Origin: Verrucomicrobiota bacterium
GTDB lineage: Bacteria; Verrucomicrobiota; Kiritimatiellia; CAIQIC01
Length of the DNA: 64,000 nucleotides
Reading direction: 5' to 3'
Assembly (NCBI GenBank): GCA_004321905.1
Contig: SCQF01000001.1
Location: 25,404 to 89,403, forward strand
Shown: piece by piece, positions 1 to 64,000 of the stretch
Layout: each line of letters opens with the position of its first letter
Position numbering within the stretch: position 1 is the stretch's first letter
Made by a program: the position numbers and the translations under genes
The notes under the pieces: generated by a model
The model's database searches: none
Told to the model about the DNA's origin: nothing
Seen by the model: only the letters and a program-made list of their open reading frames with translations

Positions 1-578
1 ATCGCCGCGCCGGGTTTGAGGGTCTTCTTGCCGGGCGCCCACTTCGCGGGGCAGGCTTCGTCGCCGTGCGTCGCGAGGTAGGCGTTGGCCTCCAGCTTGC
101 GGACGAGTTCGTCGCAATTGCGGCCCACGTTGAGAAAATTCACCTCGGCCGAGACCAACTTGCCTTCCGGGCTGATGATGAACGTGCCGCGGTAGTCAAG
201 ACCGTTGTCGGGGTTATAAACGCCGAAGAGGCGCGAGACAGTGCCGTTGCGGTCGGCGCCCATCGGATATTGCACGTTGGCGAGCAACTTCTCGTCGCGC
301 TGCCACGCCATGTGGACGAATTTGGTGTCGGTGCTGACGCTGATCGCCTCGCCGCCGAGCTTCTTGATCGCGGCGTATTTCTCGCCGAGGTCGGCCAGTT
401 CGGTCGGGCAGACGAAGGTGTAGTCGGCGGGATAGAAGAAGAGGATGACCCATTTCTTTTCCTTCAGCAGGCCGCTGAGGCTGACTTCGCGGAAGTCTTT
501 CTTCGTCGGGTCATAGACGTCCAGCCTGAACTCCGGTACCGCCTGACCCACTTGCAAGGCACATACTTGTTCGCTCAT
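1..578 (-). CDS. 2-Cys peroxiredoxin (AhpC/Prx family), C-terminus outside window
   Basis: Reverse-strand translation MSEQVCALQVGQAVPEFRLDVYDPTKKDF...WVILFFYPADYTFVCPTELADLGEKYAAIKKLG; FYPxDxTFVCPTE peroxidatic Cys motif; runs off the left edge. Confidence 0.93.
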   Translation of the reverse strand, partial: MSEQVCALQVGQAVPEFRLDVYDPTKKDFREVSLSGLLKEKKWVILFFYPADYTFVCPTELADLGEKYAAIKKLGGEAISVSTDTKFVHMAWQRDEKLLANVQYPMGADRNGTVSRLFGVYNPDNGLDYRGTFIISPEGKLVSAEVNFLNVGRNCDELVRKLEANAYLATHGDEACPAKWAPGKKTLKPGAA

Positions 579-636
579 ATTTTCTCCTTTTTTATTGGTT
601 GCGGGCCACTCTACGACAGGTCAGCGAGATTTCAAG

Positions 637-1758
637 TTAGCTGAGCTGTCCGCCCACCAAGCGACCGAGACCGTAGGTCAGCGCCGCCGCCGCTAGGCCG
701 ATGAGCACTTGTCGCAAACCGGACCACAGCGCCGAACGACCGGTCATCAGCGTGATCGCGGCACCGAGTGTGAACAGGCCCGCGGCGCTGGCGCCCGCGC
801 TCCACAGCACGCCGGACATGCCGTGGGTGAAGAAGAACGGCAACAGCGGAAGCACCGCGCCCACTGCGAAGAGCAAAAACGACGCGCCGGCGGCTTCCCA
901 CGCCGAGCCACCGAGTTCCTTGGGATCAATACCCAGTTCTTCGCGTGCGAGTGTATCCAAGGCCTGCGTGGGATCGGAGAGCAAATGGTCGGCCAGCCGA
1001 CGCGCTTCGGCGGCGGGCAAACCCTTGGCTTGATAAATCAACGCGAGTTCTTCCTTTTCCTCTTCGGGCGTCTCGGCGAGTTCATTGGCTTCGATCTTGA
1101 TCTGATGCCCATAGAGTTCGCGGGCGCTCTGGACGCTCAGCCATTCGCCCAGCGCCATCGAACAGGCGCCGGCGACCAAGCCGGCCATACCCGTGACCAC
1201 GATCGTGCCGCTGGCCACTTGTGCGCCGGCAACGCCCATGATCAAACTGAAGTTGGAGAGCAAGCCGTCGTTCGCGCCCAGCACGGCGGCGCGTAACGCG
1301 TTGCCGCCGGTGGCGCGATGACGTCCTTCAAGCCGGGCGACTTCGCCGCTGGCCAGTTGATTGCCTTCGGCCAGCGCACGAAACATGCGGGCGTGACCGC
1401 GCTCGTCGCGCGCCATGCCTTGCACCACGCGGTCTGCATCACCGGCATACTCCGCGCCGGCGTCGCGTTCGATCTCCGCCAGCGTGGGCAGCACGAAACC
1501 CGCGCCAAACCGCCGCGCCAGCCAGCTGAGTACCCGCGTCCGCCATTGCAGGCGAACCGGCGATACGGCGATACCGGCGGCTTGGAGCTTTTGTTCCCAA
1601 TGGGCGGCGTGCCGCCGTTCGGTGTCGGCCAGTTTGAGGTAAAGCTGGGCGGCCGCGGATTGCGGTTCCGCGTCGGCGATGGCTTGATAGAGCGCGGCCG
1701 CATTGCGTTCGGCCGCGAGGCTCTGTTGCCAGCGGAAAATATCTTCGCGTGTGCTCAT
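637..1758 (-). CDS. Ferritin-like domain + VIT1/CCC1 transporter fusion (MbfA-like)
   Basis: N-terminal rubrerythrin-like segment (AAERNAAALYQAIADAE) followed by VIT1 motif AAVLGANDGLLSNFSLIMGVAGA; start placed at MSTREDIF. Confidence 0.85.
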   Translation of the reverse strand: MSTREDIFRWQQSLAAERNAAALYQAIADAEPQSAAAQLYLKLADTERRHAAHWEQKLQAAGIAVSPVRLQWRTRVLSWLARRFGAGFVLPTLAEIERDAGAEYAGDADRVVQGMARDERGHARMFRALAEGNQLASGEVARLEGRHRATGGNALRAAVLGANDGLLSNFSLIMGVAGAQVASGTIVVTGMAGLVAGACSMALGEWLSVQSARELYGHQIKIEANELAETPEEEKEELALIYQAKGLPAAEARRLADHLLSDPTQALDTLAREELGIDPKELGGSAWEAAGASFLLFAVGAVLPLLPFFFTHGMSGVLWSAGASAAGLFTLGAAITLMTGRSALWSGLRQVLIGLAAAALTYGLGRLVGGQLS

Positions 1759-1770
1759 GCTGCTTTTCTT

Positions 1771-1817
1771 TTCCAACCCTTGGAAATTCCGCCGTCACTT
1801 TTTTCCAAGCTTTGGAA
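1771..1817. repeat. Paired TTCCAA-N3-TTGGAA palindromes, 32-bp phasing
   Basis: TTCCAACCCTTGGAA (1771) and TTCCAAGCTTTGGAA (1803). Confidence 0.95.
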
Positions 1818-1946
1818 AAGCACTACACTGACCGCGTATTAGCTTGCCCTGTTTTTGCGAGCCGTGTAGCGCTTGATAGGTCTGTTTTTCGCCGAAAACG
1901 GTGTTTAGATCAATTACCGTCTCGTCGGCCTGTATCCAAAATAGTT

Positions 1947-2234
1947 TCAGCGGCGCACCGTTTGATCTTGGATCTTCTTCTGTACGCCGGGTGTGCCTTG
2001 CACAATGCTAACGGCACGCATGCGCACGGTCTCGTCGTTGACCACACCGCGCAAGATCACAACCCCCTCTTGCACCGTTACATTCAACATCTGCCGCCGG
2101 ACAAGATTGTCTTGATTGAGGCGTTCCATGATTATCCGCTGTAAATCCTGATCATCAGTGGAAGATAACGTGCTACACCCGATGAGATTCAACCCCAGCA
2201 CTACGAAACAGCCGATTTTCTTTATTATTTTCAT
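1947..2234 (-). CDS. BON-domain lipoprotein
   Basis: Lipobox (LNLIGC) and BON-like NVTVQEGVVILRGVVNDETVRMRAVSIVQGTPGV. Confidence 0.75.
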   Translation of the reverse strand: MKIIKKIGCFVVLGLNLIGCSTLSSTDDQDLQRIIMERLNQDNLVRRQMLNVTVQEGVVILRGVVNDETVRMRAVSIVQGTPGVQKKIQDQTVRR

Positions 2235-2302
2235 ATATACAACTCCATTAAAGCCTACCGAGTATACCACGCGCCGGCCATTCTCGTCGTCAAAAAAACC
2301 GG

Positions 2303-4144
2303 CTATTCTACCGTCACACTTTTGGCCAGATTGCGCGGCTTATCAATATCCGTGCCGCGCGCCTGGGCGGCATAATAGGCCAGCAGTTGCAACGTCACTA
2401 CATTGACCATGGGCGAAAATTCATCGCGGGTGGGCGGTACCCAGAGAATGTCTTCCGCAAGCTGCGCAATCGTTGCGTCGCCATCCGTGGCCAGCGCGAT
2501 GATGCGGCCATGCCGCGCTTCGACCTCCTTGATGTTGGAGATCATCTTGGCGTATACCTCGTCGCGCGTGCGGGTGCAAATACAGATCACGGGCAGGTAT
2601 TCGTTGATGAGCGCGATGGGCCCGTGTTTCATCTCGCCGGCCGCATAGCCTTCGGCATGTTGGTACGAAATTTCTTTGTTTTTCAGCGCGCCTTCCAGTG
2701 CCGTGGGATAGTTGAAACGTCGTCCCAAATAGAGCGAACTGGGACCGTCGTGATGCTTATCCGCTACGGTGCGAATCTCGTCTTTTCGATCCAGCACATA
2801 GTGAATGGCGTCGGGAATCGTTTGCAGATCGGTCAGCAACTCTTGTGCCTGTGTCTCGGCCAATTCGCCACGCGCGCGGCCGATGAAGAACGCCAAGAGG
2901 GCAAAGGCCATGAGTTGCGCCGTGAAAGATTTGGTGGCCGCCACGCCGATTTCCGGGCCGGCCTCGGTGAAGAATACGGCGTCGCTCTCCCGCGCCACCG
3001 TGCTGCCGGGCACATTGCAAATCGCCAGAATTTTACAGCCCCAACTCTTGGCCATCCGGATCGAAGCGAGGGTGTCGGCGGTTTCGCCGGATTGTGAGAC
3101 CGCGATGATCAACGTGCCGGGATCAATTTTGGGGTCGCGGTAGCGAAACTCGCTGGCCAAATCGGTTTCCACCGCCAAGCTGGTGACGTTCTCCAGCAGC
3201 AATTTCCCATACATTCCCGTGTGATAGGCCGATCCGCACGCCACAATCATCACGCGGTTGAGTTTGCGGAAGTAGGGCGCGCCCAAGGCGAAATCCGGCA
3301 GGGCCACCGTGCCGCTCTGCCAGCCGTGCCGCGCGAGCAGCTGCCGGAGGATCCGCGGCTGCTCGTGGATTTCCTTGAGCATGAACGTTTCAAACCCAGC
3401 CTTCTCCACCGCTTCCGCCGCAATGGTCACCGGTTGGATTTTTGCCTCCACTGCGGTGCCGTCCAGCCGGCTCAAGCTGACGCCATCGGCACGCAGGATG
3501 ACCACCTCGCCGTCATCCAGATAAATCACGCGTTGCACTTGATCCACGATTGCCGGCACATCGCTGGCGATAAAGTGTTCGTCGCGCCCGACGCCGACGA
3601 TCAAGGGGCTACCGTGCCGTGCCGCATAGAGCGTATGGGGTTGGTCGTGGAATAGAATCCCCAGCGCATAGGCGCCTTTGGCGCGCCGCAACGCGCGCCG
3701 AATCGCTTCTTCGGGCGTCGGTGCGCCGGCGGCAAGTTCCGCCTCGATCAAATGCGGGATGACTTCTGTGTCGGTCTGCGAACGGAATTTGTGACCTTGT
3801 GCCGTCAGTTCCGCGCGTAACTCTTGATAGTTCTCAATGATGCCGTTGTGGACGACGGCGATTCGCCCGGTGCAATCCGTGTGCGGATGGGAGTTGACCT
3901 CGTTCGGTTCGCCGTGGGTCGCCCAGCGTGTATGTCCTACGCCCAGTGTCCCGGTCACCGGATGTTCAGCCAGTTTCTGCTCCAGCACGGCCAAGCGGCC
4001 AACGCTCTTACGAACGACCAAGGCGTCCGCCTGCCGGACCGCGACGCCCGCCGAATCATAGCCGCGGTATTCCAGTCGCTTCAGACCGTTGATGAGCAAC
4101 GGTGTTGCATTGCGCTTGCCGACATAGCCTACGATGCCACACAT
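2303..4144 (-). CDS. glmS: Glutamine--fructose-6-phosphate aminotransferase (isomerizing)
   Basis: MCGIVGYVGKRNATPLLINGLKRLEYRGYDSAG ... full-length 613 aa ending DKPRNLAKSVTVE. Confidence 0.98.
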   Translation of the reverse strand: MCGIVGYVGKRNATPLLINGLKRLEYRGYDSAGVAVRQADALVVRKSVGRLAVLEQKLAEHPVTGTLGVGHTRWATHGEPNEVNSHPHTDCTGRIAVVHNGIIENYQELRAELTAQGHKFRSQTDTEVIPHLIEAELAAGAPTPEEAIRRALRRAKGAYALGILFHDQPHTLYAARHGSPLIVGVGRDEHFIASDVPAIVDQVQRVIYLDDGEVVILRADGVSLSRLDGTAVEAKIQPVTIAAEAVEKAGFETFMLKEIHEQPRILRQLLARHGWQSGTVALPDFALGAPYFRKLNRVMIVACGSAYHTGMYGKLLLENVTSLAVETDLASEFRYRDPKIDPGTLIIAVSQSGETADTLASIRMAKSWGCKILAICNVPGSTVARESDAVFFTEAGPEIGVAATKSFTAQLMAFALLAFFIGRARGELAETQAQELLTDLQTIPDAIHYVLDRKDEIRTVADKHHDGPSSLYLGRRFNYPTALEGALKNKEISYQHAEGYAAGEMKHGPIALINEYLPVICICTRTRDEVYAKMISNIKEVEARHGRIIALATDGDATIAQLAEDILWVPPTRDEFSPMVNVVTLQLLAYYAAQARGTDIDKPRNLAKSVTVE

Positions 4145-4171
4145 AACTCGTTTACGCCCTCATCGCCGTCA

Positions 4172-4214
4172 ATAACAAAGCGCTCTCCCCGCCTTCGCCG
4201 GAAGAGCGCTTGTG
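4172..4214 (-). terminator. Rho-independent terminator-like hairpin downstream of pilin-like gene
   Basis: Inverted repeat AAGCGCTCTTCC...GGAGAGCGCTTTGTTATT read on minus strand. Confidence 0.5.
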
Positions 4215-4240
4215 CGACCAAGCCCATCGCTATTCACGCA

Positions 4241-4882
4241 TTAAGGCTGACGCACTTGTAAAGTTTGACCCTGTAATTCTTGGGCAGTATGCGGATTGAA
4301 GTTGCTGGAAACATTGTCTGGAGTGAGAACAAAAGAGGATCCTCCTTTATAAGTTACACAGACCCCTTTATTGCCAAAAGGAACATTATCGGGGGGCGAC
4401 GTATTCCATTTCGGAGTACCACCGATCAGAAACGCGGAAAGGTCGCTGACGCTCAGGTTCCTTGTGAAAATAAAGGGCACAGTGTCCGGAACACTGTCGT
4501 TCAAACCGGTGACCATGCACCAGGCATTATTCTCTTTCCTGAACAGACTCGGATCGCTTCCTTTATATGCAGGTACTTCAGGCGCTGCAAAAATCGCATA
4601 GTCCGACATGCTTCCAACACCAACCAAATTAGTAAAATACAGCGTGGATGAAGAGTAATCATTTTGCTTGGGCCAACCCGACGAATCCGGGGAGGAAACC
4701 CTTGAGAATGTCGCCAGATAAATCTGTCGCCCGTTACTGGCCACGTTGGACATTTTTGCCTTGGTCATTGCGCCGGTAATCGCCGGCAAGAGCGACCCAG
4801 CCAAGATCGCGATGATCGAAATGACGACCAACAATTCGATAAGGGTGAAAGCCGCTTTCTGCATCCGTTGTAGCATTTTCAT
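4241..4882 (-). CDS. Prepilin-type N-terminal cleavage/methylation domain protein (pseudopilin)
   Basis: MKMLQRMQKAAFTLIELLVVISIIAILAGSLLPAI. Confidence 0.88.
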   Translation of the reverse strand: MKMLQRMQKAAFTLIELLVVISIIAILAGSLLPAITGAMTKAKMSNVASNGRQIYLATFSRVSSPDSSGWPKQNDYSSSTLYFTNLVGVGSMSDYAIFAAPEVPAYKGSDPSLFRKENNAWCMVTGLNDSVPDTVPFIFTRNLSVSDLSAFLIGGTPKWNTSPPDNVPFGNKGVCVTYKGGSSFVLTPDNVSSNFNPHTAQELQGQTLQVRQP

Positions 4883-4975
4883 GGTTTCTCCTGTTTCAAT
4901 TTTGACTACCGCACGACCCATACGATACGCCCCGCCATTTACGCCGTCAACAATTTGTATTAGTGTCCGTCGCCC

Positions 4976-6025
4976 ATGCAAACCAGCGATTTTGATTATC
5001 AGTTGCCTGCGGAGCTTATCGCGCAGGAACCGGCGCCCCGGCGCGATGCCGCGCGGTTGCTCGTGGTGCGGCGCGCAGGCGGAACACTTGAGCATCACCG
5101 CTTCGCTGATCTGCCGACGCTCCTGCGCGCCAATGACTTGTTGGCGCTCAACGACACGCGTGTCCTGCCGGCGCGCCTCTTGGGCCGCAAACCCAGCGGC
5201 GGAAGAATCGAGTTGCTCTTGTTGGAAGAACGTACGCCGGGCGAATGGGAAGCTTTGCTCCGCGCTGGTTCCAAGCGGCCCCAGCCGGGCGCGGTGCTCA
5301 CGCTTGCCGAAGGTGCGGCGCAGGCGACGCTGCTAAACACCGGCGAACAGGGCCGCGTTACCCTCCGTATCACGAGCGCTTTGTCCGTTTTCGATTTGCT
5401 CGAACGCTACGGGCTGCCGCCGTTGCCGCCGTATATTCAGCGATCAGCGATCAGCGATCAGCAGTCAGCCGAAGATCGTGCGCGCTATCAAACCGTTTTT
5501 GCCCAAACACCAGGCGCGGTGGCCGCGCCGACCGCCGGGCTACATTTCACGCCAGAACTTTTCCAAACCTTGGAAAACAGTGGAATTCATCGCGCGTTCG
5601 TCACGCTGCACGTCGGACTTGGCACGTTCCGTCCTGTCACCGCTGAACGTGTTGAGGAGCACCGGATGGAGGCCGAGCGCTACTCCGTTCCGCCGGAGAC
5701 CGCCGCATGTGTTGCGGAAACCCGCCGCGCGGGCGGTCGCATCGTTGCGGTCGGCAGCACCAGCGTACGTACGCTGGAAACCGTCGCTGCGGAGCATGCG
5801 GGCAACGTGATTGCGGCGGAAGGCCGCACGCGGTTGTTCATTGTGCCGCCTTACCGTTTTCGCGTGGTGGATGCGCTGATCACCAACTTCCACTTGCCGC
5901 GCTCCACGCTACTGATGATGGTTTCCGCCTTTGCCGGTCACGACCTGGTCCAGCACGCCTACGCCGAGGCGATCCGCGAGCGCTATCGTTTTTATAGCTA
6001 TGGCGACGCGATGCTGATTTTGTGA
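4976..6025 (+). CDS. queA: S-adenosylmethionine:tRNA ribosyltransferase-isomerase
   Basis: MQTSDFDYQLPAELIAQEPAPRRDAARLLVV ... GLHFTPELF ... ALITNFHLPRSTLLMMVSAFAG. Confidence 0.97.
   Translation: MQTSDFDYQLPAELIAQEPAPRRDAARLLVVRRAGGTLEHHRFADLPTLLRANDLLALNDTRVLPARLLGRKPSGGRIELLLLEERTPGEWEALLRAGSKRPQPGAVLTLAEGAAQATLLNTGEQGRVTLRITSALSVFDLLERYGLPPLPPYIQRSAISDQQSAEDRARYQTVFAQTPGAVAAPTAGLHFTPELFQTLENSGIHRAFVTLHVGLGTFRPVTAERVEEHRMEAERYSVPPETAACVAETRRAGGRIVAVGSTSVRTLETVAAEHAGNVIAAEGRTRLFIVPPYRFRVVDALITNFHLPRSTLLMMVSAFAGHDLVQHAYAEAIRERYRFYSYGDAMLIL
5561..5575. repeat. TTCCAA-N3-TTGGAA palindrome inside queA
   Basis: TTCCAAACCTTGGAA, encodes FQTLEN. Confidence 0.9.
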
Positions 6026-6063
6026 TCCTACACAGGTAGGAGCCGCAAAACTTTACGGCGATT

Positions 6064-6146
6064 TTCCAAGGGTTGGAAAACGGGGCGTTGCAATTTCCCA
6101 AGCCCTGGTCGCCTCTGGCGCCGCCGAAGGCGGGTAAACCCTGGAA
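6064..6146. repeat. Paired palindromes, second copy interrupted by 28-bp insert
   Basis: TTCCAAGGGTTGGAA (6064), TCCCAAGCCCTGG (6096) + TCGCCTCTGGCGCCGCCGAAGGCGGGTA + AACCCTGGAAAA. Confidence 0.9.
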
Positions 6147-6148
6147 AA

Positions 6149-6670
6149 TCAGAAGACGATCGGCGCGAACACCGGATATTTTTTCAGCTTTTCGCGTCCG
6201 TGAAGGAAGGCGAGTTCGATCAGAAATTCGATTTCGATGATTTGCCCGCCGAGTTGTTCGATCAGGCCAGCGGTTGCCGCCGCCGTGCCGCCGGTCGCCA
6301 GCAGATCATCCACGAGCAACACGCGCTCGCCGGGCAAAACGGCATCGGTGTGCGTGTGCAACGTGGCGCTGCCGTATTCGAGGTCGTAGCTTGCGGAAAT
6401 AGTGCGGCCCGGCAGCTTGCCGGGCTTGCGAATCAGTGCAATGCCCGCGCCGAGCTTGAGCGCGACGCCCGCGCCGAAGGTGAAGCCGCGTGCCTCAATC
6501 ATCGCCACCTTGTCAATGCGGCTCTTGAGGTGCCGGTCGGCGAGCAAATCCACCGCGGCGCGAAAGAGTTTTGGATCGGCCAATACCGGCGTGATGTCTT
6601 TGAACAGAATACCGGGTTTGGGGAAATCAGCTACGTCGCGAATGGCTTTTTTGAGCGCGTCGGCGTTCAT
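6149..6670 (-). CDS. apt: Adenine phosphoribosyltransferase
   Basis: MNADALKKAIRDVADFPKPGILFKDITPVL ... VLLVDDLLATGGTAAA. Confidence 0.96.
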   Translation of the reverse strand: MNADALKKAIRDVADFPKPGILFKDITPVLADPKLFRAAVDLLADRHLKSRIDKVAMIEARGFTFGAGVALKLGAGIALIRKPGKLPGRTISASYDLEYGSATLHTHTDAVLPGERVLLVDDLLATGGTAAATAGLIEQLGGQIIEIEFLIELAFLHGREKLKKYPVFAPIVF

Positions 6671-7586
6671 GTTGCTTCCCCGGTTTGGTTTGGTGTGAGC
6701 GCGCCGTTTTTTTCTTGGAAACTTTCTTCGCCGGCGCTTGGGCAATGGGTCGGGGCGGCGGTTCGGGCGGTAGGTCCTGCTCCAACAACTCGTGCAGCTT
6801 GGTCACGGCCACGTTTTGAATCTGCCGGACGCGCTCACGCGTGATATTGAAGCGCTTGCCGACATCGTCGAGCGTCTCTTCGGGCGTATCCTTTAGCCCG
6901 AAACGGAAGCGCAGGATTTCGCGTTCACGAAAATCGAGGTGGTTCATCAGCCGCTCGACCTCATTGCGCAACTGGACATCGTTGAGCAGATCGAAAGCCG
7001 TGCGCGCGTTGTCGTCGCCGATAATGTCGCCGTAGCTGGCGTCGCCATCTTCGCCGATGGGCGAATCGAGCGACGTCGGGCGGAGCGTCACCACCTGCCA
7101 CTGCTGCACCGTCGCGGGCGCCACGTCCAGTTTAAAAGCGATCTCGTCCACGGTCGGCTCGCGGCCCAGTTTTTCGGTCAGCATGTGCTCGACCTTGCGC
7201 ATCTTGGCGACTTTATCCACGAGGTGCGCGGGAAGCCGAATCGTCTTGCTCTGGTTGGCGAGCGCACGTTTGATCGCCTGTTTGATCCACCACGCCGCAT
7301 AGGTGCTGAGCTTGCCGCCCTTTTTGGGATCGAAGCGTTCCACGGCCTTCATCAGGCCGATGTTACCCTCGGAAATCAGGTCGAGGAGCGGTAGGCCATA
7401 GCGCGCGTAATCGTGAGCGATCTTCACGACCAGCCGCAAGTTGGCAAGGATCATCTGCTGGCGCGCTCTTTGATCGCCGCGCTTGATGCGCTTGGCCAAC
7501 ACGACCTCGTCGGCCCGCGTCAAAAGCGGCGTCTGGCCGATTTCGCGCAGATAAATTTTAATTCCACTTTCTTCTCTATCGAACAT
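6627..7586 (-). CDS. RNA polymerase sigma factor, RpoD/SigA-like, with basic C-terminal tail
   Basis: Regions 2-4 recognisable: LISEGNIGLMKAVERFDPKKGGKLSTYAAWWIKQAI ... REREILRFRFGL ... ITRERVRQIQ; start placed at MFDREESGI. Confidence 0.93.
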   Translation of the reverse strand: MFDREESGIKIYLREIGQTPLLTRADEVVLAKRIKRGDQRARQQMILANLRLVVKIAHDYARYGLPLLDLISEGNIGLMKAVERFDPKKGGKLSTYAAWWIKQAIKRALANQSKTIRLPAHLVDKVAKMRKVEHMLTEKLGREPTVDEIAFKLDVAPATVQQWQVVTLRPTSLDSPIGEDGDASYGDIIGDDNARTAFDLLNDVQLRNEVERLMNHLDFREREILRFRFGLKDTPEETLDDVGKRFNITRERVRQIQNVAVTKLHELLEQDLPPEPPPRPIAQAPAKKVSKKKTARSHQTKPGKQHERRRAQKSHSRRS

Positions 7587-7732
7587 GACGATATCCGGGT
7601 ATGAGCAGCCCCCGCAGGCGGCTATTGTGCTGACGCGCGCCCGAAAAGCAAGCCGCGGTTTTCGCGAAGTGCCATTGTATGTGTTGTGAGCTATGTGCCA
7701 ATGTGTGCATATAGGCAAATACCCGCGCATTT

Positions 7733-7747
7733 TTCCAAGCCTTGGAA
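7733..7747. repeat. Single TTCCAA-N3-TTGGAA palindrome
   Basis: TTCCAAGCCTTGGAA. Confidence 0.9.
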
Positions 7748-7749
7748 AA

Positions 7750-9360
7750 CTATACGGAGGGCGATGGTGGAGCGGCGCGGCGTTGACGGCGTGCGACGAG
7801 CGCGTCGCGGACGTGGCCGAGTTCCGGGCAACGCAGCAACCACGCGCAGAAAAGATAGAACGCGATGCCGAGTGCGAGCGTGGGAATCAGCGCGGCGAAC
7901 TGCAGCCACTTGCCGTGCAATCCGGCGGCGGTCAGCGCGTGGGTCAGTGCGGAGTGACCGAACCAAACCGCCACGCCCATCGCCACCGCAGCCGCCAGCG
8001 AACGCGTCGCGCTGATCAACACACCGCGGCCACCGAACGAGCCAACCCGACGACGCAACTGCCAGCCGAGTGTCAGTCCGTTGAACGCCTCGGCCAGTAC
8101 GGCGGCAGCGGCCAGACTCGCCGCTTTCAGTTCCGGCACCAGCGCGAGAGTGCAGACCAAGTTAAGCGAGAAGTTGATACCAACCGCCATCAAACCATTA
8201 CGGAACGGGGTGCGCGTGTCTTGCAAAGCGTAAAAGGCGGGCACAAAAACTTTCGCGAGACCGAAGACGAACAGGCCCGGCGCGTAAACCTGCAAGACCT
8301 GCGTGGCATGATCCACGCTCGTGGCGTCGAAGGCGCGCCAGCCAAGCAACGCGGCGGTGATCGGTCGCGCCAGCACGAGCAGGCCAACGGCGGCGGGCAC
8401 CATGATGAAGAGCAGGATACGCAGCGAGTGGTTGAGCGTCTCGCGGATGCGGTCGTGCGCGCCGGCGGCGGCATGGCCGGAGAGTACGGGCAGCAGCACC
8501 GTGCTCATCGCCGTGGCGAGAATACCTTGCGGGAAATAGAGCAGGCGCTCGGCAAAATACATCGTCGAGGCGGCCCACGGTGTGGCAAACAGCGCCATGA
8601 AGCTGTTGATCGTCATGTTGACTTGCGAGACGGACTGGCCGAGGGCGACCGGTGCCATGAGTTTGAGGAAGCGCTGGACGCGGGCGTCGCGCAAATCCCA
8701 CGCAAGACCGGGGCGCCAACCGATCCGCCACATCGCCGGGATTTGCGCGCCAAGTTGCACCATGCCGGCGACGAGAATGCCGAACGCGACGCCGTAGATG
8801 CGCTGATCCGCGGTTTCGCCGAACAACGGGCAAACGAACAACACGAAAGCAATCCACGTCAGGTTTAGCAGGCACGGCGTGAAGGCCGGCAACGCAAACC
8901 GCAGATGGCTGTTCAGGACACCTTGCGAAAGCGCGGTCAGGCAGATGAACAGCATATAGGGCAGCATGATCCGCATCAGCGGCAACACCTGCGTATTCTG
9001 GCTAAAATGGCCCGGCAGCCGTTGCGGTAGAAACGTCAGACCGATGCCCGCCAGTACGATGGCCAGCAACGTCGCGCCCAGCAGCGTGCCGACCTTGCGC
9101 GTGAACTGCCACGCCGCGTCGTCGCCCTCCTGTTGGCGTGTCGTTGTATAGATCGGCACAAAGGCCGAGGAGAGCGCGCCTTCGCCGAACAGCGCGCGGA
9201 ACATGTTGGGGATGCGGAAGGCAACGACGAATGCGGACATCGCGCCACTGGTACCGAAGGCGGCAGCCGTCAACATGTCGCGCGCCAGTCCCAGCACGCG
9301 GCTAAGCGACGTGAATGCGCCGACCGTGAACGCCGACCGGATGACTTTGTGTTGTTCCAC
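7750..9360 (-). CDS. murJ: Lipid II flippase MurJ/MviN
   Basis: SLSRVLGLARDMLTAAAFGTSGAMSAFVVAFRIPNMFRALFGEGALSSAFVPIY. Confidence 0.95.
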   Translation of the reverse strand: MEQHKVIRSAFTVGAFTSLSRVLGLARDMLTAAAFGTSGAMSAFVVAFRIPNMFRALFGEGALSSAFVPIYTTTRQQEGDDAAWQFTRKVGTLLGATLLAIVLAGIGLTFLPQRLPGHFSQNTQVLPLMRIMLPYMLFICLTALSQGVLNSHLRFALPAFTPCLLNLTWIAFVLFVCPLFGETADQRIYGVAFGILVAGMVQLGAQIPAMWRIGWRPGLAWDLRDARVQRFLKLMAPVALGQSVSQVNMTINSFMALFATPWAASTMYFAERLLYFPQGILATAMSTVLLPVLSGHAAAGAHDRIRETLNHSLRILLFIMVPAAVGLLVLARPITAALLGWRAFDATSVDHATQVLQVYAPGLFVFGLAKVFVPAFYALQDTRTPFRNGLMAVGINFSLNLVCTLALVPELKAASLAAAAVLAEAFNGLTLGWQLRRRVGSFGGRGVLISATRSLAAAVAMGVAVWFGHSALTHALTAAGLHGKWLQFAALIPTLALGIAFYLFCAWLLRCPELGHVRDALVARRQRRAAPPSPSV

Positions 9361-9446
9361 GGCGCGGCATCATGGCATAGCCGCCCGCGCCGCGCAACGC
9401 CACCGCCGGAAGAAGTGAATCGCTGAGACGCAGAGAGCGCCCTACC

Positions 9447-9493
9447 TTCCAAGGATTGGAAAAATCCATGCCGCAGAGTTCCAAGCCTTGGAA
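9447..9493. repeat. Paired palindromes, 32-bp phasing
   Basis: TTCCAAGGATTGGAA (9447), TTCCAAGCCTTGGAA (9479). Confidence 0.95.
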
Positions 9494-9543
9494 AGCCGTG
9501 GCGCGGCGATGAAAAAAGAGGCGCGTGGAGCCGTGCTTTTGCT

Positions 9544-10746
9544 ATGCTGAAGCGTATGGATGCTGCGTGCGAACAGATGCCTTCGGCGATATGGGCGCGG
9601 CGATTATTGCTGGCCGCGGTGGGCGCGATCACGTTTTCCATCGCGCTCGGCCAGTTTTTTCTGGTGCTGGCGTGCGTACCGCTGGCAATGTGGCTGATCC
9701 GCACGCCGCAGCGCCCGGCGTTGCCAGCGCTGCTCGTGCCGATGCTGCTGTTCATCGCCATCGCGTGGGCCACCATCGGCTACAACACCCTCCGACTGGA
9801 TTTGAGCCGCATCGGTAAACTCTTTTGGTTTATTTCGTTACCCGCCGCCGCGTGGTTGCTCCACGATACGCGCCGCACGTTCCATCTGCTCTGGGCCCTT
9901 GCGCTCGGGTGTGGTGTGCTCGCCATCAAAACGTTGATCGCCGTACCGCTGGGCGCGTGGAAGCTGCTGCGCGAAACGCCAGACTACGCGCAGAATTTCA
10001 TCCACGCGCTGACGCTCAAAGGCTCGATGCCGGATGGCCAGATGCTGATGCTGGGTTTGGTTGTTACGCTTGGCTTGCTGCTGATTTGCCGGGCCGAACG
10101 GCAACCGACTAACATCGTCAGCGTACTTCTGCTGCTACAAATCGCGGCGTTCATCCTCAACCTCAAGCGCGGCTCGTGGATTGTCGCACTGCTGCTGCTG
10201 GTGATCTTCGTCCTGATGAAACTGACGTGGAAGCACACACTGCTCATTCTGTTGGTGGTCGCCGGAGCGCTGTGTCTGCCGCCGGTCCAGTCGCGGCTGC
10301 TGGCGCTGGAGCGTGACTTCGATCCCGCCGCCGGTGGGCGCGCGACGATGTGGCTGCGCATCGCGCCGGCGCTAATCAAGGAGCACCCGCTCGGCATCGG
10401 CTACGGCCAACTGACCAACGAAAAAATGCAGGCGATTTTCCCCGACGTCGAACGCGACCGAAATCACCTCCACAACAACATCCTGCAAGTGCTCGTCGAG
10501 ACCGGGTGGCCGGGCTTGGCCGCGTATCTGCTCTGGATGGGCTGGGCGCTGGTGGCGGCGGCGCAGCGATGGCGCGTGGCGCAGGCGGAATCAGAATCGG
10601 CGGCGATTGCCGCGCTGGTATTGCTGTTGATGTTGATCGGGCTGCTTGCAAATGGTGTCGTCGAGTATAACTTTGGCACGTCGCGGTTGATGATCGTCGC
10701 GGGCGTCATCATGGGGGCTTGGCCGCGACGATGTGCGCCGGCCTGA
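9544..10746 (+). CDS. O-antigen ligase/polymerase family membrane protein
   Basis: Multi-TM; Wzy_C-like motif AGGRATMWLRIAPALIKEHPLGIGYG ... HLHNNILQVLVETGWPGLAAYL. Confidence 0.82.
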   Translation: MLKRMDAACEQMPSAIWARRLLLAAVGAITFSIALGQFFLVLACVPLAMWLIRTPQRPALPALLVPMLLFIAIAWATIGYNTLRLDLSRIGKLFWFISLPAAAWLLHDTRRTFHLLWALALGCGVLAIKTLIAVPLGAWKLLRETPDYAQNFIHALTLKGSMPDGQMLMLGLVVTLGLLLICRAERQPTNIVSVLLLLQIAAFILNLKRGSWIVALLLLVIFVLMKLTWKHTLLILLVVAGALCLPPVQSRLLALERDFDPAAGGRATMWLRIAPALIKEHPLGIGYGQLTNEKMQAIFPDVERDRNHLHNNILQVLVETGWPGLAAYLLWMGWALVAAAQRWRVAQAESESAAIAALVLLLMLIGLLANGVVEYNFGTSRLMIVAGVIMGAWPRRCAPA

Positions 10747-10748
10747 TT

Positions 10749-10795
10749 TTCCAGGGCTTGGCAAAAGGAAACGCACGGTTTTCCAGGCCTTGGAA
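10749..10795. repeat. Paired palindromes, 32-bp phasing
   Basis: TTCCAGGGCTTGGCA, TTCCAGGCCTTGGAA. Confidence 0.92.
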
Positions 10796-10815
10796 ACGTG
10801 AAAGGAGCGGAAGCG

Positions 10816-11394
10816 ATGCAACGAGTTTTGGTGCCGCTGGCCGATGGCGTAGAGGAAATGGAAGCCACGATTGTCGTGGATATGTTGCGCCGCGTGCCGT
10901 GGCACGTGCTGACGGCGGGCCTCAAACCGGGCGTCGTGACGGCCGCGCGCGGAACGCGCTTGATGCCGGACAACGTCTGGGACAAAATTGATCCGGGCCT
11001 GTTCGATATGATCGTGATTCCGGGTGGCGCACGTGGTGTTGAAGCGTTGCGGCGCGATCCGCGCGTGGTGGACGCCGTACGCGCGCACGCCGGGCGCGGT
11101 AAGCTGACCGCCGCGGTTTGCGCCGGGCCGTTGGTGCTGCAAGACGCGGGGCTTCTTGTGGGGCGCCGCGCAACGTGCCATCCGGGCCAAGTCGCTGACT
11201 TTACGCAAGCGCAGCGGCTTGATGAACCAGTGGTGGTGGATGGCAACGTGGTGACGAGTCAAGGTGCGGGCACGACGTTCGCTTTCGCGCTGACGCTTGT
11301 GGCGTTGGTGGAAGGCGAGGACAAGGCGCGGGAATTGGCGCAGGCGATCGTGCTCGCGCCGGAGGAGCTCGGGCGTTTGGGTCGCAAAAAGTAA
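10816..11394 (+). CDS. DJ-1/PfpI family protein
   Basis: MQRVLVPLADGVEEMEATIVVDMLRR ... AAVCAGPLVL ... TSQGAGTTFAFAL. Confidence 0.88.
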   Translation: MQRVLVPLADGVEEMEATIVVDMLRRVPWHVLTAGLKPGVVTAARGTRLMPDNVWDKIDPGLFDMIVIPGGARGVEALRRDPRVVDAVRAHAGRGKLTAAVCAGPLVLQDAGLLVGRRATCHPGQVADFTQAQRLDEPVVVDGNVVTSQGAGTTFAFALTLVALVEGEDKARELAQAIVLAPEELGRLGRKK

Positions 11395-11494
11395 AAAAAC
11401 GCTTGTGTTTTCAGGGCTGCGGTGCAACCATGCGGCCGCTGTTTGGGAACGAATGTGGTTAGATGGCAACAAAAACAAGCAGGAGGATACTGAT

Positions 11495-11773
11495 ATGGCA
11501 ATGACGAAGTCGCAAGTGCAGGCCGCGTTGGCCGGCAAGTTGGGTGTCTCGAAGAAGCAAGTCGGCCTGTTCTTTGAAGAGCTGGCCAAGCTGGCCTACA
11601 AGGAAGCGAAGAACGCTTTCGTGTTGCCCGGCCTCGGCAAGCTGGTGCTCGTGCAGCGCGCGGCGCGTATTGGCCGCAACCCTGCGACGGGCGAACAGAT
11701 CCAGATACCGGCGAAGAAGGTCGTCAAGTTCCGCGTGGCGAAGGCCGCGAAGGACGCGATCCTCAAAAAATAA
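11495..11773 (+). CDS. HU/IHF-family DNA-binding protein
   Basis: MAMTKSQVQAALAGKLGVSKKQVGLFFEELAKLAYKEAKNAFVLPGLGKLVLVQRAARIGRNPATGEQIQIPAKKVVKFR. Confidence 0.9.
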   Translation: MAMTKSQVQAALAGKLGVSKKQVGLFFEELAKLAYKEAKNAFVLPGLGKLVLVQRAARIGRNPATGEQIQIPAKKVVKFRVAKAAKDAILKK

Positions 11774-11794
11774 TTCCGAGTTTCTTCGGAAATT

Positions 11795-11834
11795 AGAGAA
11801 AAGAGACGGCGCAAACCGTCTCTTTTCTTTTTTT
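11795..11834 (+). terminator. Rho-independent terminator of HU gene
   Basis: AAAAGAGACGG-CGCAAA-CCGTCTCTTTTCTTTTTTT. Confidence 0.88.
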
Positions 11835-11879
11835 CCAAGGCTTGGAAAAACGGACGGTTCAGTTTTCCAAGGCTTGGAA
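11833..11879. repeat. Paired palindromes, 32-bp phasing
   Basis: TTCCAAGGCTTGGAA twice (11833, 11865). Confidence 0.96.
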
Positions 11880-12920
11880 AACGCCGAAAATCAGCTCCGG
11901 GTGTACGTCCAAACGCGGAATTTTTTCCGCGTCCGGCGCGAGCGGTAGTTGGCGGCACGCGGCGGCGGCGATCATTGCGGCGTTGTCGGTGCAAAATTTC
12001 GGCGGCGCGAGCAGCAGCCGCGTACCAGCGCGCTCAGCCATCACCGCCAGCTTTTCGCGCAGGCGCTGGTTGATGGAAACGCCGCCGCCGCAACCGAAAA
12101 ATTTTACATCGTCGCGCTCCAACGCGCGCATACTGCGTTCGATCAGCGCATCGAACACGGCCTCTTGATAACTCGCGGCAGTGTTTTTTAGTTCCGGTTC
12201 GGTCGCTGCAGCAGGGTTGGCTTTGATCTGATAGAGCAGCGCCGTCTTGAGGCCGCTGTAGCTGAAGCACAATTCCGGATCGAGGCCGGCGGCGTGTTCG
12301 GTCGGCTGACCACGCGGGAATTTGATGCGCCGCACGTCGCCGCCCTGCGCGGCGCGTTCGATCAACGGGCCGCCGGGATAACCGAGGCCGAGCAGCTTCG
12401 CGCCTTTGTCGAGCGCCTCGCCGGCGGCGTCATCAAGCGTCTGACCGAGCAAGCGGTAACGGCCCGGCGCTTCGACGCGAATCAATTGTGTGTGGCCGCC
12501 GGAGACGATCAGCGTGATGAACGGCAGCGCGTCCTCGAAACGCGGCGCGGATTCGTCGAGGAACAGCGAGCAGAGATGGCCTTCGAGGTGGTTGACGCCG
12601 AGCAGCGGCACATCGAGCCGCAACGCGAGCGCCTGTGCTGCGGCGATGCCGATGAGCAGCGCGCTGGCGAGGCCGGGGCCGTGGGTCACGGCGATGGCGC
12701 CCAAGTCGCGCCAATCAAGGCCGGCTTCGGTCAGCGCTTGGCGCAACAGACCGGGCAATTCTTCCACATGACAGCGCGAGGCGATCTCCGGGACGACGCC
12801 GCCAAAAGGCCGGTGCTTGGCGATTTGCGTAAAAACCAGATTCGCGCGCAGCCGGCGTGGCGTTTCGAGAATGGCGACGGACGTTTCGTCGCAGGAGGTT
12901 TCGATAGCCAGAATGTTCAT
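11859..12920 (-). CDS. tsaD: tRNA threonylcarbamoyladenosine transferase TsaD
   Basis: MNILAIETSCDETSVAILE ... PFGGVVPEIASRCH ... VNHLEGHL; C-terminus (VFQALEN) lies inside a TTCCAA palindrome. Confidence 0.96.
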   Translation of the reverse strand: MNILAIETSCDETSVAILETPRRLRANLVFTQIAKHRPFGGVVPEIASRCHVEELPGLLRQALTEAGLDWRDLGAIAVTHGPGLASALLIGIAAAQALALRLDVPLLGVNHLEGHLCSLFLDESAPRFEDALPFITLIVSGGHTQLIRVEAPGRYRLLGQTLDDAAGEALDKGAKLLGLGYPGGPLIERAAQGGDVRRIKFPRGQPTEHAAGLDPELCFSYSGLKTALLYQIKANPAAATEPELKNTAASYQEAVFDALIERSMRALERDDVKFFGCGGGVSINQRLREKLAVMAERAGTRLLLAPPKFCTDNAAMIAAAACRQLPLAPDAEKIPRLDVHPELIFGVFQALEN

Positions 12921-12939
12921 GCGAGGCCGCGGCTTGGCG

Positions 12940-14250
12940 TCAGGGTTTTTGAGCCGCCAGCTGGGGCTGCGCGCGTTTGCCGTAGGCCAGTACGCCCTTG
13001 AGCGCATCCACGGCGCGGCCAAGTTGCGCGTCGGTGATGGGTTGGGCCAACTCCTCATCCTCGGCGGCTGGCGCATTTTTGGGGCGCTGTCGTTGTAGCC
13101 AGAGTTTATGCCAATCCTCCGGCGCCATTGGCACGACGACGTCCGGCTCAATGCCGTGCTCGTGAATCAAGCGGTGGCTGGGCGTGTAATATTTCGCCGT
13201 GGTCAACCGCAGCGCCGAACCATCGTCGAGCGGAATCACGCTCTGTACCGAACCTTTGCCGAAGGTTTTCTCGCCCACAAGGAAAGCGCGATGCTGATCC
13301 TGCAAGGCGCCGGCGACGATTTCCGACGCGCTCGCGCTGCCGCCATTGACGAGGATTGCAATCGGCTGATCGAGGTAGTGCACACGGCCACCGGCCTTCT
13401 CCACCATTTTCTGTTTTTCCGTACGGCCCACCGTGGCGACAATCAGGTCGCCTTTGCGCAAAAACTTCTGGCTCACGTCCACCGCTGCGACGAGCAGCCC
13501 GCCGGGGTTGTTGCGCAAGTCCAGCACCAGCGCCCGCAGCCCTTGTTTGTTCAAGCCGTCCAATGCCGTCTGTAAATCATCCGCCGTACGTTCACTGAAC
13601 GTGAGAATACGCACATAACCGATGCCGTCCTCCAGCATCTGCGCGTCTTTGATGCTGGGCACATTGATTTCGGCGCGGATCAACTCCAGCATCCGCAGCG
13701 TCTGCGTCTTGGGCCGTAAAATGCGGATGGTCACTTTGGTGCCCGGCGGGCCGCGCATCTTCTTGACCACCTCGTCCAGCGCCAGGCCTTCGGTCGTCTT
13801 GCCATCCACCTCGATGATTTTATCGCCCGGCAAAATGCCCGCGCGGAAGCCCGGCGTATCCTCCATCGGCGCGATCACGGTCGGCAGCCCATCTTTCAAC
13901 CCGATGACGACGCCCAGCCCGCCGAACTGCCCGCTGGTATCGTCCTTCATGTCCTGATAGGTCGCGGGGTCCATGAATTGGCTGTGCGGATCGAGCGACT
14001 GCAACATTCCGCGCATCGCGCCGTAGATCAGGTTGGTATAGGCGACCTTGTTGGTGTCCACATACAGCTCGCGCACCTGCTCAAGCACCTTGGTGAACAG
14101 CGCCATCTTTTCGTAAGCCGCCTCGCGGTCGCTGCCTTTGGTGGTTTCGCGCGCATGGAGCCGCGCGGCGACGGCCAGATTGACCGCCAGCGCCACCACC
14201 AGCAAGACCCAACCTACGCCGCGTCCGAGCTTGTTCAGTTGCATCGTCAC
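12940..14250 (-). CDS. S41 family C-terminal processing peptidase
   Basis: GGLGVVIGLKDGLPTVIAPMEDTPGFRAGILPGDKIIEVDG ... VLVNGGSASASEIVAGALQD. Confidence 0.94.
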   Translation of the reverse strand: MTMQLNKLGRGVGWVLLVVALAVNLAVAARLHARETTKGSDREAAYEKMALFTKVLEQVRELYVDTNKVAYTNLIYGAMRGMLQSLDPHSQFMDPATYQDMKDDTSGQFGGLGVVIGLKDGLPTVIAPMEDTPGFRAGILPGDKIIEVDGKTTEGLALDEVVKKMRGPPGTKVTIRILRPKTQTLRMLELIRAEINVPSIKDAQMLEDGIGYVRILTFSERTADDLQTALDGLNKQGLRALVLDLRNNPGGLLVAAVDVSQKFLRKGDLIVATVGRTEKQKMVEKAGGRVHYLDQPIAILVNGGSASASEIVAGALQDQHRAFLVGEKTFGKGSVQSVIPLDDGSALRLTTAKYYTPSHRLIHEHGIEPDVVVPMAPEDWHKLWLQRQRPKNAPAAEDEELAQPITDAQLGRAVDALKGVLAYGKRAQPQLAAQKP

Positions 14251-14355
14251 TTCTCCCGCGCCCGCTACCGGCGCGAGGCGGTCTTATAGCCCATCCGCTC
14301 CGACAACGCAACCGAAGCGGCGTTCGCGTAGACGGAAAGTGCTGGTTGGCAAAAC

Positions 14356-14544
14356 TTATTCCAAGTCCGCTGGATCAAATAATCTGGCACCGTGATAAAT
14401 CGCCAGAATTTCAACGACGTCTTTTTTAAAGCGATAAACAATCCGGTAGTTCCCCAAAATAATTTCGCGGAGGGCGACTTTGTTGAATTCTACAATGACT
14501 TCCACGTCGTCAGCCGCTTGCAGCGTCCATCTTATTTCAGCCAT
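14356..14544 (-). pseudogene. RelE/ParE-family toxin with apparent internal deletion
   Basis: MAEIRWTLQAADDVEVIVEFNKVALREIILGNYRIVYRFKKDVVEILAIYHGARLF: N- and C-terminal ParE signatures joined without the usual helical middle. Confidence 0.6.
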
Positions 14545-14597
14545 TTTCGCATCCTTTCCTTCACGTGGTCGTGAGGAATGGTTTTGCTGTATCGTAT

Positions 14598-14644
14598 TTC
14601 CAAGCCTTGGAAAAGGAGACGATCTGATTCCCCAAGGCTTGGAA
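14598..14644. repeat. Paired palindromes, 32-bp phasing
   Basis: TTCCAAGCCTTGGAA, CCCCAAGGCTTGGAA. Confidence 0.93.
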
Positions 14645-14665
14645 ATATTTGAAAATAACTCCGTG

Positions 14666-14723
14666 AAGGTGGCGCGCGTTCACCGAACGCGCTTGAACGC
14701 GTCGAGGCGACGCGTTCCACCTT
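14666..14723. repeat. 58-bp hairpin-rich repeat element (family B), copy 1
   Basis: Reverse complement matches 42747..42804 with about 5 differences; ends AAGGTGG/CCACCTT. Confidence 0.75.
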
Positions 14724-14782
14724 TTAGAGGCCCGCCACTCACTTGCGTCTAGGCCCCAATTTGGCTATGGTGCGCGTGCGCC

Positions 14783-17116
14783 ATGGACAAACCCCCATTT
14801 GAATTACCGGGTTACGAGCTGTTGGAGACGCTGGGCGAAGGCGGCATGGCCGTCGTCTGGAAAGCCCGCCAACGCTCGCTTGACCGGTTGGTGGCGATCA
14901 AAATTCTGATGCCGCAATGGCGCCAGGATGCCGACGCCATGGCTCGCTTTCGCAAAGAGGCGCTGGCCGCCGCCCGGCTCAAGCATAGCGGGATCATCCA
15001 AGTGTTCGACGCCGGCGAGACGGTGGATGCGGTCTATTTCGTGATGGAGTATGTCGCGGGCTATACCATCGGCGAGCGCATTCGCAAGCACGGCCCATTG
15101 GACGAAGAAACGGCGCTGGACATCACGTTGGGCGTCGCTGCCGCGCTGAGCTACGCGTGGCAAAGCGCGCAGATGATTCACTGCGACATCAAGCCCGACA
15201 ACATCATGATTGACCACGACGGCACCGTGAAGATTGCCGATCTGGGGCTGGCGCGGGCGCTCGGGCCGACGGGCACCACCGGGGCGGATGAATACATCGT
15301 CGGCACGCCCAACTATCTCTCGCCGGAGCAGGCGCGCGGCGAGGCCGATCTCGATTGCGGCACCGATGTCTATGCGCTGGGGGCGACGCTCTATCACATG
15401 GTCACCGGGCGCCTGCCGTTTGGCGATACGCCCGGCACCATGCCGCTGGAGCGGCAGCAGACGGATTTTCTGCTCGACCCGCTGGACCTCAGTCCGAACC
15501 TTTCGCCGGTGCTGGGCGCACTCATCGAACGCATGATGGTCAAAGATCGGCAACTTCGGCCCGCCACATGGCGGCAAGTTATCGGCGACGTACAAGAGGT
15601 GCGCGAGGGGTACCTGCCCGCAGGCGATCTGCCGCCGGCTGGTGCGAGTACCGTTTTGCGTAGCGCGTGGCGTACGGAGAATCCTGGCAGACATCGGCCG
15701 CCGCCCCATGTGCCCAAGAAAGCGCTCCTCACTATTTCTCCGGCAGCGCAGTTGCACCCGGCCGTTGCACGGCCCACGCAGCCGACCTCGACCCGCGCGC
15801 GCCACCGCCGTAACTGGTCGGTGGTGATCGGTCAGGTCGTTATCATCGCCGCACTGGTTGTCACGGGGTATGCGGCGCTCTATCTCTATCTAAATCTCAG
15901 CGGCAAGCTGTCGGTTTACCGCGAGTTGCCGCCGCCCAAAACCGGTGAAATTGGTAAGCGTGAAGGGTCGGCCCCCAAAGCGCCCGTGACCCATCCGGTG
16001 GTCGCGTCAGTGCCGCAGGTCAGCCCCGCGCCCACCACCACGGTGGTTGTTGCGACCCCGCCGCCGGAACCGGTTGTAGCCGTCACCGACGTGGCACCCG
16101 CAGAGACGAATGCACCGCCGCCACCGGTGGTCGTCCCGCCTCCCGCCAATGTTGAGGCCAAGGTGAAGCCCAACGGCAACCACCATTCGGCGCTTTATCG
16201 GCGGGCGGCGCGTTTTTATAATTATGCGCTCGATCTGCATCGCGCGTATGCCGACCGCACCAACTTGCGGGTTGTGCAACGCGTCGAAGCCGCTTGCCGG
16301 CAGGCCACCGCCGACTTCAACGCTTGCCGTGAGGCGCAGACCGACAAAGCATCCGTGGATCAACTCGTGCAGCAGTGTTATCAAGTGCTCGCCGATACAC
16401 GGCTCACGGCCAAGACCGCGAATGCGACCGGTCCCGCCGCATCGGCGCTTCCGCCGCTGCCCAGCATGGACTTGCCAGACGAAGCCGCCGCGCCCGACAA
16501 CCTGCAACCCGCACTGGCCGCGGCCTGGAAAACAAAACCGGCGAAGCGTGCGGCCGTACAAGACGAGTTCCGCGACTTGTTCAGCCTTTGTCCGCCCGCC
16601 CGCGCCATCGGCACGCAAAATTTGCTGCTTTATGATCGCATCGCCTACGGGATGTCCGCCGCGGATGCGGCGCGACTGTTCGGCGCCACTAGCGGCGCGA
16701 TGCAGACGCTGGCCAGTCCGCTTTTCCCCGCTGGTCACTACTTTCTACACGACGTTGTCATCACACCCGTTGATGGTTTCAATCACCTGTTGCTGATCGT
16801 GGACCACGCCGACCGCATCGTGGCGGTGCAATTGGTGACCGATCAGCCTACCGACGGCGAGTTGCGCCTGCCGCCGACGCTGTTCCAAGCGCAGGGTAAA
16901 TGCTACGACTTCATCCGCGTGCTCTCCAAACCCAAAACGGCGTGGCAGATTGCCTACCGCGTCGCGCTTGTCGGCAAACTGGCGCGACTCGATTGCGAAC
17001 TGGCCTCCGACAACTCCGCTGCGCCATTGGGCTTGGGCGCGCCGCGCGCGCGCAGTTACCTCTATCTGCCGCAAACGCTCGCCGCGCAGATGTTGGAACG
17101 CGCGGAAGCACCCTGA
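14783..17116 (+). CDS. Ser/Thr protein kinase with TM segment and C-terminal extracytoplasmic region
   Basis: YELLETLGEGGMAVVWKARQ ... VAIKIL ... IHCDIKPDNIMID ... KIADLGLA ... GTPNYLSPEQ. Confidence 0.93.
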   Translation: MDKPPFELPGYELLETLGEGGMAVVWKARQRSLDRLVAIKILMPQWRQDADAMARFRKEALAAARLKHSGIIQVFDAGETVDAVYFVMEYVAGYTIGERIRKHGPLDEETALDITLGVAAALSYAWQSAQMIHCDIKPDNIMIDHDGTVKIADLGLARALGPTGTTGADEYIVGTPNYLSPEQARGEADLDCGTDVYALGATLYHMVTGRLPFGDTPGTMPLERQQTDFLLDPLDLSPNLSPVLGALIERMMVKDRQLRPATWRQVIGDVQEVREGYLPAGDLPPAGASTVLRSAWRTENPGRHRPPPHVPKKALLTISPAAQLHPAVARPTQPTSTRARHRRNWSVVIGQVVIIAALVVTGYAALYLYLNLSGKLSVYRELPPPKTGEIGKREGSAPKAPVTHPVVASVPQVSPAPTTTVVVATPPPEPVVAVTDVAPAETNAPPPPVVVPPPANVEAKVKPNGNHHSALYRRAARFYNYALDLHRAYADRTNLRVVQRVEAACRQATADFNACREAQTDKASVDQLVQQCYQVLADTRLTAKTANATGPAASALPPLPSMDLPDEAAAPDNLQPALAAAWKTKPAKRAAVQDEFRDLFSLCPPARAIGTQNLLLYDRIAYGMSAADAARLFGATSGAMQTLASPLFPAGHYFLHDVVITPVDGFNHLLLIVDHADRIVAVQLVTDQPTDGELRLPPTLFQAQGKCYDFIRVLSKPKTAWQIAYRVALVGKLARLDCELASDNSAAPLGLGAPRARSYLYLPQTLAAQMLERAEAP

Positions 17117-17118
17117 TT

Positions 17119-17165
17119 TTCCAGAGCTTGGAAAATCGGCAGCGGTGTTTTTTCAAGGCTTGGAA
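17119..17165. repeat. Paired palindromes, 32-bp phasing
   Basis: TTCCAGAGCTTGGAA, TTTCAAGGCTTGGAA. Confidence 0.93.
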
Positions 17166-17167
17166 AC

Positions 17168-17620
17168 TTAGCGAATCCTCACGCGCACCTGCAGCCGCTT
17201 GACGCCCCAGCGCTGCGCTTCCTTGTGCGTGGAAAAAAATAAATCGAGCCGCCGCCCGCGAATGTCGCCGCCCGTGTCTTCCACGCTGCCGTAGCCGTAG
17301 CCCGGCACATAAAGTTGAGTGCCGAGCGGCACCACCGTCGGATCGGCCGCGATGGTGCCGGCGCGTGCCTGCCGGCCGCTGGCGGTAATACCCACAACTT
17401 TGGTCCGACCGGCGTGTGGCCCGCTGGCGATCACGGGTCGGCCGTACCACGTTCGTCGCCAGTTGCAGCATTCGCCACACGGGCAGTAGCCGGTGACGAC
17501 CATCGTCAGCGTTTTCCAGCGCGCGTCGTTGGGCGCGGGCGCCGTGCCGCGCCGCCCGCCGGTCGTTGCGCAACCCGCGAGCAACACCGTACTCAAAATG
17601 AAAATCGCTGCACGTTTCAC
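17168..17620 (-). CDS. 3D (Asp-Asp-Asp) domain lipoprotein
   Basis: Lipobox VLLAGC; VTGYCPCGECCN...GRTKVVGITASGRQARAGTIAADPTVVPLGTQLYVPGYGYGSVEDTGGDIRGRRLDLFF; start codon (GTG) tentative. Confidence 0.85.
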   Translation of the reverse strand: MKRAAIFILSTVLLAGCATTGGRRGTAPAPNDARWKTLTMVVTGYCPCGECCNWRRTWYGRPVIASGPHAGRTKVVGITASGRQARAGTIAADPTVVPLGTQLYVPGYGYGSVEDTGGDIRGRRLDLFFSTHKEAQRWGVKRLQVRVRIR

Positions 17621-17692
17621 AGCGTCACTTTGCGCGCGGCGCGCGGCTTCGTCAATCTTCCCTTCCGGCGCCGCGCCGGTTAGACTGCCGCC

Positions 17693-19006
17693 ATGACCAA
17701 TGCCAACACGCAACCGGAACGCGCCAACACGCGCGGCGTCGCCGCCAAAATCCTCGCCACGTGGCTGGAGCGCGACGAATTTCCCGACCGCGCGCTCGAC
17801 ACCGTCACCACCGACCGTGCCTTTGTGCAGGAACTGGTCTTCGGTGTCGTCCGGCAACGTCGCGCGCTGGAATGGGTTTTCCACAAGCTCGCGCAACGCG
17901 AACCGGGCCGCCCGTTGTTCGCGCTCACGCTCGTCGGCCTCTATCAACTGCTCTGGCTCGACGACGTGGCGCCCTTCGCCGCCGTCCACGAAACCGTCGA
18001 AGCCGCGAAGGAACTCGCCGGCACACGCGCCGCGAATTTTCTTAACGCCGTCCTGCGCCGCGCCCAACGCGAGACTGCGGCGCTCGCCAACGAGCTGAAA
18101 AAACTTCCACCCGCGCTACGCTTGTCGCATCCCGACGTGTTGTTCGAGCGCTGGACGCAGCATTACGGCAAAGAAAAGGCGTGCGCGATTTGCAAGTGGG
18201 ACAACCAGCCGGCGGAGACTGTGCTGCGTCTCAACATCGGCACGCCGGAACAGTTCAGCGCCGCGCTCACGCAAGCCGGCATCGCCGCGCAACCGCTGGC
18301 CGCACTCGGGCACAATTTTTTTGTGCTGCCGCGCGGCGTACGCGTGACAGATGTCCCCGGCTATCGCGAAGGTTGGTTTGCGGTACAAGACCCCGCGACG
18401 TCGCTCGCCGTGGATTTGCTCGCGCCGCAGCCCGGCGAAAATATTCTCGACGCCTGCGCCGCGCCCGGCGGCAAGGCGCTCGATATCGCCGCCCGTTTGC
18501 AGGGCAATGGTTGCGTCGTCGCGATGGAACGGCACGCCGACCGCATGGCGCGGCTGCGCGAAAACGTGGAGCGTGCGGGTGGTGGGTTGATCCGCGTCGT
18601 ACAGGGCGACGCCGCCGCGCCGGAACCGGCGCGCCAAGCGTTGCTCGCCGCCGGCCACGGCGAACTCTTCGATGGATTGCTGCTTGATGTGCCGTGCTCG
18701 AACACCGGCGTGTTGCGGCGCCGACCCGACGCGCGCTGGCGGTTCAGCGCCGCGCGGCTGGGCAAATTGACCGCGGCGCAACTACGGATTTTGCACGGCG
18801 CGTCGGCGCTCGTGCGGCCCGGCGGACGCTTCGTCTATTCCACGTGCAGCATCGAACCGGAGGAAAACGAGCAACTCATCAAGCGCTGGCTCGCCGATCA
18901 TTATGAATTCCGGTTCATCCGCCAGCGCCTCGTGTTGCCCGGTGCGGAAGGCACCGATGGCGCGTTTGCCGCGCTTATCGAGCGTGCCGCCGCGCTGGAG
19001 CCGTGA
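17693..19006 (+). CDS. rsmB: 16S rRNA (cytosine-C5)-methyltransferase RsmB
   Basis: NusB-like N-terminus; NILDACAAPGGKALDIAARLQG ... LLDVPCSNTGVLRRRPDARWRF ... YSTCSIEPEENEQ. Confidence 0.94.
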   Translation: MTNANTQPERANTRGVAAKILATWLERDEFPDRALDTVTTDRAFVQELVFGVVRQRRALEWVFHKLAQREPGRPLFALTLVGLYQLLWLDDVAPFAAVHETVEAAKELAGTRAANFLNAVLRRAQRETAALANELKKLPPALRLSHPDVLFERWTQHYGKEKACAICKWDNQPAETVLRLNIGTPEQFSAALTQAGIAAQPLAALGHNFFVLPRGVRVTDVPGYREGWFAVQDPATSLAVDLLAPQPGENILDACAAPGGKALDIAARLQGNGCVVAMERHADRMARLRENVERAGGGLIRVVQGDAAAPEPARQALLAAGHGELFDGLLLDVPCSNTGVLRRRPDARWRFSAARLGKLTAAQLRILHGASALVRPGGRFVYSTCSIEPEENEQLIKRWLADHYEFRFIRQRLVLPGAEGTDGAFAALIERAAALEP

Positions 19007-19012
19007 TAAATT

Positions 19013-19096
19013 TTCCAAGGCTTGGAAAACGGATTACGCCCTTTTCCCAAACCTGGGGCGCCTCTGGCGCCGCCGAAGGCGGGTGAACCTTGGAAA
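19013..19096. repeat. Paired palindromes, second copy interrupted by 28-bp insert
   Basis: TTCCAAGGCTTGGAA (19013), TCCCAAACCTGG (19045) + GCGCCTCTGGCGCCGCCGAAGGCGGGTG + AACCTTGGAAA. Confidence 0.9.
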
Positions 19097-19160
19097 TCTT
19101 GACGCCAAGGCCCGCGGCGTTCTATGTTCTGCGCACATTCCAACCACGAGGAGTAAAATA

Positions 19161-19925
19161 ATGAAGTTGATAGCGCTACGTTGTGCTCGTCACGTTATCG
19201 GTCTGGCGCTGGTGGCCCTGCTGGCCGGTTGTGCCACCGTCCCGCCGCCGCCGATTCCAAGCGTCGCCAAGGACGCCAAGGCCCTGACGCCGGGATCGCG
19301 CATCGACAAAGCATTTTGGAAGGAGCGGCATGAGCGGTTTAATGCGCTGGCGAAAGCCGGTGGCTTCGATGTGCTTTTCATTGGCGACTCGATCACGCAA
19401 GGGTGGGAAGGTCCCGGCAAGACGGAATGGGCGCAGAAGATCGCACCCTTCAAAGCCGCCAACTTCGGGATCAGCGGCGATTGTACGGGGCAGGTGCTTT
19501 GGCGTTTCGAACATGGTAATCTGGAGGGTGCGCTCAATCCGAAGGTCATCATCCTCATGATCGGAACCAACAATGCGGGTGTTCAGAAAAGCAAACCGGA
19601 GGAGACCGCTGCTGGTATCGGTGCAATTTGTGGCAAGTTGCACGAGCGCTTCCCGGCAGCCAGGCTGCTCCTGTTCGCCATCTTCCCACGCGGCGCCGAA
19701 CCGACTGCTCCATTGCGTCAGACCAACGACGTGGTGAACAAGATCATCGCGAAATACGATGGCTACTGGAATATCAAGTTCCTCGACATCAATACGAAGC
19801 TGTTGGCCGCTGACGGCAAACTTTCCAAGCAGGTGATGCCTGATCTGCTGCACCCGAACGCGCAGGGCTACGCGATTTGGGCCGACGCGCTCGTGCCGGA
19901 GATTCAGGCGGCGCTGAAGAAATAA
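19161..19925 (+). CDS. GDSL-like lipase/acylhydrolase (lipoprotein)
   Basis: Lipobox VALLAGC; FDVLFIGDSITQGWEG ... IILMIGTNNAG ... DLLHPNAQGYAIWA. Confidence 0.92.
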   Translation: MKLIALRCARHVIGLALVALLAGCATVPPPPIPSVAKDAKALTPGSRIDKAFWKERHERFNALAKAGGFDVLFIGDSITQGWEGPGKTEWAQKIAPFKAANFGISGDCTGQVLWRFEHGNLEGALNPKVIILMIGTNNAGVQKSKPEETAAGIGAICGKLHERFPAARLLLFAIFPRGAEPTAPLRQTNDVVNKIIAKYDGYWNIKFLDINTKLLAADGKLSKQVMPDLLHPNAQGYAIWADALVPEIQAALKK

Positions 19926-19929
19926 ACAC

Positions 19930-20090
19930 TAGAGCGTTTCCATAAATGATGAGGCCGGCTGAAGCCCCGGCGTAGATGCGGACTCCGTCCGCATCAGGAA
20001 AAGCGACCGGAGGTCGCTTCTACATGGCGCGTGGCCAACATCACGTTTGTTTCGCAGCAGCTGCGCTACATGATTACCAGAAACGCTCTA
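19930..20090. repeat. MITE-like element with 11-bp terminal inverted repeats
   Basis: TAGAGCGTTTC ... GAAACGCTCTA flanking internal hairpins GATGCGGACTCCGTCCGCATC and AAGCGACCGGAGGTCGCTT. Confidence 0.65.
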
Positions 20091-20109
20091 AGACGGGAAA
20101 AAACAGAAG

Positions 20110-20145
20110 GCGCAGGGCTGAAAGGCTCTGCGCCTTTTTCTGTCC
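20110..20145. terminator. Bidirectional terminator-like hairpin
   Basis: CAGAAGGCGCAGGGCTGAAAGGCTCTGCGCCTTTTTCTG. Confidence 0.55.
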
Positions 20146-20151
20146 TCCGAT

Positions 20152-20227
20152 TGTAGGGGCACAGTCTTGCTGCGCCCAATATGTGAGGCTTTGATGAAAG
20201 CGGGTGCAGCAAGACTGCACCCCTACA
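20152..20227. repeat. Long imperfect inverted repeat (about 26-bp arms)
   Basis: TGTAGGGGCACAGTCTTGCTGCGCCC ... GGGTGCAGCAAGACTGCACCCCTACA. Confidence 0.8.
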
Positions 20228-20831
20228 TGTTTTGCCGGCCCTGCAGAGCGCGGGCAAGGGTGAGCGGGTCGGCGTAGGCAATGGCGCTGCCGGCGGGGAC
20301 GCCCAGCGCCAGACGCGTCACCTTTAATCCCGGTTGGTTTTCCAACACGTGTCGGATAAACGCGGCGGTGGAATCGCCCTCGACATCAGGACTGAGCGCG
20401 AGGATGACTTCGGTGACGTTCTCTTCCGTAATACGTTTCAGCAGCGCTTCGAGCCGCAGATGGCCAATGCCCTCGCCACGCATCGGCGAGAGGCGTCCGA
20501 ACAACGCGTGGTAACGCCCCTGAAACGCGCCGGAGGCTTCAAGCTGTTGAATGTCACTGGGTTCTTCGACGACGCAAAGCAGATGGTTATCTCTTCGCGG
20601 GCTGGTGCAGAGCGTACAGGGATCAACCCCGCGCAGAGTGAGATCGCCACATTTGGAACAGATGGCCACGCGCGTGGCGAGATCAGCGAGCGCCGCGCCT
20701 AACTCACGCGTTAAACCCTGCGGATCGCGCGCCAGTTTGACCGCCATGCGCTCGGCGGTGCGCCGTCCCACGCCCGGCAGCCGCGCCAGCACGGTCATCA
20801 ACTTTTCCACTGGTTCGATGCGGCTCATCAT
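20223..20831 (-). CDS. recR: Recombination mediator RecR
   Basis: LARLPGVGRRTAERMAVKLA ... CSKCGDLT...CTLCTSPRRDNHLLCVVEEPSDI. Confidence 0.96.
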   Translation of the reverse strand: MMSRIEPVEKLMTVLARLPGVGRRTAERMAVKLARDPQGLTRELGAALADLATRVAICSKCGDLTLRGVDPCTLCTSPRRDNHLLCVVEEPSDIQQLEASGAFQGRYHALFGRLSPMRGEGIGHLRLEALLKRITEENVTEVILALSPDVEGDSTAAFIRHVLENQPGLKVTRLALGVPAGSAIAYADPLTLARALQGRQNM

Positions 20832-20904
20832 GAATTAGACAGGATCACAGGGTGAACACGATTTCTTGCCATCCTGTAAATCCTGTTATCCCGTCTAAAT
20901 TATC
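20831..20904. repeat. Imperfect inverted repeat (TTTAGACaGGATaaCAGG type) between recR and ybaB
   Basis: GAATTAGACAGGATCACAGGG ... ATCCTGTAAATCCTGTTATCCCGTCTAAATTAT. Confidence 0.6.
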
Positions 20905-20913
20905 TGAAACATT

Positions 20914-21225
20914 TCAGCCTAAGCCGGGGATGTTGAGGCCGGCGGTGATCTTGCCGAGTTCCTTGGCGGCCATTTCTTTGGCGGCCTTGAGTGCGCCATC
21001 TACGGCGGCGGTGACGAGGTCTTCGAGCATATCCACCTCGGCGGGATTAACGACCTGCGGATTGATTTTGAGTCCGGCCAGCGTACCATCGCCACGCGCG
21101 GTTGCGGTGACCATGCCGCCACCGGCGGAAAATTCGACGGTTTTTTCCACCAATTCACCTTGCACGCGCTCCATGTCCTTCTGCATGGACGCGGCCTGTT
21201 TCATCAACTTCATGAAGTTCGCCAT
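20914..21225 (-). CDS. YbaB/EbfC nucleoid-associated protein
   Basis: MANFMKLMKQAASMQKDMERVQGELVEKTVEFSAGGGMVTATARGDGTLAGLKINPQVV. Confidence 0.93.
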   Translation of the reverse strand: MANFMKLMKQAASMQKDMERVQGELVEKTVEFSAGGGMVTATARGDGTLAGLKINPQVVNPAEVDMLEDLVTAAVDGALKAAKEMAAKELGKITAGLNIPGLG

Positions 21226-21255
21226 CGTGTTGCTCCTGATTTCTCCTGCGGCGGA

Positions 21256-22896
21256 TTAGCCGCGAATTTCGCTGATGTCTCCGTTGAACGTCTCCAAAAC
21301 CCGATTCACCGTGGGATGCTTGGCCCACTCACGCTTGTTTTTTGAATCGGCCGGCGGCGTACTGCCCTCCGGCGCTGCCGGTGCGGCGGCCAGCACCTTG
21401 AACTCCACCGCGACATCCCGCCCGAGCACCTCGCGGAGGGCGTGCTGGACGACCTTCTGCGTGCGCGCATTACGGACGCTCTCGATCTCGCCGGCAAATT
21501 CCGGGTCAAAGCCGATGACCACATGGCTGCCCGCGACACTTATCGGTTTGGTGTCCACGAGATATTTCTTCGCCAGTAGAATGACGCTGCCAATATGTTC
21601 AACAATTTTGGGCCACTGCTTGGTCAGCTTGGCCAGCTCGTCTTCCGCGGCCAGCGGCGGAGTGGCCTTGGCGGGCGCGGTGTATGTTGCACGTGGCTCG
21701 GTCACCACCGGCGGCGGCGCATCGTCGGCACGATGGCCGCCGCCGCCACCCAAGTCATCGCGGGCCTGCTGTACGGCGCGCAACACTTCGTCGAGCGAGG
21801 CCACACACGCGGCACGACAGCCACGCACGAGCGCGATTTCCAGCAGCGTACGGCGACTGAGCGCGTAGCGCATACGGGCATCAGCCTCGATCAAAATTTC
21901 AACGATGCGCAGCAGCCGGTCGGGATCAAGCTGTGCGGCAGTGGTTTTGAGTCGCGCAATCTGGTCGTCCGTCAGATCGGGCAGCGCGGTGGTGTCGCCG
22001 GCATAACGGCAGACGAGCAGATCGCGGAAGTAGCCGAGCAGTTCCACAATCACGCGCTGCAAGTCTTTGCCGTTGGTATCGAGTTCGGCGACGATCCGGA
22101 GCGCGGCGGCCACGTCGCCTTGCCCCACCGCCTGGGCCAGCGCTTCCAACGTCTGGTGGGCGACGAGACCGAAGACCGCGAGTACATCGCTCTCGGCGAT
22201 TTTTCTGCCGCGGAAGGCGACGAGTTGATCGAGCGCGCCAGTCGCGTCACGCAGTCCACCCTCGGCGCCGCGCGCAATGGCCAGCAGCGCATCGGGCGCA
22301 ATCTCGATTTTTTCGGTCTTCGCGATTTTTTCCAGCTGGCCGACGATTTCACGCAGCGAAATGCGGCGCAGGTCAAAGCGCTGGCAGCGCGAGAGGATGG
22401 TCGTCGGTACTTTCTGTGGATCGGTGGTGGCGAAGAAGAATTTGACGTGCTTCGGCGGTTCCTCCAGCGTCTTGAGCAACGCGTTGAAGGCCGAGATCGA
22501 AAGCATGTGGACTTCGTCAATGATGTAAATTTTAAACAGCCCGCGCGCCGGGACAAAGTTGGCGCTCTCGCGCAGTTCACGGACTTGGTCCACGCTGTTG
22601 TTGCTCGCGCCGTCAATTTCGATCACGTCGAGACTGCTGCCGGACATGATCTCTTTGCACGAGTCGCACTGATCGCACGGCTGCACGGTCGGGCCGCTTT
22701 TCTGGCAATTGAGGGCTTTGGCCAGAATCCGCGCCGTGGTCGTCTTGCCGGTGCCGCGCGGGCCGACGAAAATATAGGCATGCGCCACACGGTCGCTGGT
22801 GATCGCGTTCCTCAGCGTCTGCGTGACGTGCGCCTGCCCGACGACGTCATCGAACTGTTGCGGCCGCCATTTGCGGGCCAAGACTTCGTACGCCAT
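21256..22896 (-). CDS. dnaX: DNA polymerase III subunit gamma/tau
   Basis: MAYEVLARKWRPQQFDDVVGQAHVTQTLRNAI...HAYIFVGPRGTGKTTTARILAKALNC. Confidence 0.97.
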   Translation of the reverse strand: MAYEVLARKWRPQQFDDVVGQAHVTQTLRNAITSDRVAHAYIFVGPRGTGKTTTARILAKALNCQKSGPTVQPCDQCDSCKEIMSGSSLDVIEIDGASNNSVDQVRELRESANFVPARGLFKIYIIDEVHMLSISAFNALLKTLEEPPKHVKFFFATTDPQKVPTTILSRCQRFDLRRISLREIVGQLEKIAKTEKIEIAPDALLAIARGAEGGLRDATGALDQLVAFRGRKIAESDVLAVFGLVAHQTLEALAQAVGQGDVAAALRIVAELDTNGKDLQRVIVELLGYFRDLLVCRYAGDTTALPDLTDDQIARLKTTAAQLDPDRLLRIVEILIEADARMRYALSRRTLLEIALVRGCRAACVASLDEVLRAVQQARDDLGGGGGHRADDAPPPVVTEPRATYTAPAKATPPLAAEDELAKLTKQWPKIVEHIGSVILLAKKYLVDTKPISVAGSHVVIGFDPEFAGEIESVRNARTQKVVQHALREVLGRDVAVEFKVLAAAPAAPEGSTPPADSKNKREWAKHPTVNRVLETFNGDISEIRG

Positions 22897-22913
22897 GATT
22901 CATCCTCAAATAG

Positions 22914-23180
<267 letters not shown>

Positions 23181-23226
23181 GAGCGCGAGGTTAGCCCGCG
23201 CCGCCGTCGTTGGCAACGGCGAAGAT

Positions 23227-23241
23227 TTCCCAGCCTTGGAA
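23227..23241. repeat. Single palindrome
   Basis: TTCCCAGCCTTGGAA. Confidence 0.75.
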
Positions 23242-23286
23242 TCTATTCCATTTTCACTGTGTTCAATGTTGCGGCCTGCTGTTTTT

Positions 23287-24393
23287 TCACTCCGCCGGCA
23301 TGCGCTCGGTGACAACCATCAGCACTTTTTTCTGTCCGCCACGCAAAATTTCCACGCGCAACGCTTCGCCCACGCCGCGCATCCAGACAATTTTTTGTAC
23401 ATCGTGCGCCGCGCTCACCGGCTGACCATCTACGCCGGTGATGACGTCGCCCATCCGCATCCCGATTTTTTCCGCCGGCCCGTTTTCGATCACTTCGGCC
23501 ACGAGCACGCCGGTCTTCGGCGTCGCCACGACCGGTTCCGCTGTGGCGCGGCCCGCCACACCGCGCCACGTGTGCGTCGTGTGGTTCGCCGTTTCGTCTT
23601 CCGCGAGGTCGCGCATTTGAATGCCGAGCCACGGTCGCTCGACGTGACCGCGATCAATCAACTGCCCTGCGACGCGCATCGCCAGATTCGCCGGGACCGC
23701 AAAGCCGATGCCGATGTTACCCTGCGAATCGGGACCGGCCGTTTGAATGACTGCGTTGATGCCGATCAGCTTGCCATCCACATCCACCAGCGGTCCGCCG
23801 CTATTGCCGGGATTGATCGAGGCATCGGTTTGAATGAAATCCTCGTAGGGCAACATGCCCACCGCGCGGCCCTTCTGGCTGACGATGCCGAGCGTCACCG
23901 AACTGTTGAGCGTGAACGGCGAGCCGATGGCGATGGCAAATTCGCCGACGCGTACCTTGTCGGAATCGCCCGGTTCGATGGCGCTGAAAACGCGTGTGCC
24001 GGCCTTCTCGATTTTCAACACGGCGAGATCGGTGGTTTCATCGCGCCCCACAATTTTGGCGGGAAATTGCGTGCCGTCGGGCAGCGCCACCTGAATATGT
24101 TGGGCCTCCTCGACCACGTGATTGCTCGTCAGCACATAACCTTCTTTGCGGATGATGACGCCGGAACCTTGCCCGGCGAGCCGCTCGGGAATTTTGTACC
24201 AACGTCCCCAAAACGGATCGCGGCCCAAGTGATATTGCACCGCTTCCGTCCGTACGACCACGACCGAGGGCATCGCGCGCTCGACCGTATCGGCAATCTC
24301 GCGCCCGAATTGTTTGAGCGCCCCCGTGCCCGCCGCCAACGCGCTCGCCACGCCCAACCACAGCATCGCGCCCGCCAACAAAAGTTTCTTCAT
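23287..24393 (-). CDS. Trypsin-like/HtrA serine protease with PDZ domain
   Basis: GQGSGVIIRKEGYVLTSNHVV ... TDLAVLKIE ... QTDASINPGNSGGPLVDVDGKLIGINAVI. Confidence 0.94.
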   Translation of the reverse strand: MKKLLLAGAMLWLGVASALAAGTGALKQFGREIADTVERAMPSVVVVRTEAVQYHLGRDPFWGRWYKIPERLAGQGSGVIIRKEGYVLTSNHVVEEAQHIQVALPDGTQFPAKIVGRDETTDLAVLKIEKAGTRVFSAIEPGDSDKVRVGEFAIAIGSPFTLNSSVTLGIVSQKGRAVGMLPYEDFIQTDASINPGNSGGPLVDVDGKLIGINAVIQTAGPDSQGNIGIGFAVPANLAMRVAGQLIDRGHVERPWLGIQMRDLAEDETANHTTHTWRGVAGRATAEPVVATPKTGVLVAEVIENGPAEKIGMRMGDVITGVDGQPVSAAHDVQKIVWMRGVGEALRVEILRGGQKKVLMVVTERMPAE

Positions 24394-24456
24394 AACGCCT
24401 CGTTTTCTGTTTCCGGTTCGACAGCGCCACCGCGCAGCACGTTCAATGTACCCGTT

Positions 24457-24503
24457 TTCCAAGGCTCGGGAAATGGTTGTGGGCGTTTTTCCAAGCCTTG
24501 GAA
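24457..24503. repeat. Paired palindromes, 32-bp phasing
   Basis: TTCCAAGGCTCGGGA, TTCCAAGCCTTGGAA. Confidence 0.92.
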
Positions 24504-24556
24504 AACCGGAACAAAACTTGCGCCCCAACCGGAGCGTGGTGTAAGTTCCCGCCGCT

Positions 24557-25957
24557 ATGAAACAGACGCTTTATGAGAAAATTTGGAACCGGCACGTCGT
24601 CACCGAGCTGGCGGACGGCTGGACGCTGCTCTTCATTGACCGCCAGCTTGTCCACGAGGTGACCAGCCCGCAGGCGTTCGACGGCCTTCGTCTGGCACGC
24701 CGCAAGGTCCGCCACCCGGAGCTGACTTTTGCGACGCTGGATCATAACGTCCCGACCGACGACCAGAGCGTGATCCGCGACCCGGTGGCCAAGGCGCAGA
24801 TCGAGGCGCTGCGGAATAATTGCAAGGAATTCGGCGTCCGGCTGTTCGATATCGGCAGTAAGGAACTCGGTGTGGTGCATATCGTCGGCCCGGAACTCGG
24901 CATCACACTGCCGGGCACAACGATCGTCTGCGGCGATTCGCACACGGCGACGCACGGCGCGTTCGGCGCGCTGGCGCACGGCATCGGCACGAGCGAGGTC
25001 GAGCACGTGCTTGCCACGCAGACGCTACGCCAGAAAAAATCCAAGACGTTCCGCGTCGAGTACGCCGGACGGCTTCAGCCGCACGTGACCTCGAAGGACA
25101 TGGTGCTCAAGCTGATCGGCGAGATCGGCACTGCCGGCGGCACGGGCTGCGTGCTGGAATATACCGGCGCGGCGGTGCGCGCGCTTTCGATGGAAGCGCG
25201 GATGACGATCTGCAATATGAGCATCGAGGCCGGCGCGCGGGCGGGCCTGATCGCGCCCGACGAGACGACCTTCAACTATATCGCCACCGGCGACCGGCCC
25301 TTTGCACCGTGCGGCGCCGCGCTGGAAAAAGCGCTGGCATATTGGAAGACGCTGGCGAGCGATCCCGATGCCACGTTCGACCGTACGCTGACGATTGATT
25401 GCGACAAGCTCGCACCGCAAGTGACGTGGGGCACCAGCCCCGGCATGGTCACCGATGTGACTGGCGTCGTGCCGGAGTTCGATCAGGTGCGCGGTTATAG
25501 CCGCGCCGATGTCGAAGCTGCGCTCGCCTATATGGGCCTGAAGCCGGGCATGAAGATCACCGACATCAAGCTCGACACCGTGTTCATCGGCAGTTGCACG
25601 AATGGACGCATCGAAGACCTGCGCGCCGCCGCCGCGGTGTTTAAGGGCCGCAAGGTCGCCGCGGGTATGCGGACGCTGATCGTCCCCGGCTCCGCGCGTG
25701 TCAAAGCGGAAGCCGAGGCGGAGGGGCTCGACAAAATATTTAAAGCCGCTGGCGCCGATTGGCGTTACGCCGGTTGCAGTATGTGTCTGGCGATGAACCC
25801 CGACCAGCTCAAGCCGGGCGAACGTTGTGCTGCAACCTCGAACCGCAACTTCGAAGGCCGGCAGGGTAAAGGTGGCCGGACGCATCTCGTCGGCCCGGCA
25901 ATGGCCGCCGCCGCCGCGGTCGCCGGCCATTTCGTGGATATTCGGACGTGGAAATAA
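24557..25957 (+). CDS. leuC: 3-isopropylmalate dehydratase large subunit
   Basis: [15 protein letters not shown] ... [33 protein letters not shown] ... [17 protein letters not shown]. Confidence 0.97.
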
Positions 25958-25966
25958 GGCATCACC

Positions 25967-26611
25967 ATGAATCCATTCACTACTCATAAAGGTATCGTCG
26001 TCGCCGTGGATCGCGCGAACATAGATACCGATGCGATCATCCCGAAGCAGTTTCTCAAGCTGATCGGGCGCACCGGCTTTGGCCAATTCCTGTTTAACGA
26101 CTGGCGCTACCTCGATAATGGCCAGCCGAATCCGGAATTCGATCTGAACAAGCCGGCATTCAAGGACGCGACGATCCTCGTGGCGCGCAACAACTTCGGC
26201 TGCGGTTCCAGCCGTGAGCACGCGGTCTGGGCCGTAGCGCAGTACGGCCTGCGCGTTGTCATCGCGCCGTGGCGCAAAGACGCCGATGGCTCCCGCATCC
26301 CCGGCTTTGCCGATATCTTCCGCAACAACTGCGTCAAAAATGGCGTGCTGACCATCGAACTTTCCGAGGCCGAGGTGGACCAGCTTTTCGGCTTCATCAA
26401 GGCGCAGCCCGGCGTACAGATGACCGTGGATTTGCCGAAGCAAACTCTGGTGTTGCACGGCAAGCCGGAGCAGGTCTTCAAGTTCGAGATTGATGCCGGC
26501 GTGAAGGATTATCTCCTCCGCGGCCTCGACGACATCGCGCTGACGCTCGAAAAAGAAGCGGCCATCACCGCGTTCGAGAAAAAACACGACGTCCAGCTTG
26601 CCGCGCGCTGA
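25967..26611 (+). CDS. leuD: 3-isopropylmalate dehydratase small subunit
   Basis: NIDTDAIIPKQFLKLIGRTGFGQFLF ... NFGCGSSREHAVWA. Confidence 0.97.
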   Translation: MNPFTTHKGIVVAVDRANIDTDAIIPKQFLKLIGRTGFGQFLFNDWRYLDNGQPNPEFDLNKPAFKDATILVARNNFGCGSSREHAVWAVAQYGLRVVIAPWRKDADGSRIPGFADIFRNNCVKNGVLTIELSEAEVDQLFGFIKAQPGVQMTVDLPKQTLVLHGKPEQVFKFEIDAGVKDYLLRGLDDIALTLEKEAAITAFEKKHDVQLAAR

Positions 26612-26791
26612 AGGACGCCCTACCCACACAACAAAGCGCCTGACCCCCCAACAACCCGCCAAAACACTTCAACTTCGGTTTTCAGGAGGCTGGGAAGTCA
26701 GCCGTGCGCTTCCTTTTCGGCTGACGCGGAGAACGCAGGGTGGTGAAATTACAGTTGTGGTACGGTTTCTGCTCCTTAATGGCCTACTCAT

Positions 26792-27970
26792 ATGGCAGAA
26801 AACGGACACGACGAATTTTATAAAACGACACGGATTAAGATTCCGCAGAGTCTGTTGCGCGAGTTAGACAAGGCGCACACCAGAGTCATGCATCCGTTGA
26901 TCGTTGCCCATGCGCCTCTGCGTATTGTGCAGAAAAGCGCGGTCACCTTAAAAGCGCATTATTCACACTTGCTCAAAAGCCTTTATGACGCAGTGATCCT
27001 CACCGATGAAACGGGCAATATCGTTGAGGCCAATGATCGTGCCGCAGAATTCTTCCGGTATACCTTGCCGGAACTCAAGCAGACGCCCCTCGGTAAGCTG
27101 GTTTTCGGCGCAGCACACAACCTGATGTCTACGATCAAGGAGGCGTTGCGTACCAATCGGTATCTGCTGCTACAGGCCCAATGTGTGCGCCAAGACGCGA
27201 CGATGTTTCCAGCGGAAATATCTATTATCATTCTTGAACTTGAAAAAGCGCGATATTGTCTCTTTGTCCGCGACATCACGGTGCGGCGCCAATCTGAGGA
27301 AATACTACGTACCGGCTACAACGCGATCAGCAACGCCAACAACGGAATTGCTGTAGCCAATTTGAAGGGTGACCTCGTCTATGTTAACCCGGCCGCGGCG
27401 CGCTTGTGGGGTTTCGCAAATGCATCGGAAATGCTCGACAGGTCTGTGCGCGATTTATGGGCCACGCCAAGCGATGCGGATACAGCGGTCAGGGTGATTA
27501 TCGAAGAGCAACGCGAGTGGCAAGGCGAGTTGCTCGGTGTCGCGCAAGACGGACGCACCTTTTATGTGCAAGTCGCCGCAGCGTGTAACCGCGACGCGGA
27601 TGAGCATTTGATTGGTATGGTGCTTTCCTTCACCGATATCACCGATCGCAAATGCGCCGAGGAGGCGCAACGCAACGCCGCGCACCAGCAAGCGATGATG
27701 ACGAGCCTGGCCACCGCATGTCACCACATTGGACAACCGGCCACGGTTCTGCTGGGCGGTCTCACCATATTGCGCGAGCTGTTGAAAAAACAAGATAATC
27801 ACGAGGCCTTGAAGATTCTTGACCTCGGCTTGGCGGCGGCCCAACAACTTGGCGAAATCCTGCACAAACTCAACCGGGTGTCGATTTATAAGACCGTCAA
27901 CTACCTGGAGGGTCGTACGAATACGGATGCGCCCAACAACAAGCTGCTCGACCTCGATGAGCACACTTGA
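26792..27970 (+). CDS. PAS-domain protein with HisKA-like helix, no HATPase domain
   Basis: Two PAS-like segments (LYDAVILTDETGNIVEANDRAAEFFRYT; GIAVANLKGDLVYVNPAAARLWGF); TACHHIGQPATVLLGG resembles HisKA; ORF ends with no N/G boxes. Confidence 0.75.
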   Translation: MAENGHDEFYKTTRIKIPQSLLRELDKAHTRVMHPLIVAHAPLRIVQKSAVTLKAHYSHLLKSLYDAVILTDETGNIVEANDRAAEFFRYTLPELKQTPLGKLVFGAAHNLMSTIKEALRTNRYLLLQAQCVRQDATMFPAEISIIILELEKARYCLFVRDITVRRQSEEILRTGYNAISNANNGIAVANLKGDLVYVNPAAARLWGFANASEMLDRSVRDLWATPSDADTAVRVIIEEQREWQGELLGVAQDGRTFYVQVAAACNRDADEHLIGMVLSFTDITDRKCAEEAQRNAAHQQAMMTSLATACHHIGQPATVLLGGLTILRELLKKQDNHEALKILDLGLAAAQQLGEILHKLNRVSIYKTVNYLEGRTNTDAPNNKLLDLDEHT

Positions 27971-27998
27971 TCGGCGTGATCTTTTTTCTGAAGACGGG

Positions 27999-28760
27999 CT
28001 ATCCGCTGTTCACCAGTTCGTAGTGCAGGACACTCAACGCAAACAGCGCGGCGGTATCCACACGCAGGACGTTGGTGCCGAACGCCACCGGAACCGCTCC
28101 GGCCGCTTCAGCAGCGCGATATTCCTCCGGTGTCAAATCGCCTTCCGGGCCGATGAGCACAGCGACGCGTTGCGGCGCTCGCGCACGGACAGCGGAAAGC
28201 ACAGTGTGTAGTGGTTGTGCGTTGGCGACGAGCGAGCCGACGCACCAGAAATCGAATTTTTCCAAGGTTTGGAAAAAGTTTTCCAAGGTCTGGACGTTGG
28301 CGATGCGCGGCAACCACGTCGCGTGACTCTGCCGTCCGGCGTTGAGCACGATGCGTTGCCAGCGTGCACTTTTCCCCGCGAACTGATCAGGCTTCAGACG
28401 TACGACGCAGCGCGCGGATAGCACCGGCAAAATCGCCGTCGCGCCCAGCTCCACGGCTTTTTGCACCACGAAATCCATCGTCGCTTCGCGCGGCAAGGCT
28501 TGGACGAGAATCAGCTCTGGCACGGGGCGCGGATGGGTTTGCTGCTCCAGCAACCGGAGTTCTACGTCGCGTTTGCTGATGTGGTCAATCTGCGCCATAC
28601 CAGTGCGACCCGCCCCATCGAATACCTCGGTGTGCTCGCCTTCGCGGGCGCGCAGCACATTGACGAGGTGGTGTGCCTCGGTTTCGTCGGGCGTCAGCAT
28701 GGTGCCGCGCCAAGCGGCGGGCGCAACGTAGCAGCGCAGATGTTCGCGATCAAATTTCAT
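27999..28760 (-). CDS. rsmE: 16S rRNA (uracil1498-N3)-methyltransferase RsmE
   Basis: HHLVNVLRAREGE ... QALPREATMDFVVQKAVELGATAILPVLSARCVV ... IGPEGDLTPEE. Confidence 0.92.
   Translation of the reverse strand: MKFDREHLRCYVAPAAWRGTMLTPDETEAHHLVNVLRAREGEHTEVFDGAGRTGMAQIDHISKRDVELRLLEQQTHPRPVPELILVQALPREATMDFVVQKAVELGATAILPVLSARCVVRLKPDQFAGKSARWQRIVLNAGRQSHATWLPRIANVQTLENFFQTLEKFDFWCVGSLVANAQPLHTVLSAVRARAPQRVAVLIGPEGDLTPEEYRAAEAAGAVPVAFGTNVLRVDTAALFALSVLHYELVNSG
28260..28295. repeat. Paired palindromes, 21-bp phasing, inside rsmE
   Basis: TTCCAAGGTTTGGAA, TTCCAAGGTCTGGAC. Confidence 0.9.
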
Positions 28761-28793
28761 CGGTTGATTTTTGGCCAGATTAACCGCCTCGCC

Positions 28794-29750
28794 TCAAAAG
28801 CGCAAACCGGCGTTGGCGGCCAGAATCGGCGCCCAGTGGGTTTGCTCGGTCAAATCCGGTTCGTTGGGGCGGTCGGTCAGGCGCTGTTGCTGCCAGAGAT
28901 TTACACCGGCGGAAAGTTGGATGAACAGGCCGGGATTGGGGGCATAGCGCAGGCTGGTGATCACTGGTACGCTACGGTCGCGGAAAATGCCGCCATCCAG
29001 CGGCTGCTCATCCGGCAGCCGGTATTCGCGATTCTCCACCAACACGGAGAGGTCAGCCTGCCAACGGCGATTGAGTTTATGTGTCAGCGTCAGACCTTGT
29101 GCTGTGGCAAGCTTCCACGTGTCGTTGATCTGCCACTCGATGCCGGGGATTGGAAATACACGCACATTGGCTTCCAGTCGTGTGCGGGCAAAGAGACCGA
29201 GCATGAAGGCGAAATTGGTCGTCGCCTGACAGCGTGCGCTGGCGATGCCGCCATAGGTGAACGCGTCAGACAAATTCGCGCCGCGTGCCAGCGACCACGT
29301 GGTGTCGGCGGAAACAAACAGCGACCAGTCATCGCCGAGTGGGCGGCGAAAACCGGCCATTACGCGCTCGACCCGCATTTCGCCGGGCGGGATCTTCCAT
29401 TGCGGATCCACGTTGGACCCGGCGAATTCATAGCGACTGATTTCGTGATCGGCCATCAGTATCGTTTGCATCGTGGGCGAATGAAAGTAATTAAGCCCAC
29501 CCGATAGATTTTGGCGGATCACGCGCGACCGTCCGCCGTCATCCCATTCCGCATCGGGCTGCCAGCGCGAGCCCAAAGAAAACATAGGACGGAAACCGGG
29601 AGTAAGTGGCGGCCCCAGCGTGGCCGCTTGGACTATTTCGCGTGGTTGCCCCACGTTGGCGCCCGCCGCGGGTGTTTGGGCTTGTAGGTTGGTGATGCCA
29701 ACAGCCCAAAGCATCACGCAAGATATCAGGATGAAATTGCGCTCCGACAT
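28794..29750 (-). CDS. Outer-membrane beta-barrel-like protein (DUF6268-like)
   Basis: Signal peptide and alternating beta-strand pattern; family name from memory. Confidence 0.55.
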   Translation of the reverse strand: MSERNFILISCVMLWAVGITNLQAQTPAAGANVGQPREIVQAATLGPPLTPGFRPMFSLGSRWQPDAEWDDGGRSRVIRQNLSGGLNYFHSPTMQTILMADHEISRYEFAGSNVDPQWKIPPGEMRVERVMAGFRRPLGDDWSLFVSADTTWSLARGANLSDAFTYGGIASARCQATTNFAFMLGLFARTRLEANVRVFPIPGIEWQINDTWKLATAQGLTLTHKLNRRWQADLSVLVENREYRLPDEQPLDGGIFRDRSVPVITSLRYAPNPGLFIQLSAGVNLWQQQRLTDRPNEPDLTEQTHWAPILAANAGLRF

Positions 29751-29841
29751 GGCGGCAACCATACGCTGCCGGTACTGATTTGCCAATGCACGCATGGAGT
29801 TCTGCTTTTCAAGCGGCGGCGTTCGTGCTTTGATCGGCGCG

Positions 29842-30513
29842 ATGCAAACGCCGCCTTTCGCCGGAATTCGCGCCGCTGTGTTCGACTTCGATGGCACGTT
29901 GTTCGATGCCACCGACGCGATCTGTCACTCGCTCAACGCCGCGTTGGTGGCGCACGAGCGCCCGCCGCTGACGCGGGCGGAAATTCTTCCAAGGATTGGA
30001 AGACCGCTCTACGAAATTTTCCAAACCTTGGAACCCGGCGCGCCGCCGGAGCGCGTGCAGTCGCACGTGGACGCCTATCGCGAGGCGTTCTGGCCGGTCT
30101 GCCTCAAGTTGACGCGCGAGTTGCCGGGCTTGCGCGCCTGCGTGGAAAGTTTGCGCGGACGCGTTGGGTTGGCGATTGCCACCAACCGTTCGGGACGCGG
30201 CGCGCAGTACATTCTGGACGGGTTTGGCTTTGGGAAAGACTTCAGCGTCATCGTCGCGCTGGAGGATGTGGAGAAGGTCAAGCCAGATGCGGAGCCGGTG
30301 TTGAAGGCGTGCGCGCAACTCAGCGTGCCCCCGGAACAGGCGGTGATGGTCGGCGATACGCCGGACGATATGCGGGCGGGCCGCGCAGCTGGTGCGATGG
30401 CGGTGGGAATGACCACCGGCGCACACTCTGCGGTGACCTTGCGGGAAGCCGGCGCGTACGCGGTGCTGGATTCGCTCGCGGAGTTGCCGACACTGCTGAA
30501 CGTTGTAGCTTAG
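29842..30513 (+). CDS. HAD-family phosphatase (Gph-like)
   Basis: AVFDFDGTLFDATDAICHSLNAAL ... VMVGDTPDDMRAGRAAGAMAVGMTTG. Confidence 0.92.
   Translation: MQTPPFAGIRAAVFDFDGTLFDATDAICHSLNAALVAHERPPLTRAEILPRIGRPLYEIFQTLEPGAPPERVQSHVDAYREAFWPVCLKLTRELPGLRACVESLRGRVGLAIATNRSGRGAQYILDGFGFGKDFSVIVALEDVEKVKPDAEPVLKACAQLSVPPEQAVMVGDTPDDMRAGRAAGAMAVGMTTGAHSAVTLREAGAYAVLDSLAELPTLLNVVA
29987..30033. repeat. Paired palindromes, 32-bp phasing, inside HAD phosphatase gene
   Basis: TTCCAAGGATTGGAA, TTCCAAACCTTGGAA. Confidence 0.94.
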
Positions 30514-30568
30514 TCATCCACTCATCTTTCTCCGTGACCCTCTGTGACCTCTGTGGTTCAATCCGTTC

Positions 30569-31453
30569 GTGATCCTTGGCCTCAAAATTGATGTGGACAC
30601 CTTCCGCGGAACGCGTGATGGCGTGTTGCCGATTGTGCGCGTGCTGGACGCGGCCGGTGTGCGCGGCTCGTTTTTCTTCTCGCTTGGCCCGGACAACATG
30701 GGTCGCCATCTCTGGCGACTGATCAAGCCGGCGTTTTTTCTGAAGATGCTGCATTCCGGCGGCGCTTCGCTTTACGGTTGGGATATTCTGCTGCGCGGCA
30801 CGTTCTGGCCCGGTCCGCTGATGGGCAAAGCGTTTGGCGGCATCATTCAGCAAACCGCAAAAGCTGGCCACGAAGTGGGCCTGCACGCGTGGGATCACCA
30901 CGCGTGGCAGATGCAGATGGAACGTGGTGGTGCGGATTTTCAGACGGCTCAACTCAAGCTAGGCGGCGAGGCCTTGGCACAAATTTTGGGCCGCTGGCCG
31001 GACTGCTCTGCCGCGCCGGGCTGGAAATGCAATGAGGCGACGCTGCTGGCCAAGGAACCGTTGGCGTTCCGCTACAACAGCGATGTACGCGGTAAAACGC
31101 CGTTCCGTCCGGTGATCGCCGGACGACCGCTGTCGCAACCGCAAGTCCCCACCACGCTGCCGACCTACGACGAAGTCATTGGTCGCAACGGCATCACGAA
31201 CGCGAATTACAACGCCTGGCTGCTCGACCAACTCCAGCCAGATGCCGTGAACGTCCTGACGATCCATGCGGAAGTTGAAGGTATTTCCTGCAACGCGCTG
31301 TTCCGCGATTTTCTGAACGAGGTGCTGCGCCGCGGCTGGCACGTGGTGCCGCTATGCGATTTGCTGCCCGCCGATCCCACTACATTGCCGCTTGGCCGCG
31401 TCATGCCGCTGACCCAACCCGGCCGCGAAGGTTGGATTGGCGCGCAGGAATAA
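30569..31453 (+). CDS. Polysaccharide deacetylase, ArnD-like deformylase
   Basis: LGLKIDVDTFRGTRDGVLPIVRVLDAAGVRGSFFFSLGPDNMGRHLWRL ... GHEVGLHAWDHHAWQ. Confidence 0.85.
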   Translation: MILGLKIDVDTFRGTRDGVLPIVRVLDAAGVRGSFFFSLGPDNMGRHLWRLIKPAFFLKMLHSGGASLYGWDILLRGTFWPGPLMGKAFGGIIQQTAKAGHEVGLHAWDHHAWQMQMERGGADFQTAQLKLGGEALAQILGRWPDCSAAPGWKCNEATLLAKEPLAFRYNSDVRGKTPFRPVIAGRPLSQPQVPTTLPTYDEVIGRNGITNANYNAWLLDQLQPDAVNVLTIHAEVEGISCNALFRDFLNEVLRRGWHVVPLCDLLPADPTTLPLGRVMPLTQPGREGWIGAQE

Positions 31454-31813
31454 CTTTGGGATACCTACAACGCGTCCGATGATTCAGTAGCATAACAATT
31501 TTCTCGTTCAGCTGGTGTAATCTCATCTGGGACGACAAACTTCTCTAAATTTATTGTATCAGTAAAATTGTGTTTACCACGTACGCATTGTTACTACTTA
31601 TTACCTAATCATCTTCGTGATGTTTCACCCATCCGCCTTTCTCATGGTATTAACAGCGGGACGGGTCATTCACCCCGCATTTAACGGGTATTAATCCTTG
31701 GGGCAGCGCTATTGATAGATACGGAAACCACTGCAATTTTACTTGTCATAAGCAAAGGTTTTATTGTTCCGATTTAGAACACAAGTCCTTTGTGAATCTG
31801 TTAGCCTGGCATT

Positions 31814-32041
31814 GTGAGTGTGCACTCTAAAAATATTGTTGGAAGCCGTGTTAGAGAGGCGCGAACGCAACAGGCTCTTAGCCAGGACGATTTATCGGGG
31901 CGCCTAGCAAAGGTGGGCGTTCCTATTGATCGCGCCGGTATCGCGAAGATTGAAAATAGTATGCGGCGAGTTTTTGATTTTGAAGTCCGCGCTTTTTCCC
32001 GCGTATTTAAAAAACCGCTGGCATGGTTTTTTGGAGAGTAA
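31814..32041 (+). CDS. XRE-family HTH regulator (controller-like)
   Basis: IVGSRVREARTQQALSQDDLSGRLAKVGVPIDRAGIAKIENSMRRV. Confidence 0.85.
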   Translation: MSVHSKNIVGSRVREARTQQALSQDDLSGRLAKVGVPIDRAGIAKIENSMRRVFDFEVRAFSRVFKKPLAWFFGE

Positions 32042-32043
32042 CC

Positions 32044-32742
32044 ATGTTTCAGCCGGGACAAGTTATTTCTTATCTTGAGATGTGCCACGAAGAGGGTGTT
32101 AGCCTTCAGCGTGGCATGAATTATCGGCTTAATGGTGGAGCCAGCGTGATCTTAATGAGTTTGCAGAAGAATGCGCCGTATGCTGATTGCGTTAAGGATG
32201 AGGGGCGCACCTTGATTTATGAGGGACATGATATACCACGACGTGCAGGAGTACGGGACCCTAAAGTATTTGACCAACCTATGACCAATCTTGGTGGCTC
32301 GCTCACACAGAATGGAAAATTTTTTGAGGCGGCTAAACGTTGTCAAAAAAACAAAGCGACCAGTGATCGAGTAAAAGTGTACGAGAAAATCCGTGATGGA
32401 ATTTGGGTTTTCAATGGGGTCTTTCATTTGGTTGATGCCTGGCTTAAACAAAGTAATGCTCGCAAAGTTTTCAAGTTTCGGCTGGAATTATTGAATGGAC
32501 AATCTGGCTCAAGAGTATGCAGGAAGCAACCCGATCTCGACCATAATCGAATGATTCCTTCATTGGTGAAATTGGAAGTTTGGAAGCGCGATAAAGGTCG
32601 TTGTGTCAAATGCGGTAGCACAGACAATCTTCATTACGATCATATCCTGCCCTTTTCCAAAGGTGGGACTTCGTTGCTTGCAATAAATATTCAGTTGCTT
32701 TGCGCGCGCCATAATCTGAAAAAACATAATCGTATTGAATGA
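32044..32742 (+). CDS. HNH endonuclease with SRA/YDG-like N-terminal domain
   Basis: C-terminal HNH: LEVWKRDKGRCVKCGSTDNLHYDHILPFSKGGTSLLAINIQLLCARHNLKK; N-terminal SVILMSLQ..YADCVKDEGRTLIYEGHD...FDQPMT...NGKFFEAA...VKVYEKIRDGIWVFNGVFHLVDAW resembles SRA. Confidence 0.75.
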   Translation: MFQPGQVISYLEMCHEEGVSLQRGMNYRLNGGASVILMSLQKNAPYADCVKDEGRTLIYEGHDIPRRAGVRDPKVFDQPMTNLGGSLTQNGKFFEAAKRCQKNKATSDRVKVYEKIRDGIWVFNGVFHLVDAWLKQSNARKVFKFRLELLNGQSGSRVCRKQPDLDHNRMIPSLVKLEVWKRDKGRCVKCGSTDNLHYDHILPFSKGGTSLLAINIQLLCARHNLKKHNRIE

Positions 32743-32906
32743 TGTGCTACCTTCCTCTGTCACGCGAGTTTTGGTTTTGTGATAAGTTGGTAACGCGGAT
32801 GTTGCGTAAAGCTGGCTGGCAAGTGGTGCGGTTGTGGGAGCACGAATTACGCGATACATCGCAGTGTTTGCGCAGGTTGGGCTGGCCGACACGATTTTCA
32901 TCCTAA
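32742..32906 (+). CDS. 54-aa Vsr/DUF559-like C-terminal fragment, translationally coupled (TGATG) to HNH gene
   Basis: MCYLPLSREFWFCDKLVTRMLRKAGWQVVRLWEHELRDTSQCLRRLGWPTRFSS; GW-V--LWE-EL as in Vsr; below the 60-aa limit of the ORF track. Confidence 0.5.
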   Translation: MCYLPLSREFWFCDKLVTRMLRKAGWQVVRLWEHELRDTSQCLRRLGWPTRFSS

Positions 32907-32931
32907 TGTGGGCATTAAACCCACATCCCGT

Positions 32932-32978
32932 TTCCAAGCCTTGGAAAAACCGTGCGGTTGAATCTCCAAGGTTTGGAA
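32932..32978. repeat. Paired palindromes, 32-bp phasing
   Basis: TTCCAAGCCTTGGAA, CTCCAAGGTTTGGAA. Confidence 0.93.
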
Positions 32979-33003
32979 AACCAGCGGCGGGTTTCTCGGA
33001 AGT

Positions 33004-33876
33004 TTACAACTGCCCCATCTGGCCATTCTGAAACTCCAGCATGGCTTGATATAGTTCCTCGTCCGTATTCATCACAAACGGGCCTTGGGCGGCGATGGGT
33101 TCCTTGATCGGTGCGCCGTTGAGTGCGAGCAGCGTCGTGTCGGAATGTGCGTGGATATTCAGACACTCGTTGGGCGACTCAACGAGCGCCAGCGTGGCGT
33201 CACCGAGTGTTTGGCCGTCGCCAGCATCAACACTTCCATGCAAGACTAAGAGGGCTGTCGTGTAGCCGGCGGGTAGGTTCAGCAGCGTGCTTGTGCTGGC
33301 TTTCAAACGTAGGTCCCAGAGGTTGATGGGCGTGAAGGTGTGGGCCGCGCCGCTGGTCTGCTCAAATTTTCCGGCGATTATGTGCGCGCTGCCGCCGTTC
33401 TCCAGTGGCACCACGGGGATGTTGGCCTTCAGCAGTGATTGATAACCGGGCGGCGCTTTTTTGTCTTTCGTTGGCAGGTTGACCCAGAGTTGCACCATCT
33501 CCAACACGCCGCCGCGTTTGGCAAAGGCGCGCGAATGAAATTCCTCGTGCAGGATACCGGAAGCGGCGGTCATCCATTGGACGTCGCCGGGGCCAATCGT
33601 GCCGTGGTTGCCCACGGAATCGCGATGCTCGACTTCGCCTTGGTAAACGATGGTGATCGTTTCAAAGCCCTTGTGCGGATGTGCGCCGACGCCGCGTTTC
33701 GCGGTCGTTGGCGTGAAGGGCGCGGGGCCGGCGTAGTCCAGCATGAGGAACGGACTGATGGTGGGCGTGAAGGACGCGGCCCCGAACAGACTATGTACCG
33801 GGAAACCATCACCGACCCAGTGCAGGCCTACGCGCGGGAGGATGTGAAGCGATTTTTGGGTGGATGGCGTTTCCAT
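33004..33876 (-). CDS. Pirin family protein
   Basis: FLMLDYAGPAPF ... GVGAHPHKGFETITIVYQGEVEHRDSVGNHGTIGPGDVQWMTAASGILHEEF. Confidence 0.94.
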   Translation of the reverse strand: METPSTQKSLHILPRVGLHWVGDGFPVHSLFGAASFTPTISPFLMLDYAGPAPFTPTTAKRGVGAHPHKGFETITIVYQGEVEHRDSVGNHGTIGPGDVQWMTAASGILHEEFHSRAFAKRGGVLEMVQLWVNLPTKDKKAPPGYQSLLKANIPVVPLENGGSAHIIAGKFEQTSGAAHTFTPINLWDLRLKASTSTLLNLPAGYTTALLVLHGSVDAGDGQTLGDATLALVESPNECLNIHAHSDTTLLALNGAPIKEPIAAQGPFVMNTDEELYQAMLEFQNGQMGQL

Positions 33877-33995
33877 ATTTTTCTTTCCTGTGTACGAACA
33901 CGTACTCAATCTGACCGAGGGGAACTTACTTCCATAAGGATTACGCGCAAGCGCGTCTCGTGATTTCGTCTGCGCGCTGAGGGAAGCGGGGCTGG

Positions 33996-34079
33996 TGCCG
34001 GAGGTGGGAGTTGAACCCACACGCCTTTGAAGGGCGCTGGATTTTGAGTCCAGTGCGTCTGCCATTCCGCCACTCCGGC
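33996..34079 (-). tRNA. tRNA-Leu (anticodon CAA)
   Basis: Minus strand GCCGGAGTGGCGGAATGGCAGACGCACTGGACTCAAAATCCAGCGCCCTTCAAAGGCGTGTGGGTTCAACTCCCACCTCCGGCA folds as class II cloverleaf. Confidence 0.97.
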
Positions 34080-34132
34080 GATGTGCGCGGTGTATATAGC
34101 AAGTCGCGCCCGCGCTGCCAAGTCCCAGCATG

Positions 34133-34178
34133 TTCCAAAGCTTGGGAATTTTTCTCGCCGTTTTTCCAAGGCTTGGAA
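34133..34178. repeat. Paired palindromes, 31-bp phasing
   Basis: TTCCAAAGCTTGGGA, TTCCAAGGCTTGGAA. Confidence 0.92.
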
Positions 34179-34226
34179 AAGTGTGCGACTTGCGGCGCGG
34201 CGAGCGAGCGGCTATGCTCACGAGCC

Positions 34227-35603
34227 ATGGCCAACATCCGCTACATCAGCACGCGCGGACAGACGCCGCCGCTGGGCTTCAGCGACGCGGTGATGGCCGG
34301 TCTCGCGCGCGACGGCGGGCTGCTCGTCCCCGAGCAAATTCTTCCGCCCGACGATCGTTTTCATGAGTGGCCGACGATGTCCTACCGCGAGCTGGCCTAT
34401 GAGCTCGTCGTCCGCTACGCCGACCTTGGGCAGGTTGAGATTGCCAAGTTAGTGCACGACGCTTACGACAGCTTTCGCTACTCCGAAGTCGTCAGCCTCG
34501 TACCCGCCGGGCCGGTGCACGTTTTGGAATTATTTCATGGCCCGACGTTGGCGTTCAAAGACATCGCGCTCCAATTTCTTGGTCCGCTGTTCAGCCTGCT
34601 GCTGAAAAAATCCGGCGGCAAGATGAACATCGTCGCTGCGACCAGTGGCGATACCGGCAGTGCCGCGATTGCCGGTGTGCGCGGTCGTGAACGCATCCAA
34701 ATTTTCGTCATGCATCCGCGTGGACGCGTCAGCCCCACGCAGGAACGGCAGATGACCAGCGTGCTCGATGCGAATGTGTACAACCTCGCCATCGAAGGCA
34801 GCTTCGACGATTGCCAGCGCATCATGAAGGAGCTGTTCGCCGATCTGCCGTTCAAAGATCGCCATGCGCTCGGCGCGGTCAATTCAGTCAACTGGGCGCG
34901 CGTGCTCATTCAGATGGTTTATTATTTCCACGCCGCGTTTCGTCACTGTGCCGCGACCGGCGCGAAGCAAGTGCAGTTCGCCGTGCCGACCGGCAATTTC
35001 GGTGACATCCTCGCCGGCTATTACGCGGCAAAAATGGGCGCGCCGATCAAGCGTTTGATCCTCGCGACGAACGAGAACGACATCCTCGCGCGCTTTTTCA
35101 AAACCGGCGAATATAGCCTTGGCAAGGTCGTGCCGACGCTTTCGCCCTCGATGGATATTCAGGTGGCGAGCAACTTTGAGCGCTACCTCTTCACCCGCGT
35201 CGGCGGCGATGCTGCGAAATTGCGCGGATTGATGGATCAGTTCGGGCGCGAGGGACGGTTACGCGTTGTGGGTGGCGATCCACTGTTCGTTGCCGGCGTC
35301 GGCAACACGGCCGCGACGCGCGCCACGATCAAAAAATACCACGAGCAGCACGACTATCTGCTCGATCCGCACACCGCCGTGGGCGTTCATGTGGCCGAGC
35401 AATTCCTTGATCCCGAAGCGCCGACCATCTGTCTCGCTACCGCGCATCCGGCGAAGTTCGGTCAGGCAATTCTGGAAGCGACCGGGAAAGACTTGGCGCA
35501 CCATCCGATCCTCGATGCGCTCGCCGATTTGCCGACGCGCTGCACCACCTTGCCCGCCGAGGCCGCCGCTGTCCGCGACTTCATTGCGGCTCACGCACAG
35601 TGA
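34227..35603 (+). CDS. thrC: Threonine synthase
   Basis: MANIRYISTRGQTPPLGFSDAVMAGLARDGGLLVPE ... ELFHGPTLAFKDIALQFLG ... AATSGDTGSAAIAG. Confidence 0.96.
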   Translation: MANIRYISTRGQTPPLGFSDAVMAGLARDGGLLVPEQILPPDDRFHEWPTMSYRELAYELVVRYADLGQVEIAKLVHDAYDSFRYSEVVSLVPAGPVHVLELFHGPTLAFKDIALQFLGPLFSLLLKKSGGKMNIVAATSGDTGSAAIAGVRGRERIQIFVMHPRGRVSPTQERQMTSVLDANVYNLAIEGSFDDCQRIMKELFADLPFKDRHALGAVNSVNWARVLIQMVYYFHAAFRHCAATGAKQVQFAVPTGNFGDILAGYYAAKMGAPIKRLILATNENDILARFFKTGEYSLGKVVPTLSPSMDIQVASNFERYLFTRVGGDAAKLRGLMDQFGREGRLRVVGGDPLFVAGVGNTAATRATIKKYHEQHDYLLDPHTAVGVHVAEQFLDPEAPTICLATAHPAKFGQAILEATGKDLAHHPILDALADLPTRCTTLPAEAAAVRDFIAAHAQ

Positions 35604-35607
35604 TTTT

Positions 35608-35622
35608 TTCCAAGCCTTGGAA
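35608..35622. repeat. Single palindrome at thrC stop codon
   Basis: TTCCAAGCCTTGGAA. Confidence 0.92.
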
Positions 35623-35704
35623 ACGGATTGATGGAAGTGCTGAATTGACAGCCTCGGCAGGCAACAGTAGCTTCCGGGCTCATAGTAAGGTAGAGGAGAA
35701 AAAT

Positions 35705-37159
35705 ATGTCAAAGGCAGATATCGGATTGATTGGTTTGGCGGTGATGGGTGAGAACCTGATTCTGAACATGGAAAGCAAAGGCTTCACGGTCGCTTGCTAC
35801 AACCGTACGACGAGCAAGGTGGATGATTTCACCAACGGGCGCGCGCAGGGTAAAAAAATTCTCGGCGCGCACAGTATTCCAGAATTGGTCGGCCTGCTAC
35901 AGCGTCCGCGCAAGGTGATGCTGATGGTCAAGGCGGGCAAGCCGGTGGATGAATTCATCGAGCAAGTGCTCCCGCACCTCGAGCCGGGCGATATTATCAT
36001 TGATGGCGGCAATAGCCATTTCCCGGACACGACGCGGCGTGTGCAGTACGTCGAGAGCAAAGGAATGCTCTACATCGGCACCGGCGTCAGCGGCGGCGAG
36101 GCCGGCGCACTGGCCGGGCCGAGCCTTATGCCGGGCGGTTCACCGGCGGCTTGGCCGGCGGTCAAACCGATTTTTCAGGCGATTTGCGCGAAAACCGAAA
36201 AAGGCGAGCCGTGCTGTGAGTGGGTCGGCGAGAACGGCGCAGGCCATTTCGTGAAGATGGTCCACAATGGCATCGAATATGGCGACATGCAGTTGATTTG
36301 CGAGACCTATCAGATGATGCAGCAGGGTCTTGGCCTGACGAACGTGGAGATGCACGAGACTTTCAAGGATTGGAACACGGGTGAACTTGATAGCTATTTG
36401 ATCGAAATCACGCGCGACATTCTCGGCTACCGGGCGGAAAACGGCGAAGAGGTCGTGGAGGTGATCCTCGACGCCGCCGGCCAGAAGGGCACGGGCAAAT
36501 GGACGACGATTGCCGCGCTCGACGCCGGCCAGCCGTTGACGCTGATCTCCGAAGCCGTGTTCGCGCGCTGCCTCTCGGCGCTCAAAGCGGAGCGCGTGGA
36601 AGCCGCGAAGCTTCTACCCGGCCCGAAGCCTGTGTCGTTCAAGGGCAACAAGGCGGCATTCATCAAGAATCTCAAACTGGCGCTCTACGCCTCGAAGATC
36701 GTCTCCTACGCGCAAGGCTATCAACTGATGCGTGCCGCAGCCAAGGAGTACGACTGGAATCTGAACTACGGCGGCATCGCACTGATGTGGCGCGGCGGCT
36801 GCATCATCCGCTCGGCGTTTCTCGGCAAGATCAAGAAGGCGTTCGACACGAATCCGAACTTGGTCAACTTGCTGATGGATCCGTTTTTCACCAAGGCGGC
36901 GAAGAAGGCGCAAACCTCGTGGCGCAAGGTGGTGGCGATGGCCGTCAAGCTCGGTATTCCGCTACCGGCGATTTCCAGTGCGTTGACTTATTACGACGGC
37001 TACCGTTGTGAGCGGCTGCCGGCGAACCTGCTCCAAGCGCAGCGTGACTACTTTGGCGCGCACACCTATGAACGTGTGGATAAACCGCGCGGTCAGTTTT
37101 TCCACACGAACTGGACCGGACGCGGCGGTACGACGGCGGCGACGACGTATGCCGTTTGA
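35705..37159 (+). CDS. gnd: 6-phosphogluconate dehydrogenase (decarboxylating)
   Basis: ADIGLIGLAVMGENLILNMESKGFTVACYNRT ... GELDSYLIEIT ... GTGKWTTIAAL ... ISSALTYYDGYRCERLPANLLQAQRDYFGAHTYERVD. Confidence 0.97.
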   Translation: MSKADIGLIGLAVMGENLILNMESKGFTVACYNRTTSKVDDFTNGRAQGKKILGAHSIPELVGLLQRPRKVMLMVKAGKPVDEFIEQVLPHLEPGDIIIDGGNSHFPDTTRRVQYVESKGMLYIGTGVSGGEAGALAGPSLMPGGSPAAWPAVKPIFQAICAKTEKGEPCCEWVGENGAGHFVKMVHNGIEYGDMQLICETYQMMQQGLGLTNVEMHETFKDWNTGELDSYLIEITRDILGYRAENGEEVVEVILDAAGQKGTGKWTTIAALDAGQPLTLISEAVFARCLSALKAERVEAAKLLPGPKPVSFKGNKAAFIKNLKLALYASKIVSYAQGYQLMRAAAKEYDWNLNYGGIALMWRGGCIIRSAFLGKIKKAFDTNPNLVNLLMDPFFTKAAKKAQTSWRKVVAMAVKLGIPLPAISSALTYYDGYRCERLPANLLQAQRDYFGAHTYERVDKPRGQFFHTNWTGRGGTTAATTYAV

Positions 37160-37421
37160 TCGATGAAAGACAACTTGTTTGACCTCGCAGGTCGGGTGGC
37201 GGTGCTGACCGCCGTCGAACAAAGCATGAAGAAATTTGGCCACGGCTCTTTGCAGGGTGTCACGTTGACGGTGGGGTTTCTCGGCGGCGTCCATCCGGCT
37301 CACGAGGAACGGCTTGAATATTTGGCCCAACTCGTGATGCTGGCGTTGACCACCGTACGGCAGCCGATTGCACATATGGCACAACGCGCGTTCGATGCGG
37401 TTGCACAGCGCACAGACCTGA

Positions 37422-38852
37422 TCACATCGGTGTGGGCGCGGTGGCACGCAAGTCCAGTACACGCCAAGCCTCGGCGTCCAATGGCAGGTCCGCGAGATAG
37501 GTGCGCGCCGTGGCCAGCACACGTTCCGGATCGCCCAGCAGCTTGAGCGGAATGTGCACCATGATTTCCCGCGCATGCCGTTCCAACGTCACCGTTTCGC
37601 TGGGAAGTTGCCGGGTTTGGTCGAAGACGTTGTAATGAAACTCGCCCAGCTCCACGCGGATTTTCGGCATTGCGGCAAAGGCCGCATCGTGCCGCCAGCC
37701 GAAAGCGGAGAACGAAGCCTGCACCGTCTTGGCCAGCGGACGCGACAGCTCCACCGCAAACACCAAGGCGTCTTGGTCGCGGTAGATATAGCGCCAGACA
37801 ACGCCGACAAACAGCGCGCGCTCCTCATCGGTCAATTCGTCTGCTGGCTCGGTGGTCGGACCAGTACGCGTACGAAGTGCGGCTTCATATTTTGCCGTGT
37901 CCTCGTTTTTCGGATGAATCACCGGGAAATCGCCGAACAACTCATTGGCACGGACGAACGAAAACAGGTAACGCGACGCATAGCCGGTTTGCGAAGCGTG
38001 CTTAAGCAACGCGTTGCGTTTTGCGGCGCACTCAACGAGGCTCAGTGTGATCGCGCGCCACGGCAACTGATCCGCAAGACTCTCCGGCGGATGGAGCGCG
38101 CTGTCGGGATGCCAGCCGGATTTGGTCGGCCAGCGGTTGAAGTGCACAAGATAGGGTAGTAGCTCCGGCTGGATTTCGTGCTCCAGATTCCAAAGGGCCA
38201 CACGTGTGAAAAGATAGAGCGCGCGATGATCGCCGTTTTGGTCCGCCGGATGCGACACGAACACTTTCGTCGGTTTGAACGCGCGGATAAGCTGGGTCAG
38301 ATCGGCCAAAATTTCTTCGCCCTTATACGGCGCACCAGGTCGGAAGGCGTCGGGATAGGGGACGGCGGTGACGTGTGTCAACATGCTGTGAAACAACGTG
38401 TTGGTGCCCCACCCGCGACTCCAAATTTTGCTGGTGCCGAAATCCGGGTAGCCTAGAAAAGTCAGTTGTTCCTTGTTCAGTCCGAGTGCCGTCGTCGCGG
38501 CCGTCGCCTCGTTGTGCCGCACTTCGCCCATCTGCCGCATGGCGCTGGGCAACAGCACCGGATGTTTGCGATAGAGCGTGAACGACCATTGATTGTTATC
38601 GCCGTAAGTGAAAAAAATAACGCGCACCGGTAGTTTGTGCGCCACGGCCTGTTGGATCAGGCCGCCACAGGCCAGTACCTCGTCGTCCGGGTGCGGGGCG
38701 AGAATGAGCACGCGATCATCGGCGCGCCACGTCACTGATGGCAGGGCAGGGTTGTTGGTGGCGCCGGCATGACTCGCTGCCGTTCCGAGCAAGAACAGGC
38801 TCACCACGAGCCACCATAATGACACCCTTTTTATAAAAAGGAGATGCGGCAT
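37422..38852 (-). CDS. PIG-L family deacetylase
   Basis: RVLILAPHPDDEVLACGGLIQQAVAHKLPVRVIFFTYGD. Confidence 0.9.
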   Translation of the reverse strand: MPHLLFIKRVSLWWLVVSLFLLGTAASHAGATNNPALPSVTWRADDRVLILAPHPDDEVLACGGLIQQAVAHKLPVRVIFFTYGDNNQWSFTLYRKHPVLLPSAMRQMGEVRHNEATAATTALGLNKEQLTFLGYPDFGTSKIWSRGWGTNTLFHSMLTHVTAVPYPDAFRPGAPYKGEEILADLTQLIRAFKPTKVFVSHPADQNGDHRALYLFTRVALWNLEHEIQPELLPYLVHFNRWPTKSGWHPDSALHPPESLADQLPWRAITLSLVECAAKRNALLKHASQTGYASRYLFSFVRANELFGDFPVIHPKNEDTAKYEAALRTRTGPTTEPADELTDEERALFVGVVWRYIYRDQDALVFAVELSRPLAKTVQASFSAFGWRHDAAFAAMPKIRVELGEFHYNVFDQTRQLPSETVTLERHAREIMVHIPLKLLGDPERVLATARTYLADLPLDAEAWRVLDLRATAPTPM

Positions 38853-40036
38853 CAGGGTTTCTTCGGCGGGAACACCGAGCGGACGGCTTCGAGGTAGCCA
38901 TAGCCGTAACGCGTGCAAGGCTCCAGATAGCTGCCCTCGGTCCATTCGTTCCAGGCGTTGATGGTGATCAGTGGGTGTTGGTTCGGCTTGCTATCCGCGT
39001 AGGCCTTGGCTTTTTTAAGTGCGGCGGCGAGCTGCGCCGGGTCATTATCCGTCATGATTGCGGGCTTGAGTTCCTTGAACCGGGCGTTGCTGTCCCAGCC
39101 GACGGAAATATGCGGGTAGTAGGGAATATCGTACGTCGCCGCCAGCTTGGCCCACTCCGCCTCGGCGTCGGCCACCACCTGCGCCATCGGATTCTTCACG
39201 TTCAAGAAATGACAGAACTGATAGTGAGTGATGCTGTCGAATTTCAACCGCTTGATCGCCTCGGCTTGGGGCAGCGTCGTCTTGCTGTCATCGAACCCCG
39301 ACAAATTGTACGTATTGCCTCGCAAGATACATTGCAGGTGTACACCGTTTAACCCAGCCTTCACGGCCTCGGCCCGGAACCAGGCGAGCGCGGCCGCCGC
39401 GCCCTCGACGCCGCCCAGTCCCTGCACGAACCGGTTGAGGTCATAAATCGCAAAGACCGGCTTGTCGTCCAGCTTGTAGTAGGATGGCTGGCCGAGGTAG
39501 CGCTGGATCACATGATGCGCCAGCTTCTCGAAACCCGCGCGGCTGACCGCGCCCTGATAGAGCACGGTATCGCTATCCCAAGCGTTGCGAACGTCCCAAC
39601 CATATTTCACGTCATGATTGGCCCACATGAGATAGAACTTCACGCGGTCGTTGTTGCGCGCCTTCAGGTAACCGTTGGTCAAGCAGTTTTCCAAAAACGG
39701 ACGATCGTCGTACCAATACCAGTCATAGATGAACACGTTGACGCCGTGGTCGGCGGCGGCGTTGATTTGCATTTCCATCACGTAGCGATCGGCCTCGTTC
39801 ACATAGCCCCAGAGCGGAAGGCCCGGCAGCTTATGGCCGGGGAACTTGGGCTGGGCTTGCCGCACGCGCTCCCATTCGCCCATCCGTTCCGGCCACGCCC
39901 AGCGCAACTCCGGGCAATCGCTGTACGACGGCCAGATGTAGGCGGCCACATCGTAGGCCTTGGTCTCCGCAGCGAACGTCGTTGCGCCGGAGCACCACGC
40001 TGCCGCAACACAGAAGAGCTTGAGCCATGTTTTCAT
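38852..40036 (-). CDS. Glycoside hydrolase family 99-like / WbsX-like protein
   Basis: VAAYIWPSY ... GVNVFIYDWYWYDDRPFLENCL ... KFYLMWANHD ... LITINAWNEWTEGSYLEP; stop overlaps start of downstream PIG-L gene (TGATG). Confidence 0.85.
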   Translation of the reverse strand: MKTWLKLFCVAAAWCSGATTFAAETKAYDVAAYIWPSYSDCPELRWAWPERMGEWERVRQAQPKFPGHKLPGLPLWGYVNEADRYVMEMQINAAADHGVNVFIYDWYWYDDRPFLENCLTNGYLKARNNDRVKFYLMWANHDVKYGWDVRNAWDSDTVLYQGAVSRAGFEKLAHHVIQRYLGQPSYYKLDDKPVFAIYDLNRFVQGLGGVEGAAAALAWFRAEAVKAGLNGVHLQCILRGNTYNLSGFDDSKTTLPQAEAIKRLKFDSITHYQFCHFLNVKNPMAQVVADAEAEWAKLAATYDIPYYPHISVGWDSNARFKELKPAIMTDNDPAQLAAALKKAKAYADSKPNQHPLITINAWNEWTEGSYLEPCTRYGYGYLEAVRSVFPPKKP

Positions 40037-40138
40037 TTCCATTCTCCGTTGGTTTCGATTTGGGTGCGAGCATAGGAGGGGCACGGCCACGAGTTCAATG
40101 ACAAAGTTAGGCGTTTATCTGACGCAGGCTTGAGTTTT

Positions 40139-40185
40139 TTCCAAACCTTGGAACAATAGGGGCATGGTTTTTCCAAGGCTTGGAA
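40139..40185. repeat. Paired palindromes, 32-bp phasing
   Basis: TTCCAAACCTTGGAA, TTCCAAGGCTTGGAA. Confidence 0.95.
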
Positions 40186-40216
40186 TCCACCTGCGCCAAA
40201 GCTACGTCGGACAAGA

Positions 40217-40834
40217 ATGAATACGCATCTCCATCGGCCCAAGCTGACGCTGGCGACGAAAGTCACCATCGTCCGCATCATGGGCGTGCCGGTCTTTATC
40301 GTGCTGCTGATTTACTACCTGATCGGCTTGGTGCGTGGCGAAGACATCTGGCTGGAGCGCATATTGGCGCTGGTCGTCTTCACGGCGGTGGCGCTGACGG
40401 ATGCGTTGGATGGCTACCTCGCGCGGTCGCGCAACGAAGTGACCGACCTCGGTCGGATGCTCGACCCGATTGCCGACAAGGCGCTGCTGCTCTCCGGCCT
40501 GATTCTCTTGACGCGGCCTTCGTTGCCGGCGCTCGCGCCGCATATCCCGATCTGGTTCACCGCGCTGGTGATCAGCCGCGACGTGGTGTTGATTCTTGGC
40601 TCGACGCTGGTGCATGCGCTGGCGGGCGCGGTCAGGGTCCACCCACGCTTCAGTGGTAAGCTGGCCACAGTTTTCCAGATGGCCACCATCATGTGGGTGC
40701 TCATTGGCGGCGCGGAACGGCAATTCAACTGGTTCTTGGGCGCAGCGGCGGTGCTGACGGCGCTCTCGTGGATTCAGTACGTCGTGGATGGCGCACGGCA
40801 ACTCGCGCACGTCCAGCACGGCCCGCAAAAATGA
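40217..40834 (+). CDS. pgsA: CDP-diacylglycerol--glycerol-3-phosphate 3-phosphatidyltransferase
   Basis: ATKVTIVRIMGVPVFIVLL ... DALDGYLARSRNEVTDLGRMLDPIADKAL. Confidence 0.93.
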   Translation: MNTHLHRPKLTLATKVTIVRIMGVPVFIVLLIYYLIGLVRGEDIWLERILALVVFTAVALTDALDGYLARSRNEVTDLGRMLDPIADKALLLSGLILLTRPSLPALAPHIPIWFTALVISRDVVLILGSTLVHALAGAVRVHPRFSGKLATVFQMATIMWVLIGGAERQFNWFLGAAAVLTALSWIQYVVDGARQLAHVQHGPQK

Positions 40835-40903
40835 GGTGATCGCCGCAAAGGGTTGCGGCTCATGCAATTTTTTTATCAGGTTCTGCTATAATCACCGCAC
40901 ACG

Positions 40904-42274
40904 ATGCAGACAGAAACCAAAACTCCGGCGGCTCCGGGCCGCGTGATCGCGATTGTTGGTCGGCCCAACGTCGGCAAGAGCGCGCTATTCAACCGGCTGC
41001 TCGGGCAGCGCGCGGCGATTGTCCACGAGGAAGCGGGTGTGACCCGCGACCGGTTGGTGCGCGAGGTCAACTGGCAGGGCGAACGCTTTGAACTGATTGA
41101 TACCGGCGGGCTGGATACCTTCGACAAACAACGCGCCGACCATGTGATCCGCGCCGGTACGCGGCGGCAGGTCGAAGTGGCCATCGAGGACGCTGCCGTG
41201 ATGCTCTGGGTCGTGGACATCACCGCCGGCGTCGCGCCACTCGATGAGGAGGTCGGGCGGCTGCTCCACCGCTGCGGTAAACCGGTGCTGATCGTAGCCA
41301 ATAAGGCCGACACCGCGCGGCTCGACAACCAGGCGGCGGAGTTCGGCGCATTCGGCTATCCAGTTTTTCCGGTCTCGGTGCTGCATAACCGCGGTGTACA
41401 CGATTTGATGACGACGGCTTTCAGTCATTTGCCGCCGGGTGAGCCGCCGAAAGCGGAGGATGCACTCAAGGTCGCCGTGGTCGGGCGACCCAACGTCGGG
41501 AAATCGTCGTTCATCAACCGGTTGCTGGGGCAGGAACGCGTCATCGTCTCCAACGTGCCGGGCACCACGCGCGACAGCATCGAAGCGCCTTTCACCATCG
41601 GCCAAGGCCCGCAGGCGCGGCGCTATGTGCTGGTGGATACCGCCGGCATCCGGCGCTCCGGCCGCATCCGCGAAGTCGTGGAAAAGTTCAGTTCGCTTCG
41701 CACCGAGGGCACCATCGAACGCGCCGATGTGGTCGTGCTGATGCTCGACGCCGAACAAGGGCCGACCGCCTTCGATAAACGCATCGCCGCGATGATTCAG
41801 GAGGCGCGCAAAGGCTGCGTACTGATCGTCAACAAATGGGACCTCGCCGCCGGCAAGGTGAAGATGGAGGACTACGAAAAGGCGCTACGCGATGTGCTGG
41901 CGTTTCTGGCGGTGCCGATGCTCTTCATCTCGGCGCAAGACGGACTAAACATGCACAAGAGCGTCGAAGCGATTGACCGCGTCGCCGCCGCCGTCCAACT
42001 CAAGATGCCGACCGGCGTGATGAACCGCGTCTTGCGCGACGCCATGCAAAAAGTCCAGCCGCCGATGATCGAAGGCCACCGGCTAAAGCTCTACTACGCC
42101 ACGCAAGTGGGCACCAAGCCCGTACGCATCAAACTGTTCGTGAATCAAACGCGGCGACTGACGCCCGCCTATGAAACCTATCTGATCCGCGCCCTGCGCC
42201 GCGCCTTTGACCTCGACGGCGCCCCGGTCATCTTCTCACTCGCCTCCAGCCACAAAGACCGCCCGCCGGCGTGA
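40904..42274 (+). CDS. der: Ribosome biogenesis GTPase Der
   Basis: Two G domains: IVGRPNVGKSALFNRLLG and VVGRPNVGKSSFINRLLG; NKAD and NKWD motifs; KH-like C-terminus. Confidence 0.97.
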   Translation: MQTETKTPAAPGRVIAIVGRPNVGKSALFNRLLGQRAAIVHEEAGVTRDRLVREVNWQGERFELIDTGGLDTFDKQRADHVIRAGTRRQVEVAIEDAAVMLWVVDITAGVAPLDEEVGRLLHRCGKPVLIVANKADTARLDNQAAEFGAFGYPVFPVSVLHNRGVHDLMTTAFSHLPPGEPPKAEDALKVAVVGRPNVGKSSFINRLLGQERVIVSNVPGTTRDSIEAPFTIGQGPQARRYVLVDTAGIRRSGRIREVVEKFSSLRTEGTIERADVVVLMLDAEQGPTAFDKRIAAMIQEARKGCVLIVNKWDLAAGKVKMEDYEKALRDVLAFLAVPMLFISAQDGLNMHKSVEAIDRVAAAVQLKMPTGVMNRVLRDAMQKVQPPMIEGHRLKLYYATQVGTKPVRIKLFVNQTRRLTPAYETYLIRALRRAFDLDGAPVIFSLASSHKDRPPA

Positions 42275-42317
42275 GGTGAATGCGCCGCCTTAAACTGCGG
42301 CGCGGAGCGACGTTAGT

Positions 42318-42668
42318 TTACAAGCGTGGTTGGCCGATCCGATCCATTGCGTTTGTCCAAGGTCTCTCTCCCGCCTTTAGTCGCGCCACGATGTTGCTTG
42401 GCAATTCCGACAAGGGCGTCCAATACACTGTGACTTGGAAGCCACCGCCGATAAATGCCGGATGCCCATCCTCTAAGTACGCTCTTTCTTGGGTGCTCCC
42501 GATATAGCTAATCCAAGCGAAACTGCCGAGCACGTCGGTCTGTCCGGCTTGCTTCAAAAACTCACTTCCGGACAGCTTTTTGGTCCGCGTACTTGCACAA
42601 CCAAACGTTAGCGCCATGGAGACCGCTACAACGGCGACCGCTGCGGATGTTAGGATATTCCTCATCAT
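42318..42668 (-). CDS. Hypothetical lipoprotein
   Basis: 116-aa ORF with lipobox-like ALTFGC. Confidence 0.6.
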   Translation of the reverse strand: MMRNILTSAAVAVVAVSMALTFGCASTRTKKLSGSEFLKQAGQTDVLGSFAWISYIGSTQERAYLEDGHPAFIGGGFQVTVYWTPLSELPSNIVARLKAGERPWTNAMDRIGQPRL

Positions 42669-42746
42669 GCTCTCCTGCCAACATGCTACTTAGCGGGCTT
42701 CTGCAACCATCCTGCGGAGGTCATCAAGTTCGTGACGGGTACTGTC

Positions 42747-42804
42747 AAGGTGGAACGCGTCGGCCCGACGCGTTCGAGCGCGTTCGGTGAACGAGCTCCA
42801 CCTT
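42747..42804. repeat. 58-bp hairpin-rich repeat element (family B), copy 2
   Basis: AAGGTGGAACGCGTCGGCCCGACGCGTTCGAGCGCGTTCGGTGAACGAGCTCCACCTT; opposite orientation to copy at 14666. Confidence 0.75.
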
Positions 42805-42868
42805 CCAAGGATTGGAAAAGCGGGTGGGGCGGACTCTCGCCAGAGGCGAGCAAGTCCAAGGTTTGGAT
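42803..42868. repeat. Paired palindromes, 51-bp spacing with intervening CTCGCC-AGA-GGCGAG hairpin
   Basis: TTCCAAGGATTGGAA, GTCCAAGGTTTGGAT. Confidence 0.85.
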
Positions 42869-42953
42869 ATGGAGTGCGCAAGCTTGCTTGCGCCTTTATG
42901 CCGCGAAGCTAGCTTCGCGATAACAAAGCGGCAGCAAGCTGCCGCACTCCAAA
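42868..42953. repeat. Triple-hairpin repeat element (family D)
   Basis: GGAGTGCG ... CGCACTCC outer arms enclosing GCGCAAGCTTGCTTGCGC, CGCGAAGCTAGCTTCGCG, GCGGCAGCAAGCTGCCGC. Confidence 0.8.
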
Positions 42954-43025
42954 TGGGGTGGATCACCCGGCCGCCTTCGCTCGGAGCTTCGGCGGCCACG
43001 GGAGGGGTGCCCTACCGATTGTTTT

Positions 43026-43367
43026 TCAGCCGAGTTCGGCGGCGCGGACTTCGACTTGGGAGAGCGCTTCCTGGCCTTTGTGGTTCTGCCATTTCTCCAT
43101 CTGGCGCTCGATCTGTCGGGCGACTTTCTCGACGGCGGCGGTGATGGAGGCGTACATGTCGTTGGCTTCTTCCTTGGCCTCGACGCGCAGGTGATGCGGA
43201 CCTTGAACGACGACTTCGGCGATCTGGCGATGCTTCTCGACCGCCAAAATCACGTGCGCGTTCAGGATACGCGGAAAATCAGCGAGTTCGTGCTCGACGC
43301 GCTCCAGCGCAAAGTCGCGGATGGATTCCGTGACTTCCATGTGCCGACCAGTGACGGATATCTGCAT
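43026..43367 (-). CDS. hpf: Ribosome hibernation promoting factor (short form)
   Basis: MQISVTGRHMEVTESIRDFALERVEHELADFPRILNAHVILAVEKHRQIAEVVVQG...MYASITAAVEKVARQIERQ. Confidence 0.93.
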   Translation of the reverse strand: MQISVTGRHMEVTESIRDFALERVEHELADFPRILNAHVILAVEKHRQIAEVVVQGPHHLRVEAKEEANDMYASITAAVEKVARQIERQMEKWQNHKGQEALSQVEVRAAELG

Positions 43368-43395
43368 GATCTGCCTCCTGTTTCTGTTGTTTGTT

Positions 43396-44148
43396 TCACA
43401 TGCTGAACCGCGGGCCGAGGTACAGCTCGCGGCTCATCGGGTCGTTAATCAAAAAGTTACTCGTGCCTTCGCGCAAAACCTTGCCTTCGCAAATTAGATA
43501 AGCGCGATCCACGACCGCAAGCGTCTCCCGGACGTTGTGATCGGTGATCAGGATACCCAGTCCCTTCGCTTTCAGGCTGATGATGATCTGTTGCACGTCA
43601 TAGACCGCCAGCGGGTCCACCCCGCTGAACGGTTCATCAAGCAAGATCAGTGCCGGGTTGGTGACCAACGCGCGGGTAATTTCGAGGCGGCGGCGCTCGC
43701 CGCCGGAAAGCGTGTAGGCTTTTTGCTTGGCGAGGTGCCCGATCTTCAGTTCGTCGAGCAGTTCGCCGAGCCGCTGGCGGCGTTCGCGGGCGGAGAGCGG
43801 CAGCGTTTCGAGAATCGCCAGCACATTCTCTTCGACCGTCAATTGCCGGAAAATGCTCGGTTCCTGGGAAAGATAGCCCATACCCATGCGGGCGCGGCGG
43901 AACATCGGCGCGTTGGTCACTTCCTGACCTTGGAAAAACACGCTGCCGTCGGTCGGCGGGATGAGGCCAACGATCATATAGAAGCTGGTCGTCTTGCCCG
44001 CGCCGTTCGGGCCGAGCAGGCCGACGATTTCGCCGCGGTGGACGTTGAGGTTGACGCCATTGACCACGCGGCGGGAGCGGTAGGCCTTGACCAGTTCGCG
44101 GGTTTCGGCCAGCGCGCCGTTATTTGCCGGCGCTGAAGAATTGATCAT
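43396..44148 (-). CDS. lptB: LPS export ABC transporter ATP-binding protein
   Basis: GEIVGLLGPNGAGKTTSFYMIVGLI ... LSGGERRRLEITRALVTNPALILLDEPFSGVDPLAV. Confidence 0.96.
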   Translation of the reverse strand: MINSSAPANNGALAETRELVKAYRSRRVVNGVNLNVHRGEIVGLLGPNGAGKTTSFYMIVGLIPPTDGSVFFQGQEVTNAPMFRRARMGMGYLSQEPSIFRQLTVEENVLAILETLPLSARERRQRLGELLDELKIGHLAKQKAYTLSGGERRRLEITRALVTNPALILLDEPFSGVDPLAVYDVQQIIISLKAKGLGILITDHNVRETLAVVDRAYLICEGKVLREGTSNFLINDPMSRELYLGPRFSM

Positions 44149-44623
44149 GCGCTCCACCTTTTTCGGGATAGACCACGAGCCGGGCCCGTGGATAGACCAG
44201 TATCCGGCTCTCGTTGCGGAACATGGTGATGACTTCGCCTTCCAGTATATCCTTGCCGCGCATCACGCGCGGTTTGCCGGCCAGCACGATTTTACCGGAG
44301 TCGAGGTCATAGGTGGCCACGTCGGACTTGGCCACTTTGTCGGTCTGACGGATGTTGACCTTGCCTTCGGCCCGGATTGCCTTGATTTTGTTGTTGGCGT
44401 CGAAGGAGACATTCAGTTTTTCCGAGGTCAATTGCATCTGCGGGTCGGTGACGACCACGTTGCCCTCGAACAGCGCGAAATGCTGTTTATAGTCCGCGGT
44501 CAACTTGTCGGAGGTGATGACGGTGACCTCTTCGTCGCCCTCTGCTTTTTTTGTTTCGGCGGCGCGAGCGACGGCGTTCGCCAGCAACAAACCGGCCAGG
44601 CCGATGACAACGATTTTTTTCAC
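44120..44623 (-). CDS. LptA/OstA-like periplasmic LPS transport protein
   Basis: EVTVITSDKLTADYKQHFALFEGNVVVTDPQMQLTSEKLNV; position next to lptB. Confidence 0.85.
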   Translation of the reverse strand: MKKIVVIGLAGLLLANAVARAAETKKAEGDEEVTVITSDKLTADYKQHFALFEGNVVVTDPQMQLTSEKLNVSFDANNKIKAIRAEGKVNIRQTDKVAKSDVATYDLDSGKIVLAGKPRVMRGKDILEGEVITMFRNESRILVYPRARLVVYPEKGGAHDQFFSAGK

Positions 44624-45063
44624 GGAATGAATCCTTCCTGCCGGCGCATGCCCTTGAGCACCACCTTCACTTGGTTGTGGATGACCATGCGCTCGGTGTT
44701 CCGGCTGAAGTTGAAGCCCACGCCGGTGATCACCATATCCTCGCGCGCAATGCGCACCGAACCGTCGGAATTGGCTTCGCCGTGTTCCCGGTCATAGAAA
44801 CAAAGCGGCGCGGTGATGCGCATATCGGTTTGCGTACCGCTCTCGTTGTAGAACTCGTATTTGAGCTGATGCACTTCGATGGGGCCGGCCGTGGGGATTT
44901 TGGCATAGTCGCCGAACAACTGACTCTTCAGGCGGCCTTGGTCGTCATATTCCGGCACGCGGAAACCGGTAATGACCTGCTGATCGGTATTTTGTGCCGA
45001 ACCTGCCCATACGCCTGCCGCCAAGGTTCCGATCACCAGCATTCGTTTTGTACGCGCCATCAT
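44620..45063 (-). CDS. LptC-like LPS export protein
   Basis: FRVPEYDDQGRLKSQLFGDYAKI...IHQLKYEFYNESG; gene context kdsA-(lptC)-lptA-lptB. Confidence 0.7.
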   Translation of the reverse strand: MMARTKRMLVIGTLAAGVWAGSAQNTDQQVITGFRVPEYDDQGRLKSQLFGDYAKIPTAGPIEVHQLKYEFYNESGTQTDMRITAPLCFYDREHGEANSDGSVRIAREDMVITGVGFNFSRNTERMVIHNQVKVVLKGMRRQEGFIP

Positions 45064-45091
45064 GAGTTGGGCTTCTTGCTTCCGAGCAAAC

Positions 45092-45916
45092 CTAACCCCG
45101 CTTCACGACCGCGTCAATGGCGATCAGTTGCCGCCACAATTTTTTTAGCGCGGCCAAGGGGATCGCATTGGCCTTGTCGCTCAATGCTTCAACCGGATTC
45201 ACGTGGGTTTCCAGAAAAATGCCGTCGCAGCCGGTGGCCACTGCGGCACGCGCGAGATTCGGCGCAAAACGGCCATCACCGCCGGATTGATCGCCCGCGC
45301 CGCCCGGCAACTGCACGCTATGCGTTGCGTCAAAGATCACCGGATAGCCCAATTCGCGCATAATCAACAGGCTGCGCATGTCCGCGACGAGATTGTTATA
45401 GCCGAAACTCGCGCCGCGCTCGGTGAGGAGGATGCGGTGATTGCCCGCGCTTTCGATTTTGGCGATGACGTGGCGCATATCCCACGGCGAGAGAAATTGG
45501 CCTTTTTTGATGTTCACCACGCGCCCGCTCTTGGCCGCCGCCAGCACCAAGTCGGTCTGACGGCACAGGAACGCCGGGATTTGCAAAATATCCGCGACTT
45601 GCGCCGCAAGGGCAACTTCATCCACGTCGTGCACGTCCGTTAGAATCGGCACGCCAAATTTCTCTTTGATCGCCTGTAAAATTTCCAAGCCTTGGACAAG
45701 ACCCGGCCCGCGAAAACTTTTGTGCGACGTGCGGTTGGCTTTGTCATAGGACGCCTTGAAGACGAACGGTATTTTTTCCGCGCGCGCCAACTTCACCAAC
45801 TTTTCGGCCAGCGCCAGACAACCCGCGCGACTTTCGATGACGCACGGCCCGGCGATCAACGCCAACGGCGCGCCGCCGCCGAACTTCACTTTTCCAACCT
45901 GTACTTTTTTCGTCAT
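45092..45916 (-). CDS. kdsA: 3-deoxy-8-phosphooctulonate synthase
   Basis: LALIAGPCVIES ... KASYDKANRTSHKSFRGPGL ... FLCRQTDLVLAAAKSG. Confidence 0.97.
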   Translation of the reverse strand: MTKKVQVGKVKFGGGAPLALIAGPCVIESRAGCLALAEKLVKLARAEKIPFVFKASYDKANRTSHKSFRGPGLVQGLEILQAIKEKFGVPILTDVHDVDEVALAAQVADILQIPAFLCRQTDLVLAAAKSGRVVNIKKGQFLSPWDMRHVIAKIESAGNHRILLTERGASFGYNNLVADMRSLLIMRELGYPVIFDATHSVQLPGGAGDQSGGDGRFAPNLARAAVATGCDGIFLETHVNPVEALSDKANAIPLAALKKLWRQLIAIDAVVKRG

Positions 45917-46668
45917 GCCAAACCTGCCTTGCGTAATGCCTGCTCCGCCCGGGGCACATCGTCCGGCGTATCCACGCCGAGGCCCACATCGTTAGTCTCC
46001 AGCACCTTCATCCGGCAGCCGAGCCAAAGCGCGCGCAGTTGTTCCAACTTTTCCGCCTGTTCCAGCGCGCACGGCGCTTCTTGTACCAGCCGCTCCAGAA
46101 ATGTGCGCCGGTAGGCATAGATGCCGATGTGCCGCCAATATAAATTCGCCGCCGCGTCACCGCCAGAATCCTTTTCGCGGATAAACGGAATCGTGGCGCG
46201 GGAAAAATAGAGCGCCCGGCCATCGCGTGCCCGAACGACTTTCACCACCGACGATGCCACACGGTCACGCTCCTCGCGGATCGGCGTCGCTGCCGTCGCC
46301 ATGTCCCAGGAATTGTCACTCGCGAGCGTCTGGCCTAGTGCATTAATCAGCGCCGGGTCAATCAGTGGTTCGTCGCCCTGAATATTGATGACCACGTCCG
46401 CGTTCAATCCACGCACGGCCTCGGCGATGCGGTCGGTGCCGGAGGGATGCTCTGGCGAGGTCATCACGACCTCCGCGCCGAATTTTTGTGCTGCGGCGCG
46501 AATACGTTCGTCGTCGGTGGCCACCAGCAGGCGGTTGAGCGACTCGGCTTGTCGCGCACGCTCCACGACCCATTGCAGCAAGGGTTTTCCAAGGATGGGA
46601 AAAAGACTTTTGCCGGGGAAGCGGGTGGAGCCCCACCGCGCCGGAATCACGCCAATGATGTCGCTCAT
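45913..46668 (-). CDS. kdsB: 3-deoxy-manno-octulosonate cytidylyltransferase
   Basis: IGVIPARWGSTRFPGKSL ... TSPEHPSGTDRIAEAV ... VVINIQGDEPLIDP; ATGA overlap with kdsA. Confidence 0.97.
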   Translation of the reverse strand: MSDIIGVIPARWGSTRFPGKSLFPILGKPLLQWVVERARQAESLNRLLVATDDERIRAAAQKFGAEVVMTSPEHPSGTDRIAEAVRGLNADVVINIQGDEPLIDPALINALGQTLASDNSWDMATAATPIREERDRVASSVVKVVRARDGRALYFSRATIPFIREKDSGGDAAANLYWRHIGIYAYRRTFLERLVQEAPCALEQAEKLEQLRALWLGCRMKVLETNDVGLGVDTPDDVPRAEQALRKAGLA

Positions 46669-46999
46669 GTGTTGTTCGCTGCTGGTTTGGTGGGTTGCTC
46701 GCCGGGCTTGCCTTGGGGGGGGGCGTCTTCGCCCTTCAGTTTTTTCTTTGCTTCGCGGAGATCGTGCGCCCAGTCGGTGCGATTACCGCCAAATTTGATG
46801 CTGGCGAGCACTTCGTCGGTTTCGGGGTTAGAAAAAATCATCGCCGGCAATTTGCCTTGGATTTCTGTTGCGGCGGGCGCGATACTTTCCGGGAAGCTTT
46901 TGATTTCCTTCACGCGCCACCACCACCGTGCGGTCGCGCGACGACCGCCACCTGCAAGCTCATAACCGCAACCAACCCTGCCACCAGCCACCGTTTCAT
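46665..46999 (-). CDS. Small secreted protein of unknown function, apparent frameshift
   Basis: Signal peptide MKRWLVAGLVAVMSLQVAVVA in one frame ends at stop after GGGGA; remaining coding sequence (VKEIKSFPESIAPAATEIQGKLPAMIFSNPETDEVLASIKF...) continues in the next frame. Confidence 0.5.
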
Positions 47000-47048
47000 A
47001 GATGCCTCCGCTGTCGCCGGGGAAAAGCATAGCGCAGCAGCGGCGGTT

Positions 47049-47094
47049 TTCCAAGGCTTGGAAAAAGGGCGCGGTGTGTTTTCCAAACTTGGAA
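47049..47094. repeat. Paired palindromes, about 31.5-bp phasing (second has N2 centre)
   Basis: TTCCAAGGCTTGGAA, TTCCAAACTTGGAA. Confidence 0.92.
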
Positions 47095-47106
47095 AAACCG
47101 CACGAA

Positions 47107-47598
47107 TTATTTCTTTTCGAGCGCTTCCAGCACCAGCGTCACGCGCGCGACGCCCGGCGCACGCTCGGCGGCGGTGAGATCGAATTCCACCAACTGCCAC
47201 GGTGGACGGGCGTCCGCGGCGGCGCGCAGAAATTGGACGAGATCGGCGAGCGGCGCTTCGCCTTTCACTTCGGTACGGCGCGCCTGCCAGCCGGCCAACG
47301 CCGGTCGGGCTTCGCGCTGCCGGATGCTCGGCGTCACACCGGGCACATGCTGGGCGAAGAGTTCGGCCAAGGGCATGGGCTGTTTGCTGGCTAGCGCCTC
47401 GAACGGCTGCACGGCTTGCTGATTGGCGCGCCAGTCGGCGGCGATTTTTTGCAGCGTGGCGAGGTCGCCGGCTTTGCGCTCGATCCGGCGCAGATCATCG
47501 GAGAGCGTACTCAGCGCGTGCAACGCGAGCGCCACGCCCAGCGTCACCGCGAGCGCCGCCGCGCCCAGCCAAAGCTGTTGTCGGGTGGGGCGGCTCAT
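47107..47598 (-). CDS. GspM-like type II secretion protein
   Basis: N-terminal TM, size and position immediately after GspL-like ORF (overlap 4 bp). Confidence 0.55.
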   Translation of the reverse strand: MSRPTRQQLWLGAAALAVTLGVALALHALSTLSDDLRRIERKAGDLATLQKIAADWRANQQAVQPFEALASKQPMPLAELFAQHVPGVTPSIRQREARPALAGWQARRTEVKGEAPLADLVQFLRAAADARPPWQLVEFDLTAAERAPGVARVTLVLEALEKK

Positions 47599-49049
47599 CG
47601 GCGTGCGCCCTTCAGGGTAAAGCGCACGAGTTCATCAGCGCCGGCTTCCTCGCGGGACAATTCGACGGCGTAGCCGAACGCGCGCAGGCGGGCGGCGAGC
47701 GGATCGCAGCGGTTCCAATCGTCGGTGGCGCCGTGGAGAATCAGCGCCTTGCCGCTGTGCGAGAGAGAATCGAGCGTGACGCGGCAGGCGCGGGCGGCGG
47801 CGAGCACTTCGGCCAGATCGCGCGCGGCGGAAGGCTGGAAGGCGTCGAGGAACGGTTGTAATTCCGTTGCCTGTTTTTTCAGCGCCTTTTGTACTTGGTC
47901 CACTTCCTGGCCGTAGGGAATTTGAGCGGCGCCGGTGAGTTGCTGGGCGGCGGCGACAATCGCGGATTGGACGCGCGTTTCACGGTTGGCCAGCCACGCG
48001 CGCCAGCCCAAGCTGAGTCCGGTGAGCGCGAGTCCGGCCAACAATAAATTCAACGCGGCGTTGCGGCGCGTGCGCGCGCCATGAGCCAGGATCGCGGTAT
48101 GCGTCAAATCGCCGTTGCGCAGATTACCCGTGCCATCGCCGCGCAGTGCGGCGTGGGCCAAAGCGCGCGCCAAAAAGGTGACCGGTTCCGCCAGCATTTT
48201 GAAGCGTACACGCTCGTCAGCGGCCAACGCGGGTTCCAACGGTGCATGCAATTCTGCGCCGGGACCGCACCACAACCATTGAATGGGTTCGGCGGCGTCG
48301 GTAACCGGCAAGGCGCGTAAAATCTGGGTGACGCGTCCGGCCCATTGCCGTATCGCAGGCGCGTCCGGCGTGGCCAGTTCATCCGCGCCCAGCCGGATGC
48401 CGTGCAGGCTGATGAGTTCGCCGCCGTTCGCTCCGCTGCCTACGGCCAGCGCGGTGCGGGCGTCGCCGACGTAGGCCACGATGCGCAGCGCCCTGGGAGC
48501 CAGCGGAATTTCGGTCAGCGCTTGTTGCCAGAGTACGCCGCCTTCGTGCTGCAACAGGACGGGATCCAAGCCGAGTGCGTGATGCTGTTCGAGGCGCGCT
48601 TCGACATCGCTCCGGCGGGCGGCATAGGCGAACGCGCGAAAACGACCCGCGGCGTCGGCTTGCGGGAAGGCGAAGTCGTGGAGACAGATTTCGAGGGGGA
48701 AAGGTAATTGTACATCGAGCAACGCGGGCAGCACTTTGAGCGCTTTGTCGCGCGCCGTGAGTGGTGTTTCGAGCCAGCGTGCGAAGCTTTCGGTTGCGGG
48801 TAGTGCGGCGGAAAGCAAGGCGTGTCCACCGGCCACGGCGGTGGTAATTTCGGTGGTGACGGTTTTCAGCCGTGTAACATCGCCGGTCGTCGTATCCTGC
48901 CAGAGCGTGGTGGTGTTGGCCTTGCGCGTGGCGCGCACCACGACGAGTTGGTGGCGACCGCAATCCGCGCCATAAGCGATACGGCAGCGAGGTATGGATA
49001 TGCTGGCCACGAGGCGGGTTTTATACCAAGTTGGGATCAGAAAAGCCAC
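47595..49049 (-). CDS. GspL/PilM-like protein
   Basis: Actin-like N-terminal region, central TM (LNLLLAGLALTGLSLGWRAWLANRE), operon with GspK-like gene. Confidence 0.6.
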   Translation of the reverse strand: MAFLIPTWYKTRLVASISIPRCRIAYGADCGRHQLVVVRATRKANTTTLWQDTTTGDVTRLKTVTTEITTAVAGGHALLSAALPATESFARWLETPLTARDKALKVLPALLDVQLPFPLEICLHDFAFPQADAAGRFRAFAYAARRSDVEARLEQHHALGLDPVLLQHEGGVLWQQALTEIPLAPRALRIVAYVGDARTALAVGSGANGGELISLHGIRLGADELATPDAPAIRQWAGRVTQILRALPVTDAAEPIQWLWCGPGAELHAPLEPALAADERVRFKMLAEPVTFLARALAHAALRGDGTGNLRNGDLTHTAILAHGARTRRNAALNLLLAGLALTGLSLGWRAWLANRETRVQSAIVAAAQQLTGAAQIPYGQEVDQVQKALKKQATELQPFLDAFQPSAARDLAEVLAAARACRVTLDSLSHSGKALILHGATDDWNRCDPLAARLRAFGYAVELSREEAGADELVRFTLKGARR

Positions 49050-50332
49050 TGCACGATCTCAATGGCGCTGCTTTCATCGCGCCGGGCGATTGCACGAATG
49101 CGCGTGGATTGGCCGTCCGCCATGGCCTCGGCTTCGATCCGAAAAAAAAGGCTGCGTATGTCGAAATAACGCTCAACGACATCTTGGAGGTTCGGATCCA
49201 CCGCGCGCTGGATGGGTCGCAACGAACGGATCGGGCCGCCTTCGCGCAGCGCAAGTAGCGCCTGCACCGCATAACCCTGGTCAACGCCCAGTACCGCCAG
49301 CAGCACCTCGCGACCGGCGGTGTTGATGTTGACGCGAACGGGTCGCTCACGCGCCACGGGGACCACCGTGAAACTATCGAGCAACGCGCTGGCTGTGTGC
49401 GCAAAAACGTTATCCGTTTTCCGCGGGCGGAAAAAATCACGGCTGAAACCATGCACAAAAAAAAGTTCACCCCACGTATAAAGTGGGCGGTTGGCCGCTT
49501 CATAGGGCGGTATTTGTTGGCGATAAAAAGGTGTTTCCCAGAGGCCGCGCGAATCCTCATCCAGCCAATCCGTCAGCGCCGCCAGACGATCCAGCGGCGC
49601 ATAGTCGCCGCCGAGGTTCATCAAATCCATGGCGATATCGGAAGCACTGCGTGATTGCGGCCCCACCGGTGGGATGGCCAGATTATTCCAATCGAAGCTG
49701 CGGTTTTCATCGGTAATGCGGATGCCGACGACGATGCCGGCAGGGTTGGTCGTGAGCTGCGGAATGGCCCATGCTTTGCGTTCGTGATCTACGGTGATGT
49801 CGTCATCGGCGGCCAACCGTTGCAAGGCAACGCGGATGGCCTCGGCCGCGGCTTGGTGCAGGGTGGTTTGTGTCAGAGCGTGTTGCGTGCCGGCCAACTC
49901 CCGCCGTGCGCGCCATTGCACCTGTAGTACCACCCCTGCGATGACGGCAGTGAGGATCAGGGCCATGACCAAGGTCGAGCCGGAGCGACCTTGGCCGGCG
50001 GCTGGGCCATCCTCGTCGGCTGCACTGCGGGAGCCATTGGTGTTGGAACGGGAGCGGCGCCCCCGGCCATAAAACCGATGTTTCCACCAGCCTAGGCCGA
50101 GGCCCAAGCCCAACAGAAGTGGAGCAGCGACCAGAAAGCCGGCGCTGGTCACCAGTTGTTTGTGCGCGGTCTTCTTTTTTTCCAGTCGGCTGGAGATAAA
50201 AAACGCCAGGCTGACCACAACACACAACGAACCCAGCAAGAACGCGACGCGCGCGAGTTTGCCGAGATGCCGGCGTTGGCGTCCGAATCGGCGCGATGAT
50301 CGCGAGTCATGACTGGTTGGTGGGAGCAGCAT
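49037..50332 (-). CDS. GspK-like minor pseudopilin with N-terminal extension
   Basis: GRSGSTLVMALILTAVIAGVVLQVQWRARRE ... RVNINTAGREVLLAVLGVDQGYAVQALLALR. Confidence 0.8.
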   Translation of the reverse strand: MLLPPTSHDSRSSRRFGRQRRHLGKLARVAFLLGSLCVVVSLAFFISSRLEKKKTAHKQLVTSAGFLVAAPLLLGLGLGLGWWKHRFYGRGRRSRSNTNGSRSAADEDGPAAGQGRSGSTLVMALILTAVIAGVVLQVQWRARRELAGTQHALTQTTLHQAAAEAIRVALQRLAADDDITVDHERKAWAIPQLTTNPAGIVVGIRITDENRSFDWNNLAIPPVGPQSRSASDIAMDLMNLGGDYAPLDRLAALTDWLDEDSRGLWETPFYRQQIPPYEAANRPLYTWGELFFVHGFSRDFFRPRKTDNVFAHTASALLDSFTVVPVARERPVRVNINTAGREVLLAVLGVDQGYAVQALLALREGGPIRSLRPIQRAVDPNLQDVVERYFDIRSLFFRIEAEAMADGQSTRIRAIARRDESSAIEIVQWLF

Positions 50333-50337
50333 GGTCG

Positions 50338-52065
50338 TTAGTCACCCCAGCGCGTGCGATCCGTGAGGAAAACTTGATCCATGTTGTTCAGCGGAAACCC
50401 CTGGTTGAGCGGGAAGTCGCCGGGGATGCGGCCTTCGAGCAGCGGGAACCAGCTCCGATAAGGCCCGGTGAGTAGTTCGTGCACATATTTTTTGTCGCGG
50501 GTAATCGTGGTGAAGTAGAGGCCGCGAATGGCGCGCGTGTTATCGGTGATGGCATAAAACTCATCAATGGTCGTCGGCAACTGGAGTGAATCCCGGTTGC
50601 CATACCAAGCGGTGGCCCACGGCATATCGGTGCACAAGAGTTCATTGGGCCGCATCAGGTTGCTCACGCGTTTGATGAACGGCGGATAATAGGGCGGGTA
50701 GGGTGGTCCCACGCGCGACGGAACCAGCGTGAGGATCAGCGGTAGTGCAGCCAAAAACACAAAAAACACGATCATGCTTTGATTCAGAAGGCGTAGGCGG
50801 AACTGCATGCGCTGGAGCAGTACGAAGAAAAAGGCCATGCCGTAGACGATGGCCAGCGGCCAGAAGATGGCCAAAGCCCGTTGTGTGGTATCGTCGAACA
50901 GGGGTGCGACGAGCAGAAACAACAGCAGCCCCGCGCCTGCGCACCAGCGAAAAAGATTTACCTGTGGCCGACTGAATTGAAAGAAAAATGAGGTTAGAAA
51001 AAAGCAAATGAACAGTCCATCGCCCAGCCGACGCACCGGCTGATCATAGAGTTGAATAAAATTGGTTATCCATTTGCCGGTCAGGGTTCGAAAGACGCGG
51101 CTGAATGACAACACAGGGGCCAGCATTCGTTCAAAAGTGTCGCCTTCAAACAGCTTGGTATCGTTTAGCGCGAGATAGGGTGCCAAACCGAAGGGGCCGC
51201 CGCTGATGAAAACGTTACGTACTTCCCATGGCAGCAGCGCCAAGGCAAACAACACGATATAGGCCACCGCCCAGCGCCAGCCGTTTTCCTTGCGCCACGC
51301 CAACCCCACATAGAGCGCCACCGCGGGCGCGATGACCGCGCCGATATACCGCGTATAAACCGCGGCCACCGCGCAGAGCAGTGAGAGTAACAACAGCCCC
51401 AGCCAGTGGTGCGACGTGGGGTTCTCTTGGCGCTGCTCCACCGCCCATAGCGCAAAATACCACGTACCGAGTGCCAGTAGAACCAGCAGCGAAAGGTTTA
51501 GTCCCGAGACGCTCAACTCCCAGGCTGTGGCGCTGAGATAAAATGTGGTCATGGCCCAGAAACCGTGCCGGTGGTCGAACAATCGGCGGCCAAAAAGATA
51601 AACCAGCAGACCGCTTAGCAACGTACACAGGTGTCCAAACGGCACAATGATCCATTGTTCCGGCGTGAACACGCCCGAAATTTGAGGGTTGGCGAACGAT
51701 TCGCGCGTGGCGCGGAAACCCAGCGCCAGTAACGCCGGGTAGAGTGGCGGATGCACGATGTCCGGATGCTGCTCCATCTGCGGATTATGCTGGTGCGATT
51801 TTTCGATCAGATACCACATCGAGGCTGGGCGGATATCCTGCGTCACCAGCCGGTGTTTCTCCATGAGGTTGCGACCGAGTTGCGCATAGTCCATCGCCTC
51901 GGCTTCCTTCAGTCCGGCAAAACGTTTGGCGGTGAACCCGACCATCAACAGCAGGATCACCAGAATATAAAGCGCGCCTTGAATCAAGCGGAGACCAAGG
52001 CCGAGTTCCACATTATAGACCAAATCCTGAACGCGCACCGCAAATGGGTTTTTGTTGTCAGCCAT
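50338..52065 (-). CDS. Glycosyltransferase family 39/ArnT-like membrane protein
   Basis: Multi-TM; DxxxYAQLGRNL and HPPLYPALLALGF motifs. Confidence 0.8.
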   Translation of the reverse strand: MADNKNPFAVRVQDLVYNVELGLGLRLIQGALYILVILLLMVGFTAKRFAGLKEAEAMDYAQLGRNLMEKHRLVTQDIRPASMWYLIEKSHQHNPQMEQHPDIVHPPLYPALLALGFRATRESFANPQISGVFTPEQWIIVPFGHLCTLLSGLLVYLFGRRLFDHRHGFWAMTTFYLSATAWELSVSGLNLSLLVLLALGTWYFALWAVEQRQENPTSHHWLGLLLLSLLCAVAAVYTRYIGAVIAPAVALYVGLAWRKENGWRWAVAYIVLFALALLPWEVRNVFISGGPFGLAPYLALNDTKLFEGDTFERMLAPVLSFSRVFRTLTGKWITNFIQLYDQPVRRLGDGLFICFFLTSFFFQFSRPQVNLFRWCAGAGLLLFLLVAPLFDDTTQRALAIFWPLAIVYGMAFFFVLLQRMQFRLRLLNQSMIVFFVFLAALPLILTLVPSRVGPPYPPYYPPFIKRVSNLMRPNELLCTDMPWATAWYGNRDSLQLPTTIDEFYAITDNTRAIRGLYFTTITRDKKYVHELLTGPYRSWFPLLEGRIPGDFPLNQGFPLNNMDQVFLTDRTRWGD

Positions 52066-52145
52066 GGTAAAAACGCCAAAATTTTCTCGTATTCTAAAGT
52101 GAACTTCCAGCCACTGCAATGGAATTCAAGGGCTGGCGTCTACCT

Positions 52146-52160
52146 TTCCAAGGCTTGGAA
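52146..52160. repeat. Single palindrome
   Basis: TTCCAAGGCTTGGAA. Confidence 0.92.
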
Positions 52161-52195
52161 AACCATGCCCGGCCGCCTATAAACTGCGCCAGGAA

Positions 52196-52651
52196 ATGAA
52201 AATTAAAATCCGTCCGATGACGCCGCGCGACTACGCCGCCGTGATGCAGTTGTGGCGGAGCACGCCCGGCTTGGGTTTGCACGCCACCGATGATTCGCGG
52301 GCCGGTATTCTCCGTTATCTGCGGCGTAATCCCGGCCTGAGCTTTGTCGCCTGCGACGGCGTGCGTCTCGTCGGCGCGGTGCTCTCCGGACACGATGGCC
52401 GGCGTGGCACGCTGCATCATCTCGCGGTCGCTCAGTCCCACCGCAAGCAGGGCATTGGTCAGGCGCTGGTCGCGCGCTGCCGGCGCGCGCTGGCGCGGCA
52501 GCAGATTCCCAAGTGCAATATTTTCGTCTATCGCGCCAACGTCAGCGGGCAGGCCTTCTGGATGCATACGGGCTGGCAGGAACGCACAGATTTGAGTCTG
52601 TTGCAGCAGTGGACCGGGCCGCGGCCCAGCCGCAAACTCCGGGCTTGCTAG
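52196..52651 (+). CDS. GNAT family N-acetyltransferase
   Basis: MTPRDYAAVMQLW ... LHHLAVAQSHRKQGIGQALVARC. Confidence 0.92.
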   Translation: MKIKIRPMTPRDYAAVMQLWRSTPGLGLHATDDSRAGILRYLRRNPGLSFVACDGVRLVGAVLSGHDGRRGTLHHLAVAQSHRKQGIGQALVARCRRALARQQIPKCNIFVYRANVSGQAFWMHTGWQERTDLSLLQQWTGPRPSRKLRAC

Positions 52652-52693
52652 CGGCGGAACACAACCATAAAGTCGCGTTGAGATGAGGACAAA

Positions 52694-54259
52694 ATGAGGC
52701 GGATAATTTCTCTCCTGACCTTGGCGCTCACTGCGACAACGGTATGCGCGGACGACGCGGCGCGGCGGCAAGCCATCTTCAACGAGACGCTGCGCGAGGT
52801 GGATACCGGCGGGCACGTGCTGGTTTTCTGCAACACCGATGAGTTGTTCCAAAACGCCATGACGCGGATCAAAGCGTTGACCAGCGCGGTGCTGACCGCC
52901 ACACCGGCGAACACCAACGCGACACAGGCGGAAGCCATGTGGGACAACGTGGATGGTTTTCTACGAAACATTGGCCTCTATGCGGTGCGTGGCGTGGCCT
53001 TCAGTTCCGTGCCGCGCGCCGATGGCCTCCATACCGCCAGGTTTTTCCTGCATCGTACACCGGCGACAGGCACACTCTGGCGCGTCACGGGCGGCGCGCC
53101 GCGTACGCTCCAAGGCGTGCGCCTGCTGCCGCGCGATACGGTGCTGGCCAGCGTGCAAAATATAGACTTGGCGGCGGCGTGGCAGTTGGCGCGTGACGGC
53201 GTTCGGCAGATCGGTGGCGCGGCGGCGTTGGCCGCCATGGATGCGGGACTGGAAGCCACACGCACCAACCTCGGCATCAATGTTCAGGCGTTGATGGGTG
53301 CGCTGGGCGATGAAGCCTTGCTGGCGGTGCAGCTCTCGTCGGCATCCAACATCATGGTCACGACGGGCGGGCGGTTGCAGGTCTATCCGCGACCGGCGGT
53401 GTTGATTGCGTTCGCGTTACGCGACGCGGCGGTTGTACGCGCGCAGTTTGCGGCCTTGGCGCAGCGCGGCTTGCTCCGTCCGCTGGAGCCCATGGACGGC
53501 GCGCCGGTCTATGCCACACCCATGCTGCCGGCACAAAATACGTCGTTTCCGTTGGCGCCGGTTTTTGTTGTCCGCGACGATTTTCTGCTCTTCGCCACGC
53601 TGCCGGACGTTGCGGCGGCGGCCCAGGCGGCGATGCGGACGGGCGAGGGTTTGTCCACGACGCCAGAGTTCCGCAAGGCTTTTGCCGAATTGCCGAGGCA
53701 GGCGATCAACGGCTTGGTTTATATGCATCCGAAATTCAGCCAGACGCTACAGGACTTTCAACTCCGCACGATATCGGCGGCGCAACCCGAAGAGGTTGGC
53801 TTGGCCATGACGCGTTCTCTATCCAATTGGGTGCAGACCAATCAAGTGGCAGCCGTCCGGATCATCAAGCCCAACGGCATCGCCCTCCAAGCCGTGACGG
53901 GTATCGGCGGACGCGAAATGTTGGCGAGCTTGGCGGTGGCGCCCGTTGGCTTGATGGCTGCCATCGCGGTGCCCAGTTTTATGAACGCGCGCACCAAATC
54001 CGTTCAAAACGCGTGCTACAACAACCTGCGGCTCATTGATGCGGCGCAAGATCAGTATGCGCTGGATCATGCTAATGCCGCACCCCATTCGCTGACGGAT
54101 TTGGTGGGCACCAACGCCTATATCAAGGATACCCCGGTGTGCAAAAGCGGCGGAACGTACACTTTGGGATCGCGCGGTCAACCGGCGCGTTGTAGCGTGC
54201 ATGGCCCTGTGCCGCGCGCGCCGGCCAGAACCAAACACGCCGCGCCAACCACGGAGTAA
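52694..54259 (+). CDS. Secreted protein of unknown function with C-terminal pseudopilin-like domain
   Basis: N-terminal signal peptide; C-terminal [81 protein letters not shown]. Confidence 0.7.
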
Positions 54260-54263
54260 AAAT

Positions 54264-55343
54264 ATGTCGAGCACCTTCGGAACCATATTTCGCGTTACAA
54301 CCTTCGGCGAGAGCCACGGCGGCGGCGTGGGCGCAGTGGTGGATGGCTGCCCTTCGTTGCTCGCGCTGACCGAGGCCGACATCCAGCCGCAACTGGATCG
54401 GCGCCGACCGGGTCAAAGCGCGTTGACGACGCCCCGTGGCGAATTGGACGCGGTACGCATTCTCTCCGGCGTAGAAAACGGCGTCACGCTCGGCACACCC
54501 ATCGCACTGCTCGTGGCCAACCGCGACACGAAACCCGGCGACTACGCGGCGATGTCCAACGTGCCGCGGCCCTCGCACGCAGATTTTACCTACCAAATGA
54601 AATACGGCGTGCGCGCCGCGAGTGGCGGTGGACGGTCCAGCGCGCGGGAGACCATCGGGCGGGTCGCCGCCGGCGCGATTGCGGAGAAGTGGCTGCGTCA
54701 AAAATTCGCTGTCGAGATTGTCGCCTGGGTCAGTGCCGTCGGCGCGGTGGATGCGCCCGATTTATCCGGCGCCGCCGTAACGCGCGCCGCGGTGGAGGCC
54801 AACGCCGTACGCTGCCCGGATGCCGCCGCAGCGCAACGCATGGAGCAGGAAATTCTTGCGGCACGTGCGACAGGCGACTCCGTTGGCGGCATCATCACCT
54901 GCGTCTGCCGTGGCGCCCCGCCGGGCTGGGGCGAGCCGGTGTTCCACAAACTCGAAGCGGTGCTCGCGCAAGCGATGCTTTCGCTGCCGGCGACGAAGGG
55001 GTTTGAGATCGGTTCCGGTTTTGCCGGCGCACGCCAGCGTGGCTCGGCGCACAACGATGCGTTTGTGAGCAAACGCGGCGCGCTGGGTACGACAACCAAC
55101 CGCAGCGGTGGCATTCAGGGTGGGATCACCAACGGCGAGCCGATCATCTTTCGCATCGCCTTCAAGCCGCCAGCGACGATCTGCCAAGCGCAGACCACCG
55201 CCGATTTTGCCGGTCAATCGGCCACGCTGGAAGGCAAAGGCCGGCACGATCCGTGCGTCGTGCCGCGCGCCGTCCCGATTGTGGAAGCGATGGCCGCGCT
55301 GGTGCTGGCCGATGCCGCATTACAGCAGCAAGCGCGCCGTTGA
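54264..55343 (+). CDS. aroC: Chorismate synthase
   Basis: [30 protein letters not shown] ... [29 protein letters not shown]. Confidence 0.97.
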
Positions 55344-55346
55344 TTT

Positions 55347-55361
55347 TTCCAAGCCTTGGAA
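55347..55361. repeat. Single palindrome at aroC stop codon
   Basis: TTCCAAGCCTTGGAA. Confidence 0.92.
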
Positions 55362-55369
55362 AACTCGGC

Positions 55370-57769
55370 TCACGGCGGCGGCGGCGCTTTTTGGCCGTCC
55401 ACAAGCACCTGCACCTCGAACAGCGCAACATGAGGGTGCTTGAACTCGCGGATGAGGCAATAGATGCGCACGTAGCGACCCGGCACGGCGGCGTTGAAAA
55501 TTTTCACTTCGCGCCCGCCGTCGCTGTTGGCCACCTTCAACGCATCGGTCCAGAAGGTTCGATCACGCGAGACTTGGATTTTGTAATCTACGGCGCGGGC
55601 GGCATCCCAATAGAGCACGACGCCGGTCACGTTGCGGACTTGGCCCAAATCCACCGCGAGCCATTGATTATCGCGAAGTTGCGATACCCAACGGGTCTGG
55701 AAATTGCCATCCATCGCCAAGCGGGCGGGCTCCGCCTGGGTCTCGGAAGAGGCCCACGCAGCCGTTAGCGTGGCCGGCGGAATCACCGGCTCCGGTTTGG
55801 GTTGCGGCTGGGGCGCCGGCTTGGCCGGTTGCGGTTGGGGCGCCGGCTTTTTCGCGACAACGGGTGTATCGGTGGTTTCATCCGCAGGCGGGACCTCCCC
55901 CCTTTGCGCTGCCTTCTCCGCCGCATCCAGCGCACGTAGGTACGGCCCCGTTACATTATACTGCAGGGGGACACAGTGAACGCGGAAATCATCCAACAGC
56001 TTATGGACTGCGGCAAATTTTTGGGAGTGGGTCAAATCCCGTATTTTCCCTACCAGCGGGTTGAACTCGTCCCACTGCTTGACCCAGTTATCCGTTAAAG
56101 GCTTGAACGCGTAGGCCCAACCGGCTTCGGTTGTGACGGCCAGTGAATAAACTTTGAACTTTTCAACGGCGTGGGCACGCATATTACCGCTAATCCATAT
56201 CCGCCAGCCTTGCAGGAATTGGATGAACGCCCGGCACCAAGCAGGTGCCTCGTTCGGGAGGGCCTCCAAGCTTTCTTTGTTCAGTTTGTGCAGCAAGAAT
56301 TGCGCTGTGACCAACGGCAGCCGCGCCACTTCATTGGTCACGTTGGTCACAGGAGGGGGCGGGAGAGGCAGTGCCGTAAGCAGCCGCTCAATTTCTGTCT
56401 GCCGGTGATCCACCTGCCACGCGATCGCTTGAAAGATCCGGAGCCACTGTTGCTGGAGTTGATTGGTACAAACGTTGAGCCGTAGGAGTTCGAGCCGATC
56501 CACCACCACCGTCACGTCGCCGCGTGCGAGCGGTTGGACGGCTTCGACAATCAGGCGGCTCTCATCGGCGCTAAAGGGATTAAGGGCATCTCTGACGATC
56601 TTTGTGGCCGGCACAACGGCTGGAGTCACGGCAACCGTTGAAGTGACGACGACCGCCGGCGTTGGCGGCGCTACCTTTTTTTTACCTTTGGCGGCGAACA
56701 GCCATACGCCCGCGACAAGCGCCAACAAGGCCACGCCACCCACCGCGAGATAAAGCCCCAACTTGCCCGGGCCGGGTGTGATTTCTTTCCGCTGGCCCGC
56801 CGGCGCGCTCGCACCCGCCAGTTTATCCTTGGTCGCCTGCAAGTCCGAAATGAGGGAGGCGTAATTGGGATAACGCACCGCCGGATCGGGGGCCAGCATA
56901 CGGTTGATGATGCGGACGGTTTCCGGGTGCAACGCGGTACGCATCGTGCTGATATCAGGCGGCGGAAGTTGCAAGCGCGCGAGCACCACGTGTGTGGGCG
57001 TATCGCCATCGAACGGCGGCTTGATGGTCATGGCGTGGAACATCGTGGCGCCCAAACTATAAATATCCGCCCGCTGATCCACTTTCTGCCGCCGCGCTTT
57101 TTCCGGAGCGATATAAAACGGCGTGCCCCAAATGTCGCGCGAGCCGGCTTTCTGCGCGTGAATAAAGCTCGCCAACCCAAAATCGGCCACTTTGGCCATA
57201 CCCTTCTGGTCAAAAAGAATGTTGGCCGGTTTGATGTCGCCATGCATCAGGCCCACATCGTGCGCGGCTTTCAAGCCTTCGGCCACATCGAGGCAGACCT
57301 CCAGCGCGCGCATTTCGGTGAGCGTCTGACTGGACGCGATGTAGGCATCGAGCCGACCACCGTCCACCAGTTCCATGATCAGGTAGGGCTGCCCCTTTTC
57401 GCGGCCAAAGGAAAAAATCTGGACAACGTTTTTATGGTTGATGGCGGCGGCGGCACGGGCTTCGCGCAAGAAAGTTTCCAGGAATTGCGGGTCATCGCCG
57501 AGCGATTTATGCATGACCTTGATGGCCACGGGCCGCCCCAGCGCCATATCCTGACCGCGATAGACCGCGCCCATGCCGCCGCGGCCCAATTCTTCCAGCA
57601 GGATAAAATTGCCCAGCTTGCCGGGCACCATCTGCTGGGCATGGCATTCCGGGCAGTTGAACAGCGTAAAGAGCGGCAACGAAGAAATATCAAGATGATG
57701 CTTGCAATTGGCGCAGGCAATCTTTTCGACGCGATCCGCTAGAATTTCGATGGATTCTTGTTCTGCCAT
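55370..57769 (-). CDS. Ser/Thr protein kinase with N-terminal Zn-ribbon and C-terminal F5/8-type (discoidin-like) domain
   Basis: CANCKHH..CPECHA; ILLEELGRGGMGAVYRGQD ... MHGDIKPANILFD ... KVADFGLA; C-terminal TRWVSQLRDNQWLAVDLGQVRNVTGVVLYWDAARAVDYKIQVS. Confidence 0.93.
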   Translation of the reverse strand: MAEQESIEILADRVEKIACANCKHHLDISSLPLFTLFNCPECHAQQMVPGKLGNFILLEELGRGGMGAVYRGQDMALGRPVAIKVMHKSLGDDPQFLETFLREARAAAAINHKNVVQIFSFGREKGQPYLIMELVDGGRLDAYIASSQTLTEMRALEVCLDVAEGLKAAHDVGLMHGDIKPANILFDQKGMAKVADFGLASFIHAQKAGSRDIWGTPFYIAPEKARRQKVDQRADIYSLGATMFHAMTIKPPFDGDTPTHVVLARLQLPPPDISTMRTALHPETVRIINRMLAPDPAVRYPNYASLISDLQATKDKLAGASAPAGQRKEITPGPGKLGLYLAVGGVALLALVAGVWLFAAKGKKKVAPPTPAVVVTSTVAVTPAVVPATKIVRDALNPFSADESRLIVEAVQPLARGDVTVVVDRLELLRLNVCTNQLQQQWLRIFQAIAWQVDHRQTEIERLLTALPLPPPPVTNVTNEVARLPLVTAQFLLHKLNKESLEALPNEAPAWCRAFIQFLQGWRIWISGNMRAHAVEKFKVYSLAVTTEAGWAYAFKPLTDNWVKQWDEFNPLVGKIRDLTHSQKFAAVHKLLDDFRVHCVPLQYNVTGPYLRALDAAEKAAQRGEVPPADETTDTPVVAKKPAPQPQPAKPAPQPQPKPEPVIPPATLTAAWASSETQAEPARLAMDGNFQTRWVSQLRDNQWLAVDLGQVRNVTGVVLYWDAARAVDYKIQVSRDRTFWTDALKVANSDGGREVKIFNAAVPGRYVRIYCLIREFKHPHVALFEVQVLVDGQKAPPPP

Positions 57770-57879
57770 CGGCACCCTCAAATCAAGAGTAGCGTAACAA
57801 AGCCCCCACCCGCCTTCAACAAGGAATACGCTGGCGGTTTGGGGTTGCGCGCGGGACGCTCAATCCGTATCTTGCGGCC

Positions 57880-58770
57880 ATGTTTGCCGGCGCTGTTCCA
57901 ATCGCAAAGTGGACGCATTCCGCGTTGGCGGGCGGCGTCCTGCTGCTCTGGGCAACCGCAGCCTGCCGGGCGGCGGAGACCAACCCGGCACCCGCCCTCG
58001 CCACGCCGAACGCCCCGCTGCTCGTGAGTTACGAAAACCTGCCGTTCCCCGTGGGCGAGGAACTGACCTACAATGTCTATTGGAGCTTTCTGCGCGTAGC
58101 CACTGCGACCGCCAAGTTCGAGTGGACGGAACTGGATGGGCGCAAGTTGCTGGCCATTCGGAGCACAGCGCGCACCAGCGGCGTCGCCGACAAGATTTAT
58201 CGCGTGGATGATTTTATGGAAAGCATCGTGGATCCAGCCACCCTGTTGCCGGTGCGCTATACGAAGCTTTCGCATGAAGGCCGTTATTGGACGCACGAGA
58301 TCACGACCTTCGATCACAAAAACCGCATGGCGCACTATGAGTCCAAAAAATCCGGCGACAAAAAAGATTATCCGATTGATGCCGACACGCGCGATATCAT
58401 TTCCATGATGTACTTCATGCGGACGCAACCGTTCGTCACGGGCACCAAGCCCACCTACCGTTGCATGGCGGACGAAAAAATTTATGATTTCTGGGTGGAC
58501 GTCATCAAAGGAGAAAAGGTGGATCTTGAGCGTTATGGCGCGACGCCCAGCGTCAAGGTTGAACCCATCGCCGCGTTCAACGGCCTGTTTGTCCGCACAG
58601 GCCGCGCGTGGTTTTGGGTCTCCCGCGACAAGCGCCAGTTCTTGACCAAGATGGTGGCTTCCGTGCCCATCGCCGGGCGCTTCAACGTGGAACTGGACAG
58701 AGTCAGCGGGCCGGGCCAGGATTTCTGGGTGCAACCGCCGGAGCCGGCCCCCAACGGTACGCAAAAGTAA
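57880..58770 (+). CDS. DUF3108-like protein
   Basis: PVGEELTYNVYWSFLRVATATAKFEW ... KIYRVDDFMESIVDPATLLPVRYTKLSHEGRY. Confidence 0.8.
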   Translation: MFAGAVPIAKWTHSALAGGVLLLWATAACRAAETNPAPALATPNAPLLVSYENLPFPVGEELTYNVYWSFLRVATATAKFEWTELDGRKLLAIRSTARTSGVADKIYRVDDFMESIVDPATLLPVRYTKLSHEGRYWTHEITTFDHKNRMAHYESKKSGDKKDYPIDADTRDIISMMYFMRTQPFVTGTKPTYRCMADEKIYDFWVDVIKGEKVDLERYGATPSVKVEPIAAFNGLFVRTGRAWFWVSRDKRQFLTKMVASVPIAGRFNVELDRVSGPGQDFWVQPPEPAPNGTQK

Positions 58771-58779
58771 AGGCAAGCC

Positions 58780-59787
58780 ATGAGCATCACCAGCACACGC
58801 GTGCAAAACATTCTCCAGCAATTTCAGCGGCAGCGTATTCTCGTCATCGGCGACCTGATGCTGGATCGCTATATCTATGGCGATGTGCATCGGATTTCAC
58901 CGGAAGCGCCGGTGCCCGTGGTGCATGTACAACGCGAAAAAGCCATGCCGGGCGGCGCGAGCAACGTGGCCGCCAACATCCGCGCGCTTGGCGGCCAGGC
59001 CGCCCTCTGCGGTTTGCTGGGCCGCGACGCAGCGGGCCGCGAGCTGCGCGAAATTCTAATCAAAAATAGCGTCATCACCGAGGGCATCCTCGACCTGCCG
59101 GAATTGCACACCACCGTCAAAACCCGCATCATCGCCGACCGCCAGCAGGTGTGCCGCGTGGACTGGGAAGAAAAACCACGCCTCGACGAACCGACGCTCG
59201 ATGGCTTTTGCAAACGGATTGCCGTTGAATTGAAAAAATCCACCGGTGCGATTCTGGAGGACTACGGTAAAGGCGTCTTGCAGCAGCGCGTCGCAGACGT
59301 CGCGCTATCCGCCGCAAAATCGTCCAACATCCCCGTTGGCCTTGACCCCAAGGACTATTCGCTGCATCTCGCCGGGCTGACGATTGCCACGCCGAACCGC
59401 AAAGAAGCCTTTGCCGCCGCAGGTTTACCGGAGACGTCGCCGGTCGCCGATCCCTTGCATGATCGTGCGCTGCTCGAAGCCGGTCAACGCTTGCTGACGA
59501 AGTGGCTGCCCAAAATGCTCATCATTACGCTCGGCCCGCAGGGCCTGCTGCTGCTCAGTGCCGAGGCGCCGCCGCACCACGTGCCAACGCGTGCGCGCGA
59601 GGTGTTTGATGTTTCCGGCGCCGGCGACACCGTCATCGCCACGTGTCTGCTCGCGCTCGCCGCCGGAGCCGAACCGATTGAAGCCGCCGAGTTGGCCAAC
59701 TTCGCCGCCGGCGTCGTCGTGGGTAAAATCGGCACGGCGACGTGCAGTCCGGAGGAATTGCTGGCGGCGGTGACCAACCATGGCTAG
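58780..59787 (+). CDS. PfkB-family heptose-7-phosphate kinase (HldE domain I / RfaE1)
   Basis: RILVIGDLMLDRYIYGDVHRISPEAPVPVVHVQREKAMPGGASNVAANIRALGG ... DVSGAGDTVIATCLLALAAG. Confidence 0.93.
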   Translation: MSITSTRVQNILQQFQRQRILVIGDLMLDRYIYGDVHRISPEAPVPVVHVQREKAMPGGASNVAANIRALGGQAALCGLLGRDAAGRELREILIKNSVITEGILDLPELHTTVKTRIIADRQQVCRVDWEEKPRLDEPTLDGFCKRIAVELKKSTGAILEDYGKGVLQQRVADVALSAAKSSNIPVGLDPKDYSLHLAGLTIATPNRKEAFAAAGLPETSPVADPLHDRALLEAGQRLLTKWLPKMLIITLGPQGLLLLSAEAPPHHVPTRAREVFDVSGAGDTVIATCLLALAAGAEPIEAAELANFAAGVVVGKIGTATCSPEELLAAVTNHG

Positions 59788-59793
59788 AAAGTT

Positions 59794-59840
59794 TTCCAAC
59801 CCTTGGGAAAAAGGATCACCCCGCTTTCCAACCCCTGGAA
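59794..59840. repeat. Paired palindromes, 32-bp phasing
   Basis: TTCCAACCCTTGGGA, TTCCAACCCCTGGAA. Confidence 0.93.
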
Positions 59841-59851
59841 AGGAACACAAA

Positions 59852-60436
59852 ATGAAACACCGATTACCACTTGTCACGGCCCTGTTGCTTGCTGGCACGG
59901 CCTTCGCCGCCGTGGACATCAGCAAGTTGCCTGCCGGTGTCCGCCGAATCGAGCGGATCAAGGACGCCCAAGCGGAGGCCAGGCAGCAAAAGAAGGCGTT
60001 GATGTTCGCGCTTTCGGAAATGACCCCCAAAGGCGGCGGCAAAGGCAATGCGTTCGTGCTTGGGGCGACGCAACAATTGATCCAAAAGATGCGCGGCCTG
60101 TGCGTCGTCGTCTTTGTGGATTTCACCAACGACCGCGCCAAACTGGCCAAAGTATTGCCGAAGATTGACGCGGCCTTCGATTCCGAGGCGGCGAAAGGTC
60201 CCATTCCACGCACGGTGGTAACCGATGCCGCTGCCGAGAAAATTTACGCGATCATCCCGTATGCGCCCGCCGGGCCGTTCGGCGAGGAAATGATCAAGGA
60301 AGCCAAACAGAAAATTCAGGATGGACTGGCCGGCAAGACCGTGACCGACGACGTCGGCATTCCGGGCGAAAAAAACCGCGAAATTGCTGCGCCGCCCTCT
60401 GGGAAGAAAAAAAAGAAACCGAACAATGACAACTAG
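59852..60436 (+). CDS. Secreted protein of unknown function
   Basis: Signal peptide MKHRLPLVTALLLAGTAFA and continuous 195-aa ORF. Confidence 0.7.
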   Translation: MKHRLPLVTALLLAGTAFAAVDISKLPAGVRRIERIKDAQAEARQQKKALMFALSEMTPKGGGKGNAFVLGATQQLIQKMRGLCVVVFVDFTNDRAKLAKVLPKIDAAFDSEAAKGPIPRTVVTDAAAEKIYAIIPYAPAGPFGEEMIKEAKQKIQDGLAGKTVTDDVGIPGEKNREIAAPPSGKKKKKPNNDN

Positions 60437-60491
60437 CCACATCCCGTCCCATTCTGCTGGGACACCGGCGCACAATTAAAGGATACACATC

Positions 60492-61715
<1,224 letters not shown>

Positions 61716-61728
61716 AGCAAACTCACAT

Positions 61729-61807
61729 TTCCAAGCCTTGGAAACGCCTATGCACCGCTTTCCTAGCATTGGAAAACCACGCGGTCTTTCTCTTTCAAGG
61801 CTTGTCA
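61729..61807. repeat. Palindrome triplet, 31 + 33 bp (64 total)
   Basis: TTCCAAGCCTTGGAA, TTCCTAGCATTGGAA, TTTCAAGGCTTGTCA. Confidence 0.8.
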
Positions 61808-62228
61808 ACAGAAGAGGTGGATAACGTACGATTCTTTTCGCATTTTCCGGATGGCCGTGCTCCCGGTAGTTGGTGGTTAGGGAAACAACCCAACCACAGG
61901 AAAGACGACCATAGCCATTTTTGTCCGCCAACACAAGAAAGGTCTCTGGGCAACACGCCGTGAAGACGTGACCCTCATTCCCTTCTGCCTTCCCTTGGCG
62001 GATTCAGTTTGACGTAGGTGAACTTGGCTCCATAAGCCCGAACGGCCAGCGGGGGCGAACGTCGGTCACGGGTGTGCAAGCGTGCGACCGACGCACCCGG
62101 CCGAGCGGTCGTCGGCAACGATGAGCCTTCATAGCCGGGAAGCTGCCCCGCCTTCATTTTCATAGCTTGGCATCGCCCATGCTGTTGGTTGGCGTGTAGG
62201 GTTCCTCGAACTGAGTGATGGCCAGCGT

Positions 62229-63725
62229 TTACGCATCTACAGGCTTGCTCTGAAAGTCCTGAATAATTTTTTCATACAAGTCACGGTGCTCGACCACGAG
62301 TTGTTTGCTTAATTCAAAAACCTTCGCCATGTCCAGAATTTCGTGATGATACCAACGTTTCAGACCATCCAAATCCACGACTTTGAGCGCCGGAGTCAAG
62401 TTGTCCAAGGCCGGCTCCACGTTGCGCGGCAACGCTAAATCAATAATCAGAATTTCCTTGTCCTGCGCCAGAAAAGGAGCGTGCCCTTTGTGGAGGATGT
62501 ACCCCGGACTCGCTGCCGTGCAAATAATGACATCCACTTTGGGCAACTGCGTGGGGAGATCGTTAAAGGTAGAAATGGCGACGTGTTTTTTCCATGACTC
62601 CTGCAGCTCGGGCTTATTGACATGATAGCACCATTCGCAGGCATGGCCCATGCCAAGCAGGCGATGAATCAAACCGTTCCCCACCATGCCCGTACCCAGC
62701 ACCATGATCCGTTTATGATTGAGTTCTTTGCATTCCGTTTTTAGATAATCCACACAAAGATCTTCGATTTCACGGTTCTGTAACAGCGGCCCGGTCACCC
62801 GGCGGATATCCTTCGACACATGCAGCGCGGAGCCAACCCAACCCTGCATCATGCTGCCAGACCACCCACGTTGCGTGGCATAGTCCAGCGCCTCTTTGAC
62901 CTGCGCGACAATGTGATTTTCGCCTGGCGATTGGGAGAGCAGACCTGCACACACAATCGCCAAATGATCAAAAGCTTCAAAACCACGCTTCACGTAATAT
63001 TCCTCTTCCTTCAGGTGGAAGAAAGCCATGATGCGCTTCAGCAAGGCTTCAACGTTGGTTTCCCTGGCGACGATTCCGACCAACTCAACACGATTGCAGG
63101 TGTTCAACAGCATGAACTCGTGAATACCCCAGACTTGCATCATCATTTGCCCGGTTTGATCCATGCGCTTGCCCAAAAGATGAAAGGGTTCGCGGCGCTG
63201 AATGGGAAGCTGATGATGACTCGTGCCCACCACGATGAGGTCAGCTGTTTCCATCATTTCGACGTGCCGTGCGAGATTGTTTTTGACCAATCGCGAACGC
63301 CGGCAGGACTGTCCACCGGACGACACCGACACCGTCAAAGCGTCCTTGCGAAAGATCGCCGGTGTAATAAAGTCGCCACTGATCCAGTTCCGATCCGTCA
63401 AACCGCAAAGTACATGCCGTGCGTCACAATACTCCCGCACATGGCGATTAACGGAATTATCATTGGTGGCCGCTATGACCAAAAAAACACCTTCCACGTC
63501 GGAGTCAACAAACTTACGCGGGCTGTAGTGAATAACTTTGTTTTCGGCGAGACGCACGATTTCCTCATCCGCCTCTGGCCCCACCACGGTGACGTGCGCT
63601 TGGGCCTCCAACAAAAGTTTTACCTTATGTAGCGCCGTTTTCCCGCTGCCAACAACCAGGCAGGCCTTCTTTTCCAACAGAAGTCCCACCGGGAAAACCG
63701 TCCTAAACCGTGTGTTGGTTTGCAT
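62229..63725 (-). CDS. hemA: Fusion: precorrin-2 dehydrogenase-like domain + glutamyl-tRNA reductase
   Basis: N-terminus KKACLVVGSGKTALHKVKLLLEAQAHVTVVGPEA...AATNDNSVNRHVREYC; C-terminus IVVGTSHHQLPIQRREPFHL ... LLNTCNRVELVGIV ... SPGENHIVAQVKEALDYA. Confidence 0.93.
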   Translation of the reverse strand: MQTNTRFRTVFPVGLLLEKKACLVVGSGKTALHKVKLLLEAQAHVTVVGPEADEEIVRLAENKVIHYSPRKFVDSDVEGVFLVIAATNDNSVNRHVREYCDARHVLCGLTDRNWISGDFITPAIFRKDALTVSVSSGGQSCRRSRLVKNNLARHVEMMETADLIVVGTSHHQLPIQRREPFHLLGKRMDQTGQMMMQVWGIHEFMLLNTCNRVELVGIVARETNVEALLKRIMAFFHLKEEEYYVKRGFEAFDHLAIVCAGLLSQSPGENHIVAQVKEALDYATQRGWSGSMMQGWVGSALHVSKDIRRVTGPLLQNREIEDLCVDYLKTECKELNHKRIMVLGTGMVGNGLIHRLLGMGHACEWCYHVNKPELQESWKKHVAISTFNDLPTQLPKVDVIICTAASPGYILHKGHAPFLAQDKEILIIDLALPRNVEPALDNLTPALKVVDLDGLKRWYHHEILDMAKVFELSKQLVVEHRDLYEKIIQDFQSKPVDA

Positions 63726-63841
63726 ACAATTCCTTACGTCTCAAAACAGACAGTATTTTAACCTCATGCGACCTGCTGTTCAAGCCGTGCCGCGGCCACG
63801 CCACCGGCGAAAATGAAAAGGAATCGTTACATACGGCCTGT

Positions 63842-63888
63842 TTCCCGGGCTTGGAAACAGGGGTGTCCCCGTTTTTCAACCCTGCGGA
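63842..63888. repeat. Decayed palindrome pair, 32-bp phasing
   Basis: TTCCCGGGCTTGGAA, TTTCAACCCTGCGGA. Confidence 0.6.
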
Positions 63889-64000
63889 TTTTAATCTGAA
63901 GTGCAACGGATGTGAGAAAAGGAAGGCGCAAGGTCGTTGATCTTCGGTAGCATGGTGTTTGGACTAACAAACCACCAGCGAACGGAGGACGACGATGCGC

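What the first reader, a model, noticed from the sequence alone, without database searches (positions are those of the whole stretch)
1771..63888. Dispersed palindrome TTCCAANNNTTGGAA occurs in helically phased pairs (32 bp centre-to-centre)
Seen directly: about 47 exact or degenerate copies of TTTTCCAA-N3-TTGGAAAA. Most are in pairs; 14 pairs are exactly 32 bp apart (1771/1803, 6064/6096, 9447/9479, 10749/10781, 11833/11865, 14598/14630, 17119/17151, 19013/19045, 24457/24489, 29987/30019, 32932/32964, 40139/40171, 59794/59826, 63842/63874). Two or three more are 31-31.5 bp. The roughly 17-bp spacer differs at every locus, while palindrome and phase are kept. That pattern fits selection on a dimer-of-dimers binding architecture (32 bp is about three B-DNA turns) better than recent copying of one mobile unit. 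It occurs between convergent, divergent and tandem genes, so it is neither an ordinary operator nor a terminator: the palindrome is strand-symmetric and ends in A-run, not U-run, in RNA. Inference: genome-wide nucleoid/chromosome-organising or global regulatory system, to my knowledge not a named repeat family.
Basis: partly seen in the sequence, partly recalled or inferred. Interest (0 to 1): 0.92.

Follow-up and report, generated by a model that had tools for sequence, protein, structure and literature searches.

The report
Genome-wide helically phased palindrome clusters
One branch of a little-studied bacterial class (Kiritimatiellia) carries hundreds to over a thousand copies of a short DNA palindrome, set whole turns of the double helix apart so that copies face the same side; this is the signature of an unknown DNA-binding protein working across the whole genome.

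Summary
The window has 48 copies of TTCCAA-N3-TTGGAA at up to 2 mismatches (about 2 expected); its 2.53-Mb genome has 853 exact copies (control pattern: 0). Neighbours peak sharply at 31-32 bp and spacers are unrelated. In relatives, spacing is locked to whole helical turns (22, 31-32, 42, 52, 62-63, 73, 83, 93, 114, 124 bp; period 10.4). Phased pairs are confined to part of class Kiritimatiellia: all 23 genomes tested in the window's order and many in about ten other families; some 65 genomes of another family (f13) have none. Lineages use different "dialects" around a TCCA-N5-TGGA core. Some sites are ancient: trpF keeps two or three phased palindromes inside its coding sequence across three families, rewritten into each family's dialect. 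In the window's genome most clusters lie between genes, typically 8-20 nt after a stop codon; in two other families most lie inside genes. Best explanation: binding sites of an unidentified, clade-specific homodimeric DNA-binding protein that assembles on one DNA face, probably architectural. REPIN-type copying, intrinsic terminators, RNA hairpins and the class's single Lrp protein fit poorly. DNA-uptake signals remain a live rival. The protein was not found.

The parts
1771..1817 (.). palindrome pair, 32-bp spacing, between two minus-strand genes
   Evidence: both exact
5561..5575 (.). single palindrome inside the gene at 4976-6025
6064..6110 (.). palindrome pair; second copy interrupted by a 30-bp hairpin insertion
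7733..7747 (.). single palindrome
9447..9493 (.). palindrome pair, 32 bp, between divergent genes
10749..10795 (.). palindrome pair, 32 bp, between tandem genes, starts just after a stop codon
11833..11879 (.). palindrome pair, 32 bp, between convergent genes, next to an intrinsic terminator
14598..14644 (.). palindrome pair, 32 bp
17119..17165 (.). palindrome pair, 32 bp, begins 3 nt after the stop codon at 17116
19013..19059 (.). palindrome pair; second copy interrupted by a 30-bp hairpin insertion
23227..23241 (.). single palindrome (1 mismatch)
24457..24503 (.). palindrome pair, 32 bp, between divergent genes
28260..28295 (.). palindrome pair at 21 bp (two helical turns), in coding sequence
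29987..30033 (.). palindrome pair, 32 bp, in coding sequence
32932..32978 (.). palindrome pair, 32 bp
34133..34178 (.). palindrome pair, 31 bp, directly upstream of the putative promoter of the gene at 34227; same 11-nt distance to TTGCGG in species G012
35608..35622 (.). single palindrome 4 nt after the stop codon at 35603; at the same place in G012
40139..40185 (.). palindrome pair, 32 bp, upstream of pgsA; both sites conserved in three congeneric species
42803..42868 (.). two palindromes 51 bp apart, the second with 2 mismatches
47049..47095 (.). palindrome pair, 31/32 bp, just past a minus-strand stop codon; also present in G115
52146..52160 (.). single palindrome between divergent genes
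55347..55361 (.). single palindrome that fills the 26-bp gap between two convergent stop codons
59794..59840 (.). palindrome pair, 32 bp, starts 7 nt after the stop codon at 59787
61729..61774 (.). palindrome pair, 31 bp, shortly past the stop codon at 61715
63842..63888 (.). weak pair (2 and 4 mismatches)

Best explanation
Each palindrome (about 19 bp, TTTTCCAAG-S-CTTGGAAAA) is the site of one dimer of an unidentified DNA-binding protein found in one branch of the Kiritimatiellia. Dimers bound a whole number of helical turns apart lie on the same DNA face and touch each other, so two to seven sites act as one cooperative patch. The protein is abundant and genome-wide, so it probably shapes or insulates DNA rather than controlling a set of genes. 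In the window's own family it mainly occupies the borders of transcription units, just past stop codons and upstream of promoters, where it could separate neighbouring units. Shown here: the sequence, phasing, clade restriction, dialects, conservation at orthologous places, and location. Inferred: the protein, its cooperativity, and the architectural or insulating role.
For: Perfect dyad symmetry; 853 exact copies against 0 in the control. Spacing locked to 10.4-10.5 bp: for distances over 35 bp in the contigs L076-L155, R=0.91 (n=94), none of 500 uniform nulls as strong; G079 R=0.82 (n=37). Some longer distances are sums inside arrays, but G079 has direct 22, 31-32 and 41-42. Spacers unrelated. 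Dialect-tolerant pairs in 83 of 248 genomes of the class, control 0 everywhere. Conservation at pgsA and inside trpF, in each family's dialect. In the window's genome, 44 of 86 cluster-to-stop distances are 5-20 nt against 18.5 expected (p=2e-9); sites fill 7/11 short convergent gaps but 10/51 short tandem gaps (p=0.006). No G-U asymmetry that would point to RNA (15 compatible, 11 incompatible transitions).
Against: No binding protein identified. In G079 (f5) and G035 (f9) most sites are in coding sequence, so the border role is not general. Copy number varies from 3 to 1177 within one genus, and hundreds of sites change dialect between genera, which is hard if each site is under strong selection. 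Many orthologous gene ends have the site in one or two species only.
Confidence: 0.55

Rival explanations
1. DNA-uptake signal: a receptor prefers DNA bearing the motif, so transformation slowly loads the genome with copies in permissive places, as DUS does in Neisseria. Dialects follow the receptor.
For: Density, dialects and permissive or gene-end placement resemble DUS (PMC3630211). In family f1 the three genomes without ComEC (G115, G355, G364) are the ones with the fewest sites for their size. Sites are scarce in low-GC stretches near the terminus of G079.
Against: ComEC is present in nearly all genomes with and without the motif. Strict dyad symmetry and clusters phased over many turns are not features of DUS. 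Phage contigs carry arrays. In G012, 35 of 36 sites are intergenic.
Confidence: 0.17
2. A conventional global transcription factor whose operators lie near promoters, with extra sites as decoys.
For: pgsA array over the promoter region; matched promoter distance at the gene at 34227 in two species; three sites upstream of an aminotransferase in low-copy G059.
Against: Many sites lie between convergent genes or inside genes; trpF sites are mid-gene; in the own genome about one site (up to one mismatch) per 2 kb.
Confidence: 0.15
3. A mobile palindromic repeat (REP/REPIN or MITE-like) that spread by copying.
For: High copy number, intergenic bias, paired units, large copy-number differences between congeners; local array duplication in G295.
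Against: Spacers unrelated; spacing takes any whole number of turns; sites keep position but change dialect in trpF; singles, pairs and arrays of up to seven.
Confidence: 0.06
4. Transcript 3'-end element: intrinsic terminator or mRNA hairpin.
For: Location just past stop codons; one palindrome fills gaps between convergent genes.
Against: T-run and A-run lie on the wrong sides; about half the divergent gaps carry it; no clear G-U bias; palindrome-poor relatives have no more intrinsic terminators; helical phasing is a double-strand property.
Confidence: 0.05

Closest known systems
DNA uptake sequences (DUS) of Neisseriaceae, with dialects (Frye et al. 2013, PMC3630211)
   Same: High copy number of comparable order, lineage dialects, permissive and intergenic placement, association with gene ends
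   Different: DUS is not a palindrome by itself and shows no reported helical phasing; its inverted pairs are tied to terminators; here ComEC presence does not track the motif
REP/REPIN repeats with RAYT transposases (Bertels and Rainey 2011, PMC3116915)
   Same: Palindromic, extragenic, over-represented doublets with characteristic spacing
   Different: REPINs are replicated as units with partly conserved, hairpin-forming spacers; here spacers are unrelated and spacing is quantised in helical turns
HIP1, highly iterated palindrome of cyanobacteria (PMC4390886)
   Same: Very abundant palindrome limited to a clade, function open
   Different: Different 8-bp sequence (GCGATCGC), tied to methyltransferases
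Lrp/AsnC (feast/famine) regulators, e.g. BarR (PMC10201364)
   Same: 15-bp semi-palindromic sites, several per region; octamers that wrap DNA
   Different: The single class-wide Lrp is also present in many motif-free families and has no conserved recognition-helix residues

Membership tests
REPIN/RAYT mobile repeats | Doublets are replicated units: spacers share ancestry | tested here: not met
   56 spacers: 4.01/11 mean identity, 3.93 in shuffled columns
REPIN/RAYT mobile repeats | A RAYT (Y1) transposase gene linked to the repeats | not tested
DNA uptake sequence | High copy number with lineage dialects | tested here: met
DNA uptake sequence | Motif tracks the DNA-uptake machinery | tested here: inconclusive
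   ComEC in 52 of 57 genomes regardless of motif; suggestive only within family f1
DNA uptake sequence | Motif raises transformation or uptake | not testable with these tools
   needs an experiment
HIP1 | Sequence GCGATCGC | tested here: not met
   different motif
Lrp/AsnC regulon | Regulator present where the sites are and absent where they are not | tested here: not met
   one AsnC/Lrp in almost all genomes, including motif-free f7, f8, f13
Lrp/AsnC regulon | Conserved DNA-contact residues among genomes with the same motif | tested here: not met
   recognition-helix region varies freely within and between dialect groups
Intrinsic (Rho-independent) terminator | GC-rich hairpin followed by a U-run in the sense RNA | tested here: not met
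   palindrome is T-run, stem, A-run; only 5 of 75 palindrome-bearing gene ends also hold a terminator-like site
Nucleoid-associated protein site array | A bound, abundant architectural protein | not testable with these tools
   no protein identified

The most novel reading that the evidence does not exclude
A bacterial chromatin-like boundary system unknown until now: a clade-specific protein docks on one helix face at hundreds to thousands of phased palindromes, separates neighbouring transcription units in some lineages, and co-evolves with its sites so that related families read different dialects.
Probability: 0.33. Interest if true: 0.92.

Novelty: categorically new. Interest (0 to 1): 0.8.

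Why it matters
No described dispersed DNA signal that I tested combines perfect dyad symmetry, spacing in whole helical turns over up to a dozen turns, lineage dialects and retention inside a coding gene across families. Whatever protein reads it must be one of the busiest DNA-binding proteins in these bacteria. The clean split between positive and negative families makes the protein findable by comparing gene content, and dialects plus phasing give sharp binding tests. It would bear on how bacterial chromosomes are partitioned, or on sexual isolation if the signal serves DNA uptake. Novelty is judged against an open-access literature search only: no paper held the consensus sequence.

Tried and rejected
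Lrp/AsnC as reader of the sites: present with and without the motif, recognition helix unconserved. Intrinsic terminators: rare near gene ends in motif-bearing and motif-poor genomes alike, so no trade-off. RNA hairpin: 15 versus 11 transitions, no clear G-U bias. Recent copying: unrelated spacers. A phage HTH protein whose own gene holds three palindromes: homologues in only 4 of 49 genomes, not tracking the motif. ComEC: not discriminating outside family f1. Motif-poor genomes G050 and G084: a dialect-free palindrome autocorrelation finds no hidden dialect in 80 kb each. G157 stretches came back masked and were not used. A relaxed scan of viral contigs (65 hits) is mostly at chance level by my estimate (16 fixed bases) and was not used. 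Literature searches for the consensus and for Kiritimatiellia repeats found nothing.
Full report
OBSERVATION. The window holds 48 matches to TTCCAA-N3-TTGGAA with up to two mismatches, where shuffled sequence gives 2.2 on average and at most 7. The genome it comes from (2.53 Mb, 85 contigs, 94% complete) holds 853 exact copies, and the reversed, non-complemented control pattern gives none. In 330 kb sampled from that genome, distances between copies are 32 bp (53 cases) or 31 bp (11), with at most two cases at any other distance. The consensus over 53 pairs is about 19 bp, TTTTCCAAG-S-CTTGGAAAA; the spacer shows only the A and T flanks of the two sites and weak composition bias. Inner spacers match hardly better than column-shuffled ones (4.01 against 3.93 of 11).

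PHASING. Pooling loci from relatives, distances fall at 22, 31-32, 42, 52-53, 62-63, 73-74, 83-84, 93-94, 104-105, 114 and 124 bp. For distances above 35 bp the phase coherence at a period near 10.4 bp is 0.91 (n=94) for the contigs and 0.82 (n=37) for G079; none of 500 uniform null sets reached either. Part of the long-distance signal is sums within arrays, but G079 uses 22, 31-32 and 41-42 directly. The constraint is therefore 'same face of the helix', not '32 bp'. This is a property of double-stranded DNA read by a protein and has no natural reading in RNA.

PHYLOGENETIC RANGE. That the clade is class Kiritimatiellia is my reading of these titles; the genome handles are anonymous. In the window's phylum, genomes outside the class have at most 5 exact copies. 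A dialect-tolerant pair pattern (TCCA-N5-TGGA twice, 31 or 32 bp apart) occurs in 83 of 248 genomes of the class with zero control hits anywhere. All 23 genomes of the window's order have it, though G231, G355 and G364 have only one pair each, and so do families f5, f6, f10, f17, f22, f27, f65 and part of f9 and f11. Families f7 (11 genomes), f8, f12, f13 (about 65 genomes), f14, f15, f16 and f20 have none.

DIALECTS. The core TCCA-N5-TGGA is kept while neighbouring bases differ by lineage: TTCCAAG in the window's genus; TTCCAAT in G087, G056 and G160; TTTCCATTG in g5, whose sampled genomes have no TTCCAA copies but 14-253 relaxed ones; GTCCAA in G020, GTCCAR in G038, TTCCATGC and TTACAG in G265, all at the same spacing.

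CONSERVATION. Upstream of pgsA (CDP-alcohol phosphatidyltransferase), four congeneric species keep the first two palindromes and their central triplets, while two species of the sister genus keep only a degenerate trace of the first. The trpF gene carries two or three palindromes 31-32 bp apart inside its coding sequence in f1 (G000, G012), f4 (G160) and f2 (G056), at the same codons but in each family's own dialect; G115 and G289 keep one weak site, and G355, almost free of sites, keeps two. DNA sequence is thus held against protein sequence. Other sites turn over: several orthologous gene ends have the element in one or two of four species.

LOCATION. In the window's genome 138 of 167 sites (up to one mismatch) are intergenic, a 25-fold higher density than in genes (gene calls are my own codon-model predictions, so start codons are uncertain). 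Clusters occupy about half of tandem and divergent gaps longer than 80 bp and 12 of 17 convergent ones, none of the 68 tandem gaps of 20 bp or less (too short to hold a site), and are commoner in short convergent than in short tandem gaps (7/11 against 10/51, p=0.006). The nearest palindrome centre lies 5-20 nt past a stop codon in 44 of 86 cases against 18.5 expected. Some convergent gaps of 21-28 bp consist of one palindrome and little else. In G079 (f5, single contig) and G035 (f9), however, most sites are inside genes (87 of 134 and 18 of 26), though density is still higher between genes. In G079 counts fall with distance from the inferred origin (Spearman -0.51, p=0.02) and are very low in stretches near the terminus, two of them of low GC.

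WHAT IT IS NOT. Intrinsic terminators: the run order is wrong, and palindrome-poor relatives have no extra terminators. mRNA hairpins: transitions compatible with G-U pairing are not clearly favoured (15 to 11). REPIN-like copying: spacers are unrelated and spacing is quantised. The class's one Lrp/AsnC protein, attractive because Lrp proteins use 15-bp semi-palindromes and wrap DNA (PMC10201364), is also present in motif-free families and its recognition helix is unconserved. A phage HTH protein with palindromes in its own gene has homologues in only four genomes.

MECHANISM. I infer a homodimeric, self-associating protein specific to this clade. Whole-turn spacing gives contacts between neighbours on one face; clusters of two to seven sites make patches. 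With about one site (up to one mismatch) per 2 kb in the own genome and sites inside genes in two families, an architectural role is more likely than control of particular promoters, and in the window's own family the placement suggests separation of transcription units. The main rival is a DNA-uptake signal: density, dialects and gene-end placement resemble DUS, and within family f1 the three genomes without ComEC are the ones with the fewest sites for their size (one of the three is 94% complete, the others 82-87%). Against it stand dyad symmetry, phased clusters, phage arrays and ComEC in motif-free families.

LIMITS. The protein was not found. Many genomes are fragmentary MAGs with anonymous handles. 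About 355 kb of the own genome was read in detail. Dialects lacking the TCCA core would be missed.

Noticed in passing
window 6109-6138, window 19058-19087, L034:3705-3734, L256 near 1830-1850 (minus): A 30-bp GC-rich hairpin (TCGCCTCTGGCGCCGCCGRAGGCGGGTAAA) occurs four times in sampled own-genome DNA. Every copy lies inside a copy of the palindrome, in three cases between duplicated CCTTGG-like hexamers that look like a target-site duplication; the L256 copy interrupts the third trpF palindrome in frame.
   Followed up: partly
L014-L017 (IMG/VR viral contigs): Contigs listed as viral carry phased palindrome arrays; one (L014/L015) has terminase and portal genes and three palindromes inside an HTH-protein gene.
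   Followed up: partly
G065, G087, G093, G101, G007, G020, G038, G265 and others: Many positive families have, besides ordinary ComEC, a second ComEC-like reading frame of about 1100-1370 aa; it was not seen in family f1.
   Followed up: no
G315 (family f10): 1466 dialect-tolerant phased pairs in one 6.7-Mb genome, the highest seen.
   Followed up: no
G295:C112:22-127: An array whose spacers are nearly identical, so local tandem duplication also contributes to arrays in some genomes.
   Followed up: no
window 42869-42953: Other inverted-repeat elements follow a palindrome here; short matches to this stretch recur in relatives.
   Followed up: no
window 22915-23179 and 33996-34079: Bacterial large SRP RNA (minus strand) and a tRNA gene.
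   Followed up: no
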